From contig OZ017752.1 in the NCBI GenBank assembly GCA_963969365.1, forward strand, positions 310,001-374,000: a stretch of 64,000 nucleotides of DNA. The letters run 5' to 3'. How positions within the stretch are numbered: position 1 is the first letter of the stretch; each line of letters starts with the position of its first letter. The notes beneath the pieces were generated by a model. It saw only the letters and a list, made by a program, of their open reading frames with translations, searched no databases and was not told the DNA's origin. The DNA is from Asterochloris sp. CNOR1 (lineage: Eukaryota; Chlorophyta; Trebouxiophyceae; Trebouxiales; Trebouxiaceae). Shown here piece after piece: positions 1-64,000 of this stretch. Made by a program: the position numbers and the translations under genes.

Positions 1-3000
1 AGGCCTGCGGTCTGCAGCTGCTTGTACCCCTCAACGCTCACAGCCGCCACCCCCAGGTCCGCCGGCGCCAGCATGTCAAACAGCTCTTGCTGCAGGTTGT
101 CCCGCTTGTCCGGGGCCACACACACCACCTGGTGGGCCAGGCTGTACTTGAAGGTAAACTTCATCTGCGGCTGATCCAGGGTCAGAATCACGCTCAGTGG
201 GTGCACCTGCAGGGGCACATGAGGCACACAGTCGTGGTCCAGGACAGCTGCAGCTTCAGGGCTGGGGCTTGCACATCAATCAACAAACTCTGGGCTGGAT
301 TCAGTGCCATGCTCAGGGAGGCACGTGGCCTGCAGAGGCACATTCATGCACTGTCATGGCTTTGAGCAGCTTCAGATACAGGGCTTGGGCCTGCACAAAG
401 CACCAACATGCAACCTTTCTGTTGAGTTCAATGTCACAGCTTCACATCAGGGGTTGGGCCTGCACAAAGAGGCGACAGGCATATTTCTGTCTGGGTTGAG
501 TGTCATGCTCAGGCAGCGGGCGCCTTCATGGCCCAGGATATACACAGTTGCGACCAGGGACTGCTTCAAATCCAGGGCTTGGGCCAGCATAATGAGGCAA
601 AATGCATACTTAAGGCTGGGCCTAAAGTCACGGCCTCAACTTGAGGGCCTGGGCCTGCACACAGGAGCAATATGCGTGGAGAGCTTTGCTTTCAGAAATC
701 AGGTCTGGATTGACATGCAGGTCAGCAGAATCTTGCAGCACGAGCAGTCTAACGGGGCGCTGCCGGAATACAACCCAACATGTGAAGGTCTACATAGCAT
801 GGTTGCAGAAAAGCATGGCACCAGTCACCTCCACAGCATCAGCTCGCGCATCAGCTGCATCCTCAGCAGGGGTCGCAGCATCCTCAGCAGGAGCTGCTGG
901 CCCAGTGGGCACCTTGCGCCGCTTGGCTGTCCTGCCCTCTGCTGCCTGCAGCACGAGCAGGAGGGGCATGTTTTTCCAGGCAGTTGGCTCAGCAGCGATG
1001 TATACTTGCCCCATGCAGCGCTGCTTGTGCATGCACACCCAAGGGCAGTCGTGCATGAGCGACGGGCCAGGCAGCATGCTGCGCCCTGTTATCAGCATCA
1101 GGTGCACACAACTGCGCAACACAGCAGGTAGCCCTTAAAAGTCCTCTTGGCTGCTATCGATGCCGCCACATGATGTAGTATTGCCTCGAGCAGCACCATG
1201 CGCTTCCCCACCACAAAGCAGTGTAGTCAGCATCATGTGGCCGCACAGCAATTCCATGAAGGCTGACAATGCAGCAGAACAATGATGGCTTTCTGGTTGC
1301 ATGATAGCACCGTGGAGAACAGGCAAGCACAGCCATACAGCAGCTCCCCACCTCCACAGCGTTCCCTGCCACTGCCATAGCGTCCTCATAGCTGCCCTCA
1401 ATGCTCACGCTGAATGCGCTGCATGCCAGTGTCTCGCTGCACACCATGCTGAGGTGGGTGTACAGAACATACAGGGGGATGGGCAGCAGCTTGACTGATG
1501 GAGCCTCTGCTTTTGCCTGCAGGACGGCACGCCCAGATCTGGAATTCTCAAGAGCAGATGGGCACAGAGGATACAGCACATAGAGCGGGGTGGGCGGGCG
1601 GCAGTTTAAGGAGAAGGGCCTCCGCCTCGGCCTGCAAGTCAGCAGAACAGGTTACTTTGAGGCAGGCGCACAGCACACACAGCGGCTGGACAGTCGGCGC
1701 CTCTGCGTCAGCCTTGGCGGGCAGACCAGCAGATCATGTCAGCCATGCTGCCACTTGCAGGCATGAGGGCAGCACAAGGGCTTGTGTGCTAACATCCATG
1801 AATGAAGAGCATTGTGAGCCTGCAACCCTGATTGATGCTTGGTCACCCAGCAGCACCTGCCGGATAACACTGTCCCAGCTGGTCACTCTCCAGTGAAAAC
1901 TTGACAAGCTGGTTGACACCAGTTCTTGCACATGTCAAACAGTGGGAGCACAAGGCACACCCAGCAGTGGCATTGACGTTGCCTGCACAATGCAGCCATT
2001 GCCATCCAAAGGCCTGGCTGTGTCTCTCAAAAGCAGCCACGTAGCCAGCCGGGGCAGTCACCTGTAGCGTGGGGCGCTTCAGCTTCTCCCGCATGGCATC
2101 CGAGACTGCCGTCATATTCTTCAACTCGTCCACCAGCTGCCGTGCACGATCCCGCTTCCCTGCCAGCACCTTCCTCTTGGCCGAGGCCTCAGCCTCCAGC
2201 GCCTTCAGCCGTGCTTGCTCCTGCAGGTGCACAGGAGGCTGCAAGGGTCACCGAGCTTGCAGGGGAAAGCCATGGCTGCAAAGCCGGATGTCACACTTGT
2301 AGCTGGGCTTGCTTCTGCATCGCAGCACATGTCACAAGACAGGAGGAGCATCCACAACCAGCAGCTCGTCTGGGCCAAGGCCTCAGCCTCCAGCATCCTC
2401 AGGGGCGCTTGCTCCTGCAGGTGCAGCAATGCCAGCAAGATTCACCAAGCTGCAGAGGGGGAGGTTGGGGGCAGGGCAGCACCCTCCCCTTGGCTGAGGC
2501 CTCTGCCTCACCACCGTCACCATGTCAAAATTGTCAAAAGCATGGAGGACCAGCAAGCATGGGCAGAGGCCTGCCCCCAGTGCATATGACCAGACTTGCT
2601 CCTGCAAAGCCGCAGATGCAGCAGATGCACCGAGACGGCAGAGCCATTTTCATTGCCTGCTCCCTTGGTTGCAGCCTCTGCCTCAAGCACATCTGGCCAA
2701 GCATCCTCCTGTGCTAGAGGGGAGGCAGAACTCGCCATGGGGCCCTGCTACAGCAGGTGCATCACCTGCCAGCAGATTCAAGCGTCATCAGGCCGCCAGG
2801 GGTTGGGGCGCCTCAAGCAAGGCTCAACATGTACTTTGCCTCTAAGCGCAGGCAGGAAATGTGGCACCATCCTACACGTTCCACAGTACAGGAGTGCAGG
2901 GGGCCGTCAGCAGCAAGCTCAGCAGCAGCCTCTCGCTTGCAAGACAGCACAGCACTGCCCCCAAGCATGAGTACTTGCCAACAACAAGGCAAGCCGTGGG

Positions 3001-4275
3001 CCCCTGACCCAAAGCCAGTAAGAGCCTGCAAAGCCAAACACCAGGCAATCTCCTCACACAAGGCAGCAGACTTGGACCAGCAAAGCCATCACCAGCTTAG
3101 CTAGGCAAGGAGCAGCTTCCCCCAGGGAAGCAGCAGCTCTTCCCACAGCAAGGCTGGCAGCAGGCTGCACCTCGATGCGGCACTGCTTCTCATGCTGCAG
3201 GCGGCGCAGCATGAGCTGGTGCTTGTAGCTGTCAGGGTTTTCAGCCTCGGACGTCAAGCCCTCTCTGAGCTCTGCAGGCGCCCTCCCCAGAAACTCTGCC
3301 TCGCTGATCAGCTCCAGATCCGTATCCTTCACAGCAGACCTCCCCGCATTGGCTGCACAGACATTTGATGAGGGTCAATAGAGGACAGGTGCAGGAAGCC
3401 CAAGCAATTTCAGAGGTGCTTGCATTCTGCTGCAGACATCTAGTAATGACGGTTAGGCACCTGGCATGCAGCCCACTGCAGTGAGTTGATGCTGACAGTG
3501 GACTGCTGGTTGAAGCGTCTTTCACAGGCTTTCTGCCAGGGCTACAGGCAGCCGATGGGTTTGGCATGCAGCACAACTGTGCGTTGGCATGCAGCAGAAC
3601 TCATGGAATCAGCAGCAGACACTTGGGCAAGCTCACAGAGCGAGCAGCAGACCTCTCAAAAAAAGACATACTGCTTCTGAGGGGCAAACATACGACATAA
3701 CAGATACAGCTCTGCATGCAAGGGCATAATCAGATTGCTTGGGAATGGCGCATTGTGTGCAACTGATGGTCTCATCCAGAACTATGAAGTCCCCATAAGA
3801 GCTCTACAAGAGGAGACAGACTCATCCAGCCAGTGCACCAGCACTGCAGCAGATTAACTCATGAAATGAAGTTGCACAATGGCAAACAGCATGTCAGCCA
3901 GAGCGCTTGACATGGCCAAGCTCTGCCCGGATGGACTGTAGCGGCAGAACTCACAGCTTTGCCAAGAGGCTCACCTGCAGCCGCCTCGCGCTCGTAGTAA
4001 TTCTTTTCATACAGCATGTTCTGCAGGACGACCAGCCGTTTGTCAAGGGAGTCCCTGGCAGCACTGGCTTGCTGCTTTGCCTCTGCAGCCTCCGCGACGA
4101 GCTTCTCGCCCAGGCCCCTCAGGCTGAAGATAAGCGACATCGCCTTGCCAGCGTGCATGTTCCTCAGGGCGGTGCCATTCACGCCGTCTCTGTGCTCGCG
4201 CACCATCTGTGCCGCCAAGTCTGTGAACTCTGTGCATTGCTTGCGGATGCGGTCAGCAGCAGACATGTCAGCCAT
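1..4275 (-). CDS. THO5: THO complex subunit 5 (THOC5-like), partial
   Basis: Subunit of the nuclear THO/TREX complex, which couples transcription to mRNA packaging and export. Exons (minus strand, 5' to 3'): 4275-3975, 3352-3171, 2220-2062, 1516-1352, 945-829 and 206-1; all phases agree, giving 376 codons before the window edge. Family landmarks are the VLQNMLYEKNYYEREAAA segment (the conserved LQNL.YEK of THOC5), LELISEAEFLGRAP followed by HQLMLRRLQHEKQCR, a basic coiled-coil segment in the third exon, LLPIPLYVLYTHL in the fourth, and VHPLSVILTLDQPQ in the last. The fifth exon is an Ala/Glu-rich linker with a KRRK basic patch. The ATG at 4275 follows a plausible 5' intron (about 4362-4281), so an upstream start is possible. 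The 3' end lies outside the window. The gene shares a 233-bp intergenic region with the divergent gene at 4509. Its introns hold many exon-edge echoes. Assignment is by remembered family pattern only. Confidence 0.82.
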
Positions 4276-4508
4276 GTCCCTGCAGGCAACAGTGCAGTTG
4301 TGTCGACACACATCAGGCACAACATCCGCTGGCAACCTATCAAAAGCATCAGGGAACTCACCGCGTGCAGCAGGTTGCAAGCTTGCTGCAAAGGTGCTAC
4401 AGATGGCTTCTGCAGGAGATCAGCTCAGGCTGCAGGGGGCATGACGATCTCTGAGCTTGATGTTGTTTCTTTCTGGGCGAACTCGAGTGCCATCATTCAG
4501 CAGAGGCC
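4276..4508. promoter_or_regulatory. Bidirectional promoter region THO5 / SHG1-like
   Basis: These 233 bp separate the start codons of the two divergent genes and must hold both core promoters and 5' leaders. A likely 5'-UTR intron of THO5 (donor GTGAGT near 4361, acceptor CTGCAG near 4280) lies within it. I see no convincing TATA box. Confidence 0.5.
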
Positions 4509-5563
4509 ATGACAGAGCAGGACGCCCAAACTGCCCAGGCTGTAGTGCAGTCTATCACAGACGACGGAACCCTGGATGACCTTCGAGTGCAGCTCACAAA
4601 GCAGCTCAAGCAGCATGTGAGTCTGGTACCTCTGGAAATGCTCCACACACAGCAACTTGCTGTCAACAAGGCTTCTGAAAGGGAGCACATGGCAGTCTGC
4701 AACCCTGCCTTGCTCAAACATCTGCCGTGCACCTGCTGCAGGCTGAGCTGCGGCAGTACATGGAAGACTTGGTGCAAGACAGCGACGTCTTTCAGGAGGG
4801 CAGGGCTGACCAGATGAGCAAGAAAGCCCTCATGGACGCTGTCAAGAGCGATAAGGAGAGATGGTGCGGGGGGCTGCTGTGGTGCATGGCAGTCTGCCTG
4901 TCGCTGCCTGCTCGGCCCCTCAACTGCAAGCCCTGACAGCAGGCAAGGGTAATGCACAGTGAGTAGAGAGCTGCTCTGGAACTGCTGCAGTCTGCCTGCC
5001 AAGCTGCCATCATTGCTACAACAGGAAAGCACTGCCGTCATGCCTCATACAGGCAAGGGTGTGTGGGATGCTGCTTCTTTTGGCGGTGCAAGCTGCTAGT
5101 GCAAGCCAGGCAGCTGCATCTACTTGTCACGAAAGCAGACCGGTGTGCACCTGTGGTCCTGTGCTGCAGCCCCTGCACGAGTCGTTGCGGACTGTCCCTG
5201 CACGCCTCTGGCAAGCAGCAGTGAGTGCAGGGTTCATAGCCACTGGATGCTGTCTGAAGGACTCGAAGTTGCAATTGAAATGTACTGAGCTGAGCAACAT
5301 GCTCCATCTGCAACTGCAGATGCACCGCTGGTGATTGGCCTTGCGTATCAATGAGTAGCCTTTCTGCCCTTTTCTTTTCCACTGTCCGCCTCTCAATATC
5401 TGCGCCCTTGCCTGGCTGCAGTCGGGACATGTTGGAGATGGCATCGGAAGTTGCACAAGACATCGTAACGCAGCCGCAGTATGGCATGGAGCAGCAGATC
5501 CACCAGCACTGCCGGCGGGCCCTGCAGACCGCCCAGCAGGGGCAGCAGAGCCGGCCGAGATGA
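4509..5563 (+). CDS. Small SHG1/BOD1-like protein
   Basis: Three exons, 4509-4616, 4742-4863 and 5422-5563, join in phase to a 123-residue protein. It is helical, acidic to neutral, and has no membrane segment. The N-terminal part (TDDGTLDDLRVQLTKQL, then a Leu/Glu-rich helix) resembles the SHG1/BOD1 fold, where a G-T-F/L-D-x-x-R helix opens the domain; that family includes a subunit of the COMPASS histone H3K4 methyltransferase complex and human BOD1. The C-terminal part (EVAQDIVTQPQYGMEQQIHQ) is consistent with plant members but I cannot prove the match. The start is the first ATG downstream of the divergent THO5 promoter and gives an uninterrupted first exon to the GTGAGT donor. The last intron (558 bp) is long compared with the protein. 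That it is a gene is fairly sure; the family name is tentative. Confidence 0.55.
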
Positions 5564-5959
5564 CCCGCAGCGTGAAGAAGTTGGGACATCTGGCGCCCAG
5601 GCGCATGCAGTGAGGGGAGAGCGCGACTGGCGAAGACGCGCTCTGGTTGGCAGATGGCAGCGGGGTATGAGGCCGTTATCAGAGGCAGCCTGTGGAGCCA
5701 ACAGTTTCTAAGACACGTTGCTGGTGTTGAGCGGTGCGGAGCTGTGCTGAGCTGTGCTTTGCTGGACCCACACCACACAAGGCTGAATGCTGCTTGCTGT
5801 ACATGAACAACATGAATTGAGCCACCTTCTTGGGACAGACTATCTGCAAGCTTTTGAAGATCTACACTGATGCTGCAGTCAAAGTCAGCCAGTCCAAGGC
5901 CAAGTCCTTGTCACACTCTTGTCTGGCGACCAGTCTGCATAAAACCCTGTAGACCAGCA
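5564..5959. other. Intergenic, 396 bp
   Basis: This lies between the stop of the SHG1-like gene and the start of the redoxin gene, both on the plus strand. It contains a short degenerate gctgtgctgagctgtgct-type repeat near 5735-5760 and no exon I can support. It presumably holds the 3' UTR of one gene and the promoter of the next. Confidence 0.5.
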
Positions 5960-8900
5960 ATGCTGCCCTTTGTCAAGCTGCCAAAAGAACAATCCACCAC
6001 CACCAAGGCAGCAGAAGCAGCAGAGGCCACCACACAGACTGGGGCCTCCAGTGGTGGGGGCATGCAAGGCATGTTCAGCAAGTTCAGGAGGCCGCACGAG
6101 GCAGCAGAGGCGGTTGTGCCCCTCCCAGGCACGGCAGCAGGGGCAGGGGGCCGCTCCAGGAAGCTCCTGCCCGGCCGCCCAATGCCCCACATCATACTGT
6201 CCACGGTGCAGGTGAGGCATAGCAATGTTTGTGGCCTTGCTGCAGGCCTGGCTGCCAACCTGTGCCAGGGCAGCAGTTCTGACAAGGCTGCATCTGTGGC
6301 AGCTGCTGCTGGGTGGTAGCAACCATCTGCACCATGCCAGCCCGCCTGCTCACCTGAACACAGCTGTACTGGATACGGCTCCGGGCAAGTGCTGCTGGGC
6401 TGAGCACCTTGTGCACATGCCATGTCAGCAGAGCTGGCGCTGCATGCTGCTCCACCTCAGCACGCCTCTGGCAGCCATGACTGATGGCCTCCCTGCACAG
6501 GCAGTCTGCTGGGTCCATGTCTCATGCTGCCTGCCCACAAAGTGTCTGAGCACCCACTTAGAGAGCGATGTTTTTGGTTTGCACTGAAGGTGACATGATC
6601 CAGTCCCAATCATCATGGTGCATGTCCCACTGCCTGCCCCTCCTGAGACTGATAAGGTGGTTGCCTGTGTGTTGCAGGCAACTGGAGTCGCCCTGGAGGT
6701 CTGTTCTGAAGCCTGCCTGCCTTCATTGCTGATGGCAGCTTCGCCTGGTCTGAGCCAGCTCCTCACGTACTCTGTTCTGCACTCAGCCTCACAAATGGCA
6801 CAGCAGTTGCCTGACGACCTGACCAGTCCTGCCGGGTGGAACATGAATAAAGTGTGCTGCTTGAGGGCAGCAGTTCCACTTCTCACAACACTGCCTCAGC
6901 TTCGGGTGAATGTGCTTGCACGTGCTTCACAGGAGTGCCTGCCAAACAAGCATGCCTTGGTGTCTGGCAGCAGCCCTGAATCGGCCCTGTTCAGCTACAG
7001 CCTGCCTCTCATCCCAGCTACTGCACTGCAGGGCGGCAGAATCGAGGTCGGCGCCCCCACCGGCAAGTGGCAGCTGATTGTGATCTACCGCGGCAAGCAC
7101 TGCCCCGTCTCCAGGTCAGCGCTGCACATGCCCTGTGATCACGCAGGCATGCCTGCATGTCCACACTGCAGCACCTGGCCCATGTAGCCAGGCCCCCTCT
7201 TTCCACAGCGCGGCGCATGCATGCACTGCACTGGAAGGAGACCTGGCTTAACCCCAATCATGGGCCCCTGGTTCACTCATGATTGTCCCTGGGTAGGCAT
7301 GCCCCTCTTGGGGGCGGCAGAGCCCGTTCTGCATATGTTTGGTGGTTGCAATCACTGTGGACCTGGCAGTTATGCTGCCAGTCTGCGTGAGTCCCCTGCA
7401 CTGGTGCCCGCAGGAACTACCTGGCCAGCATTCAGCAGCTGCACTATGAGCTGGATGAGATGGGCTGTGAGGTGCTGGCAGTGTCTGCTGACGGGCGCGA
7501 GAAGGCGGAGGGCTTCGTGAGTGCTGCTTTCCTTGCTTTTGATCATACTCCGCCGCAGTATGATGCTATGAGACTCGTGCTGTCTGCCTGGGATCGTCTG
7601 TTGGCTGTGCGAAGCGCGCCCTGATCAGACTGCCTGTTGCCCTCTTGGCTGCAAAGGAGATACGCTTGGTAGTACAGGCACTGCACATGTTAAATACAAA
7701 GCATGTCACCATGATCTGCTCCTTCAGGGCAGCTTGACACTGGTAGCACATCATGCCTGCATGAGTGTGTTTCTTTGGTTCACTCTGCACTGCAAAAGAG
7801 TCAGGTTTGCTGCCAGCATTGCTGCAGGGCCGCCAGTCTGCATGCTCAGCAGCTGCCCACCCGCTGATGTACCTGTCACATTGTGCTGTTAGCCCAGCAG
7901 GGTCAGCCTCGGTGTAGAGCTGCCTGCCCCCTCCCCCAGGCATGCCATCCCCTGAGAACTTGATCAAAGTGGCGCAGGCTGCAATTGCAAGGGCAAATTA
8001 TGATTATGCGCGAAAAGTCTCTGAAAGACCATGCCAGCTGCTGACTAACCTGTGCTGCTGCTGCTACATGCCGATATCTGCAGGATGCTGAAGTGAGACC
8101 TTGCTGTGCCTTCTTGCCTGCTGCATTGTGCTGGCCAACATGCCGCTTGCCGCTGGTTAGGCCAATGGCTGAGGGCAGGACAGCACCCTTTTGGTCAAAG
8201 AAGCCATGGTAACTTGACTGTTCTGACTTGCTGCTGGTGCAGGCTGAGAGCCTGAGGGCCACTGCGGAGACCAAGGACATCAACATCCGGATCGCATATG
8301 GCATGACTGTCATCCAGATGCGCATGTGAGTTTGAGGGGTTGGTGCACACACACATGTGGGGCAGAGCATAGTGATGCTCCGCCAGTCCTGCTTGTTCTC
8401 ACACAGCAGTGCCACTCTACGCTGCGCGCACCTTGTCCCTGGCTGCCTCAAGGTCAAGCCTGTTCACGAGCCAGCAAAGGACTGTAGAGAGTGCCACCCC
8501 TGAAAACCCTGAGCAGGTGTGTTCTCTGCCACTGCTGACGACGACTCCTCTGCCTCGTCTGCATGTACGTACTGTCCATTAGCAGACACAGCAATGTGTA
8601 CATTGCCAAGGCCTGCCTCAGTCCCCAGCCTGCACTGTCGACACCTGCTCCCTGCCCGTGCCTGCAGATGAGGCAGGCTCATCAGCAGGCCCATGCACCG
8701 CCTGCACCGCCCTCAGCTGCTGACACCTTCTCCCTGCCTGGCCTGCAGCTAGGGACTGTTTGTCAGGAAGCAATGCTGCGTCCTGAAGTGGCAGCGCTGA
8801 AAGCTGCCGCTCATCTGCCCTGCAGATGGGGCCTGTTCATCAGCAAGCCCAGGAATGTGCGTGAGGCTGACGGCCCCTTCCCTGAGCCAGCCATGTTCCT

Positions 8901-9930
8901 GCTGAACCCGGAGGGGTACGTCCACATCTGCGAGTACTCCAACTCACCCTTCTCGCGCCCCGACCTGCGCATTCTCATTGAGGGTAGGCGCGGTGTGCTT
9001 GTTCAGGAGCATGCCAAGTTGGGGCATGCCTTTTGGGCATCTGAGCTGTTGTCTCTCTGTTCTGAGGTACAAGGCTTAGCCCAGCTTGGATGCTCTGTGG
9101 CGGAGTGCAACGTGAGACTAAATCCCCCTGCGCCCGCCGCGACCTGTCCATCCTCATCAAGATGAGGCTAGTGTGCCTGTATGGGACCTAGGCCAAGTCC
9201 ACTGTCAGTCCACATGGGCTGGCAGGACCTTGAAGGTGGCGGCTGCATGCATATTAACACTCCCTCTTTTGCCCTGACCTGGGGCTCCTACATGAAAGTG
9301 AGGGTTGACGCTGTGGGTGCTGCTGGGCTGTGATGTGCCGTGGCAGTGCCACCCCAGATGACTGGCATTCAGAGCATTCAGAAGTGCAGCTCCCACTCTT
9401 TTGCAGTATGGAGTCAGCATGCTTGTCAAAGACGTGTCGTCATCTGGGGTCATGGCCTCCTGACTCCCCTGCTTTGACAGGTGCCTCCACCACTTTTCAA
9501 AGGGTGTGGGCCCCATGCATGTCACTTGGAAGTGGCATCCCTGCAAGCTGCGCTGCTGGTTGGCACTCTGCAGGCTGCTGACTTAATATTGTCAGCGCGC
9601 TGAGCAGCCGAGGAAGACAGGCTGTGTATGCTTTACAGTGTCCTGTTGCAGCCTGTGAGAGACGGTGCTGTGCTTAAGGGGCTCCTGTCAACCAGGTCAT
9701 GCACTGCCCCGCCGTGTCACTGCAAGACCCTTATCATTTTTTGGGGACCTCACTACCACACCATTGTGCTGTGTGCAGGCATCCGCTACATTGAGGAAGA
9801 GTCCTATCCAGGTCAGCTTTCAAATCGAAACCCATTATTGCCAGCTGCTGCACAAAGCACAACCAGTTGACAAGTGCACTTGCCTGCAGTTCGTGGCACC
9901 TATGGCATCCTTCCCATCATTGAAAAATGA
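5960..9930 (+). CDS. AhpC/TSA-family redoxin (peroxiredoxin-like)
   Basis: Thioredoxin-fold peroxiredoxin-like enzyme, expected to reduce peroxides or to act as a thiol redox partner. Seven exons: 5960-6211, 7032-7114, 7414-7516, 8243-8325, 8826-8983, 9779-9811 and 9890-9930; total 753 nt, 250 residues, all phases consistent. The first 84 residues are low-complexity and basic (repeated Thr/Ala/Gly, RKLLPGRPMPH) and may include a targeting sequence. The domain follows: WQLIVIYRGKHCPVSRNYL with the likely peroxidatic Cys108, then GCEVLAVSADGREKAEGF, a YGMTVIQMR segment, WGLFISKPRNVREADGPF, AMFLLNPEGYVHICEYSN, and a final IRYIEEESYPVRGTYGILPI. The order matches the stand-alone redoxin-domain family whose bacterial members read RGxxCPxC; here the second Cys is Ser111. 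Introns are large (up to about 820 bp). A TGTAA signal lies about 165 bp beyond the stop. Confidence 0.85.
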
Positions 9931-10428
9931 AGCATGGCTCCCGCAACTCACAAGCTCCAAGCCTACCTTTCGCACTCACAATTGGCAGCCCAGCTTGCCC
10001 CCAAGTGCTGTACATGCTTGCAATGTTGCAAAAGTGTGTACAGATGGACTTTGTATTCCTGTACCTGGCCACTCATGTAGATGTCTTTTCCCCTGTAACT
10101 CTGTTGTGCATGAGCGTCAGCTTCCTTCAATGTCAACAGCATTTTGGGTGAGGCTGCCATGGCTGCTGCTGTGAAGGCAACTGCATGCCCAAGGTCTGAT
10201 GTGTATACCCCAGAAGGCAGCTGAACAAAAGAAGGTGCTGACGCGTATTAAATCAAGTCATCTGGTTCACTCTATATGGCTTGGAGCAGCAAATGCAAAT
10301 TGCAGCATGCCATGCGACTGATGGGCTGCCAGAGAGCTGGGAGACGCCCTGAGTGGGCTGTCAATCATACAAAAAAGTGTTGTCGAAAGAATTTTGAGTT
10401 TTGCACATGGCAGCTGAGTGAAGGTCTA
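9931..10428. other. Intergenic, convergent 3' ends, 498 bp
   Basis: This separates the stops of the redoxin (plus) and DHAR (minus) genes. Apart from the TGTAA at 10094 I see no gene, RNA or repeat. It should consist mainly of the two 3' UTRs. Confidence 0.5.
10094..10098 (+). terminator. Probable poly(A) signal TGTAA of the redoxin gene
   Basis: A TGTAA pentamer, the standard chlorophyte polyadenylation signal, stands 164 bp after the redoxin stop codon at 9930 and before the convergent DHAR gene. Confidence 0.5.
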
Positions 10429-13400
10429 TCAATTCTGCTCCTTCTCCATCTTGTCCATCATCTTCATCTTCACCTGCAGAACGACAGGTATCAGTCAGGC
10501 ATTGGCTGCAGAGCACGTGCTACCTAGATGTGGTGGGCAGGTCTGATGTCTGAAATCCCCATAACCAACGTTGCCATAACATACAGATTGCGGTTCACAT
10601 CAGGCATCATGGGACCAAGTATGCAAGCCCACCTGCCAGCCGTCGCGCACATACTGCTCACTGTCCGGTGCAGTGTTCTTCCAGGATGGGCGCGACTTCA
10701 TCTCCTCATGCCACTTCAGAAGGTGGCTCAGCTTGTCGCTGGGCAGCTTGTACCCCTTGATCTCATCTGCACCAATTCTGCAGGCACAGTGATGATTTCA
10801 GGCCAGTCTGCTGTGTGTCTTGTAAGCTGCAGTGTAGGTGGTGTGGTTCAGTGCGTGACATTCGCCCTGCATCTCATCATTGCCAATGCTGCAGGCAGAG
10901 CGGGTCTGATGGGCAGATCAGGCTCAGCTGCAGCACGGGCGGATCTCTGGGGCTGAGGTGACAGAACTGCAGAAATCAAGGGGTACAAGCTGCCCAGCAA
11001 CAAGTCGAGCCACCACAAAGTTGCAGCGTGGTGATCCCAGCGCCCCAAAAGCTTTATCCTGTTCCAAGATGTTCAACACCATCTGTCAGAGCAGAAGCAA
11101 CACAGATGATTGCATTTACTATTTCCTGCAAAGAGCAGCTGTGCCAGCTGCAACTGGCCACTTCCATACAGCTCTGGGTAGAATCATCTAAAGGCAGCCA
11201 GCTTTCACCCAAAACAGCAGCCTGGACCCGCCAGGTGGGCTCTGGCTGCTGTTTTAAAGGTCCAGGTGGGGCTGCCACTCCCTGTCAAGCAATTGACAAC
11301 AAAACTTAGACAAAGCAGCATCTGGACACCAGAGGAAGCTGGCTAACTGTCCTACCTGGACATTGTTCAGCTCTGCGCACAAGTCTTGGCACTGGGGTTT
11401 GCCCTCCAATGACAGCAGTGACTCCTTTATTGCAATGTCCAGTGAAACTGCTATACCAAACGGCGGGCTCACGTCTCACCTGACATGGTTCAGCTGGGGC
11501 GCCAGCCTCAGGTCTGTGGCATTGGGGCTCTTCCCACCAATATAGGGTCCGCCGTGCTCCTTCAGGTAGCCATCGATGCCCTCAAGCTCGCTAAGCAGCT
11601 CGCCTTTCTTCTCATCCTCGTCCTTGCCTGGCTTGCTGCGCATGAAGCCCATGAACTTGGGCATCAGCTCAGTCCCCCTGCAGGCAACAGGAGAAAGATG
11701 ATTGAGACAGATGTGTGTATTGCAACATTGACTGAGCCAGCAGCGGCTGCAAGACATTCCCAGCTTGTACATGGCTGAGACACATGTATGTATTGTAACA
11801 TTGACTGCGCCTTCAGGCAGTCCCAGGTTGAGCCAGCAGCAGTTGCAAGACACTCCCAGCACATACAGGGCACTCACACTTGAGGGGTGCTGTCTGGGGT
11901 CCCAACCTTCTTGCCATTCTCCTGCTTCTCAGTGATCTCGCCCAGGAATTTGTCAGAGTCCCCCATCCACTGCAGCAGGGCACAATCATGGAAGGTGAGC
12001 CTTGCTTATGACGACTGCCACTAAAGCTGAGCAGGCGCAGCCGTGGTCAGGCTCCTGTTCATAGATTTGAACACAGATTTGAACACAGAGATTGCTGCTG
12101 ACCATAGCTTCAAGGTTAATGTGCAGCCCAATTAGGCCTGCTCATTTTTGGAAAGGCAACAAAGACCTACGGCCAGATATGCAATCCAGTGCTGCTGCAC
12201 AGCTGGCTGTTGATGTGTCCCCAAACAACAAAACTGAAATGCAGGGCAGTCCTCACCTTGTCGGAGGCCACCTCATGCACAAAGGGGATCTGCTGCTTGC
12301 CCTCCAGTCCTGGCACCTGCACAGGAAGCAGAAGGCTAGTGTGGGTTCGGCCCTGCTTCTCTAAGGAAACAAAAACACAAGATGCCATTTCAAGCAGCCG
12401 CACAATGTCAGGCGGGCAGGGTCCTCCTGCACACCAACTGGCATGCACCAGCAGGATCTCAGGCAGGCAGCCTTGCTATGCATCGTGATTTGTTCCCTTA
12501 AGAAGAGCAAAGGTGATCTGGGGGTTTCCCACACACCTCCTTGATCCACTCAGGCATGTTCTGCTCGTCAATGTAGTAAGGCTTGTACCTGTGTGGGACA
12601 AGCACCACTTTGAGGTGAGGGAAAGTCACCTGTCACCAGCGTTGCAACTCAAAAAATGCAACATCAATCTGAGAGTTTTGTGCATGTTGAAGAAGAAATG
12701 CAAATGGCACTCACTTGAGGCCAAGCTCCTCGAATGTCATCATGGATCTCTGTAGCGTAAAATGGGCAATGTCAGCACACTAGCAGATAGATGCATGGCA
12801 GCAATTAAACAGTGTCAGCGGTGGCATGTCCATGCAGACACGGCACAGACCCTGCCGTGCAGCTGTTGCAGACGATGTGTGAGGCAGGCATGGGAATGTG
12901 GATACGATCCCAACAATGCCAATCCAGCATCAGCCTAGTGTGCCCTGAAGCACACCTGGGAGAAGGGGCAGTCCCCCAGCTTGCCCTTGTCTGACCAGTT
13001 GTTGCCTTTGTCAATGCCCTCAGGGCTACCCTTGACCCAGATCTCGTAGTCAGTGCCTGCAAAGCAAGTGCATCACATTGCACGCCGCTACATAGACATG
13101 GAGGCTAGCTACACGCAGTTGGTGGCGCAGCAAGGAGCGGCACAAAACAGCCAAGCAGGCCACAGTACAGAAGAGCCAAGCAGGAGGTTGGCAGGACTGT
13201 ATGCACAAAGCTGCACAATTGTGGCCTACTGAAGATATGCAGGGCCTGCACGCACAGACTTAATGCAGGACATGCAAGCCACAACCAACATATGAATGCA
13301 GGCTGCTGGTTGCAGGCAGAGCTGCAGCCCTTGATCCTGCCGATAATATGGACAGATGTGGCGCGCATGCACAAGTGTGGCATACTTTTGGACGACTGGC

Positions 13401-13654
13401 CAGTGGTTGGCAGTCCCACCTGAAGGAGGGGAGGTGGTTGGGAGACCCATGGCAAGTACTCTGTGGGCTGTGCTGAAGCGTTTTGCAGACTGCAGCTGTC
13501 TTTGGCGACTTGCGGCGAAGTACCTCCGCCCTGCTCCAAGGCAAGTACAGGATGTCAGCTTGGGGACGCGCGTGCCCACTGTGGCCAGACAGGCTGGAGA
13601 GGCCATTGCAGGGTGCAACATGGCTGTCCTGTTCAGCATTTGTGCATAGGCCAT
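10429..13654 (-). CDS. DHAR: Glutathione-dependent dehydroascorbate reductase
   Basis: Reduces dehydroascorbate to ascorbate with glutathione, in the ascorbate-glutathione cycle. Nine exons (5' to 3'): 13654-13447, 13056-12956, 12749-12715, 12588-12537, 12316-12257, 11969-11878, 11677-11480, 10777-10633 and 10473-10429; 936 nt, 311 residues. Exon 1 (69 aa) is rich in Ala, Arg and Ser and poor in acidic residues, as in a plastid transit peptide. The enzyme begins at TDYEIWVKGSPEGIDKG. The catalytic motif GDCPFSQR (Cys99) is followed by YKPYYIDEQNMPEWIKE, the cis-Pro loop QQIPFVHE, and the C-terminal GST helices with ELEGIDGYLKEHGGPYIGG, ATDLRLAPQLNHV and LSHLLKWHEEMKSRPSW, all classic DHAR features. 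The exon 1 donor (ATGG-GTCTCC) is weak but gives the only phase-correct join. Introns 7 and 8 (5' to 3') carry echoes, one of them inverted. Confidence 0.9.
10850..11025. repeat. Direct and inverted echoes of a DHAR exon edge
   Basis: The real exon edge (plus-strand coordinates about 10735-10790, reading ttgatctcatctgcaccaat then tctgcagg) has a decayed direct copy at about 10855-10897 (catctcatcattgccaatgc, tgcaggc). An inverted copy lies at about 10966-11020, where the plus strand reads aatcaaggggtacaagctgc and goes on as a mutated version of the exon with its CTGCAG acceptor. Confidence 0.75.
11700..11870. repeat. Two-unit tandem repeat in a DHAR intron
   Basis: Two diverged units of about 75-90 bp share gagacagatgtgtgtattgc / gagacacatgtatgtattgt, aacattgactg, gagccagcagc and gcaagacattcccagc / gcaagacactcccagc. 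They sit between two DHAR exons. Confidence 0.8.
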
Positions 13655-15019
13655 GCTGTATGTTCTGCTAGCAACTCACAACTGGTTGAAGGAGTCCGAT
13701 GGGTGAGCGATCACAGATGGGACGTTGGGATTGGCTAGACTGCTAATGAGACTTTTGAGCAGCTTCCTTACATTTGCTTTCTAGAAAGTCTGAACCAGAT
13801 CCTGCATTGGCTCGAGCAGAAGAGCAGCAATCAGCGCCCAGTCATGTCAGGCCCAAGCCAGAATGCCAAGAAAACAAGCACTAGTTCCTCAGATGAGCAT
13901 TGCATGCTCTCAGAGCTCATGTATGCAGCTCCTGCCTTGGCTGCCTCACACATTGGCCCTTGCAAATACTACCACGGAAGCTGCTGTGTCTGGTATTCTG
14001 CAAGGTGCTGCAAACATTGCGCCATACTGCGAATCATGGTACTTGCATGTGGTACATTCAGTGACACGAGCTCACCACTGGAGGCGCTCCAAGCACTGCC
14101 AGCCATTGTTGTAGATCTTGCCTGTCATTCTAAGGAGCAGGGAGGAGCAGACTGCATGATCTGGGGGTAAGTTTGCACCTGCTGAGAAGCCCTTTTTCAA
14201 AGATCCCTGTCGCAGCTGCTTCAACTGAGAAATGTCTGCATGGCCAGCCTTGTCAGCCCTGGGACCTGTAACGTCAGGCGCCGTCTGAAAGCTTAATTTG
14301 GTAGAACCCAGCCAAGGTTTGGTAGGTTGGCCCTCGCTTGGTGGGTCTCGTGAGGGGTTAAAGTGACAACATTTGTGTGCGCCCTGTCTCTGGGCAGAAA
14401 TGGGCTCCCAGGCCTCATGAGCTACATGGGCTTGCTCTTACAGGCTTCATGCATATGTTGCATGCTGGAAGCCACAGTTAATGTCCCCAAATTCATGTCC
14501 CCATGACCCATGCAGACCTTGAAAGCTTCTTGGCCATGAGTAGGGTATCAAAGTTTGAATAAGGCACCTGCATACTGCAGATTCACCGGCAGCACACAGC
14601 TTAGGGCCTACGTTCTCACTGTGCTTGGTCCTCAGTGCATTGCCCCTAACATGTGGTGCAGGTCATGGTTTACGTGGCTCTCAATGAGCACCCACCAGCG
14701 GGTCACTATGAGAGAAACACCCTAGTCAATGGAGGCATGCACTTCAAAGGCACTCTTGGTATGTAATTGGAGGAGCAGTGATGGCAGTGATGGCCACTAG
14801 TCTGACTTTGCAGGCTGCAACCCCCTGAAGGTGTCTGCTGTTGGTGCTTGTCATATTCCTCAGCAGACCCACCAACAAAGCTGCTCATGGTACTGTTGAG
14901 ATATGGTCACGAGAGCTAGATTGTTTAATTGAGCCTCTTCATGAGACCGCTGCCCGCTCCCAGACATTTCTGTGATGAGAAACTGCAAAGATACCTGAAA
15001 GTTCAGTGCTGAAGCAGTT
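13655..15019. other. Intergenic, 1.36 kb between DHAR start and IleRS stop
   Basis: Both flanking genes are on the minus strand, so this holds the DHAR promoter and the IleRS 3' UTR. Small open frames exist but none shows codon structure, splice sites or a family I recognise. TGTAA signals on the minus strand occur at 14438-14442 and 13768-13772. Confidence 0.5.
14438..14442 (-). terminator. Possible poly(A) signal TGTAA of the IleRS gene
   Basis: The plus strand reads TTACA, so the minus strand carries TGTAA 578 bp beyond the IleRS stop codon at 15020. The distance is long, but I saw no closer candidate. Confidence 0.3.
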
Positions 15020-18000
15020 TCAACTTAAGGGGGCAGTCCTGCGGGCTGGAAGCCTGAAGTGCCCGCCTTCCTTTAGTCTGAGCAGCTTGCCATTGAGCCT
15101 GACAGCAACAAAGCCGCCATCTGACTGGACCTCTTTCTGTAGGGCAGCTAGATCCCTGGACGCCAGCCAGATACCAGCGCCCTCAGCAAGCTCCTGGTCG
15201 CCGTCACAAGCCTGCAAGGCAGTGGCCCAGATAGGTTTGAAAATGCACGAACCAAGCAGGACACGGGTGCTGCAGACACACAAGCCTCCTAGACTAGCAC
15301 AGCAAAACACAGATTGACAGATTGGTGAGGCCATCAGCATCTGCATGGCCTTGTCATCATGCAGGCAGCCTTACCAAATCTGATTTTGTCGACCAATCTT
15401 CAACAGGATGACCTCTAAGCTGCAGCTGGCTCTCATTCCTCTCGTTGCAGAGCACGCACAACCTGCCAAAGACTTCAGCAGCCCAGCCAGTGCAGTCACT
15501 CAGTTACACCCCAGGTAAGCACCATAGGAAACCTGAGCACTACAGCAGCTCTGCACCCTGTGCTCCACTGTGTTGAGCTTCCACATGCCCTGCTTCCCCG
15601 CAAGTCACAGCAGCACCCCACCTCAAGCAGGCCCTGCTGGTCAGCCACCACAGCCGGCTGCGTCAGAACCAGCTCAAAGCTGCAGCTGGCCTGACCGCCG
15701 GACGCGATGCCGGGCTCCCGCTGGCGGGCGATGACCACCGCATGCGGGGGCAGGTGGGCGGCGTCCTGGACGGGGCGCCCCAGCACCTTGGCGGCATAGT
15801 CTGCCTGGGAGGTGATGACATGCTGCAGGAGCCCGTCTGAGGGGGGGGGGCGGTGCACCTGTGGGAGCACAGGGGGTGTCAGCAGCAGTCCACATGTCAG
15901 CAGCAGTCCACACAGCAAGGTGCTGGATACAGCACCCTACTGCCCGGCGCCCTTCTGCAGCTCATAGTTCCCAGATCATTTCAGTGGCACTGTGGCAGAG
16001 ATGTGCTGCAGGAGAGCCTGCTGGCAAAGGATGCAGTGAACCCTGTGAGGGCACAAAGGAGGTGAAACCTGCAGGCAGGGTTCATAGGCGGTTTACAAGG
16101 GAGGAAATGGAGTACTGCAGGGGGCTGCTCTACACGCTGGGGCAGCAGGTATACAGACAGGACAGCCATGTCAAGAGCATGCTGGCGTGAAGCAAGGTAC
16201 GAGCTGTGACCAGGTGATGTGCTGCAAATGCCCCTCTGAGTGGGCAGCAGCTGCATCTGTGCAATATTGGCCACAGCGCAAAAGAGAAACTGCGTCATGG
16301 ACTGTTTCAGAGGACTGCAGTATGGCTGATGATCAGCTGAGGTTTATGCACCAGCTGCATTGCGCTCACCTCAGATGCAGCAGCAACAGCACCTTGCACA
16401 AACAAGTTGGGCACATTCCGCAAAGGGGCCTGGGCTGGCCACACTTGTAGAGCTAGGCCTGGTGCAGTTGAAGGTCCAACTGGCCCGTGAGGCTGGTATA
16501 TTAGTGAAAGTTGAATGGTGCACAGCCCACACGCTGGCGCAGTCCAGCAGCCCTTCACCACATGGGGCTGACGCAGTGCACAGCATGCCTACCTGTACTG
16601 TTATCAAAGCTGACCTAAACAAATGGAAGCCTGATACAACACAAAGCATGCCTACCTGCACTTCTGCCATTGGTGAGTGGCTGCAGGTAGATGTCGACAG
16701 AGTCTGTTGCAACCAGGCCAGCATTTTTGCGCAGCTTCTGCACGCGGTTGATGATCTCACGAGCCATCCCCTCCTCCACCAGAGAGTCGTTAGACCTGCA
16801 AAGCAACAGGTAAGGCGTGCTGCTGCCAAGGCTGTCTGACATGCTGCACAGCTTTGAGAAATGCTGTGGGACCTTCACAGGGGCCTCAGTTGCCCTCTAG
16901 CAGGAAGTCAGCAGGAGAGTCGTCAGAGCTGCTCAGGAATGCAGGGCCTCTATCTGGTTGGGAGACAGGTTTCCTTTGCAAAGGATGCAGCTCTTGGAGG
17001 CATCGGGTATTGTGATGGGCACACATGAATGGTGCATGGGCAGCATGGGAATTGGCAGTATACTGAGTCTGCAGGCCTTGTATCTGTCGATCTGAGATTG
17101 GGACAGGAAGTTTGTACGATCAGCGCATGAGTCACCAGGCCTGCTTAGCACAGGCATGTAGTGCAGCTGACAGGTGTGAATGATACAGTGTGAAGCTGTG
17201 AGGCCCCTGATGGAGGAGTCTGTGTCAGCAGGCATGGCTGTTGGATGCAGCATGGTCAGTAGGGGAGATGTCAGGCCTGCACAGGCAGCAGGTTGTGGCT
17301 GGGTGGCAATGCAGCAGTGGGAGGGAAGGCTGCAGCACAGAGAACGGGGTGGTGTTCAAGGGCAAGTCTCACATTTGTGGGGGTGCATCTGCCAGAACTC
17401 GTCCTGACCAAGGTTTTCTTCTGGTTTTGGAGCCAAGGGTTGGGCTATAAGAAACACATGCTGCCATGCGCACATCTCAGATTGCCAGCATCTCCACAGC
17501 AAGGCAAAGGCGCTGAGCCGGGTGAATGCTACGCACCAGCTGCACCGCGGTCACCTCAAGTTCTAGCCACCAACACCTCCTCCAACAAGACTGCTCCTGG
17601 CTGAGCTTCACAGAACAGCCTGTATGAGGTTGATCTCCGATCCAGCACCGCCTTGACCTCCCACAGCCAAGGCACTGGTCTCGCTGGGTGCAATGAACCG
17701 GCTCCAATTTGCTCACCTCAAGTCCAGCACCACTAGCACCTCTCCATCTCCTGCGGCATCCATCTCCTCCTTGCTGGTGCCCTCTGGCTGCTGAAAGTCT
17801 TGCACCACCTGTGAGGTAAACATGTATGTAACACGCAGGCCAGCAGCCCATACAGTGTCCTACTTGCTCTACTTCCCACAGGCCAGCATGGCCTCTTCCA
17901 CTCTTTGGTGTGCAGCAACAATTTGCAAAGCTACATGCTTAGTGGCTTTTGCTCTTGCGGGGCCACCTCAATCTCTTTTCATAAGAAGCGGGCCAGTAAC

Positions 18001-21000
18001 CCAGAAAGTGCCTGACTTGATATGTTTCCCATTGGCTAGCATGACACCCCACACCTGCTGTGCAGCAGTGAACTTCACGTCCATGGGCGCACCTTGATCT
18101 CTGCCTCCTCTACACGCTGCCCCTGAACATCCAAGTAGCCCTGCTGCTTCAGCTGATCCAACTGCAGCAAGGGAGGATCAAATAAATTTTTCTGTGTCTG
18201 TTCCGCTCTGTAAAGGCGTGCTGCTTAACGGGGCTGACAACTAGTGGTGTTAGAGCCCAGCGCCTCTCCTTTGGGACAGCAGCAGACTCACAGCGCTGCC
18301 CAAAACTGCTGATGGGTGTGTCAGGCTGCAGTAACCCTGACTTGGGAGATGGGGAGGTGCTAAAGCCTTCCTGGGGGCAACACAGTTGCCAGGCTCTGCC
18401 TTCTGGGTTGTGGCAGTCCGATTGCTGACGTCCATTGCACCGAAAGGGGTACTCACCTGCGCAGGGCCCAGCGCCTTGATGGCCTTCCCCACAGGGCCCA
18501 TGTCCTTGCCCAGGCGCTGCCCCAGAGCACTGAACACGGGCTCTGCGCGGGTGCTGCAGTAGCGCTCGGGGTCGCTGCAAGTTTTGAGGTCACGCACATT
18601 GCCCTCCTCCAGAACATAGTCCCTCAGCTTTCCTGCACACAACTCAAGAAGCTCATGTGGAGGAGGCTGATTTTGAGGCAAAAGGGCGTCAGCAAACACA
18701 GGGCCATCCCTTCTTGTAAGGAAGACGCTGCAAGTCATCAAAAGGGAGAGCCGCACTGTTAATCATGCAGAGTTTCAGCATACAATGTTGCAGCTGCCAG
18801 ATGGTGCCAGACAGGGTTGAGTGCATGCTAAGTGCATGTCAGCAGGCTCTTGTGGAGATGTGCGCTGTTCTGCCGGCAGAGGGGGACACATGCTTGGGGC
18901 ATGCCACCAGGGTTGGGTGGAGAGCTGCTCTGCAGGCAAAGGTGTTGCCAATCTGGGCCGCGGGCAGGCAGTGTGTGTGGGAAAGGTGGCCAGCTGTGGC
19001 TAGGCTGCTCTGTGTGCCGGCAGGAGGGAGTGAATACATGCAGCAGGGGCCAGAGATTGAGCTGCACAGTGCAGGGACAGCAACAGGCTTGAGTCAGCTG
19101 TGTGCCACATCTTGACCAGGGTCTGCAGATGGGCTGCATGCTGCTGTGTGTCACACAAGGAGATTGGACTTTGTGGCTTTAGGAAATGCAGAATCAGCCC
19201 TGAAGGGCCAGCCTGGCACTGCTCACCTGAGATGTCTGCCAAGAACGATTCGTCTGTGTGCACCACTGTCAGCTCCTTGAGCGGCTGCTTGAGGGGCTTG
19301 TTGTGCTTCTCCCTGCAGCAAAGGGCGAAGCAGGGTCTCAGACCCACTGCCAAGCAGCGGCAGGCACCCAGAACAGTGGCAGCTTGTGCTCTAAGCTGAC
19401 GTGCTATGTGGCACATGCAGCCATGAATGAACTCAGCAGCACAGCCAGAACTTTGTCCAGAAATGCGCGATCGGCTCTGCATGCAACCTGCGCACAGTGG
19501 ATGTGAGAGGAGCAGTGCATGTGGCCAGCTGACCAGCCAGTCTGGCAGCACTCAATTCACAGGCACAAACAAGGCACCCATGTGAAGCTTATGTATGCCA
19601 AGCATGTACCCCCAACCTGATCAGCCGGACATGCTCAATCACGCTCTGCATGCGTTCCACGCTTTGCTGGATGTGCTGGTCCCCCGCGTGGGCAGCTTGT
19701 GCCGCAGGGAAGTCGCACCAGTGCACAGACTGGGGAGCTGAGGGCGGCAGGCAGCGCCGCAGGTTCTGGTACATCATCTCCGTGAAGAAGGGGGTGAATG
19801 GGGCCATGACCTGCAGGGGTGAACAGGCGTGTTGCTGCCAGGACTCGGTACATTGTCTCCACGATGAAAGGGGTGAATAGGACCACATCATCTGCAGGGC
19901 TGAGGGACAGTATGTTGAAGGGACACTGCAAGTCATCTCTTTGAAGAAGGGAATGGCCAGAGCCGTGACCTGCAGAGAGACCACGCAATCTGGGAGAGTC
20001 ACTGACCTGCAAGCCTGGCTGCAATAAGTTCAAGCAGCAAGTCACATGATGATAAAGGCCAAGTGCAGTTCCCTATGCTTCCTGCCAGCAAAGGCCGCCT
20101 TGCAGACGGTCAGCAGCATGGTGTGCAAGGCCCTGTCTGGACACAGCCCGTAACGTCAGCAAAACACTGATTGCCTCTCAAGGTCTTCTCAGGGCCTCAA
20201 GCCTGTGTTTGCACCCCACTGGCTGACAGGGTACCACTTTGTACACACATTGCTGCGCAAACCCTTGATCAGCAGGAGCCGCTGCTGGCCCGCTTTAGGG
20301 ACATGTGGTGCAGCAAGACCCCAACACTCTGCTTGCCACAATTGCAAGGTCCCAGCTTGCTGACCATCAACGGCACGCCTGCAGTGCTGTGAACATGTCT
20401 TCAACAACACCTTGGCTCCCTGAGTCGCTGCCGACTCGCTCAGTGGACACCTGTGCTGGCGAACCCCTTGCAAGGCCGCAGCTGACTGCAGTTCACCACA
20501 TCTGCAGAGGCCCACCTTGCAAACTTTCAGTAGTACATCAAACAGCGTCCCTAGGGCCATCAGGGTGTCATCCACGCCCTTGGCACCCTTGAGGCGCCGC
20601 CGGTTGTATCTGACGTAGATGTTGGTCAAACTCTCAATGAACTTGACCAACATAGGCACCACCGTGTACACCTTGTAGGCTGCCATCTCCTGGGCCACAA
20701 AGATGGTCAGAGAGCGGGCTGCTGCGCTGACCCAGCAGTCTAGCACATTGGTGGCCTGGTGGACGTCCACCTGCAGATTTCAACAGACGGAAAGGTGTCA
20801 GCAGTGATGTCTATTTTATCTTGCATGGACTCAGGACTGTGCTCTGATCAAGGCTTTGCCTTGGAGATGTGAGCTGTCTGTTACGCAGTCATCGGAGCAG
20901 AGCAGCAATCTGCTGCCAAACAGGCCTGAACCTGACTGCGTCTTTCTGTGTTTCTGTGAATGATAATGTGACATTTTCAAAAGTTCTTGCATGCCACCCA

Positions 21001-24000
21001 TGACAGCTGCAGGCTGGTGTGCTTGCACCTGTGGAGTGCAGGGCTGGTGCATGGCCACACTCACCCCTGTGTACTGAGTGAACAGGGTGTGCCTTCCCCA
21101 GGGACATTGGCACAACACAGGCCTAGTGCAGGCCCAACCACTGTGGCCAAAGCACAGCAGGCCAGCCATACACCCGCTGCTATGCCATCCATATGATTGA
21201 GGTGCAGCACCAGTTGCGAGGACAAGATGTGGAGCAGAGTAGGCTGCTGCATGCCTCATGACTGCACACCTTGGCTGGGTCAAAGTCAATGCCGGCCTCC
21301 TGCTTGAGACGTAGCGCGTTCTGCACCAGAAACCTGCAGGCAGGGAAGCCGCAAGGCTTACAGACACAACAATGGCTATGCGCTGCTTCAGAATGCTTCA
21401 CAATAGGCATACGGGGCTTCACAACAGGAACATTGCAGCCAATCAGCACCAAATCAGCCCTGCTTCACCCTGGTCCACCTCCATATGAGGGGGGCTGACT
21501 GGCAGCTGACCAACATATTACATGGCAATTGGCAGCAGACAGCTCATCAATCAGAGTCAACCAGCTGACACTGACCCACCTGTAAGCATTGTACCAGGGC
21601 AGGAAGACGTCCTTGATCACGGCAAACACCCCAGCCTTGGAGAACTTGAGGGTCTCCCCCCGCACCACCGGGGAGTTGATCAGGTACAGGCGCAGAGCAT
21701 CTGCGCCATGCTCATTGATCACTTCCATGGGGTCCTGCAATGCAGAAGGGGTGCAGCTCAGGAGGAGCAGGAACATCCTGGGCTTCTGCTGCTGGCAGAA
21801 GCTGGATTGAAGGTTGTGCCACCAGCGCTCATGCTGTCAACATGTTTGTTGACGACGTCTCTGTGCATGCTGCAGCATGGCGGAGGCGACTTGGCAGAGA
21901 GGGCAGCAGGAGAGGCAGCATGGCCCAGGGCACAGAACTGAAGTGGCCTAGCATTGTTGGGGGCCATAGGCGCCACTGCCTACTTTGAGTTGCGTGCGCC
22001 TGCTCAGCTTGCTGGGACATTTCAAGGCGGTTTAGGATGTGGACCTGCCTTTGTGCACAGGAAGTGATGCAGGCAGTGCGCTGCAGGCGCCTATTTGCCT
22101 GACAGCCTGAATCACAACCCCTCTCACTTAGGCTGCAAGACCTGGCCACAGCAGCGCATCTCAGCTTGAAGCCCTGCCCTTCACTCAGCAGATCTCAGGA
22201 GCTTGCTTGACGCCTGGATTGGTTTGCAAACAGAGGTCTGCAGGTGCGTTTGCAATACCCCCAGAAGATTTGCAACTCACAGGGTAGTTTTTTAAGCGCT
22301 TGCTCATCTTCTTGCCATCCTCAGCCAGCACTAGCCCATTACACACCAGACTCTTGAAGGCAGGCTTGTCAAACAGGGCTGTTGACAGCACCATGAGGGT
22401 GTAGAACCAGCCACGTGTCTGGTCAATGCCTGCGAGGCAGAAAGATGCGATCGAGCATGATAAGTGATGACGGGTAGCTGGCAGCTCCTGTAGCCCACTG
22501 CAATGTACATGCTGGCATGCTTCTCTGCCCAGCACCGCCAAAATGGCCAGTGTCTGCAAGGCAGAGCATGTCTCAAGTTGTAGCACAAGGCAGCACCCGG
22601 CACCAGGCAGTCCCGCAGCCCATTGCCAACTGCATGCCGGCAGCCGACGTGCATGGCAAGGCACAGGCAGCTCAGCAGCCTCTCTTCAAGGCGAGTAAGT
22701 ATGCGGCATGGAACGTCCCGGAAGGGCGTCACATGCGTACCACCTACAACCAATATGCCTGAACAGTCCAACCCCACCTCAGCCAGTAATATGTTGTGCT
22801 GATGGGAGGGCCTTGGGCCAACATTGCCTGCTGGCTGCAGCAGATCAGCAAGACACAACTAGTCAGCACGGGATGAACCGCGCTGACTGCCCAGCCGCTG
22901 GCTGGCACCCAACATGCAGAGGGCTGTCTGCAGCACTTTGCTGTTGCAAAGCTTGCAGAAGACAGCCTGCCTGCTGCACAACACCTGAGCCATTTGACGC
23001 TGAGGCACACCCTCAGCAACAAAATCTGCCAAGAACTTGCCCCAAGACTCAGCACAACTCTGGCCAGACTGCTCAGCTACTGGATGTAGCATGCCTGCTC
23101 CACAGCACTTTATCGCATCATAACTTTCAAGAGACATCCTGGACAACATATGCTGAGCAACAAACATTTGAGCTCACCCTCAGCTACAAAGTCTGCCGGA
23201 AAGTTGGCCTCGAAGAAGTCCTTGTTCTCAAAGGGGTAGTGCAGCTGCCCATAGGGCATGCTGCCGCTCTCAAACCAGCAGTCAAAGACGTCCTGCACGC
23301 GCTTGAGCTGCCCCTTGCCCTGCCGGCTTGGGATGGTGAGGTGGTCAATGAAGTGGCGGTGCAGATCTGTGACCTGCATAAAAACGAGCAAATCTCAGTG
23401 CAGGTGGTGAGATTGTCAGAGAGGAACATGGGCTGAACAGAGGAAAGACAATGTCCACGAGTGCTGAGCTGTCCCTCCTGGAGAAAAAGACCAGCAGCTC
23501 ACATTGCGGTGAGACATATAGCTGGGGGTTCAGTGAAGAGATGGTGTAGGTGTGTGAACGCAACATGACTGATTGGCATAAACCAGATTGGGTGTATGCA
23601 TTCTAGGGATGCATGCAGTGGAAATCAACGCAGCTTCGTGTTTGAAGTGCACCTGCATTGAGCATCTGCATAGAGCAGACAGCCATCTGAGGCCTCTTCA
23701 TGTTCCCAAATCTAACCCTTTGCTCAGTCAACTCCTCAACCTCAGCCTCAGCACCCATGTGACCTGCACAGACAGGTACCTGGGCAAGCTTGCCATGGGT
23801 TGTTGAGACAAAGCCCTCAAGACTTGATGCATGCCCCACCTTCTCGCCAGTCAACTCCTCCAGCTCAGCCACAGAGCCCACAATGACCATCTCCTCCCCA
23901 TCATCTGACATCCACACGGGCAAGGGGGTGCCCCAGAACCTGCTGCGGCTGACAGCCCAGTCACGAGCCTGCACCAGCATCGTCACGGCGGCAATAAGTC

Positions 24001-27000
24001 AGGATCAAAGTTTGGCCGGGCAGGGGCATCCTCCAGAACCTGCTGCAACTGCCTGCCCACTCACAAGTCTGCAGCGGCAGACACAAGCTCCTGGACATCA
24101 GCTGCAAGGTCCACTCCAGCAACGATGCCCCTTGAACTGCTGCGTCTGTCCCAACTCAAGCCTGCAGCGCCAGAGCAAGACATTGCTGCACCCCAGGCAG
24201 ACCTGACTTCTCGGAAGGTTGCTACTTGTACATAGGGTAGCACGCCTGCCAGGAGATGTTTTGCAGGTAAGACCTGGTAAGCAGCAAAGATTTGACCACC
24301 ACAGAGTGGCTCACGACTGCATGGAACACTGCCCCCTAGAGTGAGCAATGGCACCATTAGCGAATGCCGAGCAGTTCCAAGCAGAGGCACTGCCTCCTGC
24401 AGCCTGCCACCTTGACAAGTCCACCCTGACAGCACAAGGCGCGCCGAGCGGTGCAGCTGCTGCCAGCACCGGTCGTAACAATCACTTTGACACTGACAAC
24501 TTCATGTGCAGAAGCTTGTCAACCATCACACCCTAAACACACCTCATCTGCGGTGGCCCTGTCAACCATGAGATCCTGACAGCACACACTGTGCAGTGAG
24601 CTTGTCAACCATCAGGGCATGCCAGGTGGTGCTGAAGACAGGCAATATTGCCACCAGCTGCACCAGCAAGATGTCCATGCATAGCGTGGCGTCATGGGGG
24701 TTACTGCAAATGACGATGCTGTGCTGGGCAGCATGTGCTCACCTCTGCGAGCCAATTTTTGAAGCGCTTCTCGCGAACATAGGCTGGTACCCAGTAAGTC
24801 TGCTCATTGTTGGCAATCAGGCGGTCTTTGATCTTTGTAACCTCCACAAACCAGCTGGGCACTGCCTACATCAGCATGCCACCAGCGTGTGGATGATAGT
24901 GAGCTGAGTCATGCAAATTGTTTGGCAACTCTTACTACTGCATAACCTGCAAGGCATCCTTGCAGGGCCGCAAGAATGCTGCTAGCACCCAAAGGTACAG
25001 CCTGCACTGTGCAGACTTACAAGCAAGGTCAGCTTAGGCACCTTGCAGCAAGGCAACGCCCATGAGAGGCATGTCTGCCCTCAATTAGAAGTGGTACTGT
25101 GCATCATTAGCAAGTCTAGCGAAGCGGCCATTACAATTTCCAGCCAGTCCAGGAGCAGGCCTGGGACTGGTTGCATGTGCTCAGTGCCTCAAAGCCTCTC
25201 ACGCTGAGCGTGAGAAGCGTCTCTGGGACCCAGCAGAGCCTACTTGAGGATCTTTGCACCAGGTGTGTTTGCGTCCTGTCCCTAGAAGGCAGGGCAGCAC
25301 AGTAACACTCACCCTCTACATGACAGGGATGCCTGCATGCCCATCAAGTGCCTTTGCGTGTAATGATCAAAGCACCCTGGGCCCAGCAAGGATGCTGCAC
25401 ATTGCCACTCACCATGTCATTCAGAGGTGTGTCTGACCACCGGCAGGAAGAGTAGCTGTGCAGCTCAAAATGCAGCAGCATGCACAAGCACAGCTGTGCA
25501 TTTCCCTCTTCAAGGGGCATGTCTTGCGAGTTCCCACAAGGGCTATTGGCGCAACAGGTGTCCTTGCAACCTGTTTCCAGCAGGCCAGCAGCACAGGCTA
25601 CCACTCACTCGGTAGATGAGGGGTGTGTCTGACCGCCAGCAGAAGGGGTAGCTGTGCACGAAGGTCTGGTTGTCCACCAGGCGCCCCGCCTCCTTGATGT
25701 GCTTTATGATTGCCTTGTCAGCATCCTTCACATACCTGCAGCCGAATAGGTTGTTCTGTAATCAAGGTGGGGCCTGATCTGACAGGCGCTGTGCATGCAG
25801 TGCATCTGCGAACAACTTGACAAGATATGACGCACCTACATCTTCCATTGCTCAGCGGAAGCAGGAGGTAAGCTGCAGAATGCATGGCTGCACCGCCACC
25901 AAGCAGCGCCAGCATGCACTTTGCAGGTGAATGGGCGGCAGCTGTGCATGGCGAAGCCATGTGGGAGATTGAAGCTTGAGGCCAAGGGAGGAAGCCATTC
26001 TAGCTGGCGATTTGCCCGCTGCTGACAGCAAAAACGACAGGTGTGGTGGCTCATGCAGTGTGCACGCTCACTGGCCAGCAAAGTGAGAAACCTCTTTGGT
26101 GAACCTCCCACTGGCATCTACAGGGCAGGGCAGCTCTCCGCCAGCCACAGTCACACCTGCAGGGCAGCACAGACAGATCTTCTCACACCCAGCTTGTTGA
26201 AGTCATTTGCATGACCTCATGCAGGCAGCTGGGCGGCTGCTGCAGACGATTCCATTGCTTGCAAGCTTCAGGCCAGCCAGCTCACTACCTCAGGCACAGC
26301 CCACTCGGTTGCGCCCAGACGGGTGCTAAGCTGGGTGGAGCTGCTCACCATGCTGACAGCACACTCCCCACTCAATCTTGGATAGCCAGTCAGGCATACA
26401 CACAAGCCTTGGTTGCTGCCAAGCTGCATGCAGCGGCTCACCATGGTGACGACACACTCTGTAGTCATCTTCCCCAAAGGCCGGGGCCTGGTGGACGATG
26501 CCCGTTCCAGCGTCCGCTGTGACGTATTCATCAGTCAGGACTCTGAACGCGCCTTTCATGGCCCCGTCGGGCTGCTTCAGGCGCAGGAAGTAAGGGAACA
26601 GAGGCTGGTAGGTGCGCCCGGCCAGGTCCCTGCCCTTCATCTTAGCCAGTACCTGCAGGGGACACCACATTTGATTTAGTTTGAGAAAAAGCTTGGAGGA
26701 TGGCACACGTGCAAAGCCAGGTCCTTGCCCTCACATTGTTCAGCAGCTGCAAGCAAAAGGTTCACATATGAGCAGCAGGTGCAGCCAGCCAGGACCCTCC
26801 CTTTCATCATGGGCCCCTGCAGGAGGAAGGCATTGTCCAGCCTGGCCGGGAACAGCTAACACAAGCTGTTGTCAAGAGCTCAGCTGCAATGCCCTGACCA
26901 TGAGATGGTTCCTGAAACATCATGCCTTTGGCAGTATGGTGCCCGACACAGCCATGGTGCCAGACACAACACACAGCACCTGAATCACACAGCACCTGAA

Positions 27001-30000
27001 TCATCTGCCGCCAGGAGGACCAGACTCACTTCAAACCCTCCCTGGGGCTTCTCTGCCTCCTTCTTCTTGCCCTTGGCAGCCTTGGGCACAGCCCCTGGCA
27101 GCTCGGCCAGCCTCGCCTCAGCCACGATGTAGACACGCTGGGTCGCTGGATCCCGTACCTTGACATAGTCAAAGTCGGGGTGCACGCACACTGCCAGGTT
27201 GCTGGGCAGCGTCCTGCAGGCAACACAGCTGCTGTTGGCTGCAAGGGCACAGCTTTGCAGCAGGGTTGGGGTGCATGGACCTTGCCAGATTGCTGTGCAG
27301 CGTCCTAGATGCAGTGATTGTGCCTGAGGCTAAACATGTTTGTTTTGCGCTGAGTTGGGGTAGATGCACACTGCCAGGCTGCTGGGGTGCGTCCCGCGGG
27401 CAGCCATGGAGCTTCAATCTTCAGGCTTTAGGCACATGGTGCTCAGTCTTGCAGTTGAGTCAGGGTGAGCCCAGACTGCCAGATCGCTTTGCAGTGGTTA
27501 GCAGATGGAGTGTGTTTTCTCTTGCCCTCCTAGTCAGACCTTGCTGCCAAGTCAATTGTGGTCTGCTCATCAGGGACAGGTCTTTCAGACGACTAGGCGG
27601 CCTGGAAAAGCATGTCACCGACAGCCGAGCAGGTCATTGTGAATTCTGATGCAGACCTGTCACGAGTCAAACTTCTGCTCAACAAAGGTGGTTGTCCAGG
27701 TGACCAGGTTGGCTCTTGGGATGACCCTAAATCAACATGTGGCCCCATCTCTTAGAGGTGACACTGGTGCCTCAGTGTTGTTCCTTGCCCATTTTGCAAT
27801 CCTGGCTTACCAGGGGGTAGTTGTCCAGATGACCAGGTGAGCTTGGTCTGCATCGTTGTCCAAGGGGAAGCTGACCTTGATGGCTGGGTCTGGGACGTCC
27901 TTATAGTTCAGGCCTGCCTCAAAGTTGGACAACGGCGTGCTACACCCTGTGGAGTATGGCATGACCTGCAATGGCAGCAAGGGCAGCTGCATGGGGCATC
28001 CTGGCGCTGTGGCGGCAGCAGAGCTATGCATGATCTGACCGTGGATGGCATAAAGCTGCCTGGCTCAGCCAGTGGTAGGAATGGCTGACAGGAAGCAGCG
28101 GTGAAGCGCCACCATTCAGCTTGAGTGCCGTTTGCAGTGCAGTAGATGCTGGGCTTCATGCCCCAACCGACCCAGCAGCAGTATTTGCGATGCATTTTAT
28201 GCAGCGGAGTCTGCTCATTGTGAGTTACAGTGGACCAGGTTGCTGTACAGCCATCTGGACACACCACCTGGCCTAGGGCAGTAGGTGTTACAGGGCAGCA
28301 ATTGATAGAGCGTCAAGTCCTGGTGGACCAGGCTTTTGATCGGGAGCTGCTCTCACATCCACATGAGAACTTGACGTACATTGGTCTCACATCCACACGC
28401 CTCCAGCAAGCATCTGGTCCCAATGACAGAAGCTGTCACAAATCAGGTCTCAACTGGGAGCCCTGCTGGACCAGGCCCTTCCTGCACAGATGCTTGAGCA
28501 CCCATCATGCACTTCACATGAAGGATGCTTGCAAGGGACTGGTGCGGCGCTCTGCCATTGCAACAACCTGCGCAGAGCGCCTGACCTGGGCCTCAGGCTG
28601 GCTGACCTTTAATGCTACACACATCGTCTCACCCCGTTGTAGTCAGCACAACAAAGCAGTGCTCACCTTGAAGCCCTGGTAGACCAGACCCTTGCTGTGC
28701 AGCTGCTTAAACACCCACCACACGCTCTCCATAAAGGTGGGGTCCAGGGTCTTGTAACCGTTCTCAAAGTCGATCCAGCGCCCCAGGCGCTGCACAGTCT
28801 TTACCCACTCCTTGGAGTACCTGGGAAGATGGTGAAAGTAAAAGCTATGAGGGCAGCAGTTGAATGCCTGTAAGGTTGTATGTCGTCTGTGAGGCAGCTA
28901 GCTGCAGAGCAGGTGCTGGAACACACCACGTCCTCAAGATCGGCTGCAAGGCACCAACATCTTGCCTGGAAGGCATTACAAATTCAGCTTGAGTGAGGGC
29001 AAAAGGCCTGGAGGGCTTCATGCATAGAGTGTGTGCTTTGAGGTGAAATGAAGGCGGATGATGAACACTATTGCTCGTATTTGTGCGCTGCTCACGCCGC
29101 ACGAGCTGCAGCTGGCTCAAAAACCAGCAAGCAGCTTGAAGGCCTGACGACAAGGTTTTGGTTGCAGATCTGAGAGGCATTGGCATGAGGCAATCTGCCG
29201 CTCTTATGCAAAAGTGCAGCTACGTGTGTGATTGCAGGCGCACCTCATGACAATGCTCCTGCACTCCTCATTGTATTTGTCAATCCCCATCTTCAGCACA
29301 TCGTCCTTGGTGGAGATGCCTGCAGCCAGCCGCCAAGTTATCGGCACCACACACAAGAGGTAGACATAAGCACCCCTGGCTGTGTTTTCATGCTAAAGGT
29401 ACAGACGTCCCTGGTGCACCGCAAATGTATCCGATGCAGCCGGGTGCCCGCCTGCCCCAGAAGCTGTGTTCACCTGTGCACAGCAGGCAGACATCCAGCT
29501 ACAGCACCTCACCCAGCTTCTTGTCAATCTCAAACTCCACTGGCAGGCCGTGACAGTCCCACCTGCATAAGCAATATAGCAGTGAGCCTCAGCGTTCAAA
29601 GCGCTTGACAGCTGCTCACGGCAGATTGACTCGGCTGGTGGCGTGCACGGAGGTTGCCAAAGCTGGATGCTTACCCAAAGCGCCGGGGGCAATAGTGTCC
29701 AGTGGCTGTGGCATATCGCGTCACGATGTCCTGCACATCAGGCTGCTGACGTCAGTCTTCAACATCAAACGAGCCGATGCGCCGCGCCGTAAACAGTGAT
29801 CAGTACATGCTGGCCGCAGCAAGCCATTGCCAGGCAGATGAAGGATGCAGCCCTCAGGTCGAGCGACACACAGGCTGCATTGTGCATGCCAGGTTGCGCC
29901 CACCTTAAGTGTTCCAGCCAGCAAGTGACCATAGTGTGGCAGCCCTGTGGCAAAAGGGGGCCCATCATAAAAAACGTAAGGCTTCTTGCCCTCAGTGCGC

Positions 30001-30101
30001 CTCAGCTGCTCCTTGAAGGCATCAATGTCCTGCCAGAGCTGCAGCACCCGCTCCTCCTGCTTGGGAAAGTTGTAGTGCTTGCCTTCTAGCACGTCCTGCA
30101 T
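15020..30101 (-). CDS. IARS1: Isoleucyl-tRNA synthetase, cytosolic type
   Basis: Class I synthetase charging tRNA-Ile with isoleucine. Exons (5' to 3'): 30101-29904, 29730-29675, 29562-29513, 29319-29244, 28820-28667, 27965-27811, 27213-27030, 26652-26442, 26156-26072, 25735-25609, 24865-24743, 23968-23840, 23373-23178, 22429-22281, 21734-21580, 21333-21270, 20770-20516, 19810-19617, 19312-19227, 18632-18457, 18161-18093, 17808-17717, 16795-16656, 15836-15622 and 15211-15020. They sum to 3531 nt with every phase matched: 1176 residues, the usual eukaryotic cytosolic length. The HIGH-type motif is [10 protein letters not shown] (54-63); KMSKR is at 622-626. The CP1 editing domain contains [13 protein letters not shown] and [19 protein letters not shown]. 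Anticodon-binding segments include [14 protein letters not shown] and [18 protein letters not shown]. No transit peptide is seen. The acceptor of exon 24 uses the ten-C tract at 15841-15850 as its pyrimidine tract. Many of its 24 introns hold exon-edge echoes. Confidence 0.96.
16570..16670. repeat. Echo of the 3' edge of IleRS exon 23
   Basis: The exon edge with its donor (plus strand caaagcatgcctacctgcac near 16643) is repeated about 63 bp away as cacagcatgcctacctgtac near 16580. The copy keeps the reverse-strand donor. Confidence 0.65.
17515..17755. repeat. Echo of the 3' edge of IleRS exon 22
   Basis: The exon edge at about 17690-17752 (gctcacctcaagtccagcac, then cactagcacctct) recurs as ggtcacctcaagttctagcc, then accaacacctcct at about 17548-17583. 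Donor and coding edge are both copied. Confidence 0.7.
19768..19980. repeat. Triplicated 5' edge of IleRS exon 18
   Basis: The exon start, including its acceptor (plus strand gtacatcatctccgtgaaga at 19769 to tgacctgcagg at 19807-19817), is followed by two decayed copies: gtacattgtctccacgatga from 19848, ending catctgcaggg, and tcatctctttgaagaaggga from 19933, ending gtgacctgcag. Spacing is about 78-80 bp. Only the first copy is needed for the reading frame. Confidence 0.88.
25405..25470. repeat. Echo of the 3' edge of IleRS exon 10
   Basis: The true exon edge at 25600-25663 (gaggggtgtgtctgaccgcc, agcagaaggggtagctgtgc) is copied at 25407-25470 as agaggtgtgtctgaccaccg, gcaggaagagtagctgtgc, with the donor context kept. 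The spacing is about 193 bp. Confidence 0.85.
26335..26475. repeat. Echo of the 3' edge of IleRS exon 8
   Basis: The exon edge at 26436-26475 (gctcaccatggtgacgacac, actctgtagtcatcttcc) has a copy 94 bp away at 26342-26380 (gctcaccatgctgacagcac, actccccactcaatcttg), again with the donor preserved. Confidence 0.85.
27180..27505. repeat. Four-unit echo array at IleRS exon 7
   Basis: The acceptor edge of exon 7 (plus strand cacactgccaggttgctggg, cagcgtcctgcagg at 27186-27220) is followed by copies near 27279 (ccttgccagattgctgtgca, gcgtcctaga), near 27367 (cacactgccaggctgctggg, gtgcgtcccgcggg) and near 27472 (cagactgccagatcgctttg). Spacing is roughly 90-105 bp and divergence grows with distance. 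Confidence 0.85.
28225..28720. repeat. Echo array at IleRS exon 5
   Basis: The exon edge at 28680-28720 (tagaccagacccttgctgtg, cagctgcttaaacaccc) recurs as tggaccaggttgctgtacag (28230), tggtggaccaggcttttgat (28319) and tggaccaggcccttcctgca, cagatgcttgagcaccc (28468). The last copy is the best preserved. Confidence 0.75.
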
Positions 30102-31054
30102 ACTGGTTCCCTGGCAGCTGCCTACAGTGGCAGCTAAGATTGGAGGACACATCAAAACAATGTGCAGGAAGTGCACAATATAGCCTTGGGGGCAGGCAGG
30201 CTTGCAAAATCGTAGAGGCAGCTGTCACCTGATCACTGACACATGCAGCTAAACAGGCAGTCCAATTGTGGCTGTCCTACTGAGGGTGTGAAAGCCTCTT
30301 TTGTCTGTGCTTTCCGCTTTTGGGGGGCGGATCTGACCTATGTCACGCCATCGCCCAATGACACAAACCTACAAGGGTTTCAAAAAAGGCTTCAACCCGA
30401 AGCACAGCAACAAGTCAGATGTGGAGAAGCGTGACGCCAACACCTCTGCCTTGTTTGCTTTAACAAAGCTGTCTTCAGTACAGAGAGTAGCACAGATCAA
30501 CGAGCATCACTGTGCTGCTGGAGGAGGAATGCCCTGATCACAGTCTGATCCTATTCTGCGATGCAGCCGGTGGGTGATACCCTCAGAAACATGAGAGACT
30601 GCACAACACTAGAACCCGTTCAAAGCCACATGGTAGGAACTATTACACAAGCCGTTTGGCTGTGGCAAAGGGTAGGCTGCAAACGAGTCTGACGCTCTAC
30701 ATGGGGCGCTATAGTGAATTATGACTTGTAACACCTTCTGGAGCCTCATACAGGTATCTTCCTGAAGCAGCTCCCCCTTGCAAGGAGGTTGCACGTAGCA
30801 CGGACGCTACCTTGGGGACGAACATTTCTGTACTTGCGTGCCTTTGACAACAACAATAGAAATGCCACGGGCGATCAAAGTACTGAGCATGAATGCAGCG
30901 GCATGATGATGATGATGATGATGATGATGCAGCGGCATGTCGCAGGCTGTCACCTTCATGACCTAAACTCTGTGGATCTGCTCGCCTTCTATGCTCGCCA
31001 AGGCTGCCTTCTGATTGGCCCAGATCAGGACTCCAGTTAAAACAACATCTTGTC
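30102..31054. promoter_or_regulatory. Divergent intergenic region IleRS / PDI, 953 bp
   Basis: This holds both promoters and 5' leaders. A plus-strand open frame at 30340-30537 (65 codons, lysine-rich start) resembles no family I know and has no supporting splice signals; I do not call it a gene. A nine-unit ATG microsatellite lies at 30903-30929. Confidence 0.5.
30903..30929 (+). repeat. (ATG)9 microsatellite
   Basis: Nine perfect ATG/GAT triplets, flanked by gcggc and gcagcgg, lie about 130 bp upstream of the PDI start codon. The tract is non-coding in the models here and is likely length-polymorphic. Confidence 0.9.
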
Positions 31055-34000
31055 ATGGCCCGAAGAATAGCGTTGTCCTCTTTGTTCCTGGTAGTCTGTT
31101 TGAGCTTCAGCTTGGGCGATGGCACTTACCAGGCGGAGGCCTCTGATGACATCTGTGCCAAAGAACTGGACGAGGACACTTTCAATGAGGTCATAGACAG
31201 CTCCAAGTTTGCTCTGGTGGTAAGAGATCCTGGTTTCTGCATGACAAAGAAGATCTGACTGCCTAAAGCCCTGCTTGTACTGGTCTCCAGGCACTCACAG
31301 CACCCTGGTGTGGACACTGTCAGGTGAGACCGCTGCCGCCTCAGTCCACAAAAAGTCTGCTTGCGCATTTGCATGCTTCAGCAGTACTAGCTTGCTGCTG
31401 CAGAGACTGAAGCCAGAATTCGAGGCTGCTGCCAAGCGCCTGAAGGAGATCAACGACAACATTGTGCTGGCCAATGTGAGCTGAGCTAGTTGCCTTGGCA
31501 CCGCTCCTGCTGAATGCCTCTGTGGCCACATGAGCGGCTGGCGGCTTCCAGCCCAAGACGGAGCTGTAGTCTCTGTGTGAAGCCTGACATCTTCCCAAGT
31601 CACCCTGCCCCCGCTAGGGAGCTCAATGGCGGAAACAGCAGCTTCAGCTTTGCATGCATAGACTGCTTGAGATTAGGAAATTTTTCAAGAAGAGGCATGC
31701 AGAGAAAGGCGTTTCGTGAGCTCAGCAAGGTATGCCTGTTGCAGAAAGAACACACATTACCAGGCTGCTGCCTCAGCCGTCCTGACTTGTCTTCCTGACT
31801 CGCTGTCCTGCTCTGCACAGGTGAACGCCGAGGAGAACAAGGCACTGGGCCAGAAGTTTGGTGTGCAGGGCTTCCCAACCCTTAAATGGATTGTGGGGGG
31901 CTCTGACGGCTCAGTTGTTGACTACAAGGGCGGCCGTTCAGCGTAAGTTTTCCAATGTCAGGGGGCCTCAGAACTCACTCCCTGCCAGAACTGACTTGCA
32001 TGAACCTGGGAGGGCCTGAAGCTTGCATGCCAGCAGGCAGCTGAAACAGAAGGCTGGCTGTGATGGTAAAGTCATGGCTGTCAGCTCAGTAGGCACCTTT
32101 GTTCTCAATGTGTCAAGTGATACCAGGCAATTGCATTTCAGCTGACTCTCAGGCTACAGACTTACTGCCACAGGCCACACAGCTGCAAAGGGATGGGGTT
32201 ACGCTTGTGGTTTGAGCTGGGAACGGCTCTGGCCCCTGATGTGATGTGGAGAGTTCAACAAGCAGCAGCCCCGGCACATAACTCTTGAAGTGAACATTTG
32301 CGGATGCAGCTGCCCCTTCTCTGCAGGGATGACATTGTGAAGTGGGTGCAGAAAAAGTCTGGGCCCCCTGCAGTGACTTTAAAGGAGTCGGCAGATCTCA
32401 GAAAGGCCAAGACAGACGCTGATGTCTTCCTGATCGGCTACTTTGACAAGTTGGAGGTGAGCTTTGAGGGTCAAGAAGGCACGTGCCACCTGCTGGCTGG
32501 GCAAGGCCTCCCTGCTGCATTGACTGCAGCAAGAATGATGCAGGCTGTCTGCCCTTGAAAAAGGGCACACTGCCTGGTGAACTCAGTGCCCTGCATCAAG
32601 GGAGTCTCTGGTGTGTATGGTGTGTAAATATATCGTTGTATGCAGCCATTTGCTGCCCACTGGCAGAGAAATGTAGATGCCTGCAGCAGGCATGACCTCC
32701 TGTCGTCCTGACGGTGCACACAAATTTGAATGGCCTCCCGCCCACAGGGGGATGAGTACGATGCATTCATCAGCCTGGCACGGGGCACAGATGACGTTGT
32801 CATCTACGAGACCACCAGCAAGACTGTGGCCGGCGAGCTCGGCCTCAAGTCTGCACCCAGCTTTGCTGTGGGCCGGAACGACACAGACGGCCTGAAGGTG
32901 AGGCCACAGGATCCACTGTCGTGAGCATGCTGTGTTGCATAAGCTGTGCCTCCAATCCCGCCCTCAGCATTGCTGTAAGCAGAAACGTCACCGATGACCT
33001 GCAGGTGAGGTTTCGGCTTGCTGTGAGCTAATGGCTGGCTGTCAGCGCATCTTGAGCAGCCTCGATAAGAGCCTTTTGCTCAGCACCGGATGCTGGTGTG
33101 GCAGAGCAACAACACTGGCCTGCAGATAGAGCTCTGCATGCCTCTGTCTGCTGTGTGGCCTTGGGCAGGGCAGTGCTGCATGAGTTGCCTGTACCTACTA
33201 TTGCATGCCAGACTGCAAACAGCAAACTGGATGCATGACTGCTGTAAGGCATTGCGCAGATGCAGCTCTGCAAGAGCAGGCTCTGCGGGATGCGGGCCCA
33301 CGGGGGTGTATGCCTTGCTGCACCTGTATACCTCCTGTAAGGCCAGTAGTCTCCAATGCACAGTGTAGCATGCAGGACTTGCCGATTTATACAGCGCAGT
33401 TCTCCTGTCACATTCAAAGACTCTTACATGCAGGTAGCTGTCAGCAAGGGTCACAGCGCCTTCGATGACCAGACTAAGATTGAGGAGCAGCTGGCTGCCT
33501 TCCTATTGGCTGAGAAGCTGCCGGTCTACCTGGAGTTCAACTCAGGATCAACAGGCAAGATATTTGGGTCTGGCATCATGAAGCAGGTAGGTGGCAGGTG
33601 TGCAGGCAAGTGCCCACTGCGGTAGAGACTGGGGTTTCCTGGCGAGTAGCAGCTGGCTGCTGCAGGGAGCAAGGGCTGAGAAATGGCTCAAATCAGTATC
33701 AGGCAGCTTATGGGCTGGCCCAATTGTCCTCTTGATCAGTTACAGCCTGAGAACTCTGAAGCCAGTACAACCTCCAATTACTGGCGCTGTGCACGGGCAG
33801 GTCAAATATCACCTCAAAAGCCAATCTGGATGCCTGATTGTAGCGACGCTCACATGTCCTGTTTGTGACGCAGATTATACTGATAGGCAGCCCCAAGCAG
33901 TTGTACAGCGACAAGTCCTTCACAGCTGCCCTCAAGGCTGCACACAGCCAGCACAAGGGCAAGGTCGTCTTTGTGACAGCCAACCTGGAGGAGCCCCTCA

Positions 34001-36500
34001 CTGAGAACATTGTCAAGTACTTTGGTGCCAGCAACAAGTCTGACACAGTCCAGGTGGGTGTTTCTATGTTGACCTCGTAAAACATTGTGCTGAAGCTTAC
34101 ACGCATGCTGCCTGAGGGCTGGAGTCCACTGGGGCATGCCCGGCGCTTGCCCTCAGATAAAGCTGTTGTGAGACTGGCGTGGCAGCAGGCCCCTTTCTGC
34201 CATGACAGAAACTCATGAAGGGGGCCATGGCTTTCCACAGCAGCTGCTTGCTGCTACTTGATGCTTTCAAAAGAGCTGGACTGCACCAGTGACTCATGCC
34301 TACACATGTAAGAGCCTGATGTGTCTCAGTGCCCCACCTGAGTCGATGCTGGCACAGTTTTTCTGCTGCAGTCAGCACCTGCAGTCAGCACCTGCACAGC
34401 TCATGGCCATATGTGGCAGCTGTCTGGCCCTGATGTGTCTCTGTGCCCCACGTGGGTTGAATCTGGTGCAGCTCTCCTGCATCAGCCACCACCGGCATGT
34501 GCACCAGCTGCAATGCTGATGACTCCACAATCAACTTATTGCCAAATGCTGCAAGGTCAGATTGGGTGCTCATGCAGGTGATTGCCTACGACGCAGACAG
34601 CTCCAAGAAATTCTACATGAGGGAGGCGCTCACTTCCCAGTCGCTGCCCGAGTTTGTGCGAGGTAGGCAGCTGGTTCTGCACTGCCAAGAGTTAGACATC
34701 TGCTGAACTGAATGCAAGAGCAGTGCCAGATCATAGCAATGCAACATACCAGATAGACTTGTGCCTAGAACATTATACGAAAGCTTCACGGGTGTTGCTG
34801 CATAGACGGCCAGCCACTGGCTGCACCTGTTCCTGATGGCTGATGGCTGACAGCTTGTCTTGAGGATGAGGCGCCTGAGTGCTTTGCAAGAGTGACAATA
34901 GCCTGTCCAGTGGCTGTGGTAAGAGCGACGGGGCCGCCCAAGCTGCAAAGTAGTAGTACTACTCTACTGAGCAACTTTTGCTAATGAGGGAGCCATAGCT
35001 GGGTATTCAGCAGGCTTGTGCCTGCCTGCCAGGGAAAATTATAGCAGTGCATCTCAGAGAGGGCTTCGCCGATGCCAGGAAGGCTTGCACCTGAAGCCAT
35101 ACCTGTGCAGGCTTCACCCCCGGGGGAGTTTGTTACACACTTCCACTTGGCAGCAGTGGCCATGTTATGTGCAGGCGTCACAGCTTAAGGAGACATGGAG
35201 TGCAAGCGTGAGCACATGTCGAGGGCCGACTCCTGAGGTGGAGCTTATGTGTTTGCAGGCTCAGCTCCAGACAACCCACCTCCAGTCCCAATCTCTTCTG
35301 AATGCCTGCTCAAAGTTGCCACACATGTGCAGGCTTCACCTCTGGGGAGCTTATCCCCGAGTACAAGTCTGAGCCCATCCCATCAGATCCCATTGAGGAT
35401 GATGTCCACGTTGTGGTGGGCAAAAGTTTTGACGACGTGGTGCTGGACGACACAAAGGACGTTTTCCTGGAAGTTTATGCCCCCTGGTGAGCTGGCAGTG
35501 GCTGTGAAGCGCTTCTCACTGAGAGAGAGGCCCCAGATGCATGGATGTCATGCAGACCAGATCAATCCAAGAGGAAGGGCGTCAGCACACAACACTGGGC
35601 CAGCCCTGCAAGCACATCTGACACTGCTTAGGGAGAGCTGCAGCATCCGTGATGCACTCACTCAGTCCAGCATACATATGCGCCTCTGCCTGTAATGTGG
35701 AGCCCTGGACCTGCTTCCAGACCAGGTGGCCTCTACAGGGTGCACTCATCAAGCAGGGCAGCCCACCGCGTGCTTTCCGGGCGTCTGCACCATGCTTGCT
35801 GCAAGCAGGGCATCTTACCGCTAGTCCTGCAGAACCTAGCACAAACAAAGCGCCCTGGTGCTGTGTTGTGCTCGCTCTGATTGTCCAGTCACATGAAGGT
35901 GCAGCCTCCACACAATATATCATGCTGCGGAGGAGCTCTAAAGCTGTTGTGTTTGCAGCACAGAGCTTCACCTTGTCTGGGGTGTTGTGTGATGATGTCT
36001 GTGTCTTCGCCTGCACTCACATGACAGGAGTGCACATTGGGAACATGTCCTATCATCCTGCTGTGTTTGAAGGCCGATTGGCACTGCTGTTGCAGGCTCT
36101 GCAAGCAGTAGGGCCCCAAAATGGACTTGGCTGGGCTGGATGGGCCCTGCATGTCTTTACCTCTGCTTAATCCATGAGAACCTGCCTGCACTGCAGGTGC
36201 GGGCACTGCAAGCAGTTGGCCCCCACATGGTCCAAGCTGGGCAGGCGCTTCAAGAAGGTCGACACTGTCACCGTTGCCAAGATGGACGGCACCACCAATG
36301 AGCATGCAGCAATCGAGGGCGTGAAGAGCTTTCCTACATTGCTATTCTTCCCCGCTCGCGAGACCAAGGGCATTGAGTATGACAGGCCAAGCCGTGAGCT
36401 CAAGGATCTCACCAAGTTCATCATGGACAAGGCAAAGACAGATCCCAAGCTGCCCAAGAAGGGCAAGAAGGACAATGATTCCGCCAAGGATGAATTGTGA
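31055..36500 (+). CDS. PDI: Protein disulfide isomerase (ER, KDEL)
   Basis: ER-lumen oxidoreductase that forms and reshuffles disulfides in secretory proteins. Eleven exons: 31055-31219, 31291-31323, 31404-31475, 31821-31942, 32327-32456, 32748-32897, 33434-33586, 33874-34053, 34578-34662, 35333-35486 and 36197-36500; 1548 nt, 515 residues, phases all consistent. It has a signal peptide ([19 protein letters not shown]). Domain a carries APWCGHCQ (Cys62, Cys65; encoded by a 33-nt micro-exon) and [10 protein letters not shown] with the cis-Pro. The b and b' domains follow ([38 protein letters not shown]). Domain a' has [18 protein letters not shown] (Cys416, Cys419), split by the last intron inside the Trp codon, and [10 protein letters not shown]. 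The acidic/basic tail ends in KDEL. It has the classical a-b-b'-a' layout and normal length. The gene is divergent from IleRS and convergent with the SDR gene, with only 134 bp between stops. Confidence 0.96.
32945..33012. repeat. Echo of the 3' edge of PDI exon 6
   Basis: The exon edge and donor at 32855-32905 (agctttgctgtgggccggaa, cctgaaggtgagg) recur about 100 bp on as agcattgctgtaagcagaaa, cctgcaggtgagg. The GTGAGG donor itself is copied intact. Confidence 0.8.
35095..35345. repeat. Echoes of the 5' edge of PDI exon 10
   Basis: The true acceptor edge at 35325-35350 (atgtgcaggcttcacctctg) is preceded by copies at about 35104 (ctgtgcaggcttcacccccg), about 35167 (atgtgcaggcgtcacagctt) and about 35250 (tttgcaggctcagctcc). 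Two of the copies retain a usable TGCAG. Confidence 0.78.
36088..36250. repeat. Echo of the 5' edge of PDI exon 11
   Basis: The exon edge at 36191-36245 (gggcactgcaagcagttggc, catggtccaagctgggc) has a copy at 36092-36145 (ggctctgcaagcagtagggc, atggacttggctgggc), with TGCAG retained. The copied segment includes the second active-site codons. Confidence 0.82.
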
Positions 36501-36634
36501 GTGGAGCACAGCTTTACTTCTTCAGTGACTCTCATCAAATGACAGCAGCTGGCAGATGGGCAAAAGCTCAGGAATCACATGGCAGCAGAGCAGGGGTAGG
36601 CTATCCTAGAGAGGTCTGGGAGTGTCACACTACA

Positions 36635-38708
36635 TCATCTTGCAGTCCAGCCACCATCAATTGAGATGCAGGCGCCTGCAGCACAGCAAGGAGTGCCACT
36701 GGCCAGGTATCTAATCGGGGACCCTTGCACCTGATTGACAAGCTCCAACAGATGCACAGCAGGTCTCTCAAAGCTCAGCAACAATGAGCGTGACATCCGA
36801 CAGCTCGAATCAGCTTGCCTTGGAAGGATTGGGCATCATCGCTGCACAGGTGGCGCACCAGGGCAGCAATCTCCTCAGGCTTCACAAAGCGTTTTGTGGG
36901 CTGGTCTGCTAGCAAGACATCCTTGATCACTGTCTCCTGCAAGTCAGCTTGCACACACTGTCATCCTGTCCTGCCATGGCGCACATGCCGTAGCGCAACG
37001 AGTCAGAAGACCCACCAAAACATGCAGCACAGTGCAGGGCCAGAGCTCAAATGGAGCGGTGCAAGCCCTGGCCTGTGCCTTGTCAGGAAGCACTCTCAAA
37101 CAAGGGACAACCCTGAGCTCACCTTAGGAATGCCCCTTGCCTTTGCTGTGTCCTCCAGCTGGTTCTTGATTAGGTCTGTGAGGACATACCTGCAGTGGGC
37201 ACGGACACTTGCTGCTGAGCCTGCACTGCAGGTGTGCCTACCCAATGCAGGCAGACAGCTGCAGAGTACGCCCTGCAACTGCTGCCAGCAGACCCGTTTG
37301 AGAGCCCAGCGGACCGTAACCCGACAGCAGGCACCCGGCGACCCAAGCTTGCGGCTGCAGCATGGTGTCGGGGCTGCTGGTCACCACCCACCCTGGGCAG
37401 ATGGCGTTGCAGGTGATGTTCCCCTTCTGCGCCAGCTCAAGGCCGACGGTCTTAGTGAGACCTGCAATGCCGTGCTTGGCAGCATTGTAGGCACTCTTGT
37501 AGGGGGAGGCCACCAGCGCATGCATGGAGCCTGTGTTGATGATCCTGCAGGTCAGGGGCTTGCTGTCAGGCGGAAGGCATCCAAGCAGGCAACACAGGGC
37601 TTCAGTAAACGTGTTTTCCTGTAAGGAATAAGGAGGGTGGTATGCGCAGTGATACTGCAAAGTGAGCAACCACAGAGCCTGGCACGTGCCTATGATTCTG
37701 CAGTGCTTGGCACTTACATACAGCGCAACTCAGCTGTGGGCAGGTCCAGACAGCAGGCTGCCTGTCACAGTGCAGCTGCGACGAGGCAGCACTGACTTGC
37801 TGCTGCATGCCTGACCTGCCCCATTGCTGCTCCATCATGTAGGGCAGGGCTGCCTTGGTGGCGTGGAAGGCTGAGTTCAGGCAGACGTCTATGATGGCGT
37901 CCCACTTGTCTTCTGGGAACTCGTGAACAGGGGAGACAAACTGGATGCCCACCTGCAACGCAACAGCACCAGTGCTCTGCAGGCTGGTGCTCTGCTGCGC
38001 GGCCTGTCTCGGTCTCAGACCTGAGCGGCTGCACAACACGCTGCACAATATGCCTCCACGCAGCTCTGGCCCTGTGTAATGCAGGAGTGGGCTTTGTGAT
38101 GCAGGAGACACTCCTCCTCCATGGTGCAAGCTGGCATGCATGACAGCGGGGGTGCGGCAAGAGCTGTGGCAAGCCAGGCAAAGCGCTGGCCGCCAGATTT
38201 CTGTGTGATCCATGCACGTTGCCTGCTCACATTGTTGCAGAGGATGGAAACGCCCCGACCCATGTCATCCTGTGCCTTGGTGAACATGTCCCTGCAGCGA
38301 GGGCAGCACAATCAGGCCGCATGCATATGGCCGCCACTGCAAATGCGTCTGCCATTGATGTGGCAAGTGCGGCATTGCAACATTTGTGCATCCAGCGTGC
38401 CTGATCTCCTGTGGCTTCCTCACATTGGCAGAGCTGTGGCCAACACGCACATCAAACTCCTTTGCCAGGGCTGCGGTCTTGTCCTTGAGCTCCTTCTCGT
38501 CCACCAGGCCATGCATTACAATGTCAGCACCTGCTGCTGCCAGACCACGGATCATGCCAAACCCAATGCCCTGTGTGGAGCCTGCAGGGAGCACAGTCAT
38601 GATGTGCTCATGCAGGCAGACTGGCTCAACGTTCGACAAGCTGCACGTAGCCCTCATGCTAAGCTCACCTGTGACCAAGGCCACTTTGCCTGTGAGATTG
38701 ACTGCCAT
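36635..38708 (-). CDS. Short-chain dehydrogenase, 3-hydroxybutyrate dehydrogenase-like
   Basis: NAD(P)-dependent SDR, closest in pattern to D-3-hydroxybutyrate dehydrogenase (acetoacetate / 3-hydroxybutyrate interconversion). Eight exons (5' to 3'): 38708-38669, 38581-38401, 38291-38231, 37952-37816, 37544-37392, 37189-37123, 36936-36819 and 36675-36635; 798 nt, 265 residues. The cofactor motif is [10 protein letters not shown] (residues 13-22). NNVG stands where NNAG is usual, followed by [19 protein letters not shown]. Catalytic Ser146, Tyr159 and Lys163 are in [19 protein letters not shown], followed by [50 protein letters not shown] and the C-terminal SIDGGWTA. Two of its seven introns need a GC donor (after 38401, AG-GCACGC; after 36819, AAG-GCAAGC), because only these positions keep both phase and family alignment. 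It is divergent from EngB over 148 bp. No targeting peptide is evident. Substrate is inferred from similarity only. Confidence 0.88.
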
Positions 38709-38856
38709 GCCTGAGCTGGACCTATCCGGAAAGGCAAATGGGGTTGAAAGCAAGTCAATGCAGCATCTGCGGATCCTGAGGGCAGGCAGCACAAGCGAGG
38801 TGCAGGCTGTCCGAAAGGCTCGAAGATGGGCTGGAGGCGGCTCAGCGGCGGTGGTA
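38709..38856. promoter_or_regulatory. Bidirectional promoter SDR / EngB
   Basis: These 148 bp lie between the two start codons. The EngB frame stays open through this interval, with an in-frame ATG at 38759, so its start and the promoter boundary are uncertain. Confidence 0.5.
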
Positions 38857-40322
38857 ATGCAAGGTGCAACAATGCATGTCCTGCGCCTGCACGCCCCTCA
38901 GCAGGCCCTGAGGCGCCTTCCACATCCGGCACTGAGGCCATGGCGGTGTCTGCATGCTCTGGCCGGTCCAGCCCAGGCCTTCCAGGCTGAGGCTGGCACT
39001 GACAGCTCAACAGCCCAGCAGCAGCATATCCAGGAGGATGGGGTGCCAGCAGTGGAGCTGCCAGTGCCCACCAATGTAAAGATAAAGACAGCTGAGTTCG
39101 TGAAGAGCAGCGTCAAACTGTCCCAGTGCCCTCCTCCCACACTGCCAGAGTTTGCAGTCATTGGGCGTTCCAATGTGGGCAAGTCCTCCCTCATCAACAT
39201 GCTGACAGGCCGCAAATCACTTGCCATGGTCTCAAAAACGCCAGGTCAGCTGAATTGATGGCTCTGCAGTGGCTCTGTGGTCCCTGTGGCTGGTCGGCTG
39301 CAAGGCATGCCTGCCTGCCTGGCCTCAGCCAAACTCTCAGCTTTGCAGCAGCTTGCATGCAACCCATCGACCCCAGCGCTTGTGTTGATTCCCAGCCTGA
39401 CTGCGAGGGTGCCGGCTTGCCCTCAGCAAAGAGTCCTTGTCATGCATGCAGGCAAGACCCAGCACATCAACCACTTCATCATAAACAATACCTGGTACTT
39501 GGTAGACCTTCCTGGTTATGGGTGAGCAGCCTGCTTGACGTGAAGAGCAGCAACAGCAGCCAATTGCTGAGGCTAGCAGTCTGCTAGCAGCCTGCTGCTT
39601 GCGTGGGCTGTCCAGGCCAATGGCAGCTTTTAGCAGGCGCAGCCAAAGCAAACATATTGGGCCAGCTGCATTACCCACTGAGCTGGTGCGCATAGTCAAC
39701 TTGTTTGCGCCAGGCTCCTGAACTGGCCAAGCTGAATCGGCAGTCATCTGGGGGCTTGCCACCAAGGTGACAGGCTCAATGGCATGAAGGGCTCAGAGTT
39801 CACAATGCAGATGCCTCCCATTACTTATTGTTTGATCACTGTATTGTCCGGCATCGGATGCCACCTGCTCTAGGGCTGCTGCAAACCTGGCAGGTGTGCA
39901 TAGCAAACACAGCAAAGAGACTGCTCTGGTGGCCCTTGTACTGCAGATACGCAAAGCGAGCGAAGGAGAGGCGCTTGGAGTGGGGCTCCTTTACGCGAGA
40001 TTACTTTGTCAACAGACAGACTCTGGCCAATGTGCTGCTGCTGGTGGACGCCAGCATCCCACCCACCGACATCGACCTGAACTGCAGCAGCTGGCTTGCT
40101 GAGTCCAAGGTGCCTTTCTCCCTTGTCTTCACCAAAACAGACAAAAAGAAGAAGGGAGCTCCCAAGCCTGCCCAGAACATTGCTGCCTTCAAGGAAGCCC
40201 TCCTGAAAGACTGGGAGTACCTGCCCTACTCACTGCAGACAAGCGCTGCAACAGGGGCTGGCAGGCAGGAGCTGTCAGCTTACATTGCCTCCTTGCGTAA
40301 ACTTTATCTACAAGAGCAGTAG
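38857..40322 (+). CDS. engB: EngB/YihA-type GTPase, organellar
   Basis: GTPase of the TrmE-Era-EngA-EngB superfamily; bacterial EngB (YsxC/YihA) assists large ribosomal subunit assembly, and plant/algal copies work in plastids or mitochondria. Three exons: 38857-39244, 39452-39521 and 39947-40322; 834 nt, 277 residues. The first 70 or so residues (Arg/Ala/His-rich start, then Gln/Glu-rich) look like a transit peptide. G1 [12 protein letters not shown] is at about 103-114, G2 Thr lies in [14 protein letters not shown]3 is DLPGYGYAKR, G4 is FTKTDKKKK, and the G5 region is [14 protein letters not shown]. An in-frame ATG at 38759 would add 33 residues. The last 60 bp of the gene are tandemly duplicated just after the stop codon. 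Convergent with the flagellar gene, 188 bp between stops. Confidence 0.93.
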
Positions 40323-40395
40323 GCAGACGCCCGTCGGCAGGCAGGAGCTGTCAGCTTACATTGCATTCTTGCTACCCTGTTTCCCCAGAGCAGTA
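40258..40395. repeat. Tandem duplication of the EngB 3' end
   Basis: The stretch at 40259-40320 (ctggcaggcaggagctgtca, gcttacattgc) is repeated at 40334-40395 (tcggcaggcaggagctgtca, gcttacattgc), each ending in agagcagtag. The period is about 75 bp and the second copy is beyond the stop codon. Confidence 0.92.
40356..40360 (-). terminator. Possible TGTAA signal of the flagellar gene
   Basis: The plus strand reads TTACA inside the duplicated EngB tail, giving TGTAA on the minus strand 151 bp beyond the stop codon of the convergent gene (40511). A second copy of the pentamer is at about 40281-40285 in the EngB coding exon. Confidence 0.45.
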
Positions 40396-40510
40396 GGAGT
40401 GCGCCTGCTGGCAGAGATGTCGTTCCCCGCCTTGCTGTTTGATCATTTCATGCATTTCATGAATGGACTGTTGTGCAAGCTGAATGCTGAAAGAGGCGAG
40501 CGCTGAGGCG

Positions 40511-43500
40511 CTACCGCGTGACACTCTTTGCATGCCGTTTCAGCTTCTGCATGTGGAGCTCCATGGGCTTGGTGGTCTTCCCCTGCCGCGCCCACTCATC
40601 AATGTACACATTGGCATACTTGTCGAAGGTCTCATCCTCGTCTTGCAGCATCCAGTCACGGACCTGGCTGGCCTGCAGGGAGGCATACATTGCAAGCTCA
40701 GCTTGATGTGGCAATGAGCTTGGGTGCAGCCTGTGCTCCTCTCAGCTCCCATGCGGGCGCTGGCCAGGGCGTGCCAACAGGGCATATGTCACTGAACGTC
40801 CATGCAGTTGGGCAACATGGCGACACCGTATGAGGCATCTCATTATGCAGCCACTGCACCACCCAAAGGGGTGAGCCAATCGGGCTGCACTGGCCGCCAG
40901 TGTGCAGCACATCGAACTGCGCCAGGGAAACCCTGATGCGCTCATACCTCACCGCATGGCCTGACCCGGCGCAGCAGTGCAGCCTGCATGTTGATGACGG
41001 AGTGCATATAGCAGTGCGTGGCAGGCAGTTGCCGGCTCTAAGGAGAGGCCTCTCGTGCACTTGCCCCTCACCTCTTCATTGTGAGTCACAAGGCCAGCAT
41101 TGTATGCTACTTCCAAACTGTGCATGGGCACTGCAATGCATGCCAGGGAGCTGTAGCTGTCAGGGAGAGGCCCTGATGCATCGACTGTGCACCTCGTGAT
41201 CCTGAGCCACCAGGGCTGCAGCGCGTGCTGCCTTCTGGTCAATCTGGTGCTGCAGGAAAGCCACGTAGCGCCTGTTGATGTCCAAACGGTCCTTGGCCTC
41301 CTGAACCTGCAAGGACAGTGGTCAATGGCGGCTGTGTCAATTTTTGCGTGCAAGAGGTGGTGCAGGCACTTTGCACGCAGCACCTGCAGTCCAGGAGCTG
41401 ATACCTCCTGACTTTGCAGCGGCAGCAGTGAAGCAAGCTGCTCACTGCCGCAGCCAGCTTTGAATGCAAGTGCCATGCCAGGTGGCAGCAGTGAGCAGCT
41501 TACAGCGAACACCCGCCCATGACGCTGCCTGATCAGGGAGCCCTGGCCTTCAGGGCTGATGGATGGGTCCAAAAGCAAGAAGCCTGGCAGGCCTCATGTG
41601 TCTGGCAGCAGTGTAAAAGCACCGCAGTCTGCTGCATGGTCAGCTGACAGCCAGCAACTTCAAGCATGCAGGTTGATCGACAGGCTCATAGACAGCCCCT
41701 CAAGGGGTTCCCAGCAAGTGATGCCTGGCATTGCAGACTGTAGAGGATCCGCATGATAATAAGGTTGCGGAGCAAGGCTGCTCTGCATGCCTGAAGAGAA
41801 GCTGTTGCCCTCCTGTTTAACAGCGTTGGCTGTCCTCTGCAGGTGCTGCAGGGCTGTGAGCTGCGTCCTAGCTATTGCTTTGCTGTGCTGTGCTGCAATG
41901 ACATGGTAGCTGTCCCCAGGGCCCTGAGGAGCTGTGCCGCCAATTGACAGAGAGTGCAGAAGTGCTGGCTGCACCTGCTGGCGCTGCATCCTTAACATGC
42001 ATTTTCTGTGCACCCTGTGCCAGGCACACGCTGCATTGCAATGCATTGCTCCGCTATTGCTACGACCAAGAAAAAGACTGAAAGAGAGGCAGCATTGGAC
42101 TGCCATTGAAGATTCGCGATTCCATACAATCTCTCTGTTCCCACACACACAAGGGTTGCAGTCCAATATCCCTGTGCCAATCAATGTGCCGCCACGCACC
42201 TGGCACGCACCTGAAGCAACCCTTCACACGCCACAACAAATCTTTGTGCAGTTCCTCACTTCCCTTTGTCAGTGTGCCTCCACACGCCTGGCAAAAGAGA
42301 TATGTTCTCTTTTCTTATCACTTCAGCTCACCTCCTCTGCTTTCAGCTGCTCCAGCCGCTTCTGCCAGGCTGCGGCAAACTCCTTGTCTGCCGCTTCCTG
42401 GGCCTCTGCCCTGGCCTTCTTGACCTCGATCTGCCTCTTGCGACTCCTGCAACATGTTGACAGCCTGTCCCTGGCTCGGTGGGGCAGCTGGATGTGATGC
42501 AGCCCATAGCCACTGTCAGAAGCTGTGTTGACAGAGAAGCAGCACATTGAAGGACGCAGGGACTTACACGCATCATTGGTGAATTACTGCCTGAAAGCAA
42601 GTAGAAAGAAAAAGTCTTTCTGCCTGTCCCCACAGCACATGCCTCAATTGTATTGTCGTCTGCCTCCACTGAGCAGGCCTCACCTGTGGCTGCTGTTCCT
42701 TGCCTACTGGCGCAAGTTCTCTTGATCTCTGTGCCTGCTGCCTTTCCTGCAGTATTACTTCAGGCATTCTGCCCTCTGCCACCGTTGAGCAGGCCCTACC
42801 TGTCGATGCTGTCCATCTCCTCCTGGCGCAGCCGCTGCTCCTCTGCAGCATCAGCCTCAGCCTTGTCCTCTGCCTGTTTGATGTCCCGAGCTAGCCGCGT
42901 GTCACTGGCTGCCTTGGACTGCAGGCATAATGAAATATAAAACCCACAGGATGCAGTCACCAGCCACTGCGGACTGCAAGCATTGAAGCTCAGTCCTGAT
43001 CTTCAACTGCAGGATGCCATGGCCCTGAAGCTCAGCACTAAGTGGCCCTGCCCACAACTCAAAGCTCACACATTGGAGCTCGCTGTTGCTATTTTTTTGC
43101 ATGCCAGATGATGTTGCTGCAGTCTGTCAGAAAGTGGTTTGTGGGCACACAAGGGGCAGGCAGCATGTGCTGCTAACCGCAGAAAAGTCACTGACAATAA
43201 GCGTCAAGCAGCAAGGCACAGCTGCATGCAGAGTTGAAACTGATAGTTGAAACAGCCCCAGTCCTGCCTCCTGCGCTGAAGGACAAGCACAGAGATCCAA
43301 CCCCCAGAGAGTAGTCTGCCACAAAGCCGATCACACTCTACCTACAGACTGACACCACCTCCAACTAGATGCCAGACAAAAGGAGCGCCCACCTCCAGCA
43401 GGTTCTTCTCCATGTAGTCACGCATGCGCTGCTTGCGGGCCTCCTTGGCTGCCTCTCGCTCGGCCTCTCGGCGGCGGCGCTCCTCAGCCAGCTCAGCCTT

Positions 43501-46483
43501 CTTGGCTGCGTAGGCTGCAGCACACAGGGGAAAGATGAGCTCAACCGACTTAGGTGTTGTAAGCAGCCTAGGTGTTGTAGGCAGCAGACACGTTCTCCAA
43601 CATGAGCTCCGACTTAGGCAGTGTAGGCAGCAGATGCCTTCTCCCCTTCTTGGCAGCATGGGCTGCAGCACACATCAGGTGACGTAGTGATAGCAAGAAA
43701 GGAACCTCCCAAGGGAGTGCCCAACAACCCCACACCAGCATGCAGCCAGCCTCTTTAGCCCACAGTCCCCTGACAGCTTTAAATCCCATCTTTAGGTTAT
43801 AATTGAAGTACTGCAGCAGCATCAGGACTGCCGTCTCATCGAAGAAATTTAGCTGCGGGCAGCCGTGCCAAGCCCCAGCGGTCAAGCTCCAGCCATGGCC
43901 GCCCAGCAAACCATAGCCCCAGGCCACCATCTGATGCTATTCCTGGCTCACCCTCAACAGCAGCCATAGCCTCCTTCTCCCGCTCCACCTCAAGCTGCTT
44001 GAACTTCTGCAAAATCTCATTGGCCTGGTGGGTCTCCAGGTTGGCCCTCTTGGCCCGCTCCCGCATCGCTGTTTCCTGCACCAGACGGCATGCATGAGGT
44101 AACCAGAAGTCTGTTGGGCGCCTGGTGAGCCAGCACCTGAGGCAAGTAACACTGCTGCTTGGCTGCTGTATGAGGCTACCGATTGTGAGACAAAGCAGCA
44201 TCGCCCCCTCTACCTTACTTCGTCGCCTGGCGTCCCCAGAACATGCTGAGTGCAACTCGGCGGAGCTCCTTTCAGTCATCTGATGCGTTGCGAACCCGCT
44301 GCTGCGGCGCTGCAGTGCTGGCAGCACCTTGACAAATACAGGGCTGGGCCCTCTACAGCCCCTCCCAACTCTGGCTTGTCCGCACAAGGCCTCGAGAGAC
44401 AAACAAAGGGCTGGGCCCTCTACAGCCCCTCCCGCCTTTTGCTGGAGCCGCTTGGCCTCCTCTCAAGGCCTTGTGCGGACAAGCCCAAGTTTGCAGGCTT
44501 GACTTTCACCTGGCTGCATACAGCTTGATCCGCCATCTCCCTGAGCCGCTTGGCCACAGTACAGCACCTTAGACAGATGTCACCTGAGGCATGGCTGGGC
44601 TTCCTGCTACCAGGCGCACCTTCTGCTTGAGCTGCTCAGCCTCCTCCAGCGCCCTCTGGCGGATGAGCGCCCCCTCAGCCCTGTCAGCAGCCTGCTCATC
44701 CAGGATGCGCTGCTTGAGCGCCTCTAGCTGCTGCAGTTGCACGTCGCGCTGGGCCAGCGCACGCTGCTTGGCAGACCGCAGTGCTGCCAGCTCCTTCTCC
44801 TCCTGGGCCTGCAGCAAAGCAACAGACTTCATGTTTCCACTATTCGTCCATGACAGCAGCACAGCGCAGCCTGAACCCAGTGGCACTCAAAGGCTCATGG
44901 CGTGCAGCGCTGCCAGTTCCCTGTTCTCCAGGACCAGCAGGCAGCAATACACTCCTATAGGTGGTATCGAAAGGAGACCTGCAGGCTACGCGCAACTAGT
45001 GCTGCCAGCCTTGCCCTCATCTTCTGCCAGCAGGGGGGCTGGGGCTGTACGTGGCATCTGCTCACTGAGGAGATGGAGCGACCATCCACCGCTGCAGCCC
45101 TCCCAAACAGCTGCCCTCCCACCTCTAGCCCTGCCAACATCTGCGGGGGAGCCCAAAGTGCCCACATGCAATTCCGCCTGACATGCAAATTCAGGCCCAG
45201 GCGCACCATTCTTCCTCCCTTCCCTTTCGCAACTTGGCCCAGGCTGGCCACAGAGGACATGGAGGGTTTGACCAGAGAACCCACCCACCTTGAGCCCTGC
45301 CCACATCTGCTTGAGGAACGCCTCATCCTGCTGCCTGCGCAGGGCCTTGATCTGTGCCGCGTACTCCCTCTGGGCGGCCTGTTCCTGCATGACGTCGCTG
45401 AGCAGCAGCTTGCTGCGGAAGGCCTTTGGCTTGTCAGCATCCTCATACAGCATCTTGTTGGCAGCCTCTATCTGGACTCGACGAAGCTCAGCGCGCTCCT
45501 CTGCCTCGATCTCGTCCAGCTGCACAGGATTGACAGCCTTTGTCACTCTGCCAACAGTTGTGTGCAGCGGGCCAGAATGCCGTCCAAAGGCCTCCTTCTG
45601 CACGCCCGCAGAAGCCAGCAAAATCTTTTTGCGCACCCCGGTTGCGGCCTCTGCAACGCTTAGCATACCCTTCTGCCTGATCACTGTCCAGTTGCAGCAT
45701 ACACTCTCGACAGGCCAGCACTGCTCCGCATTGAGCATGTCCTTTCAACGGCATGGGGCGGTGGAGCCTGCAAAGCCTGCAGCATGCTCGGCATGCTTGT
45801 CTGTGAGCAAGGGGTGCAGCAGAGGCAGGTACATTTCTGGCCTTACGCGGACACGTTCAGCCTCCTCTGCTGCCAGACGCTCCTCCTTCACTTTGGCTTT
45901 GCGCTGCCGTTGCGCCTGCGACCAGAGCCAGGGCCACATGTCAGGCTGGAGGAGGTCGACAGCAGGCCCTGGCATCACAGCTTGACAGGTGGCTGGAAGA
46001 TGCCTGCTGCCGTTGTGTCAGGACATGTGACAGCTCAACCTGGACTTCGAGTGAAACAATGTGGGGTGTGTCAACCCGTGCAGTGCAGAGTCTGATGCGG
46101 AGACAGCCACCAGTTGACGTGTTCGAAGAGGGGCCAGGACGTGATGGACAAGCACGCCTGGCACTGCCGCGACACCAGGCAGTGACTGCTGGGGGACAGG
46201 CTGGTGCATAGCTGCATGAGCTGCGGCTGTGGGCCAAGTGCTGGGCATCCTTGCCTGCAGGGTGTCTGGCCATCTTGCAGCACGCTGATCGCTGAGCTTC
46301 TTCAGATGCAAGCGGTCTTGCTGCTGGGGCGTGTGCTCAGTCTCCTGAATCTGCATCGATGAATGGGGAGAGCAGGTTCAGGCAGGCCTGCTTGCAAAGC
46401 TGCATCACTGGAGAGACCATGTGACCTGCCTTTGCACGTATTGCCTCAAGCTGCTTCCTGGTAATCACTGTGACGTTGCTCAT
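40511..46483 (-). CDS. CFAP210/CCDC173-like axonemal coiled-coil protein
   Basis: Eleven exons (5' to 3'): 46483-about 46418, 46350-46255, 45915-45847, 45519-45289, 44808-44620, 44075-43952, 43514-43393, 42918-42800, 42446-42332, 41306-41193 and 40672-40511; about 465 residues. It is almost entirely charged coiled coil (E/K/R/A/Q), the trichohyalin-plectin-homology type. Family cues are the early KKLSDQRAARWPDTLQAQRQ (family pattern: aligned Arg, W-P-x-T-L, then basic), KAFRSKLLLSDVMQEQAAQ, and a C-terminal DETFDKYANVYIDEWARQGK. These fit CFAP210, a microtubule inner protein of doublet microtubules; related axonemal proteins such as CFAP45 or MNS1 cannot be excluded. The exon 1 donor is ambiguous: ATG-GTCTCT ending at 46418, or a GC donor after AAG at about 46430; both keep phase. 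Intron 2 uses a GC donor (CAG-GCAAGG after 46255). It shares a 164-bp promoter with the ABC gene. Confidence 0.7.
42655..42840. repeat. Echo of the 3' edge of exon 8 of the flagellar gene
   Basis: The exon edge at 42779-42835 (ccaccgttgagcaggcccta, cctgtcgatgctg) is copied 118 bp away at 42663-42718 (ctccactgagcaggcctcac, ctgtggctgctg), including the reverse-strand donor and the ctggcgca that follows. Confidence 0.83.
43495..43680. repeat. Echoes of the 5' edge of exon 7 of the flagellar gene
   Basis: The exon edge with acceptor at 43498-43530 (cttcttggctgcgtaggctg, cagcacacaggg) recurs at 43646-43680 (cttcttggcagcatgggctg, cagcacacatcagg). Between them, taggtgttgtaagcagcc and taggtgttgtaggcagc form a further short tandem pair. 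Confidence 0.82.
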
Positions 46484-46647
46484 ACTGCCGGGCCAGATGC
46501 AAGTGTGTGTGGGGGCCTCCTGACGTTGGCCAGCTCAGTTTGGCAGATACGAACGCATGGACATTGACCTACCACATCGGACCTGTGGAGGAAGCTGTTC
46601 ATGCGCTGCCTCATGTGATCAGAGACAGAATTGGCAGCCCGAAAGCA
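46484..46647. promoter_or_regulatory. Bidirectional promoter flagellar gene / ABC transporter
   Basis: Only 164 bp separate the two start codons. No clear TATA box is visible. Confidence 0.5.
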
Positions 46648-49600
46648 ATGTACCGCAACAGGTGGCCATGGAGCCTGCTGGGCGCATTGAGCTGCATCAT
46701 GCTGGCGTGCGCAACAGGCAAATTGCCTCCAGGCGTGACACAGGACATCTACAAGATGTGCAAGAACACAGTGGATGCAAGGTATGCTTCGTCTACATGT
46801 TGCTTACATGGCTGCTTACTTAGATGTCGATCCCATAGGCAGCGGTGCCACCTGAGGTGTCTGCCATCCACTGGCATGGCTGGTCTACTGCAAGCACTGC
46901 CTGCAGCATGGCTGCAGCAGAAGGCTTGCTGACAACACCGCTTCCACCTGCAGGGATCCGCAGTGTCAAAATGGGGGCATCCTCAATGCCCAGAACACCT
47001 CAGACACGCTGCATTGCGCCACGTGCAGCTGCCGTGACGGCTGGAGGGGCGCTGACTGCTCCCTGTGTGAGCGTGTGGATGTCTGCCCCAGCAGACGAGG
47101 AGACAAAGGTGCGCTGCTGGAGCCAGACTGCACTCCAGGCCTCACTCACCCTGCGCGGGAGCTGTCCCTCTCAGACATCAGGCACTGACTGGGACCTGCA
47201 TGGGTCCAGGCGGTGCACTGCCAGGGGGGGGCCCCACTCATGTTTGTCAGACCAGCAGACGCTGGGTGCAATCCACAAATGCACACAACACTGACAGGGC
47301 TGCTCCGCCCAGGGAGGTGGCATCAATGAAGGCAATGTGCTGCCAGTGGTGGGCCCCCTTCACGCGTTTCAGGCAGGCAGATTGGCCACTGCGTCCCTTA
47401 AAGTCTAAGTAGGTCGCAGGGACCTTGACATACCTCACTGACAGGTCTCACAGTGTTGCTGAGGACAAGTAGCTGTCAGGAACAGGGTTGCGTCCATTTC
47501 CAGCCAGAGGGAAGAGAAGTGGCAGGCATTGCATCTTGGGCTCTTGCTATGTTCCTGAATTATAGAGTTTGACTTTGATCCCTGTGACAGCAGGATGGAC
47601 TGTGCCTCTGCAGGCGAGGAGCTCACGCCCCAGAGCTGCTCCTCAGGGAGCCTAGTGCCTAATGCCTACGAGCTGGAGCATGGGAAGACTCTGTCATGCG
47701 CTTGCGGCGGCATCAAGGGCGACGCTTCAACCTCATGGGCCTGCAGCATGCAGCCGCTGACCTACTGGATGTTTGAGATCCAGCCGCGGCGTAGCGGCCC
47801 CAGCTTCAGCAGTGGGGAGGCTGCAGGGGTGCTGGAAGGGCAAGCGCACCGCAGCAGCAAGGGAGCGAGCAGCAGGGTCGCTGCAGGGAGCATGGGTGAT
47901 GTGCCCCAGAGTGCCTTGCAGGCAGCAGAGGCTGAGATGGGAGAGGCAGCCTCTGCCACAGCTGGGGGGGCAGGTACTGGCCCCGACGGGCAGCAGAGGC
48001 AGCTGCAGGCAGCCAAGGCGGCAGACCTAAAGGTCCAGCCTGACGGCAGCGTCTCTAGCAACCCCCGGCTGCCTGGCACGGGAACTGTGCATGGGACGCC
48101 TGGCGCTGGGGCAGGCAGGCGGGGTGGAGCCCAGCTGGCCCTGCCTGAATTCCTGGCGTGGGGTGGACAGCAGCCGGCAGGGGAGGGCCTGGACGTTTAC
48201 ATCATCGAGCGGGCTGGTATCCCCTCACAGGACTGCGATCCGGACAGTGCCATATGCACGCCCGAGAGGCGAGCCGCGGAGGTGCGCTAGAAAGATCTGC
48301 GCAGCACGGTGTTACACCTGGTATGCACGGCAGTGCTGGCTTGAAGGGGACCTGAGTTGGTGCCCTTGCAATGTGCCTCACTGTCAACCACCCATGCCTG
48401 AGCCTGAAGTTGAAAGCTCTGCAGAAGCAGCTGTATCAACACAGCTGCCTGCCTGGCGGCAACGCTGACAGAGGCTGCGCCGCCCTGAGGGCATCACCCC
48501 TCATGAGGCAGGCAATTCCCATCTTTCCACGACAACAGCAGCACAGTCAGGGGTGAGATCCCGAGAGCACCCGCTTTCTTCCCCTGCAGATGTGCCAGTT
48601 TCGGGACCGCTTCGACTACGCCTATGCCTCTGTCTGGGAGGGCAACTTTACCAACTGCATCTTCAGCACTGGCGAGTGCACGCGGCCACTGGAGGGCAAT
48701 GACTGCATGGTGGTCACCTGTGACGGGGCCAAGATCTTGTGCCCGCCAGCTTGTGAGTCCTTGGCTACTGGCCAGTGTGCACAGCTACACTTGTTGCACT
48801 GGCGGCAAGATCCTGTGCCTGCCAGAATGTTTGGTTCATTGGCTTTGGTCTGCCCTGCACTCCCCCCGTGAGCTGCTGGCAACTTGTTTGTGGATCATCA
48901 CCCCTGTCACCTGCAATGGCGGCAAATCCTGTTGCTGCTCTTTGAGGATCTCAAGGAGGTACCTAGAGATGCCCTGGCATGAGCCCCACAAACTGTGAGG
49001 ATCTGGCTCTCGAGCTGCCGGCTGCACTGGCCACATTGCTGAGGGAAGGGTATTCATCTGTCTGCTCGCCAGCTGCAGCGTCCCTTTTGTGCCCATGGTG
49101 GTTCCAAGTGTCCGCCTCAAGTCTAGCATTTGGCGTGTAGCAGAATCCTAACCTACACCAGCTGAGCAACCTTGTGAGCCTGTGCAGTTGCCAAGAAGTG
49201 CCCTGGCTGGAGCCCCACGGACTGCGAGAAGGTGCCCCATGAGCCACTGACCTACTACATGCACCGCTGCAACCCACTGGCGCTGCCCAGAAACGACACA
49301 TCCACCAAGCTGACCTGCAAGCCAAAGCCTGAGACTGGCACCTTCCAATGCTACTTTGGTCAGGTCAGCTTGTGCCTAAGTGAGCTCGTGATGCTGTCTC
49401 TGGGGCAGAATGCAGCAAGCACATTCGGGAGAGGCCAGTTCTGGCATTAGACTTTGCAGGTGAGCTTCACTAGACCCACACAAGGTGCCATGCAAGTTTG
49501 CGACAACAATGTCCCTGCTTGGTGGAATCTGTGTCTGCATGCCACGCTCCAGGCAGCCGTCTTGGCAAGTGCAGGCTGCAATGTGGGGCCATCTGTGCAT

Positions 49601-52600
49601 AGCAGCCTTTGCGGAGAGGGCTGCGGCACAACCGCCAGCTGAACCTGCCGTCAAGCAGTGTGTCATCTGTGGCTGCAGGAGGGTGGCTTCCTGGCGTCCC
49701 TGGGCATGCAGTGCCAGACGGGTTCATGCATCTACAACACCACCTCTCCCCAGCCAGGTGACTGCACTCAAGCAGCAGCTGTGCTGTGGCTCAGTCTGGC
49801 GGCTACCAGTGCCGGATGGCCCAATGCCAGTCCGTGGTGGCTGGTGCCTCTAGCATCCAGCGAGGTGTTGCAAGTGCCATGCGAAAGACATGCACGGCTC
49901 CTCTGCAGGCAACCACCCTGACTCATCAGTTCGGTATCGATGCATGCAGCTGGTTTATCGGGTGTTGGATCATCTGTATCGGTGAACACTCAAGACAATG
50001 ATTGTGGCATCTCCAAATCGAATCTGTGTCTGTCAGCTTACCTGTTTGACTTGCCTGATAACAGTGCTGATACAGCATGGAGACGGCCTGCCTGATATTG
50101 CTGCTGTGCAGCACCAGATATGGCCATGTTGCTTTGCTCTGGTGCAGGCAGACATCACAATCAGGGTGGTAGCTCAGCAGCAAAGCCTGCCCGTCTGCAG
50201 CATTGCGGATGCTCAGCCACTTGGCCACTGCCAGCTTGTCGAGGGGAGGAGCACCCTGACCTGTGCAGGCAGCATGGCGCTCACTGATGTGTGTGAGAAA
50301 CCCTAAACCCGAAAGCCCCTGCGTGCCTGCAGGCCCGCCAGGCCCCCTACCACCCCTGCCCCCCAGCCCACCGCCAGCCCCAGGCAGGGAGCACCACGAC
50401 CTGGCCGCAGAGCTGGTCACGCTGATTGGCATCGGCGCCATCGTCAGCGGGGCCATTGCCATGGCCGTTGTGGCCATCTACACTGATAGCCAGCGCTCCC
50501 AGAAGCGCATCCAGGCCTGGGCTGACGGTGCGTCAACATCTCTGAGCTACAAAAGGCTCAAGTGGCACTTGTGTTCCCAGGCTGGCAACAGCTGTCGCCT
50601 GGCACTGCTCTTGTGGACCTGGTCACCAACTGCTTTGTATGCACCCTGACGCTGTGTGTGTGGCCCAGGCAGCTGTTCATCAGAACCTTTGTCATACCGG
50701 GCGTGACCTCTGCAGCTCACTTAGAGCATCGGTCACCGTCTCTGCCGGCAGCGCAGATGCAGATGCTATCCATGCATGTCATGCTGCATGCAGGCAACGC
50801 GGGGGGCGGGGATGGCGTCTCACAGGCTCTGCTGGCTGAGTCAGAGTATGAGGGTGAGATCGTGACCCTGCAGCCGGAGGTAGAGGACCCCTCAGTCTTG
50901 GACTGGGAGAACATTGGCGTCTGCATCTACAAGGTGGGTGCCGTGTGTTGGCTTCACAGCAATATAAAGTTGCCCAGGCAGGTGTTGGCATGTGTTGGCT
51001 GCTGTCGGCCTTGCTTTCAGGGCAGCCCTGCTGCGCCTCTGTGCAGCGCCTCCTGCCCAATGTGGCACTCAGCGCTGCCAGACCTCAACCATGCTTGTTT
51101 CACTGCACCTTCTATTGTAAGAGGACAAACAGCTGCAGAGGTTGGGCACATTGCGGACAGCTGCTGGCTGCCATCTGTTCCATGTCATACTATGTTCTGG
51201 TTCGTTGCCTTCCAGCTTGCCTGAATGGCCAGACCAGATGTCGTTATTTTACCTTCTGGCTGCAGGCAAACGGCCAGAACCTCCAGGTCCTGTCCGGCAT
51301 CTCAGGCATCACCAGGATTGACGATCCATCCAAGTCAGATGCTGCTGCCTGCATGTGCGCCATCCTGGGACCATCTGGGGCAGGTTTGTTGGTGCGCGCA
51401 TGGGTAGCAAACATGATGTCTGCTCATTTCCCAGCACCCAAAACATGCTGCACTCTGCATGCGTCCCATCCTGGGGCACCTTAGCCAATATTGCTGCCCT
51501 GCATGGCCCCTGTATAGGCAGACAGCATGCCTCTGACACTTCTAGCATCCTAGTGGCAAGCTGTAGCCTGCATTGAGGTCGTCCTGGGTGCCTCGGCGCA
51601 AGTGTGCTGTGCTGTGCATGGCTGCCAGCATGCTGGAATGATCCAAACATCATTGCGCATACCATGCTCTTTCTGTTTGGCATGCTGCTGGCTGAAGCTC
51701 ACGAGGTCCCACGTGCAGGTGACTGTAACCCCCAAACTGCTGGAAAGGCTGCTCTGCAGGTGCACTTGCGCGCACCCTGCCTGAGCCTGCTAGACTGCTG
51801 GTCTGCCTGCCATTCTAGTGCTGCTGTATGCATGCTGCCTGCAAATGCTGCAGGGTAGGGCTTCTCAGGAGGGGCAGCCAAATCTACAGCCTCATGCCCT
51901 AGCATCTTTGACTGCTCTGCCAGTGCCACTGTGCGCATCCTGCCTGCAGGGAAGACAACGCTGCTGGACGTTCTGGCAGGCAGACGGTCTGGCCAGGGGG
52001 TCACCGGGCGCATCCACATCAACGGCAATCGCGTGAACTCACACCAGCTACGCGACAGTATTGGGTGAGGTCCACTGCAGGACCCACTGGACTCTCATCC
52101 ACCTGTCTCCTGCAGTGTTGACGTTGGCAGCATGTGCATACTCTTCAAGCCCTGGCCTGTCTGTAATCGCCATCGAAACCTCAGCAGCACAGTTTTGCCA
52201 TTCAGCACCAAGAGACATGTCCAGTCAATCAGGAAGTGGTGTCACGACCCTTGTTCTCATATCAGTGTGCACGCAAGTCCTGCCTGCCCATGCGCCAAGC
52301 TCATGGACTGCCAGCCTTCTTGCAAGTTTGTGCTGTCTGCCTGCAGGTCATGTCTGCGTAATGATGTTAGTGGATGTAGCTGTCAGGCAATTCAAACTGT
52401 TTGCCTGCAGGTACGTGCAGCAGGATGACATCCTGCCAGGCACCTCCACTGTGTGGGAATACCTGCGCTTCCATGCCAAGCTGCGCATGGGGGCTTTTAG
52501 CAGCCAGGGCATAGAGCAGCAGGCCTGGTCGGTCATCCAGCTGCTGGGCCTCAGCAAGGTAGGCACCTGTCGTAGTGTTTTGTGTGCAGGGGATGTACCC

Positions 52601-55600
52601 AAAGGGCTGGGGGCCTTGCGTATGAATGAGAATGGCTTGTAGCAGCCAAGAGCATAGAGCAACTGGCCTGGTTGGTCATCCAGCTGCTCGGTAGCAGTGA
52701 GGTCAGCACCGCTAGCATCATGTTTGTTGAGGGCCGCGCAAGGTGGGTGACCATTCAGGTCATCAACAGCTATGGTCTGGCAGGCTGAGGTTGCACATAC
52801 TGTCACAGCATGGTGGCTGCCAAGGGCACTGGCCTGGACCAATCTCCTGCCCAGCTGCTGGGCCTCAGCGGGGTGAAACTTCAGGCATCACATTCACGTA
52901 CAGACTCTCTGCATCGCAGCACCTGCGTACCCAGGATGATATGTGCTGCCCAGATCCTGCCTGGCCTGACCCTGCGTTTAGCCCCGCCAACCAGATGCTC
53001 CTGTCTTGCACAAGAAGGCTCAGGCTTCAACACTGTGCACAAGAGGGTCAATCTCCTTGGCTTATGAGAGACACTGCAGCTAGCGTCAGCAGGACCCTAG
53101 AGGAGTCCATGTGATGGTGCATTTTGCAGCTTGCCAGAAGCAGGAGCATCAAGCAGTGCTGGGTTGGGGCTGGGGCTGTGCATGCTGCCTGAGCGTCTCT
53201 GTAACCTGCAGCAGCGCATAAGGGCAGGAGCGCCTGCACCATGAAAGGCGCCAGCATTGCAGCCCAAAAGAGGCCTGCGACTGCCCAAGCTTGTCCCAGC
53301 TTCATGGATGCTGTGGCCCTGACCTCAGTGTGCCTTTCATGCAGGTGGCGCACAGCCTGATTGGTGATGCCTTCACGCGCGGGCTGTCTGGAGGGGAGAA
53401 GAGGCGGCTGAGCATTGCTGCTGAGCTGCTGAGCAAGCCAAGGATTGCGCTGCTGGACGAGCCCACCACAGGTGTGGTCCCACTGTGCATGCGGAAGCGC
53501 TTTGTCCGGAAGCCAAAGCGCTGCACGGGGTGCTTCACTGATCACCACACCTGAACCCTGCCACATGAAGATGCAGTGCAGCGTTAGTCATCGTCCGGGA
53601 AGCTGCAGCATCTTGTAGGCTGCACATATAGCACGCTGTACACTGTCTTTGCTGCGCCAGGCGTGCGTTGACTGGCCCTGCCAGGGTTTGCACAACCAGC
53701 TAGCCCTTGAGGTGTGACCTCACGTACAGGCTTCTCCTTGCCACAGGCCTGGACAGCAGTAATGCTGCAGCTGTGGTGGACATCCTCGCACAGCTGGCCA
53801 GCAGCGGCACCACAGTCATCCTGTCCATACACCAGCCACGCCCAGACATTCTGCGGCTGATGACTCGTATGCTGCTGCTATCCTCCAATGGCCAGGTGGG
53901 GGTCACCGCAATGTGTGCTAATTGGCGCATGCTTCCAATCTGCTGACCTCCAGAAGGAAGGATAGGCTGAATATTGCTACTTTTGGCTGCCTTTGCCTGC
54001 AGTTTCCGGTGCGTGGTATTGCCAGCAGCTGACGCGCAGTCCTGGCATCACCCTGCAAGGGGCATTCTTTGCTGATCTTCTGTGCAGTGGGCTGTCTTTT
54101 TACAGTTCTGCAGGTGCCTGTCGGCCTCTCAACTGCTTCTGCATGATCATAGGCGTCATAAACATCATGTGCCCTACAGTCTTGTAGCGTAGGTGGTCCT
54201 CTCTGGGCCCGCGCTTTAGGCTGCAGGGTTACAGACAGCCTGTGCTGTGGATTCATCATCACATTTTGCCACTCAATTGCTGCAGCTTCTGATAAGTCAC
54301 CCTCAAAAGCTGCCACTGAGAACTCACTCTTGACTTTGCAACTGCTGCCTATAAATTCAGGTGGTCTACTCAGGCCCCATGGCGGCGGCTGCAGCCCACT
54401 TCCGACAGCAGGGCTTCCAGCCTGACAGTCTGCGCAGCAACATTGCCGACTTCATGCTGGATCTGGTCATCAAGTCTGGGGACGATCAGGTGTCCCAGCT
54501 GATCCACGAGTTTGCAGGGTGAGCAGGGCTGCCTCCTTTGGGGTGTAGCCCCACCTCAAGTCATTCATGCAGACAGCCAGCACTGAGCATCCTTCCTGTT
54601 GCTGACTTTTTGACTGGCTGGCTAGGCCCATGAGCTAGCTCTTGATAACGTTTGCAAGTTTTCTAGTCAGGCTGTGGCCACCACATCCTGAGGGGCGACA
54701 CTATGCTTACACACCATCTGTGTGATGGTGCACCCGTCGATGTGATGCAACAGTATGTTGCTTGGAGCCGCGGAAGGTTTGCTGCCTACTGGAGGCTTCC
54801 AGAGGCCAAAGTGCCACAGTAAGTTTTGGCTACAGGTCTCAGATTGTTGCATCAGACCGAGAGGCTGCTGGCCTCTTGAGGGAGAAGCCACGTTCGCTGC
54901 CAGCTCCGCGGCCTCAAGGCCCCTTTGGCCTCCAGCTGAGGGTGCTGTCTACTCGCATCATGCGCAAGCTGTACCGGTGAGCCCACGGCTGGCTGCTTGA
55001 CCAACTGCAGACATGTGGAGCCACTGCCTTGCCATCCAGCTGAGACTGCTGTCATTCCACTACATGCGCAAACTGTACAGGCGTGTCAGGGCTGCCTGCT
55101 TGAACACAAGTAGATGTTTTTGGGGTACCCACTGAAGTGCTTTGCCCTCAGCTGCTGGGCATATAAAAAGAGCCTGGCTCACCATGCCAGGCCAGTTGAT
55201 GGCAGTACCGAAGCCGCTTGCAAACTGACTCAGGGTGCAATGCTGCTGCAGGCACCCCTTCCTCATTCTGGTCAACTTCATTGCCACCCTGGTGACTGCC
55301 ATCAGCCTGGGCCTGGTCTTCAGAAATGTGGGGGTGGACACACCTGGCATCCAGAACAGGTCAGGCTGGGCAGCAGCTGCACAGCTCCATAAGTGCCTCT
55401 GTCATAGTCACATGTGGAATTTCGTTCACAGCACGCAGCTGCACTTGAGCCTCTCTAACAGCGCGCAGCTGCATGTGGACCTTTGTCACGCCCGCACTTG
55501 CCTGTGGGCCTCTGTCACAGCCACAGCGTTGCTTGTCAGCAGCAGCTGTGTGACATGTGACTGAATGGGCCATCTGCAGTCTGCTGCTGCACCTTAGAGA

Positions 55601-58600
55601 GCAGCCATCTTTGGCAGGCAGCATTCCCAGATGACAGCTGGCCTGGCCCCACTATGGGTCAGCCAAAAGTGCAGAAGCTTGGCCTGCAGAGTCAAGCAAA
55701 CGCTCCCTGCACCTGCAGGCTGGGCTGCCACTTCACATGCTGCTCTCATTGGTTCAAACACATGCAGCTGTCCCATGTGCAATGCCTGCACCAGCAGGCT
55801 GGGCTGTCACCTCACATCGCTGCTGTCATTTCAAGCTGTCCAGCCGTCTCGAGGACATGCTGCCTGCACCTGCAGGCTGGGCTGCCTCTTCACAATGCTG
55901 CTATATTTGTCCATGATGAGCCTGAGCTCCCTGGCCCTCTGGATGGAGGATCGCCTGCTCTTCATCAGGCAAGCACCTGCCTCAGGAACATCTGTCTGTT
56001 TTGCCCTGATGTATGCCCTATGGCTGGCTCCTTGTGGTCATCTATTTCAGTGCCCACAGTAGTGCGATTACAAGCACTAGGTGGCCAGGCACAGACAGCC
56101 AGGCATGCTTGTTGCTGGTGCAGCCTGCCTGCGCGTATGCTGGCGCCATTGCATATTGCCCCTGAAAGACATGCAGCAGCAACCCCACCTTTCCATGTAA
56201 GCTTGGTGATCACCACAATCCAGTCTGAGCAGACCCTTGCCCAAAGATGCTTTATGCCACCCGGCTGTTTGACACGGCTGTTTCCCTCAAGATGATACAG
56301 CAGCAAGGAAGCTTGTTGACCTCGTCCCAACCCACCTGCAGGGAGCAGAGATCTGGAGCTATGGCAGCCCCAGCATGCTTTACTGCCACCTGGTTGTCTG
56401 ACATGCCATTCAACAACCCATGTCCCCAGCATGCCTGCAACAGCTGGCAATCCTCTCTGTCAACTTTCCCTGCAGGGGCCACCCTAGCTGACTCAATTGC
56501 TACTTTGCCTTTTGACATAGTGCCTTGCTCCGCACAAAGCTTTGCAGCAGCAAGAACCCCTCCCTCCCACCCACATGCAGGGAGCGCAACTCGGGCGCCT
56601 ACGGCACACCAGCGTACTACATCGCCACCCTGCTGTTCGACATGGTGCCCATGCGCGTCATCCCCCCCGTCTTCTTTGCCATCTTCACCTACTGGCTGGT
56701 CGGCCTGCACACTCAGTGCATCTTCTGCATCTTCAAGTTCATAGGTGAGCCGCTGAGAATGGCCACTGGGGCCGCATACATTGCATTGCTGACTGCTCAA
56801 GCCATGGATGTTGGGCATCCAATGTTTTACAGGTGAGGGCATGTGGGTCACACCTTGCTATGATTCGTCTTGGATTCAGCTGGCAGGCTGACGTTTGTGG
56901 TGTGACGCTTTGAGCTGCCTATGCTCAATGCACTGAGTGCATATCCTGGTCTAGGGTAAAGGGGGTCGTCATTATGTCAGCTTGTTGGGTCCATGAGGCT
57001 GCCTGCGTAGAGGCAGGACTGCACACTATTGCGCTGTCAGCTCCTGGTGAGGGCTCATTGCTGACGCCTGGCTGGCTGCATGCATTGGCTGCTTGTCATG
57101 CGTCCAACTGCTTTTCAGAAGCGTTTGCATGGCAGAGGCAACATGTGGCTTCCTGTGCACTGCAGTGTTTGGGTGTCCAGCGTCATGACATGTTTGCATA
57201 GGGAGACCACATGCCTGTACCTTACAGACATGATCCTGCACAGTCTGGCATGGCAGCCGAGATCTGATTATGGTCACTTTTTAATGTGCAGGTGTCCTGG
57301 TCTCCAGCAACATCGCGGCCACTGCCATGAGCCAGGCCATTGGGGCTGCTGCCAGCTCTGTGCGGGTGGCCAACCTGTTGGGCAGCTTTGCCATCATGAT
57401 CTTCCTGCTCTTTGGAGGCTTCCTGCTCAACAAAGACCAGGTGACATGAGCAGAACATTTAAAGGCCTGGGGGCTTGTCCTGCTCCTGCTATCTGGCCTT
57501 GATGTGGTGCGTCGGGCGGGCAATGCTGCGGCCTCGTTGTGGGTGATCAGGTAGCAGTATTGCTGCTGCTGTTTGACTGGGTGTAGTCATCACTGGCTGT
57601 TGTTGTAGACCTTCAAGGCTAGGAGCAGCCAAGCAATGTGCCCCCCAGCAATTGCTCATGCTACCTGCACATAGCCTTTGTGGACAGTGATCTGTGTAAA
57701 CTCCAGATGTGATCGCTGCTGCTGCCTGCTGTTCATTCCACTGGTGCACTGGTGTGTGCAGGTGCCCTGGTACTGTGGCTGGATTGCTGACCTCTCGTTC
57801 TTCAACTATGTGAGTTGTGCTTGCACCCTGAAGCAATGTTATACACTACCTTTGTTGCCTCACTACCTTCGTTGCCTCAGGGCTGCTTGGGGGCTGCTCC
57901 CTCCCACACAGAACCCTGGCGCTCACAGCTTGCTTGCCAATACCCTAGCATCTGATTGTCAGTTTTGCGATGGCACTCTTGCGGAAGAGCAGCCATGCCA
58001 CAAATGCAGTGCAGTGCAATGCCAAAACGACTCGATGACTGCTACAGGCTTATGAGGCCCTCGCCATCAATGAATTCCATAATGCACCTGTTGACTTCCT
58101 ATTCACCAGCCCTCTAAATGCATCGGTGCTGCCCACCCTGAGGGTCTCAGGTGAGCGGGTGCAGAATGCCAGGCGCATATGCAGGTCCATTACAGCAGCA
58201 ACTGGTTGCAATCAGTGGCAGCCTCACAGTTGCCTCCGTCCGGGAGGCGCCCGGTGCAGAGCTCTTCCAGGCTCGGGCAGTGCAAGGTCGTCTGCAGCTG
58301 CAGTCCTGGTGTGTTGCATGCAGGTGAAGGAGTGCTGAAGGAGTTTGGATTCAACCCCGGGCGGTTCTTTCTGGATGCGTGCGCGGTGTGGCTGCTGGCT
58401 GCAGCCTTCGCTGCCCTGACCTACTACTCCCTAGCCACTGCTGGCCTGGGCAGCCACAGTGGCCTCATGCTGTGGTGGCGACAGTGGCTGGGGCAAGTCC
58501 ACGATGATGGCTCGTCAGGTGGGCTCTTTGACCAAGACTGCTGCCACAGCATGCGGGGGTCTCTGTACGGCGCCTTTGAGTTGTGTATCGTGATGTTACA

Positions 58601-61600
58601 GCAAGTGGCTGGGGCAGATAAGCGGTGTTGGGTCCATGAGGGTAGCTTACCTGATCATCTGCTTTGAGCCTGTGCAGGACTGCCAGGCAACGGCAAACAG
58701 GCCTCCACAGGGGTGGCAGAGGACCAGCCCAGCATCAGTCCCCCAGAGGGTGCCGGCCTGGTCTCCGCAGCCAGCCTGCAGAGCAGCACAGATGGGCAGC
58801 TGCCCTCCAGCTTTGGCTCCGCAGCTCAAGCCTCGGCAGCCCATCAGGGCAGCATCCTGATGTGGCAGGATGTGAGCTGCACCGTCCGGGGCGCACGGGG
58901 GCCGCGGCGCATCCTGACCAACGTCAGCGGCATTGTGGGCATGCGCGATGCTGGGGGAGCCTTCAAGCCGTGCCTCTTTGCGGTGCTGGGCCCATCTGGC
59001 GCAGGCAAGTGTGCTGCAGGCTGCGCGTACAACATGCAATGCTTCTGGGCAGCACTGTACGCTCCTTTTGTGGCTAAGTGACTGTGCTGGCCCAGAAGCA
59101 TTGCATGTTAGCATGCACTGCGCAGGGCTTATGTCGGGGCCCTTTCTGCTTGGGATGGTGGTAAGACTGGCAGTGGCAAGTGTGCTGCAGGCTTCCTGTG
59201 CACCGGTTTCAGTGCTGTGCGCCCTGTTGTGGAGGGGTGCCTCTGCATACAGGCACCGCGGGACCTAACCTGAATGAAGTCTGCTGCGGTCATTCTGGCC
59301 CGGCTGGCTTCCAAGTTCACATCTTCTCTAGCTGGACATGTCAGGCAGCACATCGCTGGTGGCTGTCAAAGGCATCCACCTTGTGCTGCAGGCAAGACGA
59401 CCTTGATTGACATTCTGGCTGGACGGAAGCGGGACGCAGGTGAGCTGCTGCTGTATTGCTCGTGGCCGAGAGCCTTGCATCCTGTGCAGCCTGGCCTCTA
59501 CATGCTCCTTACGGCTCTGCCCACTGACTGCTTCGAAGGCTGCACAGAGTCCTGCAGCACAGAGTGCTGCAAACAGCATCCGTGACCCCTGCAATCATTT
59601 GGCACCTACTTAACACCTGAGGGAACCGACTTTCTGCTGTGGATTGTTGTGCAGGCGTGCACGGACGAATGTCCATCAACGGCCAGGCAACTGCAGCCCA
59701 TAGCAGGGCTGCCATTGTGGGCTATGTGTTGCAGGACGACCTGCTGCACGGCAGCTCGACTGTGCAGGAGTACCTCAGGTGCAGAGCTTGCATTGCCAAT
59801 GCCTGCATATTGCTTTCTGAGGTGCCCTGATGTCCACAGCAGGAGGGGGCTCGTCCCATTGACTTCCATTCTGGACAAGTGCTGAGGTGCTGGCTTGCAT
59901 CTGCAATCAACATGTGTGGGCACTGACTTGCATTTGTGTGTATGATAGGGAGCAACTGCTGGGACAACCCCAATGACCAGCAGCAAGTTCTCACAACCCT
60001 TTCATTATGTGAAATCTGACTGCCTCACACCTGCCAGCTGTGGAGAGGCTTCTACTGACTGCCTATGCACCAGGCTGCGTCACAGCTGGCTGCTTTGTCA
60101 GCCTGCCTGCACATACAAGCAGGTGTCCACTGTCTTCCATCTGCGGCATGCAGGTACCACGCTGCCCTGCGGCTGCCAGCCACGATGCCAGCTGCAGAGA
60201 GGGAGCGCCGCGTGCAGCAGCTCATTGACCAACTGCGCCTACGCAAGGTGATGCGAAAGCACACGACTGCAGCTGCTACTGTGGCATCGACGTGCTGCAA
60301 GACGGAGGCCCTTGACCAGAGACGGGCAGCAAGTGTTATGGCAGCACCTCAGCTGCAGTCACTGCTGCGACTGAGGGCCCCTGATTTTTTACGAGTTAGT
60401 TTTGCCTGGCGCTTTGACACAAAAGATGGCTTCTGCCACGTCAGAGGCTTTCTTGCATGCTGCTGCCTGTTCTTGCAGGTGGCCAACAGCCTGATTGGGG
60501 ATGCCTTCATGAGAGGCCTCTCTGGAGGGGAGCAGCGCCGTGTCAGCATCGCTGCAGAGCTGCTTACACAGCCAGGCATCGCCCTGCTGGACGAGCCCAC
60601 AACTGGTGAGGCTGAACATATGAGCCCAGACGCTCAGCTTGCATCTTGAGGTCCCTTCGCATGAAGTGCAAAGGATTGTACACGGTCTGGCAGTGGAGTG
60701 CAAAATCAAACAAAGCTCTGTTCCCATGTGGGCACAGTACCATTGCGCCTGTGCCTCGTTTTGTGAGGCTGGCCTGCTGAGCTGAGACCCTTAGGTCTGA
60801 GGGATGCAGGGCACCATACCTCTGCACTTGTGCCTGATCCTCTGCTGCCTTTGATGAACAGTCATGCCACTGCACAGCATGCACTGCACAGCGTGCGCTT
60901 ATTGTCTGGCATGTACAGCACCACTGCTGCCAGTGGAGGCAGTGCAGCTTCTGCGCCTGCTGGTCATGCTGACCACGTTTACACAACACCACCACCGCTG
61001 GTAGCGCAACTTGCCCAGACAGCTAAGTGACATTTGTCATGAGGCCATTGCAGGCTTGGCCAATGCAGCTCTGCCAGTGTCAACATGTAGTGGCACCTGC
61101 CCCCGACTGTCAGGGCTGAGGCTGGCCATGTCTTTGCCAGCGTCAACAGCACCAGCAGCTCTTTCAAAAATCCTAGCTTGTAGTTATCCACTTGGTCGTG
61201 ACTGTGCAGGCTTGGACAGCACCAGCGCTGCCAGTGTGGTGGACATATTGGCATCCCTGACACAGACAGGCACTGCTGTCCTGATCACAATCCACCAGCC
61301 ACGCCCCGACGTCTTCAACCTCATGCAGCGCGTGCTCATCTTGTCCAGCGAGGGCCAGATGGTGTTCTCAGGCAAGCCTGCTGAGCTGCGCTGCGGCTGC
61401 TGGGTCACTTGCGGCACCGCAGGGCTTCCTGCAGGAGAGGGCTGGGCTGCACTATATCTCAAGCAACCACCTGGGGCTGCACAGCCATCTGCAAATGCTG
61501 CGCAGGAACGCCACACCAGGTCTATCACTCAACTTAGCAGCGGCCAAGTTGTCTTACGCAAGCCAGCCAGCCTGCCTGGGTCACCCGTGTGTGCCTGTGG

Positions 61601-64000
61601 CAAGGCCAGATAGGTTCAACATTCAAAAACTGCCAGAAGCATCTGCCCGAGGGCCCATGTGGGACATGTGTGTACATTCCAGGGCCTGGCACAAGCACCA
61701 CTACATCCTTCTGCAGCGCACTTGCGCTGGCAGGCACAGGCGGCATGTTTCATGCTGCAGCAGACTGGGGCTGGCAGGCAGCGGCAGCATGACTGCTTGC
61801 AGTGCTGGCTGGCTTCTTGCCTGATGTTGTGGAGCACTCCTGCTGCGGTTGCAGGATGATTGTGGCCCGTGGCTATTGTCTGTGGCATGCATGTTGATTC
61901 TGGCCATTTGCCAGCGGGCAACCCCACCATAAAGCTGCCATTGCAGCCCACGCCATTATCTACATGCACCATAAGCTGCTGCAGTGCTCAGGGCCTGGCC
62001 TGGCTCCCTCAGTCTTCAGGTTCTGACCAGCAGCGCCGCTCCTATCATGGGGGCTTCAGCAAAGGAGTCATGGACAATAAATTGCCATCTATACTGCTGC
62101 AGGGCCCAAGGACTTGGCGCCTCAGTACTTCCTGACAGCTGGGTACACCCCTCCTGAGGCCTCAATCAGCATGGCAGATCACATGCTGGAGGTGGTCATC
62201 AAGGCTCAGCCAGAGGAGGCAGGGCGCCTTGTGGACCTGTTCAGGTTGGCTGCCAGCTTAGTTCCAAGCCTCTGCTGCATGTCTAGCTTTGGCAGCTGGG
62301 ACTGCCAGCATGGCTGCATGATCCTACTTCGTGAATCTCCTTTGGTCTTCACTTTTGCTTTATGTGTTTCCGGCAGTGCAAGTCGGAGGGCTGATGAGGA
62401 AGGGCGCCTCATTGGCCTATTCAGATTAGCTGCCAGCCTGGTCCCATGTCATGGCTTCATGTGTGGCTTTGGCAGTTGGGGCTGCCAGATTTGTGTCACA
62501 GTATCATCGGCAGCTCAACTCGGCATGCTGTGGCCTGCAGAGAGAGCGAGATTGCTGCCGCTGACCGGGAGGACATGGTGGAGCTGGCCAGCGCCAGTGA
62601 GGCAGACAGGTGATGCCTTGCCTGCGCCATCGGCAAGCCCTTGCTGCATTGACCTCTCCATCAGCTGCAGCCCTCAGTGCTGCCCCCAGCTTAGGGTGGG
62701 CATCTTTCCTGCTGTGCAGGGGCCTGCCTCCTGCCCGGTACAAGGCAGGCTACTGGCTGCAGCTGTCAGTGCTGTGCCAGAGGCTGGTGCGGGCCACCTG
62801 GCGCAACCCCATGCTGCTGGCAGTCAACTGGGGCGCGGCCCTGCTGATGTCCCTGGGCGTTGGGGTGGTCTACTGGCATGTCACCCGCGACACCGGCGGC
62901 ATCCAGAACCGATTTGGCAGCCTGTTCTTCATCCTACTGTACCTGGCCGTCATGAGCCTGAGCTCCCTGCCCTTGTGGATGGAGGACCGGCTGCTCTTCA
63001 TCAGGTGAGCTTCATAAGCGTTTGGCAGCTGTCATCACGTCAGGCCGTCATGAGCCTGAGCCCCCTGTGGATGGAGGACCGGCTGCTCTCCATCAAGTGA
63101 GCTTCCTCAGTGTTTGGCAGCTGTCCTCACATCAGACCAACGTGTACCAGGGTTCACGGCAGCAGGTGGTGCGCAGAACAGCATCGGTCCTGTCTGGCAG
63201 CCCGCTCTGGTCCAGCTGCCTTCTGCCTGAGCTGCATGGCCCTGTAAATGAAGCTCGCCTGCTCTGCAGCAGCACACAACCTGCAGAGGGGTCGGCTGCT
63301 GGCCCACACCAGCGTACTTCACCACATCAGCACTGTGGAACCAGCCCCACTGCCATCCATCCCACTCACTGCGAGCCGCCAATGCTGCAGTCAGCCCAGC
63401 TGAACTTCTGCCACCTGTGCAGCAGGAAACAGGTCAAGGGCCTGTCTGGCATGCACTGCCTGCTTCACTGCAATGGCAATGCCTGAAAGCAGGGGGTCAA
63501 TGTCCACTTCAGCTTTCACTCACGGTTGGCACCTGTGCTGCAGGGAGCGGGCCGCTGGTCTGTTTGGCACCCCCGCCTACTTCACCGCGATGGCGCTGTT
63601 CGACCTGGTCCCCATGCGTGTGGTGCCCCCCTGCTTCTTTGCTGCGTCCACATACTGGATGATCGGGTTCCGCCCTGGGGCCGCTTACCTGCCCTCCTTC
63701 TGGCTGACCCTGGTCCTCAGCAACATGGTGCGTGCCCGGCTGCATTGCCTGGCTTGGCGCTGGCTGCTTCATCTCCAGATGCCAGCTTCCAGCAAGTTCA
63801 GCAATCCACTGTGCATTATGTCTCTTTGGAGCCTGCCATGCTCTGAGCGCATGCTTGCCTGGTCCTTCAATGTAGCCCTCTTTGATGACATGCTGCCTGC
63901 CCAGTGCTGGTCTGCCTGCTGGCGTGTGAACGTCCCGTGCCATGCTTCTGTATGTGGATGCGTGGCTGCACAGGCAAGGCTGTGCTCCTCGCAGGTTGGG
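46648..64000 (+). CDS. Full-size ABCG transporter with Cys-rich extracellular N-terminus, partial
   Basis: ATP-driven exporter, layout ectodomain-TM-NBD1-TMD1-NBD2-TMD2. Exons: 46648-46781, 46954-47108, 47614-48281, 48590-48752, 49188-49363, 49679-49757, 50333-50527, 50794-50933, 51266-51383, 51950-52064, 52411-52558, 53345-53471, 53747-53895, 54361-54518, 54836-54976, 55252-55359, 55876-55968, 56581-56744, 57292-57440, 57762-57809, 58048-58150, 58324-58518, 58678-59004, 59392-59439, 59655-59778, 60154-60247, 60479-60605, 61210-61371, 62103-62244, 62541-62609, 62720-63004 and 63544-63727. All phases agree: 1696 codons so far. Signal peptide; EGF-like [15 protein letters not shown]; a Cys-rich region with a Ser/Gly/Ala-rich insert; [24 protein letters not shown]1: [39 protein letters not shown]2: [36 protein letters not shown]. 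Both TMDs contain [19 protein letters not shown]. Plant ABCG24/28-like members have a comparable N-terminus but are half-size. Three GC-AG introns. The 3' end lies outside; the next exon may begin at 63995. Substrate unknown. Confidence 0.9.
48700..48935. repeat. Echoes of an ABC ectodomain exon edge
   Basis: The exon edge at 48721-48755 (ggggccaagatcttgtgccc, gccagctt) recurs at about 48801-48830 (ggcggcaagatcctgtgcct, gccagaat) and, weaker, at about 48915-48933 (aatggcggcaaatcctgttg). Spacing is about 80-110 bp. Confidence 0.72.
52497..52885. repeat. Echoes of an NBD1 exon 3' edge
   Basis: The exon end at 52499-52559 (agcagccagggcatagagca, ccagctgctgggcctcagca) is copied at 52641-52702 (agcagccaagagcatagagc, ccagctgctcggtagcagtg) and at 52813-52873 (ggctgccaagggcactggcc, ccagctgctgggcctcagcg). 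There are three units in a row, the outer two non-coding. Confidence 0.88.
54940..55105. repeat. Echo of an exon edge before TMD1
   Basis: The exon end at 54944-54985 (tctactcgcatcatgcgcaa, gctgtaccggtgagc) is copied at 55045-55085 (tcattccactacatgcgcaa, actgtacaggcgtg). In the copy the donor GTGAGC has become GCGTGT. Confidence 0.85.
55700..55910. repeat. Triplicated 5' edge of a TMD1 exon
   Basis: Three units with a 78-bp period are seen at 55710 (acctgcaggctgggctgcca, cttcacatgctgct), 55788 (ccagcaggctgggctgtcac, ctcacatcgctgct) and 55866 (acctgcaggctgggctgcct, cttcacaatgctgct). Only the last continues in frame as coding exon. Confidence 0.92.
56245..56660. repeat. Echo array upstream of a TMD1 exon
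   Basis: The exon edge at 56571-56650 (catgcagggagcgcaactcg, ctgctgttcgacatggtgcc) has copies at 56335-56408 (cctgcagggagcagagatct, tggttgtctgacatgcc), 56468-56523 (cctgcaggggccaccctagc, ccttttgacatagtgcc) and a shorter one near 56247 (atgccacccggctgtttgac). Two copies keep TGCAGGG. Confidence 0.85.
62215..62480. repeat. Echo of an exon edge after NBD2
   Basis: The exon end plus the following intron at 62220-62300 (gggcgccttgtggacctgtt, caggttggctgcc, tagctttggcagctgggact) is repeated at 62401-62480 (gggcgcctcattggcctatt, cagattagctgcc, tggctttggcagttggggct). The unit is about 80 bp with a 180-bp period. Confidence 0.9.
62945..63345. repeat. Echo array between two TMD2 exons
   Basis: The exon end at 62950-63010 (gtcatgagcctgagctccct, atggaggaccggctgctctt) is repeated at 63047-63103 (gtcatgagcctgagccccct, atggaggaccggctgctctc), followed by a copied gtgagcttc donor. 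A third, decayed copy lies at about 63225-63275 (gcctgagctgcatggccctg). An echo of the next exon's start lies at about 63290-63345 (ggctgctggcccacaccagc, tacttcaccacatcagc). Confidence 0.92.

Follow-up and report, generated by a model that had tools for sequence, protein, structure and literature searches.

Worn copies of the neighboring exon edge, here called echoes, are real and common inside the introns of the sampled DNA. We consider it likely that these echoes are best explained by small tandem duplication of unspliced DNA, a largely position-blind and mostly old process whose products were tolerated by splicing and then decayed. Within this explanation, the filtering by splicing and selection and the placing of the events in the past are the parts that we infer.

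The source genome comprises 56.38 Mb in 21 contigs, and the window, i.e., the whole 64-kb stretch of DNA that was analyzed, corresponds to C7:310001-374000. The GC content of the window is 53 to 60% in 2-kb steps; a report on the lichen alga Asterochloris glomerata gives a 56-Mb genome, a GC content of mostly 56 to 62%, and nine introns per gene (PMC6652019). Our sample of 344 kb included the window and came from three contigs of the 56 Mb: the window and 200 kb around it on C7 and 40 kb each on C1 and C12. Gene models were produced with a self-trained hidden Markov gene finder, which converged on the donor CAG|GTGAGC and the acceptor TGCAG|G, with a median exon of 102 bases and a median intron of 263 bases. 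The gene products matched PDB entries for IleRS, PDI, ABCG transporters, and DHAR, and six of the eight proteins submitted to Pfam had a match (THO5, AhpC/TSA, GST, short-chain dehydrogenase, MMR_HSR1 GTPase, and ABC2_membrane); the remaining two, a presumed flagellar fragment and one small protein, had no Pfam match, and Rfam gave no match on the window. From the PDB- or Pfam-matched products we assembled a curated set of 60 introns, 59 of them with GT/GC-AG ends; within this set, the end of one IleRS exon is approximate, three of the 60 introns (at the start of ABCG half 1) are based on comparison with half 2, and intron 58151-58323 lies outside the displayed ABCG2 alignment. Echoes were tested on three levels, namely, free of annotation, on the gene finder models, and on the curated introns.

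On the annotation-free level, 188 local direct repeats (score 100, lags of 30 to 500) were detected in the 264 kb of C7, versus 5, 4, 8, and 5 at shifted lags, an excess of about 30-fold; the same lag-shifted control gave 25 versus 1 to 2 on C12 and 10 versus 0 to 4 on C1. Among 2633 queries, 209 matches were direct and 4 were inverted, the latter being background, and copying in the inverted orientation was rejected on this count. Direct matches dropped to 12 of 2629 at an offset of 400 and to 0 to 7 farther off. With the gene finder models, exon bases alone (no splice-site letters) matched their own intron at a score of ≥80 in 78 of 489 introns, versus 1 of 489 after dinucleotide shuffling of the introns, whereas random exon edges seldom reached this score (upstream, 15 of 9582 trials; downstream, 15 of 9588 trials). 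The rarity of matches to random exon edges led us to reject a dispersed repeat as the source of the echoes, and the median identity of 0.74 between copies argues against assembly artifacts. In the curated set, 23 of the 60 introns carried an echo, versus 2.4 expected from shuffled interiors (score ≥80, with ≥12 exon-derived columns), and 20 of 60 did so at a score of 100, a threshold at which 14 donor echoes, 13 acceptor echoes, and 7 intron-only pairs were counted.

These results bear out the claim of an earlier note on this DNA that the introns contain diverged copies of the exon-intron junction, and the similarity of introns to their own exons exceeds both the shuffled-intron and the random-exon control. 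The note had attributed echoes to the majority of genes, which is too strong given their presence in 23 of 60 curated introns. It had also listed EngB among the genes with such introns, but the two EngB introns tested held no echo (nor did the three SDR introns tested), and the EngB echo is instead a stop codon copied into the 3' flank. The spacing of 70 to 125 bp, extending to about 195 bp, that the note had described applies to part of the data: 65 of 223 pairs fall at 70 to 125 and 157 of 223 at ≤195, although the range is broader (median lag of 142, 10 to 90% range of 62 to 309; pairs from one array are counted more than once in these pair totals). The junctions and echoes identified in individual genes are listed in Table 1.

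Table 1. Exon-edge echoes and related repeats by gene, with positions numbered along the window
Gene	Feature	Span	Strand	Remark
THO5	Exon 1352-1516: acceptor junction 1461-1529, echoed in the intron at 1572-1644, lag 111	1461..1644	-	Pfam FmiP_Thoc5
THO5	Predicted exon-edge repeat 2154-2510 / 2348-2685, lag 194	2154..2685	-	Predicted intron, outside curated set
DHAR	Exon 10633-10777: acceptor junction 10754-10811, echoed at 10865-10931	10754..10931	-	PDB DHAR match
DHAR	Echo 11328-11427 of donor junction, exon 11480-11677 (11455-11562)	11328..11562	-	
IleRS	Intron 19811-20515: acceptor echo 19847-19975 and donor echo 20247-20433	19768..20602	-	PDB IleRS match
IleRS	Donor echo 22885-23042 of 23067-23209	22885..23209	-	
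IleRS	Around exon 23840-about 23970 (end approximate): donor-side echo 23725-23764 of 23848-23888, acceptor echo 24017-24179 of 23917-24087	23725..24179	-	
IleRS	Donor echo 25312-25462 of 25504-25658	25312..25658	-	
IleRS	Donor echo 26324-26379 of 26417-26471	26324..26471	-	
IleRS	Exon 27030-27213: acceptor junction 27173-27316, echoed at 27353-27512	27173..27512	-	
IleRS	Donor echo 28438-28543 of 28651-28755, extra copy 28315-28362	28315..28755	-	
PDI	Acceptor echo 35079-35131 of 35300-35352	35079..35352	+	PDB PDI match
PDI	Acceptor echo 36081-36139 of 36188-36245	36081..36245	+	
EngB-like GTPase	Last 63 coding bases, including stop TAG, repeated in 3' flank, lag 76, about 80% identical	40260..40414	+	Pfam MMR_HSR1; EngB name from earlier note
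ABCG half 1	Donor echo at GPSGA|GK intron (51384-51949), lag 108	51327..51948	+	
ABCG half 1	Exon 52411-52558: donor junction with two echoes, at 52634-52733 and 52823-52874	52492..52874	+	
ABCG half 1	Donor junction 54925-55042, echoed at 55029-55154	54925..55154	+	
ABCG half 1	Array of acceptor junction, exon 55876-55968; period 78-79, about 2.5 units	55702..55908	+	
ABCG half 1	FI|RER intron (55969-56580): acceptor junction with echo	56298..56644	+	
ABCG half 2	Donor junction and echo 59139-59246	58967..59246	+	Intron 59002-59391 in refined model, GC donor
ABCG half 2	TT|GLDS intron (60606-61209): acceptor junction with three echoes	60903..61278	+	
ABCG half 2	Donor junction with its echo at a lag of 179	62200..62488	+	
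ABCG half 2	FI|RER intron, donor junction and echo	62949..63135	+	Looks youngest among the aligned examples: identity of 91% over the bases aligned, with a single gap of 6 bases

The ABCG transporter gene is full-size and covers 46699-64974 and beyond; its long N-terminal part appears Cys-rich by eye, and the gene finder extended its model into an Rrp14-like domain that probably belongs to the next gene. Introns 59002-59391 and 61372-62102 are best read with GC donors (GCAAGT/GCAAGC), and half 2 then translates without a stop. A local inverted repeat of roughly 25 bases was noted by eye at about 59030-59110, inverted copies otherwise being at background. When the gene was compared with the rest of the genome, the four matches obtained were all at this gene itself, with no relatives elsewhere.

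The two halves of this gene allow introns at equivalent positions to be compared. Five intron positions are common to both halves and have the same phase, so these introns predate the separation of the halves. At three of the five, echoes occur in one half only and most simply are younger than that separation. The echo-bearing intron is longer by 555 bases at the LSK|VA position (786 bases with two donor echoes versus 231 with none) and by 329 at the TT|GLDS position (604 bases with three acceptor echoes versus 275 with none), whereas it is shorter by 21 at the FA|G / LF|R position (296 bases with one echo versus 317 with none). At the GPSGA|GK position, donor echoes are present in both halves, with lags of 108 and 172, and at the FI|RER position half 1 has acceptor echoes and half 2 a donor-side repeat. 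Across the curated set, introns with an echo had a median length of 566 (n = 23), versus 278 for those without (n = 37; P = 2.8e-5), although long introns also offer more room for matches. Together with the much longer echo-bearing intron at two of the three one-sided ABCG positions, this difference supports the proposal that introns were lengthened by local tandem duplication.

The copies are well worn. The identities of 223 pairs, obtained with a banded aligner, had a median of 0.741 and clustered at 0.65 to 0.80; only 14 reached ≥0.85, with 10 at 0.85 to 0.90, 2 at 0.90 to 0.95, and 2 above. Among the long pairs in the sample, similarity was highest at L007:3751-4136, with a lag of 65 and about 96% identity. 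In a simulation of steady births and neutral decay, 326 of 1150 pairs were at ≥0.85 (26 to 28% in three settings), versus the 14 of 223 observed (Fisher P of about 1e-14); the simulated events were single two-copy duplications scored with a global aligner, and in such two-copy cases overlap of the copies should be rare. The steadily continuing process suggested previously is therefore not supported. Since loss of young copies cannot raise counts with age, either past activity was higher or early divergence was faster than assumed. By comparison with the simulation, most of the detected events are old, at about 0.2 to 0.35 substitutions per site per copy.

Sets of three copies, which overlap one another, allowed private changes to be assigned. 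On the exon side, the original had 254, the near copy 318, and the far copy 450 of 2697; on the intron side, the corresponding values were 145, 119, and 206 of 1246, as expected if both copies mutate. The greater number of changes in the far copy than in the near copy on both sides agrees with the earlier observation that divergence grows with distance, albeit in overlapping sets that do not amount to a formal test. The 254 private changes in the exon original exceed what would be expected of a constrained exon, and exon mis-calls may add to them. A model in which only the copy mutates, or copies are born diverged, was rejected given that the original carried no fewer private intron changes than the near copy (145 versus 119) and that pure exon-only pairs were too common (31 of 223 versus 8 of 1072 simulated).

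Exon-side and intron-side identities were nearly equal per pair (0.744 versus 0.735 in 108 pairs, P = 0.33), whereas at K=0.3 the simulated values are 0.746 for the exon side and 0.676 for the intron side. The 21 curated pairs gave 0.758 versus 0.751, with the exon side higher in 10 of 21, and over all curated columns 0.768 of the exon-derived and 0.717 of the intron-side columns were identical, a small contrast in the expected direction. Among the 11 youngest mixed pairs, per-pair mean mismatches were in the expected direction (0.102 exon, 0.154 intron) but column totals were not (0.156 and 0.140). Mismatch by codon position was 0.268, 0.257, and 0.288, with the third position only slightly more diverged. 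This near equality could be due to mis-called exons, to rates that vary among intron sites, or to constraint beside exons.

The echoes are denser in the window than around it, with an exon-only match in 24 of 93 window introns versus 54 of 396 elsewhere in the sample. Repeat clusters numbered 50 in the 64-kb window out of a total of 153 over all 264 kb of C7, compared with 15 on C12 and 9 on C1 (40 kb each). Such pairs contain 22.1% of the predicted intron bases in the window and 17.6% in all of C7, 20.8% on C12, and 4.4% on C1; for predicted intergenic DNA versus predicted intron, the shares are 2.5% versus 17.6% on C7, 17.0% versus 20.8% on C12, and 6.9% versus 4.4% on C1. The note had called the apparent saturation of a whole region unusual; the window is indeed richer than its surroundings, but with clusters also on C12 and C1 it is not unique.

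In the mechanism that we favor, direct tandem duplications of genomic DNA, mostly of 60 to 300 bp, would arise along genes largely regardless of splice junctions, with the fill-in and joining of staggered breaks as the likeliest known route. A duplication across a donor would place the unit of exon tail, donor, and intron head twice in succession, and one across an acceptor would do the same for the unit of intron tail, acceptor, and exon head. If splicing still used the outermost site, the mRNA would be unchanged and the event could persist, while the inner copy would join a longer intron and then decay; selection on the exon would help old echoes to remain recognizable. Less easily reconciled with this mechanism are the near equality of exon-side and intron-side identities described above and the pairs within exons, which are no rarer than expected from random placement (5 observed versus 5.5 ± 2.3).

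Alternatively, duplication might prefer junctions, for example through transcription-, R-loop-, or spliceosome-linked breaks near splice sites, and thereby copy exon edges into introns. The junction-intron class contains 93 pairs, versus 54.3 ± 6.9 expected from random relocation, and the intergenic DNA of C7 is poor in copies. Pairs with exon-derived columns also make up 164 of 223, versus about 61% in a uniform-age, position-blind simulation (P = 8e-5), a proportion of detectable blind events that touches an exon because introns are short relative to the duplicated unit. The share of 164 of 223 is accommodated only by older-age blind runs; in such runs, purely intronic pairs account for 188 of 662 at K=0.3 and 28 of 287 at K=0.4, values that bracket the observed 33 of 223. 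Against a preference for junctions, the breakpoints lie at varied depths within the exon and do not accumulate at the splice site, and the donor and acceptor echoes counted above are about equal in number. The stop codon of the EngB-like gene was duplicated likewise, and such copying of a non-splice boundary is consistent with position-blind events of which those that the gene can tolerate are retained. The junction-targeting activity raised earlier as one mechanism is therefore not required, even though junction pairs exceed both the relocation and the uniform-age expectations, and we regard a preference for junctions as unlikely.

We consider it highly improbable that the introns themselves are duplicated exon, gained by tandem duplication of AG-GT exon segments (the Rogers model). 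Tandem copies carrying splice sites do exist, the ABCG half-1 intron 55360-55875 lacks a half-2 counterpart and holds an acceptor array, and an in-register head identity of ≥0.5 was found in 3 predicted introns versus 0.6 expected. However, mean in-register similarity was at the control level in 56 curated and 396 predicted introns, both for the intron head against the downstream exon head (curated, 0.251 versus 0.253 for the control; predicted, 0.258 versus 0.257) and for the intron tail against the upstream exon tail (curated, 0.239 versus 0.249; predicted, 0.253 versus 0.256), and the five phase-shared ABCG introns were already present before the halves separated. Since the in-register signature is at the control level, the process looks like growth of existing introns.

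Slightly less probable still is that echoes have been kept for a function, e.g., as decoy or alternative splice sites. AG is retained in 59 of 92 acceptor echoes, more often than neighboring dinucleotides (521 of 1057), but GT in donor echoes is retained no more often than its neighbors (46 of 89 versus 527 of 1021). The presence of echoes in one half only at three of the five phase-matched ABCG introns and the mismatches at all codon positions also argue against a function.

RNA-mediated copying, i.e., reverse transcription of spliced or partly spliced transcripts, can practically be dismissed: 16 of 77 matches in predicted introns pass the exon-exon joint by ≥12 bases on both sides, but the three of these alignments that were inspected read as annotation error or chance, curated echoes run continuously from the exon directly into the intron across the boundary, and curated matches to joined exon ends numbered 17, of which 14 stop ≤4 bases from the joint or short of it, 2 pass it by 8 to 10 bases, and 1 passes it by 12, exactly the limit. 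Since most curated matches end at or near the exon-exon joint, the template was unspliced, as position-blind duplication of genomic DNA would have it.

Intron length is mostly ascribed to transposons and to a slow balance of insertions and deletions. Local duplications of the adjoining exon edge can be seen in about a third of the curated introns. It is possible, although we hold this only tentatively, that a large part of present intron length stems from a wave of small tandem duplications in the past, such that introns would consist mostly of eroded local copies and exon edges would be the preserved originals that give the age and size of each event. An exon under selection can serve as a reference for reading echoes, and the rate, size, and history of intron growth would become measurable in a compact genome. 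The copies also call for caution with gene finders, which can call them as exons; in IleRS, a predicted 231-base exon at 22597-22827 lies inside an intron and is without a counterpart in the aligned solved IleRS structure.

Three known systems resemble what we describe, although the titles and abstract beginnings of open-licence PMC articles, a scope outside which most of the subscription literature lies, gave no account of junction-spanning intron copies on such a scale. Tandem exon duplication, reportedly described by Kondrashov and Koonin and by Letunic, Copley, and Bork, likewise copies exon sequence into the adjoining intron, but the copies here are usually partial, include one junction, and are decayed. 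In intron gain by AG-GT tandem duplication, the duplicated DNA also carries splice sites, as it does in the potato RdRp gene (PMC4974935) and in Drosophila cases (PMC2891723). That process makes new introns, whereas here existing introns seem to grow and the new-intron signature is absent on average; in the potato RdRp gene, an 83-bp duplication within an intron is reported to have left the gene structure unchanged (PMC4974935). Small tandem duplication is itself a well-described mutation (PMC8355091, PMC7407515): duplications arising via staggered-break repair are described as the commonest kind of short insertion (<100 bp) in the human genome (PMC8355091), and small tandem duplications were common among rice insertions in the study of Vaughn and Bennetzen, as described in PMC7407515. 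Like the echoes, staggered-break duplications are direct, tandem, and local and span tens to hundreds of base pairs. Elsewhere they are recent or induced, whereas the copies described here, too decayed for microhomology or break structure to be read, form an old and dense layer within introns, with lags often of 100 to 200 bp.
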